This document shows, in pieces, positions 1-64,000 of a stretch of DNA of 64,000 bases. The notes beneath the pieces are model-generated. The model made no database searches and was not told where the DNA came from. It was given only the letters and a program-made list of their open reading frames with translations. Source of the stretch: Siphonodentalium dalli (Eukaryota; Mollusca; Scaphopoda; Gadilida; Siphonodentaliidae); NCBI GenBank assembly GCA_032622095.1, contig CP136068.1, positions 122,331,989 to 122,395,988 on the forward strand, read 5' to 3'. A program made the translations under genes and the position numbers. Positions within the stretch are counted from its first letter, which is position 1. Every line of letters starts with the position of its first letter.

Positions 1-480
1 GAAGGTCAATGTCAGGTCGGAGTCACGATTTGACCCGTCCAAAACACTCCCGGACAAAAGTACCCCTATGTATCAAATTTCGTCGAAATCCGTCAGTTTT
101 ACCCGATTTGACCTTGAATTGACCATTTTGAAGGTCAAGGTCAGGTCTGGGTAACAATTTGACTGGTCCATGAGACTTCCCGGACAAAAGTCCCCTACGT
201 AGCAAGTTTTCACTCAATAGGTAGGGCCGTTTTCGAGTCTATAACGGACACACACATACATATATATCATTTGTGGGTACTCGTTTCAAGGTGAAGGTCA
301 CCTCGGGCGGAAAAACTGACCCGATGAAAATCTCCCCATTCCTAGGAACCCCTAAGTACGAACACATACATAAGGATCACACAACACGCTCATGTCTGGA
401 CAGAGACAAAACACGCTCATGTCTGGACACAGACACCCGCTTTATCAACGACACTGCGGATACGAACGCTCTTTAACTAT
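1..480. repeat. Tandemly duplicated ~130-bp repeat and 25-bp duplication
   Basis: Two adjacent diverged copies (about 1-130 and 131-250) each run from GAAGGTCAA through a CCCGGACAAAAGT block. The end, an ACGGACACACACATACATA run, looks like the tail of a mobile element. At 390-442 the phrase CACGCTCATGTCTGGACA occurs twice. No coding evidence is visible, so this is probably a fragment of a dispersed transposon. Confidence 0.5.
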
Positions 481-1354
481 CACGCGATTAAACCCACAAT
501 TCCAAGACGGCGTCAGTGGGAATGGAGAATGAGTGCTCGGAGCTTCTCAAAAGCAATGCGACGACACTTCATCTGGGTTTTTTACCCTTAGATAGGAAGT
601 TTGGTCGAAATCCGCCCGGCAGTTTTCCCGGCCATATATAGCTAACAGACAAACAGAAGTCCCAAAATATATATTATATATTTTACCTATCAACTATATA
701 TTCATTGCACAATAAATATGTTACTACTATGTTAGTATATCTATTTCTCCATGTTCTTCTTAGTGAATGTTTTTTTGCTGACATATATTTCTCGCAAATT
801 TAGGCACTGTGAGTGCCTTGTGTTCCTTTAAACGGACATGGCTCATTCGAACCTCCAAATATTTTTTCTTTGGAGCGGCGGATTCGATAGATGGATAAAC
901 GAACTATTGATATACCGGCTTCATATATGTTCTTAAAACACCTGCGAAAGTCACAGCCATTTTTCAGCCGTTTTCAACTTTTCGCCAGAAGTCAGACAAC
1001 CGCTCTTTATTGTTACAATATTAGGAATAGACTACCAAGGAACGCTCTTTTCTTCCATGTCGTGAAAATGGACGTTGTGTGTTTGGGACCCAAACACCGT
1101 ATTCACAGTTGTATTTTTCATTACTTCAATGCGTCATTTTGTGTTATATAATGCTCTCAGAAAGGTAGTTAAGATATTTATCGACCTATTTCGATACAGA
1201 GAAACATTCAAAAGCGAATAATATTATGTGTATTTTGGAACGCAAACCGCCATGTGGCTTTAGACGAGCGACGTAACGATGAACATTTTCCGCCGATATC
1301 ATGCACACATGCATGAGCTGCTGGGGAAATCTCTTTGAACAATATGTCATGAAT
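481..1354. other. Intergenic, nothing recognised
   Basis: This AT-rich stretch has one 86-codon open frame (891-1151, plus) with no recognisable domain, and I see no repeat structure in it. I do not call a gene here. Confidence 0.5.
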
Positions 1355-1476
1355 TATTTCCTGATGTGCCTTAATTCAAGCTACCGGAATCATTAACGGT
1401 TGACAGTATATGGTTTGCATCGTGTGGATTCTACCGCTGATCTGTTATGCGACATTCACGATGACACGCCGAGTTC
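1355..1476 (+). repeat. Dispersed repeat R, copy 1 (empty site)
   Basis: This segment is near-identical to 3781-3818 plus 4156-4220. Here the sequence reads straight through ATTAACGG, with TTAA at 1393-1396. In the second copy the same TTAA is split by a 345-bp element. It is therefore a paralogous pre-insertion site and gives the target site of the hairpin MITE at 3815-4159. Confidence 0.8.
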
Positions 1477-1477
1477 T

Positions 1478-1681
1478 TTAACCCTTTCAGTGCCAAGTTC
1501 GAGTTTTGTATCAACCCATATTTCCTTGATAATTTTTCAAATTTATTGATTATAATAATGTGGATTGTCTGACTTCTGCTCTTTCCATCAATGTATCACA
1601 TTATTATAATCAATAAATTTGAAAAATGATCAAGGAACTGTGGGTTGATACAAAAATCGGACTTTGCACTGAAAGGGTTAA
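1478..1681. mobile_element. TTAA-flanked palindromic MITE, family B
   Basis: The element starts TTAACCCTTTCAGTGC and ends GCACTGAAAGGGTTAA. The interior is a long imperfect palindrome whose arms share a TTATTATAATCAATAAATTTG block. TTAA at both ends with CCC-starting termini is the piggyBac pattern. No transposase is encoded, so it is non-autonomous. Assignment to piggyBac is inference from termini and target site only. Confidence 0.75.
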
Positions 1682-1733
1682 AAAAGATACGACACTTGAC
1701 GAAAGCGAGAAATTACAAGGTTTAATCTGAGGC

Positions 1734-2079
1734 TTAACCCTAGCTTTCTATATTAAATACTCCTTGACGAGTAGTTACCTTAGGAAATGTTCAGATAATT
1801 AGTTCAGCAAACGATCATATGTCGTTTGATGAACTTAGTAGCTATACATGCACTCCCGGCTGTATATAAAGTGGGACGATTAAACGCAACGAAATGATAA
1901 ATACAAGTGCAAAAGAATTCATATTTATTATAATGAATATGAATTCTTCTGCACTTGTATTATCATTTCGTCTTGCTGCCGTCTGCTCATATCATTTCCA
2001 CCTCAAATGAATAGTAGACCATTCCAATGTATACTTTGATAACTGAGTGGGAGAATCCAGTTAGTATAGAAAATGTTAA
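1734..2079. mobile_element. TTAA-flanked MITE, family G, copy 1
   Basis: The ends are TTAACCCTAGCTTTCTATA and the complementary TATAGAAAATGTTAA, with TTAA at both boundaries. A hairpin at 1889-1976 has arms that match over about 40 bp around GAATTCATATT. Related copies lie at 18878-19125 and 43854-44126, with a partial one ending at 4406. It is non-coding and probably piggyBac-type. Confidence 0.65.
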
Positions 2080-2206
2080 CATTTGTCGCAATGAAAGTTA
2101 TGTGGGTATGTTTTTCGGTGACAGCTATAGAATTCAATTCAACGACTCATCGATCAATGTTATACGAACCATTTATATATACGTGGCACAGCGAAGCCTG
2201 GATATA

Positions 2207-2635
2207 GTGTCTCACATTTGCAGAATGAGGTCCCCATGCAGACTGTGTTATTTAGTGACGCTATCCCACACGGCTAGCATCACCATATCCACCCTATGGG
2301 AACCTCATTCTGCTTACACCATCAACTGCTATGGGAGACCCAGGATAAGATTGAAGTTCCCTAGTTGAAGTTGGTTGATGTTCACAAATTAGTCACATCG
2401 ATTATGCAATTTATCAAATTTATGCAAATTAGGGAATAAAGATACTTCCCAGAAGGAAAAAAGTAAATAAAAAACAATGTTAATTTGAGACTATAAATAC
2501 TTCCCAGAAGATGAGGCCTAAGCAGAATGAGGTCCCCAGAGGTGAATGTTGTGACGCTAGTCCACTGTGTGTGGAATAGCATCACTAAATTCACCCTATG
2601 GGGACCTCATCTCATTCTGCAAATTCCAGACACGC
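2207..2635 (+). mobile_element. Paired-hairpin MITE, family D, copy 1
   Basis: Two hairpins (about 2220-2320 and 2522-2625) built on GCAGAATGAGGTCCCC and its complement are separated by about 200 bp. The outer ends are GTGTCTCACATTTGCAG and CTGCAAATTCCAGACACGC, each next to TA, so a TA duplication of Tc1/mariner type is likely. The spacer matches that of the copy at 32608-33031. It is non-coding. Confidence 0.75.
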
Positions 2636-2639
2636 TATA

Positions 2640-3780
2640 GCCAATGGTGGACACAGCGAACTTTCTTATTCCACTCTGAGTAGTACCGCGGACGATTAAA
2701 CACAATTTGCTGAATCCAGAATGGCCGTGGTTGGTCTGTATGATAGACTGGTTGCGGTTGCAATATTTATATATTCCATGCACACGATGATGCGTCAGAA
2801 TAATAAGCCCTCGGTGACCATTCATTAGGACTTCGTCTCATCTAGCTCTTATTTGCATACATTCTAGTAAATACGCTCTGTTGCTGTAAGGACTCCCCTG
2901 GGTACCAGTCTATTCGGGAGACTATTCCACTCCCATTATTGGGACGACGAATTAATTGTCTGCTCATCTTGAGGGACATAATATAATATGAGGCATTGTG
3001 AACGGAGAGGTACACATGAAATGGATGAACGATGAACAGAGATGTATAGAAGTCTAGTTTAGGGTACTTGCACACTATAACATAGTCGTATAAGAGCGAC
3101 GTATTTTATCCCAAAGGGTTAGCCAGATGCGTGAATTTAAACCAAACATTGGGTACAAACAGAAACATGTTTGATAACGAGATCTTTCACTGGTATAGAT
3201 CACTACACCATACCACATGACATTTCAGATAAGTGAGCTATACACTGATGTTGCGAAGTACTTAGACGAAAATAAAACATAATTATAAAGTACAAGTATT
3301 TTGGCAGTATTGCTATTTAGTTGACGAATGGGAATAATTTGCAGAGCAGAATCGTGGGAACTATATTTTTTGCCGGAGGGATGCGCGCAGTGACTGTGAT
3401 AACTTTCTTTCCAATAAATTTGTCGCCGAAGACGGTCGCTTATTTTGACAACCCTCCCTCCCTCCCTGTTTTTTGTTTTTGTTTGTTTTGGGAAATAGAC
3501 ATTCGATTGATGTCTCCCCCTTTTGGCCTACATCTTTATAGGCGGTTATTGTGCCTAAAACAATTGTCACCCGCATGTTTGTATTGGTTACTACTACATT
3601 TATTGTATATATCGGCTTCCTGTAAATAATTATAATTTTCTAAACAGGTAGCTATAAACGCATTCCAGTTGTTGTCTTTCACTCTAACCCTGTTATGTGG
3701 GATAAATGTTTATTACATGTTTATTATATTTTCACCAACTTTTTACGTCAAAATATAAATCGTATCCCCACATACAGGAG
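2640..3780. other. Intergenic, no clear gene
   Basis: Two open frames look slightly protein-like: a minus-strand 77-codon frame at 2842-3075 and a plus-strand 35-codon frame from the ATG at 2724. Neither has a recognisable domain or supporting splice signals. A TCCC-rich run lies at 3454-3468. I call no gene. Confidence 0.4.
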
Positions 3781-3814
3781 ACCTGATGTGCCTTAATTCA
3801 AGCTACCGGAACCA

Positions 3815-4159
3815 TTAACCCTTTACCCAACAAACCGGCCAAAACCGGCAAAATAAAGCTTCAACAGCCTAAAATATCTTCGGTCTGTCTCACTGGAACC
3901 ATACAAATATGGATATCATTGGAACCGGCTCCTTGACCACATTGTGATAGTCACAGTTATGCCCTGTGCCAATGCATTCTCTTATATATGCGAGTCGACC
4001 ATAGGTCGCCTCGCATATATAAGAGAATGCATTGTCCTAAAAATTTTTTTAATGTGTTAAGCCAATGCATTCTCTTATATATGCGAGGCGACCTATGGTC
4101 GACTCGCATATATAAGAGAATGCATTGGCACAGGGCCCTTCTGTTGGGTAAAGGGTTAA
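3815..4159 (+). mobile_element. Double-hairpin MITE, family A, copy 1 (filled site)
   Basis: It begins TTAACCCTTTACCCAACA and ends with the complement, TGTTGGGTAAAGGGTTAA. Inside are two 67-bp hairpins (about 3971-4036 and 4062-4128), each starting CCAATGCATTCTCTTATATA, and the second is the reverse complement of the first. The flanks rejoin into the uninterrupted sequence at 1381-1410, so this copy inserted at TTAA. Non-autonomous piggyBac-type is inferred. Confidence 0.9.
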
Positions 4160-4214
4160 CGATAGACTGTATATGGTCTACCGCTGCATGATCTGTTTTG
4201 CGACATTCACGATG

Positions 4215-4406
4215 ACATGTTTTCTGAACTTATTATGTGAACATTTCCCACCAATGAAATATGAATTATTCTGCTCTTGGTATTATCTGTTTTTCTGTCT
4301 GTCGTCTGCTTTTAGTACATGAGCACCCCTCCAAATGCATAATAGACTGTTCCAATGCATACGTTTATAACTGATGGGAGAATCCATTTATTAAAGACAG
4401 GGTTAA
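4215..4406. mobile_element. Family G MITE, right-end fragment
   Basis: The right part matches family G (GGGAGAATCCA followed by a degenerate terminus and TTAA at 4403-4406). The left terminus is not recognisable. Confidence 0.45.
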
Positions 4407-4437
4407 TCAGTCCTTCCCATGAGGAAAACAACAGCTA

Positions 4438-4612
4438 GAGTAATGCCCTAAGTAATCGACTCCTTAACCAGAGCAGAATTATGGGTAACTTTTCAGGATT
4501 TAGTCGGAAATATGGCTTGTTGTCATTCATCGGAAAGCTCTCGACTAAATCCTGAAAAGTTACCCATAATTCTGCTGTGGTTAAGGAGTCGATTACTTAT
4601 AGGGCATTACTT
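4438..4612. mobile_element. Pogo/mariner-like palindromic MITE, copy 1
   Basis: This is a shorter copy of the palindrome at 30817-31032, with ends related to CAGTAATGCCCTAATTAATC and TA on each side. The inner right arm is partly deleted. TA duplication and a CAGT start fit the pogo/Tigger group; this is inference from termini. Confidence 0.7.
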
Positions 4613-5049
4613 TATATAAATATATACATTTACTTAAAGCAGCGTATCGTTCAGACAGAATAGCTCATAGCTCCTTTCGTCTGGCTGTCGTCTGCTCATA
4701 AATCATTATTATTATGTCATTCCTACTCTCATTACTGCGTCATAGCGTCATATTTTCCCGTCATTCGGTATCCTTGCGCTTTAAATTAACAGAAATTGCT
4801 ATTGATGTTGCATGTAACTGTAAGATCGCGTTAGGTCTATCCATATGTTTCATTGTGAATTGGGTCGTAACAAACTGGTTTAGAAAATGTAGTAAACACA
4901 ATATCTACCCACCTCAACTGGGAATAAGTGGTAGCATGTTCGGAATTTGCATATTACAATATACTCTGGGGCAGTAAACTGTTTCTGTTGTCTTAGAAAG
5001 ACTTGTCTCGGGTATAGTTTGGTTTGGTCTACTGGAGTTAATCGTTTCA
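4613..5049. other. Intergenic, nothing recognised
   Basis: One 87-codon plus-strand frame (4714-4977) encodes hydrophobic sequence without a recognisable domain. I see no repeat or splice support. Confidence 0.4.
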
Positions 5050-5492
5050 GTCTCCCATGGCAGATGAGGCCTAAGCAGAGGGAGGTCACCAGAGGGTGAA
5101 TTTGGTGATGTTAGTCCGCTGTGCGGGGTAGCATCACTAAATTCACCCTCTGGGAACCTCATTCTGCTTAGGCCTCATCTTCTCTGGAAAGTTTCTTTTT
5201 TATCAAATTTCTATAGAATCTTCTTCACATAGATTCTATTTCTTTTTTAGTTTAGTTTCTCTATATCTCCAAATTGGCAGACGACACATTACATAATCGA
5301 AGTTCCCAATAGGTATACATCACAATATTCACCATTTGGGAACTTCAGTCTGAGTCTATGTCTCCCATAGCAAATGAGACCATGCAGAATGAGGTCCCCA
5401 GAGGGTGAATTTAGTGATGCTATCCCGCTGTGCAGGGTATAGCATAACTAAATTCACCCGCTGGGGACCTCATTCTGCAAATGTCCGGCACC
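5050..5492 (-). mobile_element. Paired-hairpin MITE, family D, copy 2
   Basis: Two GAATGAGGTCCCC hairpins (about 5073-5175 and 5387-5480) flank a spacer whose TCTCCCATAGC block is the reverse complement of the spacer in copies 1 and 3, so the element is inverted. The left terminus is replaced by a repeat of internal sequence, so this copy is rearranged. Confidence 0.65.
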
Positions 5493-7666
5493 ATATTCTC
5501 AGACCTGCACCAGATTGTCCTAAGAAATCATGGACCGTGATGAATTTAAATACATGGCGGATTGGCTGCCATATTTCCGATTCAGCTCGTATATCAGAAC
5601 GGGCTGATCACTGGTCGGATCTCACATAGTATATATTTCTACACAGGAAATTCCACTCACCAATGTGTATATTTAATGAAGAAGCAGCCCGTGGTTTTAC
5701 TTCCGTTGTAGTAATTCGATCATAGTTTGTGCGGCTTGCTGATATCCGCCGTCTAATTCGCGACAAGGAGAATTGTTTGTTCCATACACACTTAAAACGT
5801 ACATTTCTTTTTGTTTGAAACAAATTGACTCTGGTTCGAAGAAAAAGATCAATAGCTGCGAATGTCTTAAATTATGTTTGAATTATTGCAATCGTACTAG
5901 ACTCGCGTAACTTAAAGTCTGGAGTATCTTATTTGGCTTCTCTGTATTGACGCTTCAAATTGGAGTACAGCAACCTCGATATAACTCTAATTGCAGCACA
6001 AAAAATACCGATACACACAATCTACGATTGTACGAAGCTGGCAAAAAGTCCTGAAATATTGATATATAAATAAATAAATTATTATTAAATTTCCTGTGTG
6101 TTCAGGGGGGGGGGGGGGGGGGGGGGGTGGACAAAAGTTTTTTCCGGGCACGTATGCCTGGGTGGGTGGGTGGTCGATAAGACCAACAACAATTTTTTTC
6201 CGCAACTAAAAAATATTTTTCCTGCAAGTCTTTTTGACTGTTTTTGCAATGAGTTTGGCTTAAAACACATCTATATGTCAATATTAACATAAATGACAAA
6301 TTCCATGATGATCAGACAAACAGCCTGTAGCCTGTAGCCTGTAGCCCATGATGGCTGCTGGCAGCCATGTTTTTTTTTGACCGAATGACCCCAAAATGAC
6401 TTGTTCCTATTTACATGTCAATGTTAACATCCATGACTGAGAGTAATAGTATGCACAGAAATTCATATACAGCTGTGTTTAGTGAATTTTTCCCCGAAAA
6501 TCTCTGTTTTAGTGTTAAAAGGGGGATGGGTGTCCAAAAACGGGGGTGGGTGGGTCCCAACAAGGGTCAAAAGTCAAAAATCAGCATACGTGCCGTCAAT
6601 TTTTTTCCGACTCCTCCCTGATGTGTTCACAGAGATATATATATTAGTGAATAATACTTTAGAAATGAACATTCACACACTGGGATGTTATTCTGTTATT
6701 TTTTGTGTAGCCATTGAAAACCACATGGTACCAGACGATGAACGGTAACATGTATATAACATGCATCTCTACCCCAGCTAACGACATGAGAAGAAATATT
6801 TCTGTAGTTCCTCATGAAAGGTGGTTATAAATATCTGCCTATACAAATACATGTATGATTGATTCTTATAATTGCGCGAGAATTGCATGACATTTAAAAA
6901 TGCACAATCCGAATTAACGCTCCCAAATGACTACTTCTTTGGCTTCGGGAGTGAAAAATATTTTATTCGAGTGGAGGAATCCACCCATCAAAGCTCAGAT
7001 TGATCAGATATATAGATTTTTGAAATTTGTTATTTCTCGAAATGTGTAATTAGTTGTGACCCAAAAACGAGTCGTCTCGGACAAAATTGCGGATGAAGAT
7101 GGATAACTCTAAAATCAATTGGCAATACGGCCAAATTTCGTGATATTTAAGTGATAATACGGCCATATTTCGTTGAACAACATGTTGATAAATAACTCGT
7201 TTTGGGATATTTTATACCATAGTTGACAGCGGTTAGCATTATTTTGTTGTAATTAATCGATTCTGATAACAAAAGCGTATTTTGAAGAACTGTTGTTGTT
7301 GTAGTAACTTGATGACATGGGGACCATCTGATCGGATTAAATACCGTTAAATGTAATTATGGGCAAATTTCGGTAGCATCGCTATGCTGGTTGAAATACA
7401 GAGTTTTTATTTCTCACGTAGTTAGTTTGGGTTGGAGATCTATTTAATCAGCATGTTTTGGTTCGTTTTCTGCCACGTTATAGCTTTCTGTATCGAAATG
7501 CCTGCAGAAAATGCCAGGAAAATGTGCAGTTGTGTGAACGTATCCTAATGGAGAGAATATCAAGCATTGTTAATGGAGAGCTATTCACAGCGATGAACAG
7601 AGACTGACACGACAGTGGACATTACATAAATTCTTGATTTCAAATATGCAGCAAAACATTCTTAAA
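5493..7666. other. Non-coding stretch with a 23-G run
   Basis: It contains an uninterrupted G run at 6105-6127, a three-fold CCTGTAG repeat at 6326-6347 and GGGTGG-rich sequence at 6150-6172 and 6540-6560. The open frames here are products of low complexity. I recognise no gene. Confidence 0.6.
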
Positions 7667-8060
7667 GTGATGTGAAACACTCCGTAGGGTGATCAAATAG
7701 AAATTGAAAATACTCTTGCTCAAAGTAGTTATTTGTTTACGAATTTAAACACTCCGGTAGGGTGATCAAATAGAAATTGAGAACACTCTTGCTCAACGTA
7801 GTTATTTGTTTACGAATATTAATCCAAATTAACAACACGCACCGTAATTCTTATCTATTAATTCAATACAATGACTCTCGGTGGCGAAATCATTTTTGTT
7901 AGTGTATCGCCAATAGTTGCGTCTCGAATCGAGAGATAAATATTTACAATTGAGCGTAGTTCAGAAGACGTTTTCTATGGACTGGTTGGTCGATTTCTTT
8001 GAAATTTTCGGCAATGTTAGTAGAATGCTACATTCCCCAGGTTGGCATAGCGCCTGAGCA
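7667..8060 (+). repeat. Dispersed repeat J, copy 1
   Basis: It aligns over about 330 bp with 62836-63163, sharing blocks such as GTGATGTGAAACACTCCG and TGTTAGTAGAATGCTACATT. Copy 1 has an internal ~73-bp tandem duplication (7672-7744 and 7745-7815) that is single in the other copy. It is non-coding and the family is not identified. Confidence 0.75.
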
Positions 8061-8307
8061 CTAACTTATCACTTTCATGCACCCATACAATTCCATAATA
8101 CGTCTTTAACATTTGACAGGTATGCTGACAAGGAATATGGTCAAAAACAAAATACAGTAAAAATAAATCTGAAGAATCATGTGTGCCTTGTCTTAAAAAA
8201 ACATAAGTGTTGCAAAGATATCTTATTTCAATATTGATAATCATGATATTTTACACTTATCCTTATGAAGGATGGCCTCTTGCGGTACTGAAATATCATA
8301 AGCTTCA

Positions 8308-8615
8308 TTAACTCTTTCAGTGCCAGGGGCCGATCTCATCGGTCCTAATATACGGTCTGTAGAGTGCCAATGCCAATTAAATCGGCCCTGACAAAATAAA
8401 AAAATAAAAATTTGTTGTTTTTTTGGGTTGAATTTTTATTGGGTATGCTTAAGCATGCTATATCGAATTTAAAAACGAACTGGATAAAACCTTAGGGGCA
8501 TGTTATAACTTAAAACTATCACCAAGTATTCATAGTAATAATTTTGATGCCCATGAAAAACGTAAGATTCCCTAGCACTAAACCTACAAAATAAGTCTGG
8601 CACTGAAAGAGTTAA
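8308..8615. mobile_element. TTAA-flanked MITE, family B variant
   Basis: The ends are TTAACTCTTTCAGTGCCAG and CTGGCACTGAAAGAGTTAA, a 19-bp perfect inverted repeat including TTAA. The interior has no coding frame. Its right flank (AAAGAATATAAGAAC) is the spacer of a hairpin element, so it appears nested in that element at a TTAA. Confidence 0.75.
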
Positions 8616-8806
8616 AGAATATAAGAACAAATTATTAAAATTGTAAAAAATTGTAAAAATAATAACAAATGATGATTTTTTTTTAGGCCAATGCATTCTC
8701 TTATATATGCGAGGCGACCTATGGTCGACTCGCATATATAAGATAATGCATTGGCACAGGGTATATGGGTTGATACAAAAATCGGACTTGGCACTGAAAG
8801 GGTTAA
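8612..8806. mobile_element. Partial hairpin element with family B right terminus
   Basis: It has one complete CCAATGCATTCTC hairpin (about 8689-8756). This is followed by CACAGGGTATATGGGTTGA and then the family B end, CACTGAAAGGGTTAA. The hairpin module normally found in family A thus sits inside a family B terminus. The left half is missing or replaced by the nested MITE. Confidence 0.6.
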
Positions 8807-9189
8807 GGACACTTTCAGATATATATTGAACTTTTCCATGGTGGTAATTTATTATTATTGTAAAGATTAAACCATAGTACCAGAAATAAGTTTAACTCAT
8901 CGACCTTTGAAACCTGAGAGTTTCCGTTTAATATAAGTCAAGTGAAGATGATTCGAGAGCCAAAATTGTGTGATATGTTTTTACCAGAAACATATTTCTG
9001 AAGAATAAATTAAACTTAATGTGAATCCTTATGAAAATGACAAACAATACTTGGTGGTTTATTATAGAGCTGACTTGTTTTGGTTTTGATTAGAAAAAAT
9101 GTTTTTGTCATGAAAACCATGGAGTTTCATTTTGAAAGAAGCGTAAACTATTGCTCTAACAATATCTTACAGTGCGTAAACCAATTATT
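8807..9189. other. Intergenic, nothing recognised
   Basis: AT-rich sequence without repeats or open frames that I can support. Confidence 0.5.
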
Positions 9190-9540
9190 TCACCTGTTAA
9201 GCAGACGGTGCGATTAAAATCGTAAGTGGGGAAAATCGCAGGTGGAGCATCCACTGCGCATGCTCACGACAATATCGCAGCCATGTCGTAGCGATCAAGC
9301 AATGTTTTATTTTTACCAGGAAAATCGTGGCGTGACCTTGGCAACGAGCGCGATCGTATAGCTGTCACATGACCATGCTCGCACTGGTCTCACAATTTAC
9401 ATGGCAGCACATGCTCGATCACGTGGATAAAATCGTAGCTGCAGACATCGCAGCACCGTAGCGTCTGCGGGCAAGCCACTTTTATCCACCTGCGATTTTC
9501 CCCACTTACGATTTTAATCGCAGCGTCTGCGATGGCACTA
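9190..9540. mobile_element. Harbinger-like MITE, family C, copy 1
   Basis: Inverted termini share CGATTAAAATCGTAAGTGGG followed by GAAAATCGCAGGTGGA. The interior holds short inverted repeats around ATCGCAGC and is GC-richer than its surroundings. It is related to 38259-38618, which has a clear TTA duplication. The exact boundaries are not resolved here. Confidence 0.6.
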
Positions 9541-10079
9541 AGTAATCTATAACTGCAGTGGATAGCTTGCTTTAACTATGTATATCAATTTCTGGAATAT
9601 TTAGTTTCGGAAAAATAATCACAATGTTGGCATAAAACATCTCTCAAGTTAGCACCTTGTAAAGATATTAGTCACATGGTCGCAATTATAAATTAGGTCG
9701 ATATCGTATGATGAGATTCATGTTGTGTAATAACACGTGGAAGATTGCGACATGCGCGCGACATGCGCTATTAAATATTTCTCAGCATGCTTAAATTCCA
9801 ACCGAACGAACACGTCTAACAAGACATCTTGTTTGTCGATAGATTCTTGGATTTCATATGGGCGCAAAAACATGCCTGACATGTGTTTTCTTCAATTGTA
9901 AATTTAATCCTTTTAAAACATATGACAATGCATTTGAGCAAAACAACAAACACAGCCAACAATTATTCTGAAGGATCACAATGTTGATTACAGAATTAAT
10001 ATATGACAGCATACTTTGGTAATAATTGTGTAGGTGTGGTAGCTATAACGTCAGTTATACAAGATACATAGAGAATATT
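9541..10079. other. Intergenic, nothing recognised
   Basis: AT-rich, with no supported gene or repeat. Confidence 0.5.
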
Positions 10080-10182
10080 TACATTTTTTGGTTCGATATG
10101 GGAATTATCTCATGAGTGATGACAAAAACAATTTTTGTCATCACGAATAAGATAATTACCATATCCAACCAAAAAGTGTAGA
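10080..10182. repeat. 103-bp inverted repeat
   Basis: The two arms match nearly throughout, meeting at GATGACAAAAACAATTTTTGTCATC. Terminal parts ACATTTTTTGGTT and AACCAAAAAGTGT pair. It is probably a small foldback MITE. The target duplication is not clear. Confidence 0.6.
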
Positions 10183-10775
10183 TGTTCTGTTTATTATATG
10201 CACTGCTTAGTTGGCCCATTGATCAACTCAAATAGAAGAGTAAAAAGTACAAATTGTATACCCAAGCACAGCCATGGTAGTGAGCTTGTGCCTATAAAAC
10301 AGTTCTATTTTTTAGACAGTTTGGTTGAAGGATAAAGAGGCTAACATCAGTATGTTTAACACAAAGATTTAGTTCATCACATATTACATTTTTTTCAAAC
10401 TGAACCTTTAGCACAGTCTTCCAACAAGAAACCGAATCACTTTTAATTTTAGCGCTGATAGATACGAGTGAGATATCGATATCTCACTAGACTGATAACG
10501 GTTTTTATCTGATGCAAAAATACTACTATTTGATAATAAAATATGTTATTGCAATAGCACATCAATGGTCATTTGCAAACATATAACATACACATAATAT
10601 AAAACACACATGTACAGTAATAGCATGAATTAAACCAGAACCCGACTCAGTCAAAATTTATGTTCTGTACTCAATCATAAGTTGTTCAAATAAGTATTAT
10701 GCAATTGATAAACTCTGTCGCTTTTCAAAGAAGGATCGGATCATGTCACATATGATATTTATGGTCTTGTGTCAT
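10183..10775. other. Intergenic, nothing recognised
   Basis: A short perfect palindrome GAGTGAGATATCGATATCTCACT lies near 10472. Otherwise it is AT-rich sequence without supported features. Confidence 0.4.
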
Positions 10776-10905
10776 TCAATGGATATTGGTTATATACTCG
10801 CTTATTGCTGCGAAACAACTAAAGTTTTCGTATGCCGGACAATTCATAACAATGTGTGATTCTGTCTCAACCGAGTTCGTCTTACATACAGGACATATAG
10901 CCACA
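10776..10905 (-). pseudogene. LINE ORF2 C-terminal zinc-binding remnant
   Basis: The minus strand reads CPVCKTNSVETESHIVMNCP, a C-x2-C-x(n)-H-x4-C motif of the kind found downstream of the reverse transcriptase in Jockey/CR1/I-type LINEs. The frame runs about 35 codons to a stop at 10776-10778. No RT domain adjoins it; upstream is a tandem repeat. It is a dead 3' fragment and the clade is not assignable. Confidence 0.5.
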
Positions 10906-10906
10906 C

Positions 10907-11035
10907 ACCCGTGTCGTATCGACAAACCACTCACACACTAGTGTCGTATCGATAAACTCGCTCACACACTCGTTTCGTATATCGACAAACCCACGCACAC
11001 ACTCGTACTGTGTCGACAAACCTGTTATATGTAGC
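10907..11035. repeat. Tandem repeat, ~35-bp unit, four copies
   Basis: Four diverged copies of CACACWCGTNTCGTATCGACAAAC follow one another. It directly abuts the LINE remnant. The repeat is degenerate and short. Confidence 0.7.
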
Positions 11036-11159
11036 TCTCGACAGCACTGGTTTGGCAATGTCCATTGCCTTAATGAGTCGAAATTTCCTGATGTAGAATT
11101 CCCCTTTGTCCTTTTTAAATGTGATCTGTAGTTGAGTTGTTTCCGGCCGAATTCAGAGC

Positions 11160-11310
11160 AAGGCGGTCGGACTGCAATGTGCAGGTCCCGTCACACCAAC
11201 TTGTTGTTTCGATGAAGCTCGATCATGTTGGCGGTGGATGTTGTGCAGACCCCTTCACCCTAACTTGTTGTTTCGATGAAGCTCGATCATATTGTCCGTG
11301 GCTGTTGGTA
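11160..11310. repeat. Tandem duplication of ~66 bp
   Basis: AACTTGTTGTTTCGATGAAG followed by CTCGATCAT occurs twice, at about 11198 and 11264, within GC-richer sequence that may belong to the retroelement remnant on the minus strand. Confidence 0.7.
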
Positions 11311-11559
11311 TAAAGAGGCTGTCTGGCGATAGGGCGGTGTGGAGTTGTCAGTTGATGTGAGTTTTTCCTCTGTTTTTGGTTCTGATGGTCATGTCGGTAA
11401 AATTTTATTAAGAATATCGTCTGCTTTCCATTTTTGTCCCCTTTCTGCTTTCGCTTTGTCGTCTTCGAGTGTTGCTGTTTCGGTTGTTATGGGGGAGGCA
11501 GGTGAAGACTCTGGTTAGATTTATTACGGAGTTTTCGGGTCGAAGTCTAATGTGTCCGC

Positions 11560-11745
11560 CTCTACCCGTCCAACTACGCGGGGCTCTCGGCTACGCGGGA
11601 GATGTCGTCTGGTGTAGCATCAGTCGAAATCCTCATCTTCGACGCGGCCATTCGCTCTGCGTCTCTCTTCTTCCTGTGTGGTGTCTTCTTTTTGTTACGA
11701 GACTTCCTAGATGATTTATCCCCAGTCCCCTCCCGGTAGAGAGCC
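11560..11745 (-). pseudogene. Possible LINE ORF1/gag-like basic region
   Basis: In one minus-strand frame about 45 codons are open and strongly basic, including RKSRNKKKTPHRKKRDAERM. This resembles the lysine/arginine-rich segment of LINE ORF1 or gag-like proteins. The frame is broken on both sides by stops and shifts. Base composition is GC-richer than its neighbours. Recognition rests on composition and style rather than on a diagnostic domain. Confidence 0.35.
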
Positions 11746-12076
11746 ATGATATAAAGGCTGTGTCGGGCCGGTCTGGAAGTCCAAAATCAGCTGGATTCCG
11801 CCTTGGTGAGCGTGGAGTGTCCAGTTCACACACGGCACAACATGCGTGTGTTCCAGCATGGTCGTCACATATCGGGGGGGGGGGGTAATGGTTGTGTGTT
11901 CATCGTGATCATGAGAGTGGGTGATCCGTGCTCCCTGGTGGTCCCAGTGAAATATGTGAAATCAAAATTAAATGTGTCAAAATGTGATTTGCACTCTATT
12001 CGCGCGATTGTAATTGATGGCATCAGGCGCTGCTGTGAGCACAATGTTTGATTACCTCTGAGAATATTAATTCCGA

Positions 12077-12160
12077 GGTGCGGTGATCCAGCGGTCAGCA
12101 AGCTTGAATCGCGATGTGCTCCATTGTGCGAATACGTCATGCGTTCGAATCCCACGTGTT
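12077..12160 (+). repeat. tRNA-derived SINE-like head
   Basis: TGATCCAGCGGTCAGC resembles a pol III A box and, about 50 bp on, GCGTTCGAATCCCAC matches the B box consensus. The spacing is as in a tRNA or tRNA-derived SINE, but a foldable cloverleaf is not obvious. It is a candidate SINE promoter region; no poly(A) or tail is defined. Confidence 0.45.
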
Positions 12161-12715
12161 CTCGTTGCGATATCAAACTGTGTTGGTCGCATCCGACAAG
12201 CGACTTCGTGCAGCGATCGCCGTGGAGGTCTCGCTAGCTTGCGGCAATCGTCGTGGAGGTCTCGCTAGCTTGGGACAGACATTCCCGATCGGGAGTTTCG
12301 CTGCGGTAGCTGCCTGCATGGCGATTCCGGGGTAATAATTGTTTCACGGATTGAAACTAATTACCGTCGAGCGCGTGTAATAAATTGATCTGTTATTTTA
12401 TATCGGCCCTTCCCTTATGTTGCGGTTGCAGCAGTGTTAGCCAATATAGATTACACAGAGTGACATAACATACTGATATGTTCACTGTCCATTGTCTATG
12501 TAAAAATTTCACCAAACTCTACTCTGAAAATGTTATGAACATTATTCACAATATGCAAGTTCGTAAGGTCACATTACACTCCAGTCATCTGGACACACAA
12601 GTCCACACTGATCGCACCATCTGATCGCACCTACCACAGTCGTCAAGAATATGGACGACGGCACGCATTCTTCTCACCTGTTGATAGATGTGTCGATCCC
12701 CAGGGATTATATAGA
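12161..12715. other. Non-coding, with a short direct duplication
   Basis: GTGGAGGTCTCGCTAGCTTG is present twice, at 12222 and 12254, in the possible SINE body. No gene is supported. Confidence 0.4.
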
Positions 12716-12862
12716 GCATCTACAATGAGTCCCAAGTTTATAGCGAAATTACCAAAACGAGTCCAGTAAATGAGGTCTGGACCGAGCCTTTGGCGAGATT
12801 CAGACCTAATTTACTGGACAAGTTTTGTAAATTCCGCTATAAACTGGGGACGAGTTGTAGAT
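12716..12862. repeat. Imperfect 147-bp inverted repeat
   Basis: The outer arms ATCTACAATGAGTCCC and GGGGACGAGTTGTAGAT pair, and the inner arms carry AGTTTATAGCG / CGCTATAAACT and TCCAGTAAATGAGGTCTG / CAGACCTAATTTACTGGA. A small foldback element is likely. Confidence 0.6.
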
Positions 12863-14199
12863 TCTATTTATTACATGATCCAAAATCTAGATAAAACATA
12901 CTTAAATGAACAAATGGGACGTGAAACTAACTTCGGCTTCAAAAAGACCTGCGATGACGTTTCACGTAACTATGCATTGCTTGACCGCGTAAAGAAATAG
13001 TCCCAGATAACAAGACTCTTTGGCATATTTAATGGCGTGAATTTAATGATATCACTTTTCAAACTCTTCGTTCATTAGGGATTGTTGGATAATATTGGAA
13101 GCCATAGTATGTTGAGACGCGGCGTAAAGAATGTAAACAGACGACAAACCGGAAGGTCAAAGGTCAACTGGCACTATTTCCTATTATGCTATTCTGTTTC
13201 TGTGTGTACATGTCGTAGAAACCAGTTCTGGCGTCTTACGACGGGTGTGGAGGCGATATATGTTGTCCTGTAGATACTCCTGGGACCCGAATGTAGAGTC
13301 CAGGCTGTCTAAGAATTTCCCGTCCAGCTGGTTCTAATCTATCTTCGCTCTTGTAAACACTGAATGTTTGTATTCTTCAGTATTTACATCAAGCGGAAGT
13401 TCGAAGCATCTTTCATGATTTCGTATGAGATGCTGAGGGAATTTAGATGTTTCGTATCCTCCAGACGTTTGTTTTTCTTCCGAACTCGTTTTAGAGAGTA
13501 ATTAGCATATTTTTGGATATATTAGCATATAGTAACCAGTCCACGTTTAATATTACGATTTCTAGAACGGGTTTATTGAATGGAATAATATAAAGGTAGG
13601 ACCATGTAATAAAATGTGATACAGAACGAAACAACAAAAATGGAAAAGTACTTTGACTTGCAAATCGAAGTTAGAGTAGGATGTGGCATGTGAAGATCAC
13701 ACTATTGCCAATTGTTATAGGGCAACAGGCGAAATGAGCAAGACTTTAACAAATTAGCTGACTAATTACCAGTATGATTAGCTGACATTCAGAAGATTTC
13801 CCTTCTCGGAATCGCGGGGTTACGCCGGAAAGTCACAACAACACAGACAGTGTATATGGTGCATATTGTACAACATTTAAAAGTTGTCAATGCTTATGCA
13901 TGACACCTCCATGATAGTGTATATAACCAGTCAACAAACAGCATAATGATAGTAAATGCATAAGCTATTTTTTTTTTAGAAATGCCATTACCCGTATAAA
14001 TAAATGTCAGTTCTACACTCCAGGATCGAAGCGAGTTTCCCTACAGCACACGTATATTGCCAACCAGGATACGTCTTGCATGCTACCATCCAATAATTGG
14101 ACAGGCAACAGTCTAGTTGTTGTTGTGTGTATTTGAATGAAAATAATCAATTTATAAGATAAACAAAGACACACAAGACATAAATAAGAGACAGAGTGA
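12863..14199. other. Intergenic, nothing recognised
   Basis: Two open frames of 63-76 codons (12770-13000 overlapping the preceding palindrome, and 13082-13273) show no domain. I see no other structure. Confidence 0.4.
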
Positions 14200-14599
14200 T
14201 TAACCCTTTACCCAACAAACCGGCCAAAACCGGCCAAATAAAGCTTCAACAGCCTAAAATATCTTTGGTCTGTCTCAATAGAACCATACAAATATGGATA
14301 TCATTGGAACCGGCTCTTTGACCACATTGTGATAGTTACAGTTATGCCCTGTGCCAATGCATTCTCTTATATATGCGAGTCGACCATAGGTCGCCTCGCA
14401 TATATAAGAGAATGCATTGGCCTAAAAAAATGCACGTTTCAACACTTTTTACCATTTTTTCTTACATTCTTTAACAATTTTTTTATTTTTAATGTGTTAA
14501 GCCAATGCATTCTCTTATATATGCGAGGCGACCTATGGTCGACTCGCATATATAAGAGAATGCATTGGCACAGGGCCCTTCTGTTGGGTAAAGGGTTAA
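14200..14599 (+). mobile_element. Double-hairpin MITE, family A, copy 2
   Basis: TTAACCCTTTACCCAACA at the start and its complement at the end bound two CCAATGCATTCTC hairpins (about 14353-14419 and 14502-14568). Left subterminal sequence CGGCCAAAACCGGCC is itself an inverted repeat. Same orientation as the copy at 3815. Confidence 0.9.
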
Positions 14600-15621
14600 T
14601 GTAAATTTGTTTTATGGCTGATGATAAAGGTGGTATCAGTAAGTAATTTGTTCACGTGTCACGCAATCCCATTGCATTATATTGGACACCTTTCGCATAA
14701 TGCACTACAGTATCGATAAGAAGAAGTGGTATATTGAGGCGCGGCTTCGTTGCGATATTGAGCGCGTAGAATTTAGAAAAAAGGCGCGATGATAGCGCAA
14801 TATAGAACGTCTTTCGCGCTTAATGTTGCGATATTCAACGCAGAATATTGCGATAGTAAGCGCACATTGTCGCAACATTGAGCGCGACACAATTTCCTAC
14901 AGGCTCAATATTGTTATATTTATATCAGCTAAATATTGCGGTAAGATATTAAGATAAATAAGATTTAATCGGTGTATACATTTGGACTTTTATTTACATT
15001 GTACTACTGATAAGAATTGCGAATAGCTAATTATATATATATATTTGTCGTACATTTTTCGGACGGTCCAAAAATTGTTTCGCAGAATTGTCGACAACGA
15101 GTCCTTTTGTAAGAAAACAGTACCGTTCAAACTTCTTGATACTCGCAGTAAGGTGATACGATTCTGTTTGCCGTGATGAGCATGTATTTAACTATGTTGT
15201 TATCCGGACATAGTCAGCGGTAGGTGCGATGAATGAATACATGGCTTCTCGAAAACCCTAATCGTAACTACGGATATGGCAAAACGACAATTGATAGAAA
15301 AACACACACATTCTAGTGACGTAGTACACTATTCGTAACTATTATCAATAGTAGTTCATTGTGCGACAGGTGTCAACTTGTAGTCTTTTACAATACTGAG
15401 ACAACTATATATGTTTAAACTAACGACAGTAAACTATATACTTGTTATGGTCATTCTGGCCACACACGAAGGCGATACACATAATAATCACATGATGTAA
15501 GAATGTATCAAATACATTGGCACATTACTATGCCGTCGCATTGCTGCGTGGGTGGTCGCAATAAGGCTCAGCTAAAGTGACGTGAATAAGATAAACCAAG
15601 AGTAGAGTTTGGGGCATTCTT
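14600..15621. other. Non-coding; GCGC-rich irregular repeat at 14735-14885
   Basis: Between 14735 and 14885 short phrases such as TTGCGATATTGAGCGCG recur about six times on both strands, giving a cluster of GCGC in an AT-rich setting. The rest shows no supported feature. Confidence 0.45.
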
Positions 15622-16016
15622 TTAACCCTTTAGCCAACAGAACGGCCATGTGCCAATGCATTCTCTTATATATGCGAGTCGACCATAGGTCGCCTCGCAT
15701 ATATAAGAGAATGCATTGGCCTAACACATTAAAAATTATAAAATTGTTAAAGAATGTAAGAACAAATGGTAAAAAGTGTTAAAATGTTTTTTAGGCCAAT
15801 GCATTCTCTTATATATGCGAGGCGACCTATGGTCGACTCGCATATATAAGAGAATGCATTGGCACAGGGCATAACTGTAACTATCACAATGTGGCCAAGG
15901 AGCCGGTTCCAATGATATCCATATTTGTATGGTTCTATTGAGACAGACCGAAGATAATTTAGGCTGTTGCAGCTTTATTTGGCCGTTTTTGGCCGGTTTG
16001 TTGGGTAAAGGGTTAA
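15622..16016 (-). mobile_element. Double-hairpin MITE, family A, copy 3
   Basis: The element is reverse-oriented relative to copies 1 and 2 and is bounded by TTAA. The hairpins lie at about 15653-15720 and 15794-15861, with the ~75-bp AT-rich spacer between them, then the AAGCTTTATT-like arm and TTGTTGGGTAAAGGGTTAA. Confidence 0.9.
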
Positions 16017-16210
16017 TTAGATGCGTGCTATTACATGTAAAATGATGTTTTCGTTATGGTTAAAATATAGCTGTCGCATGTGCTGATCGTGATGGGCCTC
16101 CCATTTCCTTAATATTTAAAATCAAATTCTTAAGCGGAAGATTTATGCAGCGAATCGTCGTTGGTGGATTGTTATCGTCCCAGAAGCCAGTCTTCCACTT
16201 TTTGTACTGA

Positions 16211-16676
16211 ATATGTGACCCGCCATATCAAATCCAGTCGTAAGTCGGGATTTTTTTTACCCTGTGCCAATGCATTCTCTTATATATGCGAGTCGACCAT
16301 AGGTCGTCTCGCATATATAAGAGAATTCATTGGTCTAACAATGTTTTATCATTGTTTTTAAATAGATGTTTCTTACAATTTTTAGGACATAAAATAAAAA
16401 ACATCCATTACCCTGCGGGGAGCCCCACACATATATAGAAGCATATAGAAGAGTGTCGTCTTCTCATGTTTTTCTGGGGCTCTGTATGGGTGAAATTATA
16501 AAATTGTTAAAGAATACAAGAAAAAATTATTAAAATTGTAAAAAATTGTTAGGCCAATGCATTCTCTTATATATGCGAGGCGACCTATGGTCGACTCGCA
16601 TATATAAGATAATGCATTGGCACAGGGTAAAAAAAATCCCGACTTACGACTGGAATTGATATGGCGGGTCACATAT
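16211..16676 (+). mobile_element. Hairpin element with GTGACCCGCC termini, copy 1
   Basis: The ends GTGACCCGCCATATC and its complement GATATGGCGGGTCAC are next to ATAT on both sides. Just inside are CAGTCGTAAGTCGGGATT and the same paired CCAATGCATTCTC hairpins seen in family A. The inter-hairpin spacer carries an extra ~100-bp inverted insert (GGGGAGCCCCACACATATA). It is non-coding. Confidence 0.85.
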
Positions 16677-17327
16677 AAACATTGTAGTTTTGTTTTATCT
16701 CCAGTATGTCTACTCTGAGAGCATCAATAAAGATTATAAAGTAGATCGGGATATTTTTTTGCAGTGGGGGGATAATTTAACGTATATAGTCGATCGATAT
16801 TTACATTAATAATCGGGCCGCGTATGATAGCTTGATACACATTTTTGTGCAGTTGTGAATTGATTGCTTTTCAGGACTCGCGTACTGGTAAAATCTCCAA
16901 TAAACATTTGTAAAGACATAACAGTGGAGTCGCTTCAGTTACTGTGCGCGTGAAATATAAACGCAGGGAAGTGGTTATAAGGTGTTTGGTGGGGTGCACA
17001 ATTTCCAATTGCTCACCGCATTGAATATCAAAACTTCATTTGCACGTCATTGAGTCGGAATTTCCAACTGATTACCCAAACTCGGGCGATAACTAAATTT
17101 TAAGTATGATATATAAGCGACCCGAACTTGTTCTCCAATTCCGTTGCCAAATGTATGTAGCTGTACATGTATGTATAAAGTACATGGTAAACAAGCATAT
17201 TTAAACCATTCCACTCGAGCTTTCCAATCGTTCTAAAATTTTAGACAATTTCCAACTATGTCCATTTTAGTCTAAAAAGTGATTGAAAGGAGGAAAATAT
17301 TTTTTATCTACATATTTCGCATATATA
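16677..17327. other. Intergenic, nothing recognised
   Basis: AT-rich. No supported gene or repeat. Confidence 0.5.
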
Positions 17328-17696
17328 TTAACCCTTTAGCCAACAGAACGGCCCTGTGCCAATGCATTCTCTTATATATACGAGTCGACCATAGGTCGCC
17401 TCGCATATATAAGAGAATGCATTGGCTTAACACATTAAAAATTATAAAATTGTTAAAGAATGTAAGAAAAAATGGTAAAAAGTGTTAAAAAAAGTTTTTT
17501 TTTAGGCCAATGCATTCTCTTATATATAAGAGAATGCATTGGCACAGGGCATAACTGTAACCATCACAATGTGGTCAATGAGCCGGTTCCAATGATATCC
17601 ATATTTGTATGGTTTTATTGAGACAGACTCAAGATAATTTAGGCTGTTGCAGCTTTATTTTGCCGTTTTTGGCCGGTTTGTTGGGTAAAGGGTTAA
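17328..17696 (-). mobile_element. Double-hairpin MITE, family A, copy 4 (internal deletion)
   Basis: TTAA-bounded and reverse-oriented. The first hairpin (17357-17424) is complete. The second (17505-17539) has lost the whole loop-proximal part symmetrically and reads CTCTTATATATAAGAG at its centre, so it is now a shorter perfect palindrome. Confidence 0.9.
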
Positions 17697-18297
17697 TTGG
17701 AGAACCTGTTTTGGTCTGAATTATCTAACTGCTGTTCAGGCATGCAATTTCCAACTGCAAAAACCTTTGACCAAAGTTGCAAAGCTGACCACCCATGTCC
17801 CTGCATGTCTGGTTGTCGGATTCTAACACGGGCATGTTCTGTTCGATTTCCTGGCAGCTCAAACTACATATATGTCTGGTAAAGTTGAATGCCGTTGGGA
17901 AGTTTTCGATTTCTAACATGCATTTCTAATATGTAGGACCATGCAAGTGAATATTGCCATATATGCGGGCGTCATACATGTACATCACAGTGTTGTTTTT
18001 ATTTGAGCCGCAATGTCCAATCTGTAATAAGTTTAATGTTCTGGAATCTCATGTTACTATGCATCTAAAACACGGAGTAGACATTTCTGTGAAAGCACGT
18101 TGGTTGTTGTCTGACTGATACAGCTCCACGCGCATCCTATACGAAACACCCGAATATGGATTGTTTCCTACGAGTATAGTGGTCGCATATAATTTGGGCT
18201 ATGAAATGTCACAGGCCTGTGTGAAATGTCATGTCATGTCGAGTAAAGAAACAAGGCGGGAACAAACGAACTGACTTCGTTTGGAAATAGAACATAT
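17697..18297. other. Intergenic, nothing recognised
   Basis: No supported feature; short frames only. Confidence 0.5.
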
Positions 18298-18777
18298 ATA
18301 TGTGACCCGCCATATAAAATCCAGTCGTAAGTCGGGATTTTTTTTACCCTGTGCCAATGCATTCTCTTATATATGCTAGTCGACCATAGGTCGCCTCGCA
18401 TATATATAAGAGAATGCATTGGCCTAACAATTTTTTACAATTTTAATAATTTTTTCTTGTATTCTCTGGTATTCTTTAACAATTTTAGAATTTCACCCAT
18501 ACAGAGCCCCAGACAAACATGAGCAGACGACACTCTTCTATGTGCTTCTATATATGTGTGGGGCTCCCTGCAGGGTAACGGATGTTTTTTTTATTTTATG
18601 TCCTAAAATTTTTAAGAAACAGTTATTTAAAAAAAATGATAAAAAATTGTTAGGCCAATGCATTCTCTTATATATGCGAGGCGACCTATGGTCGACTCGC
18701 ATATATAAGAGAATGCATTGGCACAGGGTAAAAAAATCCCGACTTACAACTGGATTTGATATGGCGGGTCATATATA
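18298..18777 (-). mobile_element. Hairpin element with GTGACCCGCC termini, copy 2
   Basis: Same termini, paired hairpins (about 18353-18422 and 18655-18722) and internal GGGGCTCCC insert as at 16211, with the spacer insert in the opposite orientation. The flanking ATAT is embedded in a TATATA run. Confidence 0.85.
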
Positions 18778-18877
18778 GCCGATGTTATATGATGAGCTTA
18801 TCGGCATACTGTATAGTTCACCTGAAATTGCCCCGATTTTTCCGCCACGTATATGGATTATTATAGTTTTTTAATAC

Positions 18878-19125
18878 TTAACCCTTTCTATACTAAATTG
18901 ATTCTCCCAGTCAGTTATAGAATTATAAATTGGAATGGCCTAATATTCATTTGGAGGGATGTTCAGGATAAAAATGCAGACTAACGAAAAGATAATATAA
19001 ATACAAAAATACCGCTATTTACTGGTGGAATGTTCAGATAATAAGTTCAATAAACGGCCCATTATTATCTGAAAATTTCTTAAGGGAACTACTCATCAAT
19101 GAGTATTTAGTATACCAAGTGTTAA
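18878..19125 (-). mobile_element. TTAA-flanked MITE, family G, copy 3
   Basis: It begins TTAACCCTTTCTATACTAAA and ends AGTATACCAAGTGTTAA, with TTAA on both sides. Internal GATTCTCCCAGTCAGTTAT is the complement of the right part of copy 1. It is non-coding. Confidence 0.7.
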
Positions 19126-19780
19126 CCAGCGAAGTATGCAATTCTACGATATAAAAATATTCACTAATTACACCACATTTTCTTCGGAAAACACCTCTGC
19201 AGATTTTGCAGTGTACGTAAACCGGGACTCATTTATAAATCGTTTTAGTAATGAGTCTGGGTTCTGTTAGAATGCGGATTTGGCAATTATCCTTCAAATA
19301 GAACAAATACATCTACAGGCATAATGACTAATTGATTTATTATCGGTGTCCTGTGGGACCTCGCAGATTTTTATGATAATAGGTCTTCATATTATGTGAT
19401 GGATTGTGATGTACATATGTTGATTAAAATATATTCCTATCTTTCCTTTGTTGTAATTTGGCGATAGCGTTTTCGTCATTCGTTGTATCCCCAAACACTT
19501 TTTTTCACGATCTGGGACTCACGGATGCCAATCAAATACAGAACACCATTATATTAATTGAGTGCTATTGACCCAAGATCGGTGCAATGTCAAGGCACAA
19601 TCAATAGTAAGACCTATTGGAAGCATCATGTACGATTTATAATGATGATATTTTTAGAGATGCGGATTTGGCCCCCACCTAATTTACCTATATATTATAG
19701 CTGGCGTAACACAATTTAGTTTTGCTTGGTTTAGTGTGAGGATGACAGCTCTTTTCTGGTACACGTGAGTTGGATGATTT
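19126..19780. other. Intergenic, nothing recognised
   Basis: AT-rich. No supported gene or repeat. Confidence 0.5.
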
Positions 19781-20044
19781 TGAACCCTTTCATGACGGGG
19801 ATTTGCGCTGGTGCAGCATTAAATAACATGTGCCAGTGCATTCTCTTATATATTCGAGTCGACCATAGGCCGCATCGCATATATAAAAGAATGCACTGGC
19901 TTACAAGATCAAGGTAAATATTGTTAGGCCAATGCATTCTCTCATATATGCGAGGCGACCAATGGTTGACTCGCATATATAAGAGGATGCATTGGCACAG
20001 GGTTTTCATAAAAATTCAGGACGCTTCAGTCATCAAATGGTTAA
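19781..20044. mobile_element. Hairpin MITE, family E, copy 1
   Basis: Termini AACCCTTTCATGACGGGG and the degenerate complement at the right lie next to TGAA and TTAA. It carries the paired hairpins (about 19832-19900 and 19926-19995) with a very short spacer. The loop-proximal stem is of the CGACC type, as in family A. Confidence 0.75.
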
Positions 20045-20257
20045 GAGGTATACGCAGGATGCATACCATCTGTTGTCAATTATCACATGTTTATCATATT
20101 TTAATGACTATTAATAGACAACTGGTCTAGACAAACAATTCCTGTAACATTGAATGGCATTCGGTTTCATTACACGTCAACAATGAAAACTTTGTCTTTA
20201 ATTCATGCGAAGAAAGGGTTACATTTAGGAGATAATCGTACCCTGTTTCGATCTATA

Positions 20258-20876
20258 GTTAATTGTAATTCAATTGAGTATTTGTCACTAAAACAAGCAT
20301 TCTGATTGGCCGAGAGCGGCTAACTTTAGCTTTCGAATCACTGACATCGGCCGCTTCAGCGGGCATCAAATCTGAATGTAGCACGGTAAAATTTCATCGG
20401 CGCAGAACGAGTAGCTAAACGAGCACACCCGCGCGTTGTTGTCTATAGATACCGTTCATCGGCCGCTTCAGCGTGCATCAAATCTGAATGTAGCACGGTA
20501 AAATTTCATCGGCGCAGAACGGAGTAGCGAAACGAGCCAACCCGCCCACCTGGCCCCACAGGAAATTGTTACTGAGCAGTGTTCCATTACAATGGAGATA
20601 AACGTACCCTGTACGCCGGCTCGTTCACAAACTGTTTTCATGCTCGAATTCCAGAATGTACAACGAAACAGATTACGTTTATATCCTAAACAACAACGCG
20701 CAGGTGTGCTCGTGTCGCTACTCCGTTCTGCGCAGATGAAATTTGACCGTGCTACATTCAGATTGGTGCACACTGAAGCGGCCGATGTCGGTGAATCGAA
20801 AACTAAAGTTAGCCGCTCTCGGGCAATCAGAATGCTTTTTTTTTAGTGACAAATACTCAATTGAATTACAATTGGG
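20258..20876. mobile_element. Foldback element with ~170-bp inverted arms
   Basis: The arms (about 20258-20425 and 20705-20876) share TTGTAATTCAATTGAGTATT, CATTCTGATTGGC and GAGAGCGGCTAAC. The left arm is partly duplicated in tandem (20338-20420 and 20455-20535, around CATCAAATCTGAATGTAGCA). It is GC-richer than its surroundings. Open frames inside it are by-products of the palindrome. Confidence 0.7.
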
Positions 20877-21550
20877 ATTGAACTGCTTTGTGGTGATGGG
20901 GTTGGACAAGATCCCTTAACTAAGCATGCAAAAGCAATGGAACCCCAAAAGGTAACATATTTTCTCGAAATTTGAATCAGTAACTTTCAACATTCGGTGA
21001 TATTGTAAGGTTATGCCAGGATAAACAGTGTTAAAACCTGTTTAACAGGGAAAAACTCTGATTTATGTTGTTTTATATCTATTATTATTATATTAGATAG
21101 TCAATTATTGCTAACTATATAAATATATATTTAGAAGTCTAAATGCACTGCTAAATGTCTGAAATTTGACAGATAATCTGGAATTAAAACAGGAAGTAAC
21201 AATCATTACGGTTAATAAAAAGACCTGGTTGGAATAGGATGTGGACGCTTAAATGAACAAATTCGGAGATGGAAGGGTGTGTGTCAAACATTTGATGGAT
21301 TAAGATTACACGGAAGTGTGGGTGGGTCCCAAAATTCGGAAAACAAAAACAATCAACCTTGTGTATGCAATGTTTATCTGAGTTTAGTGGATTAATTTAA
21401 GTTGAGACATAGCATATTATCCTTTTCCCAATTATATGGCAAATTTTGAACTTGATACCCATTCGTATAATATTGGTGTTACTCAATACGTTTTTACTTA
21501 ATGTATTAATTTGTTTTCTTAATCCACGGCGAACCTGGTGGCTGAAAAGG
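20877..21550. other. Intergenic, nothing recognised
   Basis: AT-rich, without supported features. Confidence 0.5.
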
Positions 21551-21551
21551 T

Positions 21552-22500
21552 AGGCTAGGATAGGATAGGATATTTATTTCCAATACACATATATATTACG
21601 TAATAATGATGAAAATTATGGATAATTCTGTCGTATATTGTGGGGGATGGAATAGTCTGGTAAGACTGTCTCCCTGCCACTCCCAGTATGGTGAATATAG
21701 AAATTAATAACAACAGTAAGATGGCCTCGGGTGAGCCGTGCACATATTGTGTATATGTAATTTATGCGTTTATGACTTAGTTCAAGAGTGTGTGAAAATA
21801 GATACTACCCGGGGGCTGTTCAATATCATGTAATGGTTCAAATTCAGATGATTGGGTAGTATTTTTGGCGGATGATGGTACAGGGACTACTGATTCGTAT
21901 TGGTTGACGTTGAAAGCGTTATATGTGTACACTTAACGGGGTTAGATCTGGGGGCAGTCTGTGAATCCTCGATGTTTGCATTTGATATTGTTAGAATTAA
22001 TATGCGCTTATTATTTTCTCTGCATGTGATGTGTTTTTTGAATACGTACCTACTTTGATTTTTAGTCATAGTGTTATATATCTAAATTGTTCCATGAGTT
22101 TGGGAATGCATGAAATGGTAGCTGTTCGGAAAAGGAGGTTCTCGGGGGTTTGAGGAACAATGGGCGCTGTTGTCTATATAATAGTATCGGGTACGGCAAT
22201 ACGTTTAGTGAACATGTGCGAGAAAGATTCAGGTAGGCGGTTGTAATACCAATCATGCATGAATAGAGTAGTATGGACTTTGTGAAGGTCGTATACCTTC
22301 AAGATATTCTCTTTTTAAAACAAAGGTTCGGTATGGCTCCTGTCCTTTTTATTACACACAATTCGTATTGCTCTTTTTTGTAATAAAAAGACTCTTTTTA
22401 CCTCGGGAACATGGCTTCACGTTGGCTGGAACATTCTTTTAGCCAATATTTGGGGTAATGTTTCAGAAACATTTGCCACAAAAATAACTCATAAAAAATT
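21552..22500 (-). pseudogene. LINE 3' end, broken
   Basis: On the minus strand the stretch near 22400-22300 reads QKRAIRIVCNK and HTEPLF. It continues with ILKVYDLHKVHTTLFMHDWY, and in another frame at 22180-22090 with PRTSFSEQLPFHAFPNSWNN. These match the region downstream of the reverse transcriptase in CR1/Jockey-type LINEs. At least one stop and one frameshift separate the pieces and the RT is absent. The element ends with AATAAATATCC and a (TATCC)n tail at 21555-21575, so it is a 5'-truncated copy. Upstream of 22420 the reading becomes uncertain. Confidence 0.6.
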
Positions 22501-22689
22501 TTCAAGTTGGACGAAATTAATGATGGAATTGTGCACGAATTGGAATCCCAAAAATTTAAATATATATGTCTATAATCGGCAACGCATACCAATATAAATG
22601 AGCAGTGATTGTCTTATTGTGACGCCACAATAGTAAAGTATTGTCCCTGATTAAGAAAGTACACCGTTCTAACAGCAAGTCATCACTGT

Positions 22690-22858
22690 TTGATAAATAG
22701 AGGATATGAAATGAGTGTTTCTCTCATATGATATTTATGAAACGAGTCTAATAATTTTCAGTTTTCTCGAGCCTCCGGCGAGAGAAAACTGAAAATTCGT
22801 GACGAGTTTCAAAAATATCATATGAGAGAAACACGAATTACATATTCTATTTATCATA
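22690..22858. repeat. 169-bp inverted repeat
   Basis: The arms pair over about 75 bp, from TGATAAATAGA at the left to TCTATTTATCA at the right, with GTTTCTCTCATATGATATTT and its complement inside. A further partial copy of the outer arm is at 23070-23100. A small foldback element is likely. Confidence 0.65.
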
Positions 22859-23575
22859 TGACACCTATAAATTGATTATGATGTCCAAAACGCTCACAAA
22901 TAACTAAATAGCTATATGACATCGGCAGCAGAAGCTTAATGTGACGTCACTTCATTGCACCGAAGCCCAATTACGCCTGGTGAACTAGCAGAAATAATAT
23001 GCACGCGAAGATATAGTACGCCATTCTGTTCTCAGTTTGTGACATTATATCGTATGTTTATTATATAAATACGAATTACATATTCTATTTATCGTATAAC
23101 AATGTCCAAAACTATATATTTCAAGATTATTATTGCGAGAATTTCGGCATCGTGTTGATTGACGCGCACGAATTTGACCTGCATTTAGTTAGAGATGCCG
23201 GCTCGGCCCCGGCTGCCATTCAGCCAATCAGAACACACTTGTTGTCAACAAACCAATAAAATTATCGGAAGGTGATATGAACTAGTAATTGATATGAAAT
23301 TGATTTATGACATACTTTCCAACGTAAATAATTATTGAGTCATATGATAAATATGCATATGTGCATGACTTTTCATAAATTGTTATTTATACACATACGA
23401 GCACATGCTGATTACATGTTAACGAAGTAAGTGTTTCGTGGAGATCTGATGATAATTTGAAGTTATTGCTGACTATAGCTTAGAAACTTAAATAAAATTT
23501 TCGTTGGCCATTAAAAAAAAAATTTAGCCATTGGCTAATTTGGCCACCGACAGGGTGAATCCTGATGTATTGTGC
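22859..23575. other. Intergenic, with a hAT-like scrap
   Basis: Near 23510-23560 TTGGCTAATTTGGCCACC resembles the subterminal part of the hAT element at 36007. Nothing else is supported. Confidence 0.3.
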
Positions 23576-23579
23576 ATTA

Positions 23580-23800
23580 AGTCACAGGCCGCGCGTGATA
23601 TAGCGTGATAGTGAATACGGTTCTATTCCCGACAACCACACGTCTGTGATCCATGCAATTGGGGGTAACTTGATTCGTGCATATACATGTATCTGGGGAA
23701 CTGTCAGTTGCTTACCACAGTTTTGTGGTTTCTATGTGCAGTGGAGTCATATCACTCAAAATCAATCATCATCGCGGTCTTCATTCCACTAATAAGATTG
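23580..23800 (+). repeat. SINE-like element, copy 1
   Basis: ACGGTTCTATTCCCGAC near 23618 resembles a pol III B box. About 120 bp downstream, TTGTGGTTTCTATGTGCAGT and GCGGTCTTCATTCC match blocks in the same order at 40545-40630. A shared central domain behind a tRNA-like head fits a SINE family; its name is unknown. Confidence 0.45.
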
Positions 23801-24190
23801 ATGCTGCCATATGACCTGGTGGTTGAAACACCGTTAACTTTCTATAAATACTAATCCTCACTTTACACTGGACCATTTGACAATATGCTGACATTTTCTG
23901 TAGTAATGTTCCTGACCCAGAAAATTTACACTAACTGGCATATGTTACAATACTTATGAATAATCGGATTACAAAGGATTTCTCCGTAAATTAAGCCTGA
24001 TAATGTCACACCTGTGAATTACGCCCCAGGGTTAGAGCACACGTTTTGTCGGTCCCTATAACCTGCTGACATCACACCAAGCTCACAAGTGTGTCCACTA
24101 TGGAGATGACATAATTGCATATTCAATTATTCTCGGTCAGTTATCTTCACTACAGAGTTGAATGGGTCCATGTATAATAATTGCTCACAA

Positions 24191-24465
24191 TTAACCCTTT
24201 CATGGCGGGTTCATGGTGGGTGCTGCGCTGTTGCAACTTTAAAGATCCTGTGCCAGTTCATGATCTTATATATGCGAATCTCCCATAGGGAGCCTCGCAT
24301 ATGTAAGATAAATGAGCTGGCTTACAAGGTCACCGTAAATATTGTTAGGTCAATGTTTTCTCTTATAAATGCGAGGCTCCCTATGGGAGACTGACATATA
24401 TAATAAAATACATTGGCACAGGGTTTTCTCAAACTTCCAGGAAGCTCCAGTCATTGAAGCGTTAA
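24191..24465. mobile_element. Hairpin MITE, family E, copy 2
   Basis: TTAACCCTTTCATGGCGGG to the right end at GCGTTAA, TTAA on both sides. It has paired hairpins with a CTCCC/GGGAG loop-proximal stem instead of CGACC/GGTCG. It is non-coding. Confidence 0.75.
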
Positions 24466-24797
24466 CAAAGTTACCATTTTTTTTATCATGTCCTCACATA
24501 CTTATAACGTGGTCGTGTTGACATAATCTATTGAAATATAATCCAAAGTCCAGTTATCCGATAATTTGGAAAAATCGGAGTCCAAAACACATTTGTGAGA
24601 AGTTTTGTCTTATACTTGTACCGCGGCGTAAACATATACGCCGCGAACAAACTGAACTCACCTGGTCATGGCTGCGAACTCAGTGAAGGTCAAATATTAC
24701 GCTGGGGTGTTCCCCCCGGATTTTTCGGAACAAGCGTGTAATAAATATTGTTCTGGCATCGGTGACTGAAAGTTATAGATATGATGCACGGAAACCT

Positions 24798-25075
24798 TTA
24801 ACCCTTTCATGACTGGAGCTTCCTGAATGTTCGCAAAAACCCTGTGCCAATGCATTCTCTTATATATGATAAAAAAAAGATTTTTTTTTTTTAAAGAATG
24901 TAAGAAAAAATGATAAAAAAAATAGAAAATTGTTAAAGAATATAAGAAAAAATTAAAAATAATTGATAGGCCAATGCATTCTCTTATATATAGGTCGTCT
25001 CGCATATATAAGAAAATGCATTGGCACAGGGTCTTTAATGTTGCGCCAGCGCAGCTCTCGTCATGAAAGGGTTAT
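24798..25075. mobile_element. Hairpin MITE, family E, copy 3 (degenerate hairpins)
   Basis: The ends are TTAACCCTTTCATGACTGGA and GTCATGAAAGGGTTAT. The first hairpin is cut short and followed by an A/T-rich spacer; the second has lost one loop-proximal arm. The spacer is of the family A type (GTTAAAGAATATAAG), so modules are mixed. Confidence 0.7.
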
Positions 25076-25102
25076 CACCATGCGGATGGGAATCACATAG
25101 CA

Positions 25103-25210
25103 GGGTTCGCTTGCCGCTTGCCAAATTTGCCAAATGCAAAAATAGTTTTTTCACATTTGTCAAATCATTTTTAAATTGGCAAACGTTTTGGCAGGTGACT
25201 CTCAATTCAT
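25103..25210 (+). mobile_element. hAT-like left terminus
   Basis: CAGGGTTCGCTTGCCGCTTG and TGCCAAATTTGCCAAAT match the complement of the right end of the hAT element at 36007-36607. No matching second end or 8-bp duplication was found nearby, so this is a solo end or a truncated copy. Confidence 0.5.
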
Positions 25211-25548
25211 CACGAAATTGAAACGTTTGGTCGATCGTTGGAATACAGAGAATTATTAATAATTAACTGCTTTAAGACCACTGCAATGATCAGCACCAGA
25301 ATGGAAGAAAAATCCAACTGTGTTACAAAAATCACAAAAGTCGTTCAGTTATTGTCGAAATATAAGACTGAATGTTTCAGAAAACGATTTAATGTTTCCA
25401 ATTCAGAATTTATACAACCTTGTAATCGATTAATCATAATCTGTTCGGACTAAACAGTCTCACGACGAATGCGGGTTCTGTTTCTGAGTTATTGTAGCAG
25501 CCTCGTGTGTATGAGATATGTAATAAATATGGAACACATTTACTCTCC

Positions 25549-26040
25549 ACTGTTAAGATTTTTTTTCTTGTTTTGAGAAAACAAATATTTTCTAAGTTTT
25601 TTAATTTCTTACCACTTACTTGAAATAAGAAATTAGCTTTTCTGAATGCTAGAAACACATATTTTATATTTAAACAAAATTGAGAATATTTTTCTTACCT
25701 TTACATAGAAAGTAAGAAAGTGCATTTCTTAAATCATTAGATATAATTTCTGGTTTTAAGAAATATATTTTTTTAGTAAAAAGAACAAGAAATTTTTCTA
25801 ATTATACTCCCAAATTTTCTAGTCTTTTCTAGTTTTCTAGGCTTGTGAGAATATAATTTCTTGACGTTTGAGAAATTTTCTGATAATGAAAAAATAACTT
25901 TCTATGATTTCAGAAATTATTTCTAACTGTTAAACAATCATGAGATAAAATAATAACTCTTTCTTAGAAAATAGTAAGAAAAATATTCTCATAATTTATA
26001 TATATATATCTTAAATTCCTCCTTAATAGAAGATCATAGA
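25549..26040. repeat. TTTCTTGTTTT-rich repeat, left arm
   Basis: CACTGTTAAGATTTTTTTTC and TTGTTTTGAGAAAACAAAT start a long run of TTTCTTA/TAAGAAA phrases. A related inverted end lies at 28018-28072 and a third copy at 34632-34870. It resembles a non-autonomous DNA transposon with diffuse internal inverted repeats. Confidence 0.45.
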
Positions 26041-26612
26041 ATACATGTACAATATATCATTGAAACAAATTAAAGAAATATAAGCAAAATGAACAACCCA
26101 TAACCCAAAAGTGTTGTAGAACAAAAATACGGAAATAAAGACAAAAGCACCCCATCACATATATGCTAAACAGTCATCCTTAACCGCACACGTGTACAGT
26201 CGCGCCATACCAACACAAAACCACATTCGAGCACAGTCACGCCAATTAGGTCAAAATAGAGACATTACCTTAACATAAAACACTCACACACAAGCATACA
26301 CACACGCACACGGAAAGAAAGAAAAAAAAAACAGACCAAAAAAAATAAAAAAAATCCTATATACTTACTCCTGCAGGATTGATAAGTGCAGCACGGCACA
26401 TGTGTATTATACTCGCCAAATTAGTTACATTTCGACGGATGGACGGACAAACCTAATTAAAACAAAAACAAACTAACACCAGAACACGTGTGAACCTATG
26501 TAACTCGACTAAAATCTACATACACGCGATCAATCCACAATTAGTTTGTTAAACAAATGGTTCCAATTAGTTGACTGACTAGTTGATAGTGATTTTATCC
26601 ATGATAAAAAAA

Positions 26613-28016
26613 CTATTTTGGTGGAGAGTCCATATAGGAATTCCACTCGTACCAAAGACATTTAGTGGCTTTAATGAAAAAGCGCAACAAGTGAATACTC
26701 CGTATAGGAATTAAGTCTAGAAGTTGATGTGGCATGTGGCCAAGAAACAAGGCAATTTGCTGATCTATGGGAAGATTGTCAATGTACTGATAAGCAACAA
26801 CTGGAAACCTGTCAATGAATAAGTACCAAAATTTATTTCGTGATTCTGCGAGGGCAGGACAATCTATTAAAAAGTGTCGAGCGACATCAGTATACATAGT
26901 GTTACATGCACAACATTTGTTTGGATTGGTAGATGCATGAGTACACAACAACCACACAGCCAAATGAAAGTCCTCTTTGTCGTTGGGATATTTCCTACAA
27001 ACATACCATAAGTATGACATATCTGGCCTAGCATGTACTAGTCGAAATCTCTGAAACGACAAATCGTTATAAACTCATTCTAACCATTCTTGCTTCCAGA
27101 ACAAGGATCCACGTTTAACTAAGAGCTTCCAATTAGATTTTGTAGGGAATGTGGCGGTTGACGCATACTCAAGCAGATATCGATCCAAACCAAACTGTTG
27201 TAGAATCTGCTTGAAATCCCTGAAAAATGTACATGTATTTATGTGTGGATAAGGTTCGTTATGAACGAACTGTGTCAACCTGGCAATAAAAAATTTCTTA
27301 GTGGTCTTCTCAAGCGAGAGGTTACATAACGAGCATAACAGAGACAGTTTACGGCGATATATGTATAATGCACCAGTGGTGGAGTACCCAACAAACCAAG
27401 AACCATATCAGTTCGCGTTCTAACGTGAAGACCTTGAATGTGCTTCAGACATAAGCGATGTGCACGTTCAAGGCGTTCACATTCTGTCTCATTTAAGCCA
27501 AATAGCAGTTCGCTGCCATATAGACCTTTAGGTATAATCACCGAATTATAAATTTTTAGAGAGCTCATTGGTGTTATTCCACCCGCGTAAATACCAATGT
27601 TTGACAAAGCAAAATAAGTACTCCTCAGTTTAGAACATATTTTATCAACGAAAGATGCACTGAAATTGTGTTTACTGAGGGGAATACCCAAATGTGTAAT
27701 ACTATCGGTCTCTAAAATATTATGTGACCCGAGCTTCCATTGATTTGTGCGTTTCCGTGAATCACGGGTGGATTCGTTGAATACAATAACCTGCCTTTTT
27801 GACGGGTTGTATTTGTAACGCCATTTGGAACTGTATCTTACACACATATCAACTAACGATTGTAATCCTGAAGCAGTGAGTGAGAGTAGAACCATGTCAT
27901 CAGCATGGGTAAGGCAGCAGCAATTAATACCATTCATTGTATAGCCGTATGATGAATTTTCAAGTTCGTAAAGTAAACTATCTATGTATAGGGAGTAGAG
28001 CAGAGTTGACACAATA
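26613..28016 (-). pseudogene. LINE reverse transcriptase, 5'-truncated and broken
   Basis: The minus-strand frame starting near 28016 encodes the C-terminal half of an RT: TLLYSLYIDSLLYELE, the catalytic box as HADDM (a tyrosine-to-histidine variant of YADD), then the thumb region (QVIVFNES, THLGIPLS). A frameshift near 27280-27320 and an in-frame TGA at 27075-27077 break it. The last part (26613-27062) has a zinc-binding motif CCACNTMYTDVARHFLIDCP. The RT N-terminus, endonuclease and ORF1 are missing. The 3' flank to about 26040 is probably its UTR. The clade is not certain, but a Jockey/CR1-type layout fits. Confidence 0.85.
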
Positions 28017-28017
28017 T

Positions 28018-28072
28018 TTCTTGTTTTAAGTTTTTTTCACTCAAAATAAGAAAATCCTTTTTGGCAGTGTAT
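28018..28072 (-). repeat. TTTCTTGTTTT-type repeat, right arm
   Basis: On the minus strand this reads CACTGCCAAAAAGGATTTTC, then TTATTTTGAGTG and AACAAGAAATATT. It abuts the 5' breakpoint of the LINE fragment and is inverted relative to 25549. The LINE may therefore have inserted into an older transposon. Confidence 0.45.
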
Positions 28073-29821
28073 ATGAGTGAGAGGACATTCGGACACGGAA
28101 TGCGAGTCCGCGATGGCGGCGTAGTACGTTCTATGTCGAATGCACGTCCATATGAGGTAACTTGAAACACACCAACGGTCGTATACGTACACAATGACAC
28201 TGTTGCGGCATGCTCTCATTATTATTGTGACGTGCACCACAAGTTTGAATACACTGTATATAATTATTGTAAAGTGCGAACTATTACTATTATTTCAAAT
28301 CAATATTCACCATATTTTAATTGGCTTATAAGTATATATATGTATATGGTTTACTTGTAACTGTTGGTTATTTTGGTAATTAATCATTTATGTGGAAAAC
28401 TCCAGTTCCATAATTAATGGACGGAGAAATAAACTATTCTAAAAAGAATTGCATGGTAATTAGCTGATTCAATACAAAATTGTTTTCGCCTCTGCTTTAT
28501 TTGACCGACTTTCTGCGGAGCGGAACAATCACTATGTACTCTTAGCACAATAAGTATGCATTAATTAGACAATAACAACATTCGTAAACTAATAGATGTG
28601 CGTGCGTACGACATGAGCTCGACGTTGTTATATATAAGCTGGCCGTTCGGGGGGGGGGGGGGGGGGTTAAAATGTTGATAACAGAGTTATTCTTTTTCCG
28701 AAAGCTGGGTTTGTCCAACGAATGCTTGATTATAATTCCGCTCTGGACAATTGGTGGACATGTTGGTCCTCGCGATTGGGCATTTGTACACAGAACGCAC
28801 GAGCGCATTAGGGCCACAAGAAACACCACCGCACCCCCAATACACAACAGGCAATTCTTCAAGGATGGGCCATATAAACGGACAATCCGTACCTAAAATG
28901 TTCGTTAATTAATGGACAATCCGACCACGCGTGGCACGCGAGCTTGGGATTGTCCACTAAATGACGACATGTATAGCTAATCCTGCATGTTAGCTTCATA
29001 TTTAATATGAAGGGCAATAACTCCATAAAGAATGTTAATTTACTAAATAGCGGCGATTTGTATGAGAAGAAGTGTTTTTGACGAAATAACGGAGATATTT
29101 ATAGAAGAGTTTTTGACGAAATAAGGGAAATATTCGAAGAAGTGTTTTTAAGTGTTTTCTATATCGAATAAATATTCGAAGAAGTGTTTTTAAAGAGCTT
29201 AGTAGTATCTGTCTGCTCGTCTGTTTGTTCGGATTTTTCTCCTAGACTGCTGGTCCGATTTCAACTAAATTTGGTGTGGTGACTCGGGGTACCCTGGCGA
29301 AGGTTATAACGGCTTTAGCTTTTGAAAATTTTGATTAAAAAAAACAATTAAATAAATAAAAAAAACAACAACAATAACAAACAAATACGCTCACTATGGG
29401 TCTATTTGAGCGCCAGATGTACGCTCTTTGTAGATGCGTTTTCACTGTCGCCCGCGCCATCCAACAGAATAACGGGTATAAGTCCACTATGGTACTGAGT
29501 GACTATATATGCATCGGCTTATATCGGAACCAAATAACCCCAATATGAACCAATGTCAATATTTAGGTTCAATATGAGCCTATTTGCCCGAGGATATATT
29601 GAAGTAATAATTATCAATATCTATATAATATTAGAATATGTCTGCCATGTGTGCGAAGACCACACCGGGACCAGTGGGCCATAACACACAAAGGGGGCGC
29701 AGCCGCCCCCCTCCGCCCGACGCTGAATAAAGGCTCCCGAAGGGATCCTGTTTCAGCTAGTACAACTATATTATATCCACATGTGCATCCATGCAACAAT
29801 TTATATTGGCATTGGTATGTC
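28073..29821. other. Non-coding; G run and short repeats
   Basis: A G run lies at 28650-28667. At 29075-29195 GAAGTGTTTTTGACGAAATA-like phrases recur three to four times, and 29215-29290 has TGGTCCGATTTCAACTAAAT, a phrase typical of transposon interiors. No gene is supported. Confidence 0.4.
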
Positions 29822-29829
29822 ACTGTTTG

Positions 29830-30787
29830 CAGAGGCGGACTGGGCCAAGAAACCGGCCCGGGAAATTAATATAATACCGGCCCATCTGTTTGGGGGGGGG
29901 GGGGCGTCCACAGTCCACCTTGGAAAATTCCAACTGCCCCCCCCCCTTGAATCAGAATCAGACCAAATACATATTTTTGCATAATTCCATTTGCACACCT
30001 CCCCCTTGAAGCAGATGCAGACCAAATACATGTTTTTGCATAATTCCATTTGCACCTCTGGTCTAATATCATATATATTCATAAACCATGGTTCTATATA
30101 TTCCCGGTATGAGACCATTCAGATATTTTTACCTGAAAAATTGCATAAAATCTAACATCTAGCGGTCTAACTCCAGACAAATGCACACGGCTACGGACAA
30201 GAGACCAGGACACACCGGGCTGTTCATGGTTGTTCGGCCCGGGGTGAGAACATTTTGAAAACTATACAAGAAAATCTCGAATCCGATAAACTAGACTTGC
30301 ATCAACTGAAGCGTTCCTATTTTCTTGTAAATTTCAATTGGGGGAGGGGTGCGTAAGAATGTTTTTTGGATTTACAGCTGGGAGTTACCGTTAAAATCTC
30401 GAGATTAATGGGGTCTTTACGTGGTGTTATATGATGCCGACAAGTTCATTAAATGTCAAAATTACGATTAGCCAATTCGGCTGGTTAAACAACACATGTG
30501 GCGGCCCACGTCCGGAATTTTCCCGGTCTCCCGATCGGCCATGCAGTCCGCCTCTGCCCTCATGAATTTATGTGAGAAGAGTACCATCTTATTGGATACA
30601 CGGCTGGTTAAACAACACATGTGGCGGCCCACGTCGGTTTCATTTGCGGCCCAAGTTGTGGTTGGGCGGCCCAACCACATATACCCCCCCCCCCCAAACC
30701 GTAAAAAAACCCCTCGGATTCTCGCTTGATAGAAAATCACGTGGAATCAGAATTTTTCCGGCCTCCCGATCGGCCAGTCCGCCTCTG
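29830..30787. mobile_element. Complete non-autonomous hAT element
   Basis: The termini CAGAGGCGGACTGGGCC and GGCCAGTCCGCCTCTG are flanked by a perfect 8-bp duplication ACTGTTTG (29822-29829 and 30788-30795). The 8-bp duplication and CAG...CTG ends are hAT hallmarks. Inside there is a second copy of the right end (CCCGATCGGCC...CCGCCTCTG, ending 30556), a 66-bp tandem duplication (29944-30060) and C/G runs. No transposase frame survives. Confidence 0.85.
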
Positions 30788-30816
30788 ACTGTTTGCAATA
30801 TGTTCTGTTATATATA

Positions 30817-31032
30817 CAGTAATGCCCTAATTAATCGACTCCTTTAACCACAGCAGAATTATGGGTAACTTTTCAGGATTTAGTCGGAAATGTGGCTTGT
30901 TGCCATTCATCGGAAAGCTCTTCCCGGAGAGCTTTCCGATGAATGGCAACAAGCCATATTTCCGACTAAATCCTGAAAAGTTACCCATAATTCTGCTGTG
31001 GTTAAAGGAGTCGATTAATTAGGGCATTACTG
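30817..31032. mobile_element. Pogo/mariner-like palindromic MITE, copy 2
   Basis: A 216-bp near-perfect palindrome starts CAGTAATGCCCTAATTAATC, ends with its complement and is flanked by TA (30815-30816, 31033-31034). The centre is GAGCTCTTCCCGGAGAGCTTTC-like with almost no loop. A shorter sibling is at 4438-4612. It is non-coding. Confidence 0.85.
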
Positions 31033-31344
31033 TATTTTGATGATCAGAATACTAACAAATTGAAATGAAATGTGTTCGCACGATAAGCAACATATTATCG
31101 TGCAAATAGGTCCCATACGGATAAATAATTTGAGACGAAGAACAAAGGGACCGTGTTTAATATTTAGTGACATCTCGCAACGATCCCACAGGTATGATTC
31201 TTTAATTTCCCTTTGTACATTCAAACATGTGAGTTTAATTTGTTTTCTAACTAGTCTAACACTCGAGAACATAATAGCTATCCGCCGTTTGTTCGATAAA
31301 ATAATAATAGCGCAGATATATTTTATTGCACAGTGCATGTCCGC

Positions 31345-31539
31345 ATGACTTTGATCTATAGTTTCTTCGTGGCCACTGTATTTGTAAATACCGTTGCATA
31401 CAATATCTCTGATATCTCATCAGAAGGAGGCAATACAGAATATGCACCCATGCTCCGACTAATCCGTTTACAAAAACAAAAAGAGCTTAATTGTTGCGAC
31501 TATTATCTCAATATGCGAAGATCTTCCACCTCCAGATAG
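31345..31539 (+). CDS. Possible small secreted peptide, unrecognised
   Basis: An ATG at 31345 opens 64 codons to TAG. Residues 1-18 are a plausible signal peptide (MTLIYSFFVATVFVNTVA), with cleavage likely after the alanine. The rest is polar, with a helix-prone LRLIRLQKQKEL and an adjacent Cys pair (NCCDYY). No poly(A) signal or splice site confirms it, and I do not recognise a family. It lies about 420 bp upstream of the exon cluster at 31.8-32.5 kb on the opposite strand. A frame of this length can arise by chance in AT-rich DNA. Confidence 0.2.
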   Translation: MTLIYSFFVATVFVNTVAYNISDISSEGGNTEYAPMLRLIRLQKQKELNCCDYYLNMRRSSTSR

Positions 31540-31683
31540 ACTATTGTCAACCAGAAATTCTGAGCTTGTAAGAAATGATTCAGGAGAAACTTCCACCACC
31601 TTTCATCGATGTAGCAATATTGCAAAACAAAAAACAAAACAAAAACACGTGTTCGTAGTACTCTAATTAGAGGCGTAGTGTTA

Positions 31684-31911
31684 TTATATAATTTCGACAC
31701 AGTGGGCGGCAGAAAACGATTTTGTGAAGTTAAGACAACAAAGACATGTATATTTCAACATTCTATTATACGTCACTGGTGATAATTGAAGGCGCTTTTG
31801 AACCCAGGTTCGGTGTGATTTTATGCCGAGCTCTTTGAAACAAATCTTGCAACTCGTTTGCGCGAAATCGGGATGTTCGTCGTTGGACTGTTCAAATGTT
31901 CGTACCCATTC
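31684..31911 (-). CDS. Candidate exon Y of an unrecognised gene
   Basis: On the minus strand a good acceptor (CTATTTGTCCAG) precedes a frame starting GAATGGGTACG. It is open for 75 codons to TAA at 31684-31686; a possible donor CCA|GTGACG at 31776 would end it after 45 codons, again in phase 0. The first 45 codons are polar and protein-like, with EWVRTFEQSNDEHPDF, a CKICF motif and SHRTWVQKRLQ. The codons are less AT-biased than the surroundings. It starts in phase 0, the phase in which exon K1 (32380-32535) ends, and the order on the strand is right for splicing K1 to Y. Function is unknown; only three Cys/His residues are close together, so no standard zinc finger is claimed. Confidence 0.45.
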   Translation of the reverse strand, partial: EWVRTFEQSNDEHPDFAQTSCKICFKELGIKSHRTWVQKRLQLSPVTYNRMLKYTCLCCLNFTKSFSAAHCVEII

Positions 31912-31962
31912 CTGGACAAATAGCGTAGGACATAGCTGTTTATCTGACAGACTGAGTCACAG

Positions 31963-32102
31963 TGGGAGTGTGCACCACGATTGGGTCAACGTCTAGAGCA
32001 TACAATTAATCTCTACTCTATGGAGATCATATTTCACCAGTTCAAAACCTTGGGAACTTGTTCAAGTTCTGCATGACATGGAATTTGAAACAAATAACAG
32101 AG
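31963..32102 (+). pseudogene. Exon K, plus-strand copy, one frameshift
   Basis: After an acceptor (CTGAGTCACAG) the frame reads 36 codons, including LGQRLEHTINLYSME and IIFHQFKTL. It then shifts at 32071-32072 and continues as MTWNLKQITE to a donor GAG|GTAATA at 32103. The pieces align without gaps to exon K1 on the other strand: LEHTINLYS against LDNVMHFYC, FHQFKT against FHQFKT, and WNLKQITE against YNIETIAQ. The copy is therefore an inverted paralogue with a small indel. A sequencing error at the shift cannot be excluded. Confidence 0.5.
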
Positions 32103-32163
32103 GTAATACATTTATTTGTTAATACATGTTCATTAATAATGTATTTCAAAGTAGGCGAAGATT

Positions 32164-32317
32164 CAGCTTGAGATTGTATGATTTAGGCGACTGTTGTGAG
32201 CCGGTTGTCACGATAAACATGTAAATGAGTACATGTGCGTGGGGAATCACAAGAGTGTAAGTGACACAAAGCCTAACGAGCTCACAAAATGGTCTAAATC
32301 ATACAATCTCGAGCTGG
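32164..32317. repeat. Centre of an inverted duplication
   Basis: The arms 32164-32201 and 32280-32317 share GAGATTGTATGATTTAG and its complement. Their midpoint, near 32,241, coincides with the midpoint between the 3' ends of the two K exons (32102 and 32380). The palindrome and both exons thus belong to one tail-to-tail inverted duplication spanning about 31,960-32,535. Confidence 0.65.
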
Positions 32318-32379
32318 GACCTTCACCTAGTGTGAAATAGATAATTAATGAACATGCATTGACTAAGAAAAAATATTAC

Positions 32380-32535
32380 CTGCGCTATTGTTTCGATATT
32401 ATAAAGTTCCCCATCAGAACATGGTTCACATGTTTTGAACTGGTGGAACATGGTCGCTATATACGGACGTACGCCACAGTAGAAATGCATGACATTATCT
32501 AGTACCTTACCGACCGAGTCACAATCAAATATCCG
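32380..32535 (-). CDS. Candidate exon K1 of an unrecognised gene, intact copy
   Basis: Fifty-two codons are open on the minus strand and end exactly at a strong donor, GCGCAG|GTAATA (intron from 32379), in phase 0. The peptide includes SVGKVLDNVMHFYCGVRP, FHQFKTCEPCSDGE and LYNIETIAQ. The start of the exon is uncertain. Related copies are at 31963-32102 (plus) and 35154-35300 (minus), and residues V/L-G-K/R/Q...L-D/E-N/H...Y-C/S and F-x-x-F-K are shared by all three. Substitutions between copies are mostly conservative, which supports a real protein family. I do not recognise it. A short secreted or helical protein is possible, but no signal-peptide exon was found on this strand. Confidence 0.45.
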
Positions 32536-32607
32536 TCAGGATTGGGTAAGTTGCAAGAACAAAGTAAATGATAACAATGAAAGGACAACTGATGCAGTCG
32601 GCAAGTA

Positions 32608-33031
32608 GTGTGTCTGTCATTTGCAGAATGAGGTCCACGGAGGGTAAATTTAGTGACGCTATCGCTCCCGGCGGGCTAGCGTAACCAAATTCACCATATG
32701 GGCACCTCATCCTGCTTAGGACTCAACTGCTATGGGAGACCCAGAATCAGATTGAAGTTCTCCAGTTGAAGTTGGTGATGTTCACCCATTAGTCACCTCG
32801 ATTATGCATTTTATCTTCTGCAAATTAGGGGATATAGAAAGTTCCCAGAATGGAAACAGTAACTAAAACAATGTTAATTTGAGACTACATATGTATATAT
32901 TGTTCCCAGAAGATGAGACCTAAGCAGAATGAGGCCACAAGAGGGTGAATTTGGTGATGCTAGCCCGCTGTGAGGGATAGCATCACTAACTTCACCCTCT
33001 GGGGACCTCATTCTGCAAATGACAGACACAC
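32608..33031 (+). mobile_element. Paired-hairpin MITE, family D, copy 3
   Basis: The outer ends are perfect inverted repeats beginning GTGTGTCTGTCAT and continuing TTGCAGAATGAGG. TA flanks each end (32606-32607 and 33032-33033). Two hairpins (about 32623-32715 and 32923-33016) are separated by the same spacer as copy 1. This is the best-defined copy of the family. Confidence 0.85.
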
Positions 33032-33033
33032 TA

Positions 33034-34167
33034 TTTGCAGGCTTGCAACTGATAAACTCGATTACCCAGATAGACGAGCTCCTATTGAAGCCCCATGCCC
33101 ACGGTGCTCGTAACACTTTATATATATTCACCGACGTTCCTCCGTAGTTACTTTATTTTGAGACATGTCTGAAATCGGAAGGGATAATGTGATGCTTAGG
33201 AGACAGCAAGAATAGGGATTCCAATTATCTTTTCATTGATCGCATATGCCTTCTTTGCAATGGTGCTTATTGCCAGTCTAAAATCTGCCTGTTTTATTAC
33301 AATTGATAATTAAACCCGATAAGACTCGAAACTTTCTGACAACTCCTACTCAAAATGCTTATTTGTCCATATTCATTTAGAAACTGGCTGGATAGAACCA
33401 GAATTAACGGTAACTGACACAACTCTTCACTATAAAACTGCTAGATCTAAGTACGCATAATATACGTTATGGCAGTGGCCAGACCAGCGTAATCAGGGGA
33501 CTGAACTCTGCCTTGCAGTTTGATGTATATCTACAGAGGCAGTTGCAAGACACCCTTTCCGATACAAAATGGCCGCCGCCCGAAGGGGTGCGAATAGCAC
33601 ACTCGTGTTAATTCTAAACCCTTTGAGTTCGGTCAAACAGCGGGTGTTGTAGGGTGGCCACAAGACACCATTTCCATAAACTCACAACTGTTGTTGATTC
33701 TGGAACGACATTCTCAACTGTTGACAATTTTTAACAAATTGGGGAGTGGCGGTGGGGTTGGGGTGAGAAACACACAACCCCATATGCCACTGGGTATGTC
33801 TTGCGCATTGCAGTTACAGGTAATTCTGTACACCGTAAAACGGTACACTGGGACACCTAGCATGTAGCATCTCTTATTGAAATGATGATGTCTTGTCATT
33901 GACGTTTTACTTTGAATGTCATTGGAGAGGATTAGTTTGAGAACGCCGACGTCGCACTTCAAGAATCGACAGGCTATAACATTCCTTATCTGTGGTGTGG
34001 AAATTCGTCAAATGGTATTTGAACATGTACAATTTGCCAATAAGCTCATCATAATACCCCATCCGAATTTTTGAACATGTACAATTTGCCAATAAGCTCA
34101 TCATAATACCCCATCCGAATTTTTATTTAACATGAGTGGCCGTCGCGTATATTACGACTATAAGATA
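33034..34167. other. Intergenic, no clear gene
   Basis: At 33215-33313 (plus) a short frame after GATGCTTAG encodes a hydrophobic helix (IPIIFSLIAYAFFAMVLIAS), but the acceptor lacks a pyrimidine tract. A 45-bp direct repeat around TTGAACATGTACAATTTGCC lies at 34018-34062 and 34072-34124. No gene is called. Confidence 0.35.
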
Positions 34168-34431
34168 CAAACCTTTCATGACGGGAGCTGCGCTGGTGCA
34201 ACATTGCAAATCCGGTGTCAGTGCATCCTCTTATATATGCGAGTCTCCAATAGGGAGCCTCGCATATATAAGAGAATGCACTGGCTTACATGGTCCAGGT
34301 AAATGTTGTTAGACCAATGCATTATCTTATGTATGCGAGGCTCACTATGTGAGACTCGCATATATAAGAGAATGCATTGGCACAGGGTTTTCGCAAAACA
34401 TTTCAGGAAGCTCCAGTCATGAAAGGGCTAA
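34168..34431. mobile_element. Hairpin MITE, family E, copy 4
   Basis: The ends are ACCTTTCATGACGGGAGC and the complementary CCAGTCATGAAAGGGC. The two hairpins are about 34214-34283 and 34312-34380. The second has a CTCAC/GTGAG loop-proximal stem, a third variant beside CGACC and CTCCC types. The flanking TTAA is degraded. Confidence 0.75.
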
Positions 34432-34631
34432 GGACTATATTTTCAATGTTGACTCAGTAAAGATACCGATGAGAACTTTTGCACGAAATTTGGAAATAAA
34501 TCGTAGCTCTGACTTTTACGCATAATGATCATTAGCTTTGTATTATATAGTCTGTCGATGTTAGAAGTCCCGACATTGAAGTTCTCAAATATAAATATAT
34601 CAGTTGTAAGACGGTAGCAAGGAGATCATAC

Positions 34632-34870
34632 ACTGTCAAAAAGGATTTTCTTATTTCGAGGAAAAAAACAAGAAATATTATCTTGGGAGTATACTTAGAA
34701 AATGTTCTTGAATCAGATTAGATCAGATTAATAGCTAGAAAATTAATTTCTTATAGAAATTCAAATTCTAATTATGAGAATATTTTTCTTACTCTTTTCT
34801 AAGAAAGGAATATTATTTTTCTCATGAATTCTTAATAATTAGAAACAATTTCTTAAAATGAAAATGAATT
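34632..34870 (+). repeat. TTTCTTGTTTT-type repeat, third copy
   Basis: CACTGTCAAAAAGGATTTTC, then AAACAAGAAATATT and several TTTCTTA/TAAGAAA phrases, parallel the ends at 25549 and 28072. It is probably a fragment of the same non-autonomous transposon. Confidence 0.5.
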
Positions 34871-35153
34871 TATGACTCCAGTCATAAAGTCAGTTTTGTT
34901 ATAATTACCGTGTTATTTGCTTCGTTCATAGAGCACATGAGTGTATTTGAACTAATTCATGGATCAAATTCATTCATTTGTTGCATATATTTTGTTGAGT
35001 ATAAAAGGAGATGTAATGGCTCCACAAATGACCGGCTTTTATGGCACAATAACATTCATTTCTTAAACAAATATAGCCCATATTGATTTCAAGATAATAC
35101 TTCAATGCCACAGTATACTATAATGTGACAATACTAACAAAGTAATATATTCC

Positions 35154-35300
35154 CTGCTTCGTGTGTTGAATGCTATAAAGTTCCCCGTCAGAACATCAAA
35201 AAGTTCCCATATTTTAAACGGGGGGAATATAATCTCTACGTGCGTAGCCAGAATAGAAATTCATGATATGATCTAATACTTGTCGACCCATTCCTATATT
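35154..35300 (-). pseudogene. Exon K, third copy, broken
   Basis: After a TATTTATCTCATAG acceptor the minus strand reads GMGRQVLDHIMNFYSGY in the frame of exon K, then shifts. FPPFKIWEL and SDGELY equivalents are recovered in the other frames. The donor position reads CAG|GGAATA instead of GTAATA, so splicing would fail. The nucleotide match to 32380-32535 is close around GTTCTGAYGGGGAACTTTAT. Confidence 0.5.
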
Positions 35301-35847
35301 CTATGAGATAAATATACTCAGCACATGCTTTGGAAACAGACAATCGTACATTTTACTACCATATAAAGGCTTGAACTAAATTTCAAAATAATTATTTATT
35401 ATTATATTTTAATAATTATTATTATGTTCCTGCCAGGAAACCCCCCTTGTACTATTGTCATCAAGGACCATTGTTCTCACAGGGCCAAATAAGAACCAAC
35501 AGAATCGCCGCATCGCGCATCGACAACGCCGGAAAAGCTTGCGGGGACAAATACGTCACAAGTTCACAAACATGGCGACATCGAGATCGGGAACTCACTT
35601 ATTTCGGTGTATCGTACTGTCTCACCGAGCACTGAGCGTGATTTTTAACATGAGTGGAATGTAAACGTACAATTTACAACGCACTTGATAGAACTTTCTG
35701 TAACATAATGCCATTGAAGGTTAACGCACTTTCTCACCAACATGGGAGCGCGTGATTGGAAATAAATAGGTGTACTACGTATATCAACTGTACTTGGTAG
35801 AACTTGATGGCTGGTGATATAAAGCCATTGAAGGTTAAACACATTAT
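35301..35847. other. Intergenic, weak small frames
   Basis: A GC-richer patch (35480-35640) includes AACATGGCGACATC, a good start context, but the frame has only 30 codons. No gene is called. Confidence 0.3.
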
Positions 35848-36006
35848 GGCTGGTTATTTCATGGTATTGCCACTGAGTCCATATAGTTTAGTATAAGCGG
35901 TAACGACCGTGCAAACAAACACACTGGTTATACGCTGTGATCTGATCCCAGTTAGGCAAACCGAACGATAACATGAGCGTAAAATCCTACTGTGATTACC
36001 CACGAT
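35848..36006 (+). repeat. Local repeat unit H, part 2, copy 1
   Basis: It matches 37350-37508 and 39325-39485 over blocks such as GCAAACCGAACGATRAMATG and GTAAAATCCT. It ends in CCCACGAT, which is duplicated at 36608-36615 by the adjoining hAT insertion. Confidence 0.75.
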
Positions 36007-36607
36007 CAGGGTCCGCGCTGGACCGAAATTTACTTTTGCCAAATAAAAATATTTTTTGCCAAATTCTATCAGATTTTGCCAAATGTTATCCCTGATATAG
36101 TATAATTTTCTTCAACCTTGTTTGAATTTTATGTTTCGACACTCGCGGTTTGAACAACAACGTTTGCTATTGATAGGAAAGCAGTTAGTTAATAATTATA
36201 CTCGCATCTCTATTGTGGTTTATCTTACAACAATAAACCAATCACCGAACAATACAATGGTAGAAGAGTTGCTTCATCACAAGTGAACATCACAAGATGA
36301 TTAGCTATGTAAACACCACCACCACATTAAATACTGGTAATCCATCCACTCATCGATAATAATCTTACCAGATTAACTGCATCTTAATGGAGGTGTTAAC
36401 TTTTCCGAAAACATATAAAACACCACTAATATAATTCTATTGTAATATTTTCCTAAAAATGAATGGTATTGATTGACTGATATTTTTCAACTTTATGGAG
36501 GAATTAAAAAGTGACTTGCCAAAACTTTTGCCAAATGAAAATATATTTTGCCAAATGTGAATTATTTTTGCCTTTGGCGAATTTGGCAAGTGGCAGCGCG
36601 AACCCTG
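36007..36607. mobile_element. Non-autonomous hAT element
   Basis: It starts CAGGGTCCGCGCTGG and ends CAGCGCGAACCCTG. The 8 bp CCCACGAT are duplicated exactly on both sides (35999-36006 and 36608-36615). Repeated TTTTGCCAAAT phrases occur near both ends. There is no transposase frame. The interruption is confirmed by unit H, which continues on the far side. Confidence 0.85.
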
Positions 36608-36640
36608 CCCACGATCACATATGCATGCTCTGCTGCTATA

Positions 36641-36908
36641 AAATAAAAGAAGTAGCTCTTCAAAACATTCGGCCTAATGCTTTCTTCAGTTGATATTAAT
36701 CAGATGGTGGCATTCAGGTAAACATCCAAATAACAATGGCGGATATTTTACAACCAATAAATATTCTCGAAATTGATATGTTGTAAAATATCCGCCATTG
36801 TTATTTGTATGTTTACCTGAATGCCACCATGTGATTTAGTCTGAATAATATCAACAGAAAAACCCCTAAAGCCGAAGGCCTTTTGAAGAGCGGCTTCTTT
36901 TATTTGTT
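36641..36908. mobile_element. Palindromic MITE inside unit H
   Basis: The arms pair from AATAAAAGAAG (left) to CTTCTTTTATT (right), with a near-perfect central section CATGGTGGCATTCAGG / CCTGAATGCCACCATG and GGCGGATATTTTACAA. The corresponding position in the next unit H (37991) is uninterrupted, so this is a later insertion. Confidence 0.7.
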
Positions 36909-36952
36909 AGCCTAAGGGTCTCTCTTCTCATGGACGTTTATATTTTACTCAA

Positions 36953-37508
36953 AGATTGTCAATCGACAGGTCACCAATATATCACAAACCCTGTTTAGAA
37001 AACCCACTTAGACTCCTTCCCGTAGACGGTTGATGTGCGTTTAAATCGCGGTTAAATACAACGGCTTATGAGGTTCACACTGGGGATGACTAATATGACA
37101 TTAGTGTCTATTTGAGCAATTGTATTCTTCAATTATCCTCACAGCAACTTAAATGTCATTTCTTGCATACATAGATCATATCAATTTCGATAAATTACTT
37201 CAATGCGGCCTAATATAAGGTAACAGGGTAACGACATGCATTATACTGGTTCACCAACTGGAGCGTGTGTGTAAAATGTGGTGTAAAACTGTAAATGGCC
37301 TTGATATAACTTTATGACTGAACTTGATACGTAGGTTAAGCACATATAGCTGGTTATTGCATGGCATTACCTCTGTATCCATAGTTTACTATAAACAATA
37401 ACGTCCATGAAAACAAACACACTGGGTACGTTGTGATTTGATCTCAATTAGCCATGCAAACCGAACGATGAAATGAGAGTAAAATCCTTCTGTTGTTGCC
37501 GACGATCG
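36953..37508 (+). repeat. Local repeat unit H, copy 1-2
   Basis: The unit begins CAAAGATTGTCAATCGACAG and runs to the GACGATCG block. Homologous stretches start at 37991 and about 38705. It holds no supported gene. Confidence 0.75.
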
Positions 37509-37509
37509 C

Positions 37510-37977
37510 ATATGTGACCCGCCATATCAAATCCAGTCGTAAGTCGGGATTTTGTTTAACCCTGTGCCAATGCATTCTCTTATATATGCGAGTCGACCAT
37601 AGGTCGCCTAGCATATATAAGAGAATGCATTGGCCTAACAATTTTTACGATTTTAATAATTTGTTCTTGTATTCTTTAACAATTTTATAATTTCACCCAT
37701 ACAGAGCCCCAGACAAACATTAGCAGACGACACTCTACTATATGCTTCTATATATGTGTGGGGCTCCCTGCAGGGTAATGGATGTTTTTAATTTTATGTC
37801 CTAAAAATTGTAAGAAACATTTATTTTAAAAAACATGATAAAAAATTGTTAAGCCAATGCATTCTCTTATATATGCGAGGCGACCTATGGTCGACTCGCA
37901 TATATAAGATAATGCATTGGCACAGGGTAAAAAAAAATCCCGACTTACGACTGGATTTGACATGGCGGGTCACATAT
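37510..37977 (-). mobile_element. Hairpin element with GTGACCCGCC termini, copy 3
   Basis: Same termini, ATAT flanks, paired hairpins (about 37566-37634 and 37853-37921) and GGGGCTCCC spacer insert as copies 1 and 2. The uninterrupted equivalent in unit H is at 36614-36625 (ATCACATATGCATGC), which places the insertion in CATATG. Confidence 0.85.
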
Positions 37978-37990
37978 GCATGCTCTACTA

Positions 37991-38258
37991 CCAAAGATTG
38001 TCAATCGACAGTTCATCAACATACCACAAACCCGGTTTATTACACCCACTTAGACTCCGTCTCCATAGACGGTTGACGTGAGTTTATATCGAGGTTAAAT
38101 ACATCTATTTATGACGTTAACCTGAAGATGACTGATAAGACCTCAGTGTTTATTTGAACAACAATGTTGTATTCTTCAATTAACTTCACCGCAACCTAAA
38201 ATTAATTTCTTGAATAAATAGGCCATCGAGTTCGAGAAATTACTCCGACGTGGGCTTA
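37991..38258 (+). repeat. Local repeat unit H, part 1, copy 2
   Basis: About 80 percent similar by eye to 36953-37210, sharing TTGTCAATCGACAG and CACTTAGACTCC. It is interrupted at TTA (38256-38258) by a Harbinger-like element. Confidence 0.75.
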
Positions 38259-38618
38259 GTGTACTTTCAGACGACCACGACACAATCGTAAGTGGAAAGA
38301 TTTCCGTCGTAGGAACCGGTAGATGGAGTGCGCATGCTCACGTCAAAATCGTAGGTAAAAAATAATATCAGACAGTGTTTGATTTTAGATGCGATATCGT
38401 GGCGTATCCTTGGTGACCTCCACTTGCGACGTAATCGCAGCCGTGTGTACGTAAAAATCGTAGATGGAAATGGTCGTAGGGTAGTCAATCACATGCTTTA
38501 GAACAACCTACGATATCATAATGCACGTGACATCGCAATCGTCTGAACAAACTATCCACGATCTCGTCGGGCCCGATTCCTCCACTTACGATTGTATCGT
38601 GGTCGTCTGACAGTACAC
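38259..38618. mobile_element. Harbinger-like MITE, family C, copy 2
   Basis: The termini GTGTACTTTCAGACGACCAC and the complementary end (GTCGTCTGACAGTACAC) are flanked by TTA at 38256-38258 and 38619-38621. A 3-bp TTA/TAA duplication is the PIF/Harbinger pattern. Subterminal AATCGTAAGTGG is shared with 9190-9540. It is non-coding. Confidence 0.8.
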
Positions 38619-38699
38619 TTATTCTAGTCATATCATACGAGAAAAAATCCTACTCTGGTGCACCGATCGCATAATTATGCATATTACACTATCAAACAC

Positions 38700-39500
38700 T
38701 CTACAGTTTACCAAATATCACAAACCCGGTTTAGAAAACCAACTTGAAGACGGTTGATGTGAGTTTAAACTCGAGTTTATCCCGAGGTTAAACACATATC
38801 GATTTATGAGGTTTAGTCTAGTGGCAGATGACGAATTTTACCTCAGTATTTATTTGAGGCACAGTGTTGAATTCTTCAATAAACTTCACAGCAACTTAAA
38901 AATTCATTTCTTGAATAAATAGACCATATCAAGTTCGATAAATTCGACTCCATTGTGGGTTTACATAAGGCAACGGTTGTTTGTTTTGTTTGAACATAAG
39001 TTACCAAACTTAGTGAGACTCCTCTCCCCTGGCGTTCAGCTACTGATGAATTAAAATCGATGGTGTTGCAGGAAGGAATTTTTATGAGAATTTTTGTTTG
39101 TTATTTGTATGGGGAGCGGTGTCCCATGTGGTCGACTTATACACATGTATATATAGGGGCTTCCAGTCAAACATGCAGGTTGTAGGCAACGGTTACGTCA
39201 TATCGTGTTGGTTCACCAATGTACACGCTGGATCGTGATTGGGGCGAAAGGAGTGCAAACTGTAAAACGTAAACTGTAATTGATAGAACTTATGACCGAA
39301 TGTTGAAATGTAGGCTACACACATATCGATGGTTATTGTATGGCATGGCTTGGGTGTTCACAGTTTACTATAAACGATAACGACCAAGAAAACAAACGCA
39401 CTGGTTACGTTGTGATAGGATCCCAATTACGCAAACCGAGCGATGAAATGAGCGTAAAATCCTACCGTGATTACCGACGATCGTAACTAGCAGCAACTCA
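38700..39500 (+). repeat. Local repeat unit H, copy 3
   Basis: Part 1 (38705-38965) and part 2 (39325-39485) repeat the unit, with about 230 bp of unit-specific sequence between them. No insertion is visible in this copy. Confidence 0.7.
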
Positions 39501-39640
39501 TAGCGAGGCTTGACAGACCGGAAGACAGCTTCCCCATAATGACCTGACCTCGGGGTCACGTGCGATTTCCGCTTTGATGTCGGCAGACGCTTGGGTTGTT
39601 CGAGGATTGATGTACTGCTCTCGTTTGGGACGGGAAATCA

Positions 39641-39898
39641 ATGTCACGTTACATAACGGCTCACTGGAGAGAAGTACTCACAATATGTATGGTTATTGGT
39701 GCAGTACAATCCGATGATTGTCGAAGATATATAGCGCATTTGCAGCAATTGATCCAATTTGAACTTGATGAAACACATCGGTATCAGTTTGTGGATGTAT
39801 ATAAAAAAGTGAGATACGAACATACCGTGTATATTGTATTTTGTTTTCTACATTAACAGTTCTCATGCCATAACGTGGTTAGAACATTAAAGCATTGA
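39641..39898 (+). CDS. Candidate two-exon small secreted peptide
   Basis: Exon 1 (39641-39808) encodes 56 residues. These are a signal peptide of about 24 residues with hydrophobic core VLTICMVIGAV and likely cleavage after VQS, then a polar helix-prone segment (HLQQLIQFELDETHRYQF). It ends in phase 0 at AAAAAA|GTGAGA. A 51-bp intron closes with a strong acceptor (TTTTGTTTTCTACATTAACAG). Exon 2 (39860-39898) adds 12 residues (FSCHNVVRTLKH) and TGA. An AATAAA follows at 39981. The mature peptide would be about 44 residues with two Cys. The family is unrecognised. The gene sits 150 bp after unit H copy 3 and is absent beside the other copies. Confidence 0.35.
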
Positions 39899-40179
39899 AT
39901 GAATGGAATGTCAGGGGATAGTGTCACAGTATGCAAAACACATAGCGCATTATTGTACTAAGCAGTGCATCGTTAGCGAAAATAAATTGACAAGGAAGGA
40001 CTGCAGATTGCTTCAGTACGTATGAACTACGAAGTTTAGTCATCTACTGACTCCACACTTATGAACCTACGCCCGCACTTAAACCACCAGTTCTCTGTTA
40101 TTGATATACATGTAGGCCCACTGCCCTCCAGAGAAGCTGACTAACAGTTTGCTAACATATATGATGAAAACACCTCTTT

Positions 40180-40460
40180 GCACAAAACCCTGCTTCAACA
40201 TTAGTTGAAACGAATTAATAATCACACAAATGTTATAGCTAACAAATCAACCATAACCCATATAGCAATATGCTCTGGAAGGCACTACACCAAGCGCCAC
40301 AAAATCATGCATGTAAATATGTTCAGCCGTCATCTTGTCAACGTTGTTTTATGCTTAATTGCTTGTTTTGGGAGAGGGGCTTCATAAGTTGACAAAATTT
40401 GTGCCCCGATTTTTTTTGTATTATTATATGCAAATAAAATATGTTTAAAGTCAAACCGTT
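40180..40460 (+). mobile_element. LINE 3' tail, copy 1
   Basis: It is homologous to 41360-41655 over about 270 bp. It ends with GGGAGAGGGGCTTCATAAGT, TTTGTGCCCCG and AAATAAAATATGTTTAAAGTC. The GGGGC and GCCCC blocks can pair in a stem-loop. The same end occurs behind the LINE at 51866-53392, so this is a 5'-truncated copy of that LINE type. Confidence 0.65.
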
Positions 40461-40690
40461 GGCGACACGGGTTCGACTACCTATTTGATTTGAGGATAAG
40501 GAAAGTGAGTGTAACCTGCCCGTATATCTGCGTATAAGCTCAACAGTTTATTACCGAGGATTCGGTGGTTTCTACGTGCAGTGATTTAGAAGCGAAATTA
40601 AACATCTGTGCGGTCTTTCCTTTACAAACGAAACTGTCAACGCAGTGAGGTGGTCTACCGTCTGAAACTAGGAGACACACACACAAACAA
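40461..40690 (+). repeat. SINE-like element, copy 2
   Basis: ACGGGTTCGACTACC resembles a pol III B box. Downstream, TCGGTGGTTTCTACGTGCAG and GCGGTCTTTCC align with 23700-23790. It directly follows a LINE tail. Confidence 0.45.
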
Positions 40691-41359
40691 TACCTGACCA
40701 AAACATTCCGACATTTAGAATCCAGACATGTCTGCCGGTGTATTGCTGATATGAGTCAGCGTTTCATTATGACGGAATCTTACGGGCACATCTCCAGTTC
40801 GAAGCTAGTTAATATAAATTTAATGACACGTGTTTTAACATATCGCTCCAAGAAATTGCATATGCGACGAGAAAGTCCATGCAGTCTGCAATGCAGGGAA
40901 ACCCTTAATGATAATAAAGTTACCTCAACATGTTTCGCTATCGAGAAAAATCAATGTTAATTTGACGCAATTGTTCGCTCTCCACGCGACGAGGTAAAGT
41001 AGGAAGAATACTCACTAAATGTCCCGTCATAGTGCAGACGAATACAGACATAATTCTAATCTCAATGTCTATTAATATCACATACCCCGAAAACAGTATT
41101 TAGCTCTGAACTACCAGTCTTTTCTTTCATCAACATTTGGTCAGACGTCAGTTGTGATGCGAAATCTATCTGGAGCAAATCTGCATTCAAAGCTGAAAAC
41201 ACTAAAAAGGCTACCTGACATTATCAACTGCATGATATTAAATTGAGATAACCCCAGATGTAATGATTGCAGTTACACCAATGCACTCGCATGAATGATA
41301 CTGCAAGACCCATAGCTTGTGATTAAGATAATTGACTCACCTTTATATCTCAACATCAT
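40691..41359. other. Intergenic, nothing recognised
   Basis: One 69-codon frame (40751-40960) shows no domain. Confidence 0.4.
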
Positions 41360-41655
41360 CCAAAAACCCTGCTCCAACATCAGTTAAGACGAACGAAAAA
41401 TCACATAAACCCCACCAAATGTTATAGCTATCAAATCATCCATAACCCATATATAGCAATATGCTCTGGAAGGCACTACACCAATCACCATAAAATCACA
41501 AAATATTGCATGTAAATATGTTCAGCTGTCATCTTGTAAACATTTTGTATCTAAATCGATTGTATTGGGAGAGGGGCTTCATAAGTTGAAAAAACTTGTG
41601 CCCCGATCCCTTTTGTATTATATGCAAATAAAATACGTTTCAAGTCAAGTCAACA
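41360..41655 (+). mobile_element. LINE 3' tail, copy 2
   Basis: It is the longer partner of copy 1. The end reads GGGAGAGGGGCTTCATAAGT, AACTTGTGCCCCGATCCC, then AAATAAAATACGTTTC and a short (AAGTC)n tail. AAGTT and GGGGC pair with AACTT and GCCCC. It is non-coding. Confidence 0.7.
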
Positions 41656-42419
41656 TCATCCATCCTGCAACCATGCACCAATTACCCATTACATGGAATA
41701 GTTTTGGTATGGACCAGAGACACCACCTTAAATCACATGTTTTTGTGTATATGTTGGTTATATAATCAGGCCTTGATCACCTCATCAACGCCAGGGGTTG
41801 TCAGGAAGACATTACTCAATATTAAGACATCCCCTGAGCCGTAATTTCGCTAAAATCCGGATTGAGAATCCAAAGCCGATTACGGGGGGCGGAGCTAATT
41901 TCGGATTCTAGGTCAGATTTTGAAATCCACGTGGTCTCCGAAAATCTCTCCCAGCGTCAAACATGGCTCATGTATTTGACAAAAGTATCATTTGTATCTT
42001 ATATTTATAAAGTGCATGTTTGTTGTGAAATCATGCTTTTCGTCTATGTGTATATACACGGCACATAATTTGCTGCCAATCCGACTTAATCGCATCTTTT
42101 TTTTCAAGTTAAAGTGTGTTTATTGATGTTGGCAAGCATATCTAAACATGACAGCTCTAGGCCTCCTGAATCAAATTCCAAAGATGTTGTGAAGAACACA
42201 CGAAACTTGTCAGTTGAACAGCGACGTGACGACAGGGGTTGCTTGTGTGTCTCGACCCCCACCCCGATTTTTGGTACAATTTGCTAAGCTGTGCAGTCAT
42301 TCATACGTGAGGAAAATCAGGATTATTTTGACTAACTGTTTCAAATAATGATACGTACAAGCCAACAAACGCAACAAACAAACAAACCCGATTTTAAATA
42401 AATACATATACAAACTTAT
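41656..42419. other. Intergenic, nothing recognised
   Basis: Around 41850-41950 TGAGAATCCAAAGCCGATTA and TCCGATTTCGG-type phrases recur imperfectly, and similar ones are seen at 43520-43690 (CCGAATCC, AATCGGATT). No gene is called. Confidence 0.35.
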
Positions 42420-42665
42420 GACTAACTCGGGAGAGGGGGTGTCCAGTGATCTGTATATATGTTCAACTTGTTTTGGTAGTCATGTACGTTGCTTTGCCAT
42501 TACTAATTATTTATTTTTTCAGTGTAATAACATTTGGGAGAGGGGGTACCCTTAAGTGAGTCAGTACTTGTCCCCCAATTCCTTTGTATGTATAAACAAA
42601 TGTATGTGTTATATATCATGTGTTATCTAAATTTGACATATATTTGAAATAAATATATCTAAACT
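42420..42665 (+). mobile_element. LINE 3' tail, copy 3 (diverged)
   Basis: GGGAGAGGGGGTACCCTTAA, then ACTTGTCCCCCAATTCC and AAATAAATATATC follow the same order as copies 1 and 2. The stem is GGGGG/CCCCC in place of GGGGC/GCCCC, so pairing is kept. Confidence 0.5.
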
Positions 42666-42938
42666 AAACTTTGGTACATTCCAGCAGTCGGAAATTTCAT
42701 GCATGACACAACATTAGTTGGACATTAATTTGACACCATATATAGGTTGGCATTGTTCTCATTGTTTGATTTTTTTCAACCAGTGAAAGTTGGTAATTTT
42801 CCAATCTTAGTGTTTGTCAGATTGGATATTTCCAAGGGGAGCAAATTGAATTCTGCGAACCTGTGAGATTGATGTTTGGTTCAAGGGGGGGGGGGGGTGC
42901 AGTTGGCCGTAAATTTGAGGAAACTTCTAGCCACGTCC

Positions 42939-43150
42939 CTAGAACATGTGTCTGTTGTCTATACAGAGACTATTGTGCAAAACGACTGCATTTAACGAAA
43001 CAAAACATGTTAAACATGAAATTGCTATAACATTAAGACTAGATGATAGTACATACGTGTATCTGATAATCCATCGATACCATATAATCCTACTATTTCT
43101 TGAATAAGAAGAAACATTATAATAACGAACACAGCAGAAGACATATCCAT
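42939..43150 (-). CDS. Candidate two-exon small secreted peptide, minus strand
   Basis: The ATG at 43150 opens 31 codons plus one base: MDMSSAVFVIIMFLLIQEIV forms a signal-like hydrophobic stretch, followed by GLYGIDGLSDT. The exon ends at ACAC|GTATGT. A 71-bp intron (42986-43056) ends in TGTTTCGTTAAATGCAG. Exon 2 adds LVLHNSLCIDNRHMF and TAG at 42939-42941. Phases agree (1/1). The product of 46 residues is very short, unrecognised, and could be a coincidence of splice-like signals. Confidence 0.25.
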
Positions 43151-43853
43151 GCAGGTGCATATGAACTCGGTCAATGGTGACGTATCCGCCGAATTCGAAA
43201 TCGACATGCGTTCGGGCGGTATTTTAAGGATGGAATTATGAAATGGACATATGAAAGTGACAATCAACAATGAATTTCAATTTCTTCGCCATCAACCGAA
43301 GTGCTCCCCCAGCGTTACTATCAATAGCGTTATTATTTGGCTAATTTCAGTAATATTCTCCCAGTTTACATTCAATAAAACAAATTTGTCTCCGCATTTA
43401 AAATTCTTTGATATAGATCGTTTATATTCTGCAATAATTTGTACACAAGAGACGGATTCTTATGTTTTATTGTGTTTTTAAACTCTGAGGTGGCGAAATC
43501 TCGGTTTGTTTACATTACGAACATTTGAGTCCGTAATCGGAATCCGAATCCCTATCGGATTCCCACGAAATTAGGATTACGGTCTGTTCGTTTACTGATT
43601 CTGGAAATTTGTGGTCTGTTCTTTTGCCGAACCAAGTCGTACGGGGACAAATCTGTAATCTGAATCCAGAATCCAAATCGGATTTTAGCGAAATAACGCC
43701 TCTAAGTTGGTCATGTTGATGTCGTCCTGAGGTGATGTTGTTTTTATAATTGGTGTTGTTTCGAGGTACTGTTATGGTGATAGTTTTGGTGTAATTTGGA
43801 TGTCATTTAATATTTGAGTTCATTCAAAACCAGAAAGACAGTTCAAAATGTCG
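43151..43853. other. Intergenic, nothing recognised
   Basis: No supported features beyond TCCGAATCC-like phrases at 43530-43690. Confidence 0.4.
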
Positions 43854-44126
43854 TTAACACTTTCTATTAGAAATACTCGCTTATACATAATACATGAGTA
43901 GTTACCCCATGAAATGTTCAGAAAATAAGTACAACAACGACAATGAACATATTATCTGAATGTTTCCCTCTAATGCAAAATAGGAAACTCCCTCCACGTT
44001 TATTATCTTTTAGCCAGTCTCTCATCTGCTGATTTTTCCTGAACACCCGAATAGACCGTAATATACAATTTCTATATATACTAGTATAACCGAGTTGGCG
44101 AATATATTTAGTATAGAAAGCGTTAA
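43854..44126 (+). mobile_element. TTAA-flanked MITE, family G, copy 4
   Basis: It begins TTAACACTTTCTATTAG and ends TTAGTATAGAAAGCGTTAA, with TTAA on both sides. The interior keeps AAATGTTCAGA and CATGAGTAGTTACC as in copy 1. It is non-coding. Confidence 0.65.
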
Positions 44127-44154
44127 AATACAGATCTACGTCAAGCTACCAACA

Positions 44155-44500
44155 GAAATATTGAATGAATGAATGAATGAAAGTTTATTGCAAAGTCACT
44201 TAATATAGCGAAACAAGCACAAACATATTTACACTATGTACACATTCAATCGTGCACACACATTCGTGTGTACATATAGGTGTTATACAGATTCAAATCC
44301 AGTATATAAATATTATATTCATAAAAAAAAACTTAACAGAGAAGCACAATTTAATAACTAGTTTTTGCAATTTCTTAAACGCTATTTCAATGAAAAACAT
44401 ACATTTTGTTTTAGAACGCCCATGTTCTGAAGAGTTAGCAGACCGTGAATCTTTTCCCTGGTGGGATTTTCCAAATAATATTTGGGGATGTACCACTGGC
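44155..44500 (-). mobile_element. LINE 3' tail with (ATTC)n end, minus strand
   Basis: On the minus strand the segment ends GCAATAAACTTTCATTC followed by a four-fold ATTC repeat (44160-44180), as LINE copies with short tandem 3' tails do. The upstream frame (44293-44496) has no recognisable domain. Confidence 0.45.
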
Positions 44501-45676
44501 GGATTTGTTTCAAAAAATGTTATTCATTACCAATATCTGAGGACAAGGTAGCGATGGAATAGTAGGTGTGGCATCTTATTATGGTGGAGTTTGGTGACAA
44601 TTGGTTATCATAATTACTATGCCATAACTAGCCGTGTCGCCCGCTGAGTTTTCACACAATGAGCCTACTGGTTCAATTAGCCCATTGCGTCTCATCAAGG
44701 TTGATCTCTACTCATTACGTATAGCTATATTTTATTGTTTTCTACGATATATATAGTTGCACGATCGTTCAGAATTGTGTTTGACCGTGGCAATCCCCCA
44801 TTCACCCACATGTACGTAGTCCGTTTTATTGGTTTGAATCAAATATATGTTCACCCCCTCTGAGAAACTCATTAGCGTTAGTGCAAACTGCTAGCTTGCA
44901 TGGAGTTATGCAAAAAAATTACGTCTAGGCCTCCACACATAACAATCGAATGTATAATTGATTTATCCCACATTATAGTGGTATTCCATTTGTCTGAGTT
45001 GTATTTTCTGAATCTACTTAGAATTCCTCTTTTTGAACGATTACCATTGTGTGTTTTAGCCGCATATCTCCACAGACAATGGTCCCCGCCTATTTGTTAT
45101 TCGTATATGCAATTACTCAATAAAACATATGTCGTGGTGTGCCATATTGTCCATGCCTTTCATCCAATAGTAGTATGCTGTGTGCCAATTAACGGTGTGA
45201 ATACAAAAGATGATAACAGAAAACTTCCTCAATTACGTTTTAAATCGGGTTTAGCATTGTAGCAATTTTTGCCCGTATAAGCAGTCGATAATGTTCGCAA
45301 TCTGCCAACAATAAATAACAGAGTCATCAAATTGACACACGCGCACTTAACAAAGTGACCCGCGAGCTTGTTTTGTTAAACGTACATATCAATACTATAA
45401 AGTTGTATTCGGTAATTCACTCGAGTACCATTGTAATACACATGGAGAAACCAATCCCTTGTGCCCAAAGCTGTGTCACAGAGAATACTATATGATAAAA
45501 CAATTGGACGACAATAGTATGTGTGTCTGAGTAGATGTGACAAAAGGCTTCTGTAACAAACAAAAACAAGTTTTCAGTTTGACTAACCAATTCGTTTACA
45601 TATATGATGCATGGATCACACATGACCACACCTATATTTGCAGGGATTGGTTTTATAAACTACCACTAATAACCAT
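44501..45676. other. Intergenic, one unsupported long frame
   Basis: A plus-strand frame of 120 codons (44900-45262) is the longest outside transposons and the array. It is hydrophobic and cysteine-containing, with no domain, signal peptide or splice support that I can name. It may be chance. Confidence 0.3.
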
Positions 45677-46066
45677 TTAACCCTTTACCCAACAGAAGGG
45701 CCCTGGGCCAATGCATTCTCTTATATATGCGAGTCGACCATGGGTCGCCTCGCATATATAAGAGAATGCATTGGCTTAACACATTAAAAATTATAAAATT
45801 GTTAAAGAATGTAAGAAAAAATGGTAAAAAAAGATTTTTTTTAGGCCAATGCATTCTCTTATATATGCGAGGCGACCTATGGTCGACTCGCATATATAAG
45901 AGAATGCATTGGCACAGGGTATAACTGTAACTATCACAATGTGGTCAAGGAGCCGGTTCCAATGATATCCATATTTGTATGGTTCTATTGAGACAGACCG
46001 AATATATTTTAGGCTCTTGAAGCTTTATTTGGCCGGTTTTGGCCGGTTTGTTGGGTAAAGGGATAA
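45677..46066 (-). mobile_element. Double-hairpin MITE, family A, copy 5
   Basis: TTAACCCTTTACCCAACAGA at the left, TTGTTGGGTAAAGGG at the right; TTAA on the left and a mutated ATAA on the right. The hairpins lie at about 45708-45775 and 45846-45913, exact reverse complements apart from single changes. Confidence 0.9.
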
Positions 46067-46642
46067 GCCCATTATAGCCAGGTTCAGCAACACGTACTTG
46101 TAACGTTTAACGTGTGCTGCCATTGCCAACTGAAGTCACCTTACTCACATGAAAAAATCGCCTACTAGTACCAGGTCAAACCGCTTAGAAACGTTTGTGT
46201 CCAAAGAATAGCACATATATACGAAACGTGTAGCAAAGAGGAATAATACAATATTCCGATAAACGAATGAGCGAAACACGATGTGCAAGCATCGGGATAA
46301 TGGGATTTGCATGTGCGGAAATGTCTTATTTAGATTGAAGCCAATCAAGCGTTACATGTTACACGTAATTGTGGCTGAACCTGACTAATATGACACATTC
46401 GCCGTTGTACAATGCATTCAGTAGCCTGTTTGTGGACATCCGTTTTGACTGTCGTATTATATGCCATAAATCTACATACAATTAAACGCTAATTTGCATA
46501 CATGCATATACTGTGAGAAATTTTAAGTATAATATCGTCGTTTTTTTTAGAATTTCCGAGGCAACTAAGGACTACTACGCTATGTAAACCTTTGCATAAC
46601 TGTATTGCAAATCATTCCAACACTCAACATTTTTTTCTCCAG

Positions 46643-47217
46643 GACGATGCGTCTTCAATGTTGACTGATTATGTCCATGTCGAGGATATATACGTATGGT
46701 TTGACGTGAACATCAAACAAGGCTCTCGATATCCAACTATTGCATCGGCTTATAAAGGTAATTGTCAAACTATATACCGCCCATTAACCCTTTACCCAAC
46801 AGAACGGCCCTGTGCCAATGCATTCTCTTATATATGCGAGTCGACCATAGGTCGCCTCGCATATATAAGAGAATGCATTGGCTTAACACATATTAAAAAT
46901 GATCAAATTGTCAAAGAATGTTGAAAATATTATAAGAAAAAATGGTAAAAAGTGTTAAAAAAGATATTTTTTAGGCCAATGCATTCTCTTATATATGCGA
47001 GGCGACCTATGGTCGACTCGCATATATAAGAGAATGCATTGGCACAGGGCATAACTGTAACCATCACAATGTGGTCAATGAACCGGTTCCAATGATATCC
47101 ATATTTGTATGGTGTTATTGAGACAGACCGAAAATATTTTAGGCTGTTGAAGCTTTATTTGGGCGTTTTTGGCCGGTTTGTTGGGTAAAGGGTTAATTTC
47201 CAGCCATCCATAAATAG
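46643..47217 (+). CDS. Candidate 3' exons of an unrecognised small gene
   Basis: An internal exon (46643-46757, 115 bp) follows an excellent acceptor (CAACATTTTTTTCTCCAG) and ends at TATAAAG|GTAATT. It encodes DDASSMLTDYVHVEDIYVWF and continues to SRYPTIASAYK. A terminal exon after ATTAATTTCCAG (47204-47217) completes the split codon and adds AIHK and TAG. The intron (46758-47203) consists of about 37 bp plus the family A element at 46784-47196. A possible first exon (46412-46453, MHSVACLWTSVLTV, hydrophobic) ends at a weak donor GTC|GTATTA in the right phase. Function is unknown. Confidence 0.35.
46784..47196 (-). mobile_element. Double-hairpin MITE, family A, copy 6 (intronic)
   Basis: TTAA-bounded, reverse-oriented, with hairpins at about 46815-46882 and 46976-47043. 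It lies inside the last intron of the candidate gene at 46643-47217. Removing it leaves a 37-bp intron ending ATTAATTTCCAG. Confidence 0.9.
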
Positions 47218-47289
47218 AAACGGGAAGCATGGCCGGTTGTCACAAACTTTCACCAGACATCACGCTCGTTTTTCGGGCGACGCTTTGTG

Positions 47290-47520
47290 GCACCACCAAC
47301 TGTATACCTAAATCATCTGGATCCACCGACATCACAGTTAATTCAGCACCATCCACCATCGTCGCTAAATAAGCAGGACTCACCAACATCGTAGCGCTGT
47401 ATAGCAAGACCAGTAAACAAGGCCAGGATATAGGTCTGACACTTCCAGACAGAGAAGGCAGTTCGGCAAACACTAACAAGCTAGACATATCGGTCCAATA
47501 CACGAAACATTACACCATTC
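47290..47520 (-). repeat. Degenerate 30-bp minisatellite plus unit U scrap
   Basis: On the minus strand the translation keeps a ten-residue period (TMLVSPAYLA, TMVDGAELTV, MSVDPDDLGI). This matches the MVLAGPADLV period of the main array. CAGACAGAGAAGGCAGTTCG (about 47446) matches the unit U copies at 49552 and 59320. Confidence 0.55.
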
Positions 47521-47679
47521 CATATACGCACAGTACATACCGCACATCAACAGCCTGCCATCCATAATTATAATATGCAGAGCACGAACGTTTGTAATAA
47601 GCCTTGTCACTGGTTCGCCATTTTCAAGATGGCCGATGGTTCCATATGGTCCGATTCCTAGCATTTTACCCAACCCACC

Positions 47680-48145
47680 GGTAAAAGGTCAAAGTTAAGA
47701 AGTAGCTAGCATCCATTTGTAAACATTCGACAGTGCGAGCATTTTTTATCAGCATTTGATGGCATACTTTCAGTATAACGGGTTTAAGAATTGTTTTGTG
47801 GCCATGTCATCTACAGAGTTAGGATCTGGTGACGATGCGGACATTAATTCAGACGTTTAAGCGATGGACGCCCCCTTTTGTCAACGAACTTCTCATAATT
47901 GACTGATAAATAGCGAGTATTTGCGATAAAAAAAATAACGCAAAAACATATGTGATACACCCAATCCATCTACTGTGCGAAACCTACGTATTGTATGTAC
48001 TCAGGGTGATTGTTTAATTAGTTTTATGAAGTTGTCGCACCTGCTATTCGATAACGAACTGTTGCCATTTTATTGTGGGAATTCCCAGACTGGAGCCATA
48101 TGCTATATATAGATGCTACTTCTTAACTTTGACCTCCGGAGACCA
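47680..48145. mobile_element. Element with GGTCAAAGTTAAGAAGTAGC termini
   Basis: An inverted 20-bp repeat, GGTCAAAGTTAAGAAGTAGC at the left and its complement at the right, bounds 466 bp. Inside, a 34-codon frame from 47749 ends with MSSTELGSGDDADINSDV, an acidic stretch, and stops. The superfamily is unknown; the target duplication is not clear. Confidence 0.5.
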
Positions 48146-48389
48146 AATGGCGGATTCACCGCGGGTTAGTGATCTTATACTTATACACTCTCAGCATACA
48201 TGACGCCCGTTTTCATTGAATACGGGGATACATATACGCCAAAGGTGGACATACGCTTTAATTGCGAACATTTTCCCCACCAACAAGCATAGTTAAATCG
48301 GTAGGTCCGACCGATATTATAATATTACTCCAAGACCACCAGACAAGTTAACAAGAATTGAATACGACTGCCACTTATGGGGACAGGGG

Positions 48390-48784
48390 TTAACCCTTTA
48401 CCCAACAGAAGGGCCCTGTGCCAATGCATTCTCTTATATATGCGAGTCGACCATAGGTCGCCTCGCATATATAAGAGAATGCATTGGCTTAACACATTAC
48501 AAATTATAAAATTGTTAAAGAATGTAAGAAAAAATGGTAAAAAGTGTTTAAAAAATATTTTGTTTAGGCCAATGCATTCTCTTATATATGCGAGGCGACC
48601 TATGGTCGACTCGCATATATAAGAGAATGCATTGGCACAGGGCATAACTGTAACTATCACAATGTGGTCAAGGAGCCGGTTCCAATGATATCCATATGTG
48701 TATAGTTCTATTGAGACAGACCGAAGATATTTTAGGCTGTTGAAGCTTTATTTGGCCGGTTTTGGCCGGTTTGTTGGGTAAAGG
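48390..48784 (-). mobile_element. Double-hairpin MITE, family A, copy 7 (right end clipped)
   Basis: It starts with TTAACCCTTTACCCAACAGA and has hairpins at about 48420-48487 and 48569-48636. It stops at TTGGGTAAAGG without GTTAA. The following bases belong to a LINE remnant. Confidence 0.85.
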
Positions 48785-48969
48785 TGCCACAAGGGTTTTT
48801 TCAACGAGGATTGCTTTCGTAGCCACCTTTATAACCGGTCACTGATGTCCCCAAATTGTCGCTGTGGATCATTTTCGTCGTCGGCTTTTCAAAGCTCGTT
48901 GTTTCATAATGAAATAAATTTGAACAAGGATTTCCCGTTATGCGACATAGATTCAAACCTGCATGCCAC
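48785..48969 (+). pseudogene. LINE C-terminal remnant
   Basis: The plus frame reads HKGFFNEDCFRSHLYNRSLM and then SPNCRCGS, the start of the zinc-binding region also seen at 52865 (SPICRCN). The expected downstream His and Cys are not in place. The frame ends at TAA near 48967. It is a short dead fragment. Confidence 0.4.
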
Positions 48970-49089
48970 TGTACAAATCTCTTAATTTTGTAGTTGTTTC
49001 ATTCGTCTGTTTAAAATAAATCGCGCTCTATATTTATGTGAAAATATGAAAAGTAATCGCCAATGAGAAGCTGATAACACTCGTGATCG

Positions 49090-49510
49090 GTTTGTCATTT
49101 GCAGAATGAGGTCCCCAGAGGGTGAATTTAGTGACGCTATCAGCGGGATAGCGTCACTAAATTCACTCTCTGGGGACCTCATTCTGCTTAGGCCTCATCT
49201 TCTCTGTATTCATTATTATCAAATTTCTATAGACACTTCTTCACATATATATTTTTTTTTTTTTTTAGTTTAGTTTCTCTATATCTCCAAATTGGCAGAC
49301 GACACATTGCATAATTGAGGTTCCCAATGGGGTGTACATCACAATATTCAGCATTTGGAAACTTCAATCTGAGTCTATGTCTCCCATAGCAGATGAGTCC
49401 TGCGCAGAATGAGGTCAACAGAGGTGAATTTGGTGATGCTAGGCCGCTATGCGGGATAGCGTCACTAAATTCACCATCGGAGGACCTCATTCTGAACATG
49501 ACAGGCACAC
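49090..49510 (-). mobile_element. Paired-hairpin MITE, family D, copy 4
   Basis: The hairpins lie at about 49101-49190 and 49405-49497, with a spacer like that of copy 2. The right terminus is CATGACAGGCACAC next to TA; the left is shortened to GTCATTTGCAG. A 164-codon minus-strand frame across it is a by-product of the palindromes. Confidence 0.75.
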
Positions 49511-49917
49511 TAATCTCAGGCTTGGTGACAAAGACCCGCCAGCACCACCTACAGACAGAGAAGCAGTTCGGTAAACATGACCAGCTTATATGTCGGAATA
49601 TCAGACAAAGCTTGTGACCATCCGGCACATTTCCCACACGCCGTAATACTCCCAGACTACTCAGCATTGGCTCAAACAACAGAACTGTAGGCCTCCCCAC
49701 CTCCCCAGTGGGAACAAACAAATCAGTTTCTCAAAGCCCTAATTCGATCGATGGATTTTATGTGTGGCGCTGCTTTAAAATTTAATTTTCGTGAATTGGT
49801 TATGTGTGATCATGGTTTTATTACCCATAATTCTACTTGGGGACATATCGTGTGTCACGTGCGTGTTATCTGCCGATCTGTTCTGGTTGACTTACGCCTG
49901 ATATACTGAATCAAGGC
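49511..49917 (+). repeat. Unit U, copy 1, with a codon-like reading frame
   Basis: It is homologous to 59285-59695. From GCC at 49691 a frame of 72 codons runs to TGA at 49907. Segments include WEQTNQFLKALIRSMDF, CGAALKFNFRELVMCDHGF and RVICRSVLVDLRLIY. Between the copies substitutions fall mostly at third positions and the only indel in this frame is 6 bp. This suggests that the segment was coding in the past. The product is unrecognised. It lies at the upstream edge of the minisatellite. Confidence 0.5.
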
Positions 49918-49935
49918 GAGATGATAACCTGTCCT

Positions 49936-51865
49936 TCTACAATACCAACACCATAGCTAAACCAGCAGGACCCACCAAAACAATAGGCAGATCAACATGC
50001 CAGAAGGGAGCCCGGGCGTCGTAGGTAGATCACCAGAGCCAACAACAGCACTGTTAGATTACTAAGGCCCAGCAACGCCATATCGTTATCAACAGGGACC
50101 GTCAGCAACATAACTTCTACAGCAGGGCCAGGCAAAACCATAGCAAATTACCAGGGCCCGCCAACATCATAACTACACCAGTAGGGTCAGCCAACACCAT
50201 TGCTAAATCAGCAGGATTTACCAACATATTAACTATATATGCACTGCCCGCCAACACCATAACTACATCAGCAGTGCCCGCCAACTCCTTAATTAATCAG
50301 CGGGGCCCGCCCACACCATAAATAAATCAGCAGTGCCAACCCAAACCATAACTAAATCAGCATGGATTGCAACAACATAACAAAATCAGCATGGACCGCA
50401 ACACCATGACTAAATCAGCATGGACCGCCAACACCATAACTAAATAAGCATGGACAGCAACACCATAACTGAATCAGCATGGACCGCCAACACCATAACT
50501 AAATAATCATGGACAGCAACACCATAACTAAATAAGCATGGATCGCAACAACATAACTAAATCAGCATGGAACGCAACAACATAACTAAATCAGCATGGA
50601 TCGCAACAACATAACTAAATCAGCATGGACCGCAACACCATGACTAAATCAGCATGGACCGCCAACACCATAACTAAATAAGCATGGACAGCAACACCAT
50701 AACTAAATAAGCATGGACCGCAACACCATAACTAAATTAGCATGGACGCAACACCATAACTAATTCAGCATGGATCGCAACAACATAACTAAATCAGCAT
50801 GGACCGCAACACCATGACTAAATCAGCATGGACCGCCAACACCATAACTAAATCAGCATGGAACGCCAACACCATAACTAATCAGCAGGGTGCGCCAACT
50901 ACAGAACTAATCAGCAGGGCCCGCCAACACCATAACTAAATCAGCATGGAACGCCAACACCATACCATAACTAAATCAGCATATAACGCCAACATCATAA
51001 CTAAATCAGCTTGGAACGCCAACATCATAACTAATCAGTAGGGCCCACCAACTACAGAACTAATCAACCGGGCCCGCCAACTACAGAACTAATCAGCAGG
51101 GGTCGCCAACACCATAACTAAATCAGCATATAACGCCAACATCATAACTAAATCAGCAGGGTCCGCCAACTACAGAACTAATCAGCAGGGCCCGCCAACA
51201 CCATAACTAAATCAGCATGGAACGCCAACACCATAACTAAATCAGCATATAACGCCAACATCATAACTAAATCAGCTTGGAACGCCAACGCCATAACTAA
51301 TTAGTAGGGCACACCAACTACAGAACTAATCAGCAGGGCCCGCCAACTACAGAACTAATCACCAGGGCTCGCCAACACCATAAATAAATCAGCAGTGCCC
51401 ACCAACACCATAACTAAATCAGCATGGAACGCCAACACCATAACTAAATCAGCATGGAACGCCAACACCATAACTAAATCAGCATGGAACGCCAACACCA
51501 TAACTAAATCAGCAGGGCCCGCCAACGCCATAACTAATTAGTAGGGCCCGCCAACTACATAACTAATCAGCAGGGTACACCAACTACAGAACTGATCAGC
51601 AGGGCTCGCCAACACCATAAATAAATCAGCAGTGCCCACCAACACCATAACTAAATCAGCATGGAACGCCAACACCATAACTAAATCAGCATGGAACGCC
51701 AACACCATAACTAAATCAGCATGGAACGCCAACGCCATAACTAATCAGTAGGGCCCGCCAACTACAGAACAAATCAGCAGGGCCCGCCAACTACAGAACT
51801 AATCAGCAGGGCCCTCCAAGACCATAACTAATCAGTAGGGCCCGCCAACACCATAACTAAATCAG
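49936..51865. repeat. 30-bp minisatellite, left block
   Basis: The units vary around TAACTAAATCAGCAGGGCCC plus GCCAACACCA, in lengths of 29 or 30 bp. They are diverged at 49936-50380 and more regular afterwards. Sub-types (CATGGAACGCC, CATGGACCGC, ACTACAGAAC) alternate. It ends at the LINE insertion. The minus strand can be read as MVLAGPADLV repeats, but length changes break the frame. Confidence 0.9.
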
Positions 51866-53392
51866 TTGGCCTTTCCTATTTTTAATATACATTAATGACA
51901 TACCAGATAACCTCACATCAACTGTTAGCATGTATGCTGATGACACATGTCTCACAGCTTCTCACTTCAATCTTAACATCCTACAATCAGAACTAAACGA
52001 GGACATCAAAAGGGTCAGTCTATGGTCAGACAACTGGTTAGTTTCGTTCAATCCCAAGAAAACCAAGGCAATATCCTTCCCATTCGTGCCTCAAAATAAT
52101 TCCCCAGATTTAATATTCCAGGACGAAACTATTTCCTTTAACGAATCGCATAAGCACCTTGGCCTTGAATTTCAATCAATTTTAAAATGGAACAAACAAA
52201 TAGAATACACAGCAAACAAAGCTGCTTCTAGACTATCACAATTGAGGAAATTTAAAAACGATCTCGATAGAAAGACACTCGAATTTTTTTACAATGCGTA
52301 TATCCTTCCTATTTTGGATTATGCTGACGTCGTATGGGATTCAGCACCCGATTACTTATTGGAAAAACTCGACCGAATACATAAAGACGCCGCTAGAATC
52401 GTAACCGGCCTAAATCGTTCAGTATCACTTAACAAGTTATGGCTTGGGGTAGGTTGGCGGACACTACACAGGCGTAGGCAACATCGCCATTCGGGAGCAC
52501 TTTACAGAATTATCAATGAAGACGCCCCTTTGTATCTGACATATCTCCCACCGGCACGCTCCAGAGAACGATCGGATTATAACCTTAGATTTCCAAATAA
52601 ATTTTATTCCGATTTCGCTAATACTGAGCATTTTAAACAGTCATTTCTCCCATCTGTTGTTCTGGAATGGAACAAATTACCTGTGTATATAATCAATGCA
52701 ACCTCCATTTCCGAGTTCAAAGCCAATTTAGGGAGTATAGACCCAATAATAAAACCACCCTCTTATTTTTATACAGGAAAAAGGAAAACTAATACAATAC
52801 ACTGTAAAATTCGGAATCAGTGTAGTGATCTCCGTTCGGATATGTTTGATAATCACATATCAGATTCGCCTATATGCCGCTGTAACTTAGACATTGAAGA
52901 CGCCAATCACTATTTTCATGTTTGCCCTTTATTTGTAAATCAGAGAATTGACATTTACCGAAATATAAGTATTAATGGCTTTCAATCATTAGAAGCAAAT
53001 CATTTCTTATATGGGGTGAAATGTATATCAAATCAAAAGAACACTACTCTTTTCCGCATTACTCAATCTTTTATAGCTAAAACAGAGCGTTTTTAACAAA
53101 CCCATGTATGATAACATGGTAAATTTTGCCATTCATCTTTCAACTCACTGAGTTCTAGGGTTTTCTTCATAACCGAGATTGGAATACAGATGGAAACCCG
53201 ACATCCGCAGCACACAGACTCTGCACTCTTCATTATAAACAGTTTACTATATCTGCTATGTATTTTTATGTATGTTCCATGATTGTATTAGGAGAGGGGC
53301 AAGTTTGTGAGTTTTGTAACTTGTGCCCTGATCCCTATGTATATTTTTTCTAAATACATTAAAATATGTTTAAAGAAAAGTAAAGTAAAGTA
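51866..53392 (+). pseudogene. 5'-truncated LINE inserted in the minisatellite
   Basis: The coding frame enters at PFLFLIYINDIPDNL (about 51872) and continues to 53096. It has the catalytic YADDT, thumb motifs (WLVSFNPKKTKAI, HKHLGLEF), a helical C-terminal region and a zinc-binding motif CRCNLDIEDANHYFHVC. The body from the YADD box on is intact for 388 codons; fingers, palm start, endonuclease and ORF1 are missing. The 3' UTR carries GGGAGAGGGGCAAGTT, AACTTGTGCCC and a (TAAAG)n tail. An 11-bp duplication AACTAAATCAG flanks the insert (51855-51865 and 53393-53403). The clade is likely in the CR1/Jockey/I group; it was silenced by truncation rather than by stops. Confidence 0.9.
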
Positions 53393-56066
53393 AACTAAAT
53401 CAGCAGGGCCCACCAACACCATAACTAATTAGTAGGGCCCGCCAACTACAGAACTAACCAGCAGGGCACACCAACTACAGAACTGATCAGCAGGGCTCGC
53501 CAATACCATAAATCAGCAGTGCCCACCAACACCATAACTAAATCAGCATGGAACGCCAACACCATAACTAAATCAGCAAGGCCCACCAACACCATAACTA
53601 ATTAGTAAGGCCGCCAACTACAGAACTAACCAGCAGGGCACACCAACTACAGAACTGATCAGCAGGGCTCGCCAACACCATAAATAAATCAGCAGTGCCC
53701 ACCAACACCATAACTAAATCAGCATGGAACGCCAACACCATAACTAAATCAGCAGGGCCCGCCAACGCCATAACTAATTAGTAGGGCCCGCCAACTACAG
53801 AGCTAATCATCAGGGCACACCAACTACAGAACTGATCAGCAGGGCTCGCCAACACCATAAATAAATCAGCAGTGCCCACCAACACCATAACTAAATCAGC
53901 ATGGAACGCCAACACCATAACTAATCAGCAGGACCCGCCAACGCCATAACTAATCAGTAGGGCCCACCAACGCCATAACTAATTAGTAGGGCACACCAAC
54001 TACAGAACTGATCAGCAGGGCTCGCCAACACCATAAATAAATCAGCAGTGCCCACCAACACCATAACTAAATCAGCAAGGAACGCCAACACCATAACTAA
54101 ATCAGCAGGGCCCGCCAACGCCATAACTAATTAGTAGGGCCCGCCAACTACAGAACTAATCAGCAGGGCACACCAACTACAGAACTGATCAGCAGGGCTC
54201 GCCAACACCATAAATAAATCAGCAGTGCCCACCAACACCATAACTAAATCAGCATGGACCGCAACACCATACCTAAATCAGCAGGGCCCGCCAACACCAT
54301 AACTAAATCAGCAGGGCCCGCCAACACCATAACTAAATGAGCAGGGCCCGCCAACACCATAACTAAATCAGCAGGGCTCTCCAACACCATAACTAAATCA
54401 GCAGGGCCCGCCAACACCATAACTAATTAGTAGGGCCCGCCAACCACAGAACTAATCAGCAGGGCACACCAACTACAGAACTGATCAGCAGGGCTCGCCA
54501 ACACCATAAATAAATCAGCAGTGCCCACCAACACCATAACTAAATCAGCATGGAACGCCAACACCATAACTAAATCAGCAGGGCCCGCCAACGCCATAAC
54601 TAATTAGTAGGGCCCGCCAACTACAGAACTAATCAGCAGGGCACACCAACTACAGAAGTGATCAGCAGGGCTCGCCAACACCATAAATAAATCAGCAGTG
54701 CCCACCAACACCATAACTAAATCAGCATGGAACGCCAACACCATAACTAAATCAGCAGGGCCCACCAACTCCATAACTAATTAGTAGGGCCCGCCAACTA
54801 CAGAACTAATCAGCAGGGCACACCAACTACAGAACTGATCAGCAGGGCTCGCCAACACCATAAATAAATCAGCAGTGCCCACCAACACCATAACTAAATC
54901 AGCAAGGAACGCCAACACCATAACTAAATCAGCAGGGCCCGACAACGCCATAACTAATTAGTAGGGCCCGCCAACTACAGAACTAATCAGCAGGGCACAC
55001 CAACTACAGAACTGATCAGCAGGGCTCGCCAACACCATAAATAAATCAGCAGTGCCCACCAACACCATAACTAAATCAGCATGGACCGCAACACCATAAC
55101 TAAATCAGCAGGGCCCGCCAACACCATAACTAAATCAGCAGGGCCCGCCAACACCATAACTAAATGAGCAGGGCCCGCCAACACCATAACTAAATCAGCA
55201 GGGCTCGCCAACACCATAAATAAATCAGCAGGGCCCGCCAACACCATAACTAAATCAGCAGGGCCCGCCAACACCATAACTAAATCAGCAGGGCTCGCCA
55301 ACGCCATAACTAATTAGTAGGGCCCACCAACACCATAACTAAATCAGCATGGACCGCAACACCATAACTAAATCAGCAGGGCACACCAACTACATAACTG
55401 ATCAGCAGGGCTCGCCAACACCATAAATAAATCAGCAGTGCCCACCAACACCATAACTAAATTAGCAGGGCCCGCCAACGCCATAACTAATTAGTAGGGC
55501 CCGCCAACTACAGAACTAATCAGCAGGGCACACCAACTACAGAACTGATCAGCAGGGCTCGCCAACACCATAAATAAATCAGCAGTGCCCACCAACACCA
55601 TAACTAAATAAGCATGGACCGCAACACCATAACTAAATCAGCAGGGCCCGCCAACACCATAACTAAATCAGCAGGGCCCGCCAACACCATAACAAAATGA
55701 GCAGGGCCCGCCAACACAATAACTAAATCAGCAGGGTTCGCCAACACCATAAATAAATCAGCAGGGCCCGCCAACACCATAACTAAATGAGCAGGGCCCG
55801 CCAACACCATAACTAAATCAGCAGGGCTCGCCAACACCATAACTAAATCAGCACGGCCCGCCAACACCATAACTAAATCAGCAGGGCCCGCCAACACCAT
55901 AACTAAATGAGCAGGGCCCGCCAACACCATAACTAAATCAGCAGGGCCCGCCAACACCATAACTAATTAGTAGGGCCCGCCAACACCATAACTAAATCAG
56001 TAGGGCTCGCCAACGCCATAACTAATTAGTAGGGCCCAAAAACACCATAAACTACATCAGCAGGGA
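53393..56066. repeat. 30-bp minisatellite, right block, 177-bp higher-order repeat
   Basis: The same unit continues after the LINE. TAATTAGTAGGG-type units recur at 54424, 54601, 54778 and 54955, exactly 177 bp apart, and at 55311 and 55488. Earlier spacings (53426, 53599, 53775, 53951, 54127) are 173-177 bp. Each period holds six sub-units of 29, 29, 29, 30, 30 and 30 bp in a fixed order. From about 55600 the order breaks down into simple 30-bp units. Confidence 0.95.
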
Positions 56067-56274
56067 TTTTGGTACATTTTCATTACAATATATTTTAGGC
56101 AACACATCCACTAAAGCAGTTCTGGGTAAACCCGACTCGAATAGCTACGCAGTACAGCGTTATAACTGTCGAGTCTGTGTTTTAACCAGAACTGGCACCA
56201 AAGGCGCCCTAAATGAGGACGGGTGGGACAGATAAATCGAAAACACTCCTTAACACTTCAAACCTTCCGCAAAC

Positions 56275-57708
56275 ACACTAATGTACGACAAACAAATGGC
56301 ATGTTTGAAATTTGGGGACAAGGCTACTGAACACTTCGAAATCCAAAAAAGGGTTAAACAGGGCTATAATCTAAGTCCTACACTCTTCAATATTTATCTC
56401 AATGACCTGCCTAACGAACTATTAACAAGCGCAAATCACCACACACTACAAAGTACCGAAGTACCGTGCCTGCTTTTTGCTGATGATCTAATATTATTAT
56501 CAACATCAAAAGAAGGGCTCCAGCGAAAATTAAATATTCTCCACGATTACAACGTAAAATGGCAACTATATCTCAATATACAAAGAACAACATGTATGGT
56601 ATTCACCACAGGACCACAGATAAACCCAGTCATAATTTATGACAACCAAGTAATAGTGTCTGTCCCATCGTACATATACCTGGGGCTACAAATCGACTAC
56701 AAGGGCTCATTTGAAACCGCGCGTGGTGACCTCATTAAGAAGAGCCTTAAGTCGTTTTTCCACATTACAAAATCCTTGCCAGCAAAACAATTACCACAAC
56801 ATCTCAATATTATTTTGACATATAACTGTGAACTCTGGGGCCCAGACGTTATCAATAAAATATACAACTCATTCAACAGAGCAAAGACCAAAGGTTCCGA
56901 CTTCAACATTATGACAGTAATTGAAAATTTTAACTTCGAAAAAGCCTAGACAAAATTCTGTAGATTTCTCCTGAATATGCCGGAAAGGGCTAGTAGTATT
57001 GCATGCAGACTTGAACTGGGAATTTCCCCTTTGACAAAGCATATAATAGCTATGTTATGTAAATACGAACAGTACTTAACTCAATTACCACAAGAGCGAC
57101 TTTTAAAGGAGGCATTTATGACCGACAAACAACTATTTGAATCTAATCTGGATTCATGGAGCAGGTCGTTGTCACAATGTCAACAATTAGTCACATCCAT
57201 GTCCCCACGTCACGACATTAATGACTTCTTCGATAACTCAATAAAAAAACAAATATTTAATGATACTATTCGCACAAAACTTCCCAAAAATAGCAATCGA
57301 CGTGATCCTCCAAGGAACAAACTTAGAACGTACAGAACATTTAAAACGATGACTTCTTTGGAAGAATATCTCAACGTCATTTCCGTCCCAAAACAGCGTG
57401 AATCTCTGACAAAATTAAGAATAAGTTGCCACACCTTGGGCATCGAACGCGGACGCTACTTCGATCTCGACGAAGAGGACCGAATTTGCGAAACATGCAA
57501 TGAAATCGACAACGAAGAACACTTTCTTATTTACTGTACTACATTGTCAGACGAGCGCGCCCTATTTTACGAGAACTTATCACCCAATCTGTTAAACATC
57601 CCCAACGAGAAGCTATTTAAACAAATAATGACCAGCCGCGACTTAAAAACTATGCGGGCTCTGGCACACTTCGTCCACTGTGGATTTAAAAAGAAAGGGG
57701 TTTAGCAA
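56275..57708 (+). pseudogene. LINE RT and C-terminal domain with one in-frame stop
   Basis: Part 1 (56281-56949) has RT motifs KRVKQGYNLSPTLFNIYLND, the catalytic FADDLILLS and a thumb segment (YIYLGLQIDYKG). Part 2 (56977-57705) is in the same frame after TAG at 56947-56949 and has a zinc-binding motif CETCNEIDNEEHFLIYC. The RT fingers, endonuclease and ORF1 are absent. The tail ends near 58025 in a short (ATTG)n run. This LINE differs from the one at 51866 in sequence and tail. Its 5' breakpoint lies 200 bp after the minisatellite. Confidence 0.85.
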
Positions 57709-58030
57709 AATGAGTAACGAACTTCTAAATCGAGTACAACTAAAAAGAATTAACAAAGATTCTTCGACTTGAGACCATGCCAGTGTTGTCAGTTTCAAAT
57801 CTGAATGGTATATTTGCCAACCATCTTCATATAGTATCACAACTTATGGGAGGCATATACCGGTACAACATATGTATATTGCCATCTCTCATCGTATACC
57901 ACCATATATCATTGTTATTACTTAACTTTGTCGTTTGTAATCCGTCCATTTTGTCTTGTTATTCTGTGTTCATGTACATTTGACCATATATGGTGTACCG
58001 TACAACTAAACATGATTGATTGATTGACTA
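57709..58030 (+). mobile_element. Probable 3' UTR of the preceding LINE
   Basis: AT-rich sequence ending AACATGATTGATTGATTGAC, a tetranucleotide tail. No coding evidence. Confidence 0.5.
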
Positions 58031-58620
58031 AGCAACACAGTCTGGCCTCAGCTGCTTCCTCATCCCGCGACCGCAATACACAACCAGGTCAACGGGTGCT
58101 GACACTCGCACATGAGTGAAAGGCGGGCATTGCACCATTAAGAGTTGAGGAGCCCCGACCGACCTTAAGTCAACCGGCTGGCATTGCACCCTCTTCCTAG
58201 CGTTGAGCCCGTAGTGCAAGCCCGGAATACAACAGACTGAGGCAACTGGAGTCCATACAATCACAAAATAGGACACAATATTACAACCACCAATCACTCA
58301 AAATAATATATATATATCAACACACAAAACTCTTAAAAGAAAACAAGTAAGTCTCCATCGCCGGTCCGTGTTCGGAATGGGGGTGGTGCTTTGCTTCTTG
58401 CTGCGGTGGTATCCACCCCATGCACAGTAGACAAACACCTACACTGCATGGGCAGATAGTAATCTACTTGCAAACTCACAAACACAAGAAACACCCTTCA
58501 GTGGAATCATAGCTTTCAAAAGTGGGTTGTAGGAGAGGGTTGTCAGCCCTTTCAAATCTTCCCAGGTATCATCCCAAATTGCAAACTTCGCGAAGGCGCC
58601 CTAAAAGTTAATTTCGAGTA
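58031..58620. other. GC-richer non-coding stretch
   Basis: GGCATTGCACC is repeated at 58123 and 58180. Otherwise nothing is recognised; an 89-codon minus-strand frame has no domain. Confidence 0.35.
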
Positions 58621-58624
58621 TTGG

Positions 58625-59290
58625 CTTACCATAGCTGGATCATCAAGGCCCGTCAACGTCATCGCTAGCCCAACCGGACCCACCAACATCATACCAAGTG
58701 TCAATTGCGAAGACTTTCCGACCAACATCATAGCTATAAAATCAGTAGCACACACCCACCCCTGATCAAGTGGTCGTGCTAATATGCTATAATGCTGATG
58801 GCCCTGCTCTATTGCTATGATGCGGGTAGGGCAAGCTGATGGTGTTACGAAAAAGTACCTTTATTTATTTTAAAGTTGTCATTTTCGCGGTGTTGGCTAA
58901 TCCGAGCGATTTGAGAAAAACCCCAGTGTATGTATAAAACATTCAAGAACATGTATATTTTTGAAAAATATAATACTGCCTGCATGCGTTGATATTTCAA
59001 AAACGATGTGAATAACCATCTTGAGTATAGTCGATTTTCAACAACTAATGAAACCAGTATTAAAAATATTTCGAAATAAATATGATTTTGAATGTTTGAT
59101 ACGCATAAAGGCTTTTTTGGATATGTTCAGATTATCGGAACACTGCGAAAAAGGCAAATTAAAAAGATATAACGGTAATTTTTGTTAACAGCATCATAGC
59201 AATTCAGCAGGACCCAACCGCATCATAACACATTAGCAGGACCACTTGACCAGGGGTGGCACCAACGTCATAGTGTTACAGCAAGATAAG
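58625..59290 (-). repeat. Degenerate minisatellite copies beyond the array
   Basis: At 58640-58745 and 59190-59285, GGACCCACCAACATCATA and AGCAGGACC phrases match diverged array units. The minus-strand translation again shows a ten-residue period (MMLVGPVGLA, MTLTGLDDPA). The 430 bp between them is AT-rich and featureless. Confidence 0.55.
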
Positions 59291-59714
59291 TCAGATAGGC
59301 TGAATATGTCTGACTTTGACAGACGTAAATCAGTTCGGCAAATACGACCAACCTATTGTCTGTTTTATTGAACGAAGCATGTGGACATCCCGCAGATTTC
59401 CCACACGCCGTTCATGCATGCACCGAAGCGACATATAATTCGCTCAATACACAGAACTGAAGGCCTCCCCCCAGAGGGAACAAACAAATCAGTTTCTCTA
59501 AGCCCCAATGCGATCGATGGATTTTATTTGTGGAGCCGCTTTAAAATTTAATTTTCGGGAGTTTGTTATGTGTAATCATGGTTTTATTACCCATAATTCT
59601 ACTGGAGGACATATCGTGTGCCACATGCGTGTTATCTGCCGATCTGTTCTGGTCGACTTACGCCTGATATACAGAATCCCCAATAGATGTTTGCCTCCAC
59701 TCCTACTACACTGA
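59291..59714 (+). repeat. Unit U, copy 2, with a codon-like reading frame
   Basis: This is the partner of 49511-49917. In the shared frame it has TAA at 59499-59501, then ATG at 59508 opens 68 codons (RSMDFICGAALKFNFREF, RVICRSVLVDLRLIYRI). GAACAAACAAATCAGTTTCT upstream is identical in both copies. It is unrecognised. Confidence 0.5.
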
Positions 59715-59814
59715 TAGCGACCAAACAATCATTATATTAAATCAATTTTAACCAGATTACGCATTCGTGATATAACACTAGCAGTCTCAATTACGGTCCC
59801 TCGGGCCTGTTGTA

Positions 59815-59990
59815 GAAAGCGAGTTATCAATCACGAGGCTGATCAATGTGTCACTCCAATCCCCAGACACCGTTTCATAATGGTACACGTCGGCCACTTC
59901 ATAAAGCTCTCAACCGAAAGTTATTTTCTCAAGTTCGAATGAGATAACCGCAGAAAATGATAACAAGCCAGTAACATACAACTCGATAAT
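59815..59990 (+). repeat. Dispersed repeat I, copy 1
   Basis: TCCAATCCCCAGACAC, TACACGTCGG and CACTTCATAAAGCTC are shared with 63490-63650. The end, GAAAGTTATTTTC and GAGATAACYGCAG, is shared with 61160-61215. Confidence 0.7.
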
Positions 59991-60239
59991 ACTCAAGATT
60001 GCAGTGCATGCAAGTTCCAAGAAGAAAAGAAGGCGATGAAGAAGTACAAACTAATGTATGGAGCTTTCTACAATTTTCAATCAAATAATTGTAGCAGATA
60101 TTTTCTACCAATCAGCGACTGAGCTGAACGCTTACTGCATTGATAATTCTTTATTCACATTATTTTGATAGCCGCACGCGCATATATACTCTCAGTGTTA
60201 AATTGTCTGTTTTCTAACAATTTTTTGGTTGTAAAATCA

Positions 60240-60960
60240 TAATGTACCGAACTTTTGATATGAACACTGATGTTGGAAATTCACCAATTATTCTGCATTT
60301 AGCACTATTTTTCATGACAATTGTCATATATTTCACAATTAAAAACGAAAAGATATGTTCTCGGGTGTGTATATCATATAGACGGACACTGCATATAAAA
60401 CTAATTAAGCTATTTATGCAGACGTTTTGTCTCCTGGCAACCGTGAACTCCTCCCACTAATTAATATGCATTGAAATCTACATATAAGAACAAAAATTCC
60501 CCAAAAAATAATTAATGGTCTGATCTGGGAAAACCAAATGACAACTAGTGGATAAATACTCCTGCTTCGTGTGGACATACACATACGATGCTCGATGTCT
60601 GTATTACGATGAGAAACAAACATATCCCCATATTATATACGTGAAAATGACTTTCCCATATTCTCGGTTTTGGCGATACCACGTACACGGGGGTGATAAT
60701 GTACTGATTACTACTGAAATTTTGATTTGAGCATTGATGTTGGAAATTCATCCATGATTATATATAGCACTATTTTCCATGACAATTTTCATATATTTCA
60801 CAAATAAAAACGAAAAGAATGTATGTTCTCGGGTGTGCATACCATGCATATAGATGGGCACTGTAACACTAATTAAGTATTTCTGCAGACGTCTTGTCTC
60901 CTGGCAACCGTGAACTCCTCCCACGAATTAATATGCGTTGAAATCTACATATAATAAAAA
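60240..60960 (+). repeat. Direct duplication of ~240 bp
   Basis: Copies at 60250-60490 and 60715-60960 share TGATGTTGGAAATTC, GTATGTTCTCGGGTGTG and CTCCTGGCAACCGTGAACTC. The spacer (60490-60715) has a 60-codon frame with a protein-like look (CFVWTYTYDARCLYYDEKQT), but it is unsupported. No gene is called. Confidence 0.7.
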
Positions 60961-61149
60961 GAGAAACAGGAGGCGAATACGTAGATGGTAAAGAATATCC
61001 TATGGATTTTTTTACAGAGATAGAAACTCCCTTTATTCGAAATCTTTGGAGCAAATAATCTTCATTGATGATCTACATGTCATATAGTATATAATAAACA
61101 CTCGCAAAGCAGTTAGCTGAAGTACACCATGAATATACATGGGACGTCA

Positions 61150-61275
61150 CCGAGACGTTCACAGAAACGAAAGTTATTTTCACAAGCTCGCATGAGATAA
61201 CTGCAGCAAAGCAAACGTGGCAATGACACCCGGTTCAATACTTCGCAAAATTGCGGTCTATGTACGTTTCAAGAA
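61150..61275 (+). repeat. Dispersed repeat I, partial copy 2
   Basis: It matches the distal part of copy 1 (GAAAGTTATTTTC, GAGATAACTGCAG, TTTCAAGAAGAGGAG). Confidence 0.55.
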
Positions 61276-61360
61276 GAGGAGAGTAGGATGATGATGAAAA
61301 ATGACAAAGGTCGAAGAAGAAGAAAAACAGAAGGAGAAGATGATTAGCGTCATATTGGTT

Positions 61361-61363
<3 letters not shown>

Positions 61364-61431
<68 letters not shown>
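61364..61431. repeat. (GA)n microsatellite
   Basis: There are 34 dinucleotides with one GAAA interruption. AGCGTCAT occurs on both sides (61347 and 61431). Confidence 0.95.
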
Positions 61432-61432
<1 letters not shown>

Positions 61433-61439
61433 CGTCATG

Positions 61440-62835
61440 TTTCGAAATCTTTGAGACAAACTGTCGTCTTCTTCATGTAATGTATAGTTTATCTATACAT
61501 AATGTGATTTTGTTACATTCCGATGTGTGATTTACCGTAAAGGCCCACTTAATTTTATAGTGCCTTGATATACGGTTTTAATAACAATCTATGCCATAAA
61601 ATATGATTAAAATGCTATAATTAATCACCATTTGAAACGTCTGTATCTCAAAAGATGCCCATGGGGAATAGAAAACAACTGAAATCATAGAAAGAGTTCC
61701 CCCGTTTTTGGCTCCCAGAATGCAACAGAATTCAAACAAATAACGTATTTTCAATCGAAGAAGAATAACTCTATATTTTAAGATTTAGAGTTATTCCTCT
61801 TCCATTGAAAATAATGAAACTTTATCACAGAACCCAAGCCGATACCTAAACAAAAACATCAAGTTCACAGTTTATTACACCGAATAAGTGGATAAGAGAA
61901 TGTTTTGGATCTTCCTCTTTCAAATGTTGTATAATGTTGCATATATTTTAACTAAAATTATCTGGGGGGTTCGAAAATTAGGTGTGCCTTTAATTGCTCC
62001 AGCGATTATAAACGATAATTTCACTAGTGAATTATGTCACTTTAACTATCGCGTTATGTATTCATACACTCTACTGGTGTGGTCGTGGGAGAGTTTAACC
62101 CGGAAGACATTGGATACAAGCTAATTTTGGTGTCATTCGACGCGGAAAAACACCAGGAACAACATATCCAAAATCCGCTCATGGGAAAATTCAGGATTTC
62201 TTCCGGGTTGACCCCCAAATTCAGCTTCAACGACCATACTAGTATATACCGACATTTATGCGTCATGGCTATAATGGCGTTTTTATTTAGATTTCTGGTA
62301 AATCAGATGTTAAAATTGGAATATAATAAACAGAATAATTACTTGATTGATCCGGTGAAGTGAATTAATTCATACGAGTCAGGGACTAACACACTCAAGC
62401 GTAATGCACGCTCGTGTTTGTACAACGTCCCTTCCTTTCATGAATTATTTCACGTCACCAGTTCAATTAAGTGATTACTCTCTCTCTCTCTAATTACAAA
62501 CAATCGCAATGCAGTTACCGAATGTACACGATAAAGACGTCTGATGTCATTAATTTCAATTCAATTTAATTACTCTTCGTTATGATATATATTACAGAGC
62601 ATGTGGATAATTATAATATAATAGTACATATATGGTATATAGTGTGCGATGCATGAGGATTTTTGAGTGATTATTCTGTGCAAGATAATACACAATATAT
62701 AGTGAAATTCAACAATTATTTAATTCAACAACCCATGGCGGTGTCCTAGTGTTATAGAATGCCTCAGGAGCCCAACGAAGGGCATAACCCTTTTAATGAA
62801 CAGTGAAATATTTTGTGTTCTCTTCCCCTCAGTTT
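61440..62835. other. Non-coding; unsupported frames
   Basis: A 94-codon frame at 62079-62363 has GC-richer, protein-like sequence (EFNPEDIGYKLILVSFDAEK) but no start or acceptor fits it. A 17-bp inverted phrase (ATTTTCAATCGAAGAAGAAT and ATTCCTCTTCCATTGAAAAT) lies at 61748-61812. CTCTCTCTCTCT is at 62479. Confidence 0.35.
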
Positions 62836-63163
62836 GAAGTGATGTGAAACACTCCGGTAGGGTATCAAATAGAAATGGAGAATAATCTTGTTCAAAGAAG
62901 ATATTTTTTACAAATATTATATCTAAATTGACAACACACACCATCATTCTTATATTTTAATTAAATGCAGTGATTGCAGATGGCGAAATCGTTTTCGTTA
63001 GAATATCGCCGACAAAAGCGTCCCGATTCGAGTAGTAAATATTTACAATTTAGCGTACATCAGACAATGTTTTCTATGGAGTGGTACAGTCGATTTGCTT
63101 GAGATTTTCGGTGATGTTAGTAGAATGCTACATTCCTCCAGTTGGCATAGCACCTGAATGAAT
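62836..63163 (+). repeat. Dispersed repeat J, copy 2
   Basis: It is the counterpart of 7667-8060, in the same orientation, without the internal tandem duplication. Confidence 0.75.
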
Positions 63164-63489
63164 ACAAACTTATAAGTTTAACACAACCGAACAAGTACAT
63201 AATATGTCTTTAATAATATTCGGTTTCGGTTTTATATATTTCTCTCGTGGAGCCTGTAGTGCAGGGCATTTTAAAAGTACACGGAATTCATGGAGTTCTA
63301 AATTACATAAAGTACACTTTCTGTCCGAGTAACCTGAACCTACCGAGACATAGACCTGCTAGGCGACCCCGGAGAAGAAATAAATACATGGATTTGACCA
63401 CAAAGAAATGAATTGAAGACGTCGAGAAGCGGAGGTATACAATACGTTGCTGTGAACTGTCAAACTGTAACCGGATTAAGCAGTCTTAA
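63164..63489. other. Intergenic, nothing recognised
   Basis: No supported feature. Confidence 0.5.
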
Positions 63490-63680
63490 TAACGGTCTCT
63501 CGGGCCTTTTGTAGAAAGCGATTTATCAATTAAGAAGCCGATCAATGTCAGTCCAATCCCCAGACACTGTTTCGTAATAGTACACGTCGGTCACTTCATA
63601 AAGCTCCGAACAGAAAGTTATTTTCATAAGTTTGCAGGAGATAAATGGTGCGACTGCTAAAAAGGAACTGGTATAATCCT
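63490..63680 (+). repeat. Dispersed repeat I, copy 3
   Basis: It follows copy 1 from CGGTCTCTCGGGCC to GAGATAAATGG with scattered changes. The remaining 320 bp of the window hold nothing recognised. Confidence 0.7.
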
Positions 63681-64000
63681 GCTATATTAACATAATTTCA
63701 TGTCAATAGAAGCTGAAGCTACCTATATTCCGGATTCCGGCCAATCAGCAGTATTATAGCCTGCAGGGTTTCCCGAGCGAACGTTTGCGGACAAGAACCC
63801 GTCCAGCAAATAATCTCTAAATCGGATATTTTGTACCATATATATATGTCAATTTCGTTGTGTGGGAACAATCGGAAACCGTTCCATGTTCATATCCTTT
63901 CTTCAGTGCTGGTTCATGGTCACATGCACAATTTTAATAATTAAATTCCGCCCTTTGATGACTGGGATAGACAGCTCTAAAAATGTTACTGACTGACAGA

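Follow-up and report, generated by a model that had tools for sequence, protein, structure and literature searches.

Fifteen elements in the window, the 64,000-nucleotide stretch of Siphonodentalium dalli DNA analyzed here, carry one hairpin cassette inside four kinds of shell, and this cassette seems to have been passed among the shells only a few times before multiplying with them to high copy number. Our preferred explanation, to which we give slightly better than even credence, is that the cassette of an E-type MITE reached the three other shells through a few recombination events and then spread with them. An earlier note on this DNA had described a hairpin pair conserved within elements of differing termini; that observation is partly confirmed and holds with the corrections given below.

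Structure of the hairpin module

In an example module at 48414..48642 (+), inside an A element (48390..48784), CCCTGTG, a first hairpin, a spacer, a second hairpin and CACAGGG follow one another, and the two short border motifs lie just outside the hairpins in the window, as the earlier note had it. Each hairpin comprises 26 bp, a T.C mismatch, a further 5 bp and an ATA loop, 67 bp in total, with a folding energy as DNA of -33.2 kcal/mol (z -14.2). The core 20-mer has 54 matches in the window at up to three mismatches, against a mean of 0.02 in shuffles, and exact copies of the 26-bp arm number 274,098 genome-wide (2.23 Gb, nine contigs). Hairpin ends bordered by CCCTGTG number about 150,000. 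The orientation of each hairpin is near-constant. A scan of the window against Rfam at gathering scores gave no match to a known structured RNA, and a literal text search of the literature for the hairpin and terminus strings likewise gave none.

All fifteen loci bear the module, but two readable hairpins are present in only 13 of them. The second hairpin, described earlier as the exact reverse complement of the first, is so in 4 of these 13; another 4 show 1-3 mismatches and the remaining 5 show 9-29, the latter being elements with indels or old E copies. Nor are the hairpins alone the conserved unit, since part of the AT-rich spacer is also common to the cassette.

Four shells with different termini and target duplications

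The window census comprises seven A, one B', three C and four E elements. That the termini around the module differ is borne out: the four shells have unrelated ends, and their target duplications differ (TTAA in A and B', AWWT in C). Shell A is found at 3815..4159 (-; TTAA, two hairpins), at 14200..14599 (-), 15622..16016 (+) and 46784..47196 (+), these three with two intact hairpins that are exact reverse complements, and at 17328..17696 (+; second hairpin shortened), 45677..46066 (+; right TTAA decayed) and 48390..48784 (+; right tip broken, two intact hairpins). Its TTAA duplication is seen in paralogous empty sites with one TTAA, for locus L021 and for the element at 3815, whose empty site lies at window position 1360. 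The family B element placed by the earlier note at 8.7 kb does exist (8308..8806, -), but its two ends differ from each other, one being B-type (at 8806) and the other F-type (at 8308), and this B' element has one hairpin (8688-8754). An empty site with one TTAA was found for shell B' in a gapped alignment (L031). The tips of A and B' read TTAA-CCCTTT, which fits the CC[C/T]T motif as worded in PMC2872659. A B element without the module, with TTAA tips and no assigned strand, lies at 1478..1681.

The E elements are located at 19781..20044 (+; young hairpin core with the old spacer type), 24191..24465 (+; old CTCCC core), 24798..25075 (-; both hairpins damaged, longer AT-rich spacer) and 34170..34431 (+; left tip decayed). 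The terminus TTAACCCTTTCATGACGGG, as typed in the earlier note, has no occurrence in the window; near versions stand at 19781, 24191, 24798, 25075 and 34170. Several copies have TTAA tips on both sides, from which a TTAA duplication is presumed for this shell. The tips TTAACCCTTT are common to A, B/B' and E, and by these tips E would be a piggyBac-type MITE. Kolobok, the other TTAA group, has termini 5'-RR and YY-3' according to PMC9587614, and was rejected because the tips here begin CC.

Shell C, with ends GTGACCCGCC, is found at 16211..16676 (ATAT duplication, two hairpins, an inner piece D), 18298..18775 (right end read by eye) and 37510..37977 (ATAT flanks), all without assigned strand. 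The flanks (AAAT, ATAT, ATTT and ATAT) are identical in four of five copies, the fifth reading ATAT/AAAT, and one paralogous empty site reads ATA(T). AWWT is the target duplication reported for Sola2 in PMC3627910, and in a comparison of duplications the ATAT, AAAT and ATTT of shell C are like it. Helitron-type hairpin ends do not fit the inverted termini and 4-bp duplications of the elements and were rejected.

One cassette in unrelated shells

Loci outside the window were sampled in several ways. L021-L040 were picked for exact 26-mers in the first 3 Mb of contig C1, and L045-L064 for exact old cores on the same contig; the window, L001-L020 and L080-L088 are unselected. L080-L088 were read by eye and, like L072-L079, stand outside the counts of shell assignment, consensus and variation.

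The consensus hairpin is identical at 67 of 67 positions in short A, long A, B' and C. Compared with this consensus, the left hairpin of E differs at six sites, all in three compensated pairs, and the right hairpin at five. E appears to carry an older version of the hairpin, differing mainly by compensated base pairs, and the compensation suggests that the palindrome was kept in source copies. In the spacer, an E element at L013 aligns with B' at 67/77, with A at 48/56 and with C at 50/61, and the B' spacer matches that of C at 44/45 and that of A at 35/41. These values come from nine low-complexity representatives, whose pairwise alignments replaced a spacer tree with few resolved forks; with other copies, the B'-C value falls to 41/44 and the A-B' value reaches 44/51. 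The B' spacer is nearer to that of C than to that of A, although B' shares TTAACCCTTT with A and E, and module and termini therefore disagree. Spacers cluster by shell, with 13 label changes against 44.5 in shuffles, and exchanges were therefore few.

Clustering of this kind would also be expected if all termini descended from one ancestral element by ordinary divergence, without exchange, and the tips common to A, B and E would fit such a history, as would E shells with a young hairpin core (L013 and window 19781), which constitute intermediates of the module. A smooth series of intermediates with congruent histories, raised in the earlier note as the contrary picture, is found in part for the module. 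We consider descent from one ancestor highly improbable, given that C has other tips and AWWT duplications, that B ends occur in large numbers without the module (5,525 + 5,441 = 10,966 exact matches), that A, B' and C have the same young hairpin next to unrelated shells, and that the B' spacer is nearest to that of C.

The hairpins could also be without a role, in which case templated repair or gene conversion would keep the palindromes alike and the cassette would travel as a passenger. Templated repair can yield coupled changes such as those at the three pairs, and hairpins are indeed less variable than the adjacent shell of the same copies (10/1206 versus 18/458, p 5e-5; window and L001-L020), a contrast that also speaks for the preferred explanation. 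Hairpins with indels were filtered out before the per-site counts, and two of the 65 rows of the per-site table are opposite-direction rereadings of hairpins flanked on either side by CCCTGTG (L037 and L054). Templated correction should, however, remove the T.C mismatch, yet it is retained in both old and young hairpins in 98 of 103 cases shown; the difference in singletons between hairpin and shell is small (p 0.04 for the window and L001-L020, p 0.08 for all), and many single hairpin changes in E copies are uncompensated. We therefore regard a passenger cassette as unlikely.

Mobility of the module and shells lacking it

The earlier note had proposed that the hairpin pair moves independently, is captured, or has shells exchanged around it. 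The presence of one cassette in unrelated shells agrees with capture or shell exchange; independent movement of the module does not seem likely. Of 100 listed module ends read by eye, 96 belong to the four shells, and the remaining 4 form two pairs of loci that are nearly identical; these ends come from the first 5.3 Mb of C1, omit those with a G fourteen bases outside, and include many near-identical neighbors in local tandem blocks. In the window and the sampled loci, 116 of 125 module ends were assigned to known shell ends, a count in which L006:1146 is scored as C though it shares only the T tract. A check for modules with their own target duplication outside any shell showed no clean case.

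All six end types join the module exactly at CCCTGTG, and TA follows CACAGGG in C and B'. These regularities would be accounted for if the module had once been a transposon with CCCTG... ends and a TA duplication, inserting into several shells before its enzyme was lost. Half-modules consisting of D and one hairpin also occur outside shells with TA on both sides (L006:1001-1146 and L007:881-1097), and an older piece at L072/L073 is built in the same way. Against this stand A and E junctions without TA on both sides and the absence of an empty site at any of five candidate loci; L006, L007 and L032 moreover share the T tract of C and hence may be broken C copies. Forms lacking the insert are scarce among exact matches: C without the D-hairpin half was not found, nor was an empty form of a palindromic C shell into whose center the module would have been inserted, an arrangement we rejected, and the single E shell without the module is a deletion that keeps CCTGTG. 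On balance, a former transposon is a rather unlikely origin for the module.

Exact-pattern searches, which miss mutated copies and are weakest for old E, turned up no sizeable family of A, C or E elements lacking the module. The short A end is not followed by the module in 344 cases; among the 100 of these that were listed, about 41 continue with GGCCAAA, like the long A end, 16 have one C fewer, and the remainder show mixed continuations, a few with TTTT. Other continuations follow the A tip in 53 cases and the C tip in 14, and two of the latter loci (L075 and L076) on reading still contain the module. The module is absent from L014:4552 and other MITEs with TTAACCCTTT, so not every TTAA family needs it.

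Origin and spread of the cassette

Under the preferred explanation, the module would be a cis cassette of non-autonomous DNA transposons (MITEs), with its oldest form in the E family, a putative TTAA (piggyBac-type) MITE. In a later E lineage, compensated base pairs would have altered the core, and the AT-rich spacer would have become longer. Pieces of the young cassette would then have been joined to other ends in at least three events, giving shells A and B, both with TTAA and the latter with a single hairpin, and C, with AWWT, and each chimera would have been amplified with an enzyme fitting its shell. Template switching while excision gaps were being repaired may have formed the joins. Random template switching would predict less regular joins than those seen, all of which fall at CCCTGTG, and this counts against the preferred explanation.

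The system bears on how a MITE gains cis signals for amplification. One cassette can be traced out of an old family and into three shells of younger age, the module-less B ends serve as a natural control, and it becomes feasible to test whether MITE bursts are driven by inner sequence instead of the terminal repeat and whether such a signal can pass from one transposon superfamily to another. It is conceivable, though doubtful, that the cassette is a portable amplification signal for different transposases (piggyBac-type and AWWT-type), or one acting via a host factor, and that the ends joined to it thereby became very-high-copy families.

The coral CMITEs of Acropora are a close precedent. 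According to PMC2872659, they have TTAA duplications, piggyBac-like CCCT tips and differing terminal repeats around one conserved internal region, as here; tandem arrays are likewise common to both, and a helping role of the inner region in transposition is suggested by the authors of that study. The coral region spans 75 bases; the elements measure about 100 bp, and their copy numbers are estimated at tens to some hundred among those listed (PMC2872659). Unlike CMITEs, the present system has two paired hairpins of 67 bp, copies in the tens of thousands, an AWWT shell and compensated changes; its new parts are the hairpins, the compensated changes and the cassette's passage into an AWWT shell. 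Some Sola2 elements are chimeric with Fanzor, and the chimeras similarly share one end region while their other parts are entirely different, but Sola2 elements are long and coding, unlike shell C (PMC3627910). A conserved inner domain also rides in a DNA-transposon shell in the MER6 MITE with a SINE V domain, where the donor was a SINE inserted into a Tc1/mariner MITE, whereas the apparent donor here is another MITE (PMC6887750).

piggyBac genes and subterminal palindromes

The target of piggyBac is TTAA. The genome holds 128 piggyBac matches, several with intact frames, in favor of the preferred explanation; against it, none of the 11 loci inspected showed a transposase with the specific ends of A, B, C or E. 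Searches for inverted repeats at the locus termini gave none at up to three mismatches (14 loci) and nothing convincing at four (12 loci), and tips were consequently read by eye upstream of the frames. At L065, a TTAACCCTTT tip lies upstream of the frame; none of the 11 loci inspected showed the A or B subterminal sequence. A supposed 3' end of L041/L070 proved wrong, the homology continuing past it.

In piggyBac and piggyBat, subterminal palindromes are bound by two C-terminal domains, as described in PMC11707139, and by analogy the hairpin may be an oversized, oriented subterminal binding palindrome. The palindromes of piggyBac, at unequal distances from its two tips, are likewise subterminal, and the known palindromes are at most 19 bp (PMC11707139), as opposed to 67 bp with a conserved mismatch here, where a binding role is putative. 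The TTAA target is a further point of likeness. The target of C is a different one, so a single binding role is not easily extended to every shell. Short palindromes are present at some TTAA tips here: in 5 of 8 non-module tips, with the wrong 3' end of L041/L070 not counted, the level was reached in at most 4 of 200 shuffles, and tips above that level were L065 (17/200), L014:4847 (8/200) and B (195/200).

The hairpin module and its shells

All fifteen module-bearing elements that the earlier note had counted in the window (C8:122331989-122395988) are present. The hairpin spans 67 bp (an arm of 26 bp, a T.C mismatch, a further 5 bp and an ATA loop) and is bordered on its outer side by CCCTGTG. 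The window contains 54 matches to its 20-mer core, the expected number being 0.02. Across the genome (2.227 Gb in nine contigs), the exact 26-bp arm is found in 137,010 + 137,088 copies and its reversed control in none; the core GCGAGTCNNCCATAGGNNGCCTCGC is found 64,344 + 64,155 times, and CCCTGTGCCAATGCATTCT, in a pattern that requires a non-G base at the position fourteen bases outside, 75,021 + 74,569 times.

The same note had proposed that one module lies within differing termini, and four such shells can indeed be distinguished. In shell A (TTAACCCTTTACCCAACA), 31 bp separate the hairpin from one tip and 154 bp separate it from the opposite tip. B' joins a B-type end, in which TATCAACCCATATA abuts CCCTGTG, to a single hairpin, a portion of the spacer and an unlike far end, F. 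Shell C (GTGACCCGCCATATC...) is symmetric and holds an inner piece, D (CCCTGCAGGGAGCCCC...; window 16411-16490, 18496-18575 and 37696-37775), while shell E (TTAACCCTTTCATGAC...), about 265 bp long, is the most diverged of the four. At a cut-off passed by 3 of 300 random flanks, 116 of 125 CCCTGTG-hairpin ends in the sampled DNA fell into six end types: 18 A short, 19 A long, 10 B, 18 C, 22 E left and 29 E right; one of these C assignments, in locus L006, is based on the T tract. The other nine comprise three with E bases beside CCCTGTG and six without a full shell. Judged by eye over 14 letters per flank, 96 of 100 listed genome-wide flanks are these same end types, the remaining four being two pairs of near-identical loci; nine more random 6-kb stretches, also read by eye, held only C, E and B' copies, shell-enclosed or truncated within the shell.

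B ends with a non-module continuation number 5,525 + 5,441 genome-wide (exact patterns), and among the matches listed TTCCTT or a near form nearly always comes next. Given this near-constant continuation, B is a MITE in its own right and B' an abrupt chimera. In exact-pattern searches no sizeable module-less family of A, C or E was seen, nor was C found lacking its D-hairpin half. At L014:4552-4847 lies another TTAACCCTTT element that has no module, with a palindrome, AACGACATATATGTCGTT, behind its tip.

Age and probable exchange of the module

The consensus hairpin is the same at 67/67 sites in A short, A long, B' and C; E left differs from it at six sites and E right at five. The six E-left differences form three base pairs (4-64, 29-39 and 30-38), all still paired, and one E-right difference is uncompensated. 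Over 65 distinct rows there are 77 compensated cells; in 500 shuffles, which ignore the relatedness of rows, the number averaged 36.6 and never exceeded 47. Another 213 cells depart otherwise, like plain decay. The old core, typical of E, has 3,288 exact copies, and the 20 loci retrieved with it hold 37 ends, of which 32 were typed as E, one belongs to a neighbouring B' that has the young core of A, B' and C (L054), and four have no type. E shells with the young core (window 19781 and L013) are intermediates.

The L013 spacer matches B' at 67/77 positions, A at 48/56 and C at 50/61. The B' spacer agrees with that of C at 44/45 positions and with that of A at 35/41 (41/44 and 44/51, respectively, in other copies). 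By these alignments the module of B', despite its TTAA ends, is nearest to that of AWWT-flanked C, bearing out the disagreement between module and terminus that the earlier note had suggested looking for. Spacers group by shell, with 13 label changes against a minimum of 8 and 44.5 in shuffles, so exchange of the module between shells was rare. Template switching during gap repair, a recognized mechanism, would most likely account for the joins.

Independent movement of the module, with its own target duplication outside shells, had also been envisaged, but seems unlikely. Pieces outside full shells do exist: L006:1001-1146 and L007:881-1097 consist of D plus one hairpin, L032 and L074 carry a C module without the C shell, L072 and L073 an older D-hairpin piece, L035 a truncated copy, and L027 the half of C opposite to that with D. 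The L006 and L007 pieces have TA on both sides. Against such movement, the T tract of C is common to L006, L007 and L032, and an empty site was found at 0 of 5 loci tested. The D relative in L072 and L073 has 73-74% identity and stands with one hairpin, outside any C shell.

Target sites

The A insertion in L021 has a paralogous empty site, with one TTAA, in L020 and at four places in the window, and A at window 3815 has one at window 1360; for A in L026, alignments with candidate empty sites are ragged, and clean at one place. B' in L031 has an empty site at window 62066 (gapped alignment), and a nearby paralogous copy of the C locus in L034 is empty, with one ATA. The flanks of C (AAAT, ATAT, ATTT, ATAT) are identical on both sides in four of five copies, the fifth having ATAT/AAAT; a copy in L087 has ATTT/ATAT by eye. 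An AWWT duplication, shared by shell C, is reported for Sola2 (PMC3627910), the piggyBac pattern is TTAA with CC[C/T]T tips (PMC2872659), and Kolobok termini start 5'-RR (PMC9587614). From the target sites, we infer that different enzymes mobilized different shells. The repeat providing the empty site for A in L021 (window 4435-4614 and 30815-31040; L020, L021 and L047) has copies in both directions close together.

Constraint and possible function

Among A and B' copies in the window and loci L001-L020, 18 of 458 shell sites depart from the consensus versus 10 of 1206 hairpin sites (p 5e-5); shared differences number eight in shells and none in hairpins, and singletons differ little between the two (p 0.04; all copies, p 0.08). 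Because shared differences are confined to shells and singletons are nearly alike, constraint on the source elements fits better than homogenization after insertion, on small numbers. The T.C mismatch is retained, in the same direction relative to CCCTGTG, in 98 of 103 cases shown.

In PMC11707139, piggyBac is described with identical 19-bp palindromes at asymmetric distances from the tips, and two C-terminal domains bind such a palindrome; the hairpin-tip distances in A are likewise unequal. The genome contains at least 128 matches to piggyBac genes, several with intact frames. Short palindromes at TTAA tips exceed shuffles at L043, L066 and L014:4552 (0/200 each), L070 (3/200) and the F end (4/200), and more weakly at L014:4847 (8/200) and L065 (17/200), the putative autonomous tips having been located by eye; in this test none was found at A long, B, E right or C, and E left was not significant. 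Together, the piggyBac parallel, the unequal distances, the genes and the tip palindromes lead us to think that the hairpin in TTAA shells is probably an oversized subterminal binding palindrome. Such a role is puzzling for shell C, where the cassette may be a passenger or serve another protein. L065, L043, L066 and L070 hold piggyBac-like genes with long open frames, and short palindromes lie behind TTAA tips upstream of several of them.

Precedent and surroundings

The closest precedent is the coral CMITEs, which duplicate TTAA, vary in their terminal repeats, conserve one internal region and occur in tandem arrays (PMC2872659); this removes any claim of a wholly new kind. A search by literal sequence and related words, in a library with few subscription journals, found no description of this hairpin family among the papers listed. 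Tandem arrays are shared with the CMITEs: in L022 (G000:C1:542000-544900), E-type hairpin units stand head to tail with a ~97 bp period inside an E element, and this block is itself present in repeated form. At ~0.73-0.93 Mb of contig C1, exact hairpin sites recur every ~14.5 kb and then every ~11.2 kb, resembling large tandem blocks. Long frames in the window resemble, by eye, animal LINE reverse transcriptases, and two arrays of ~30-bp units (window 50088-51865 and 53393-56065) flank a reverse-transcriptase-like frame at 51861-53096.
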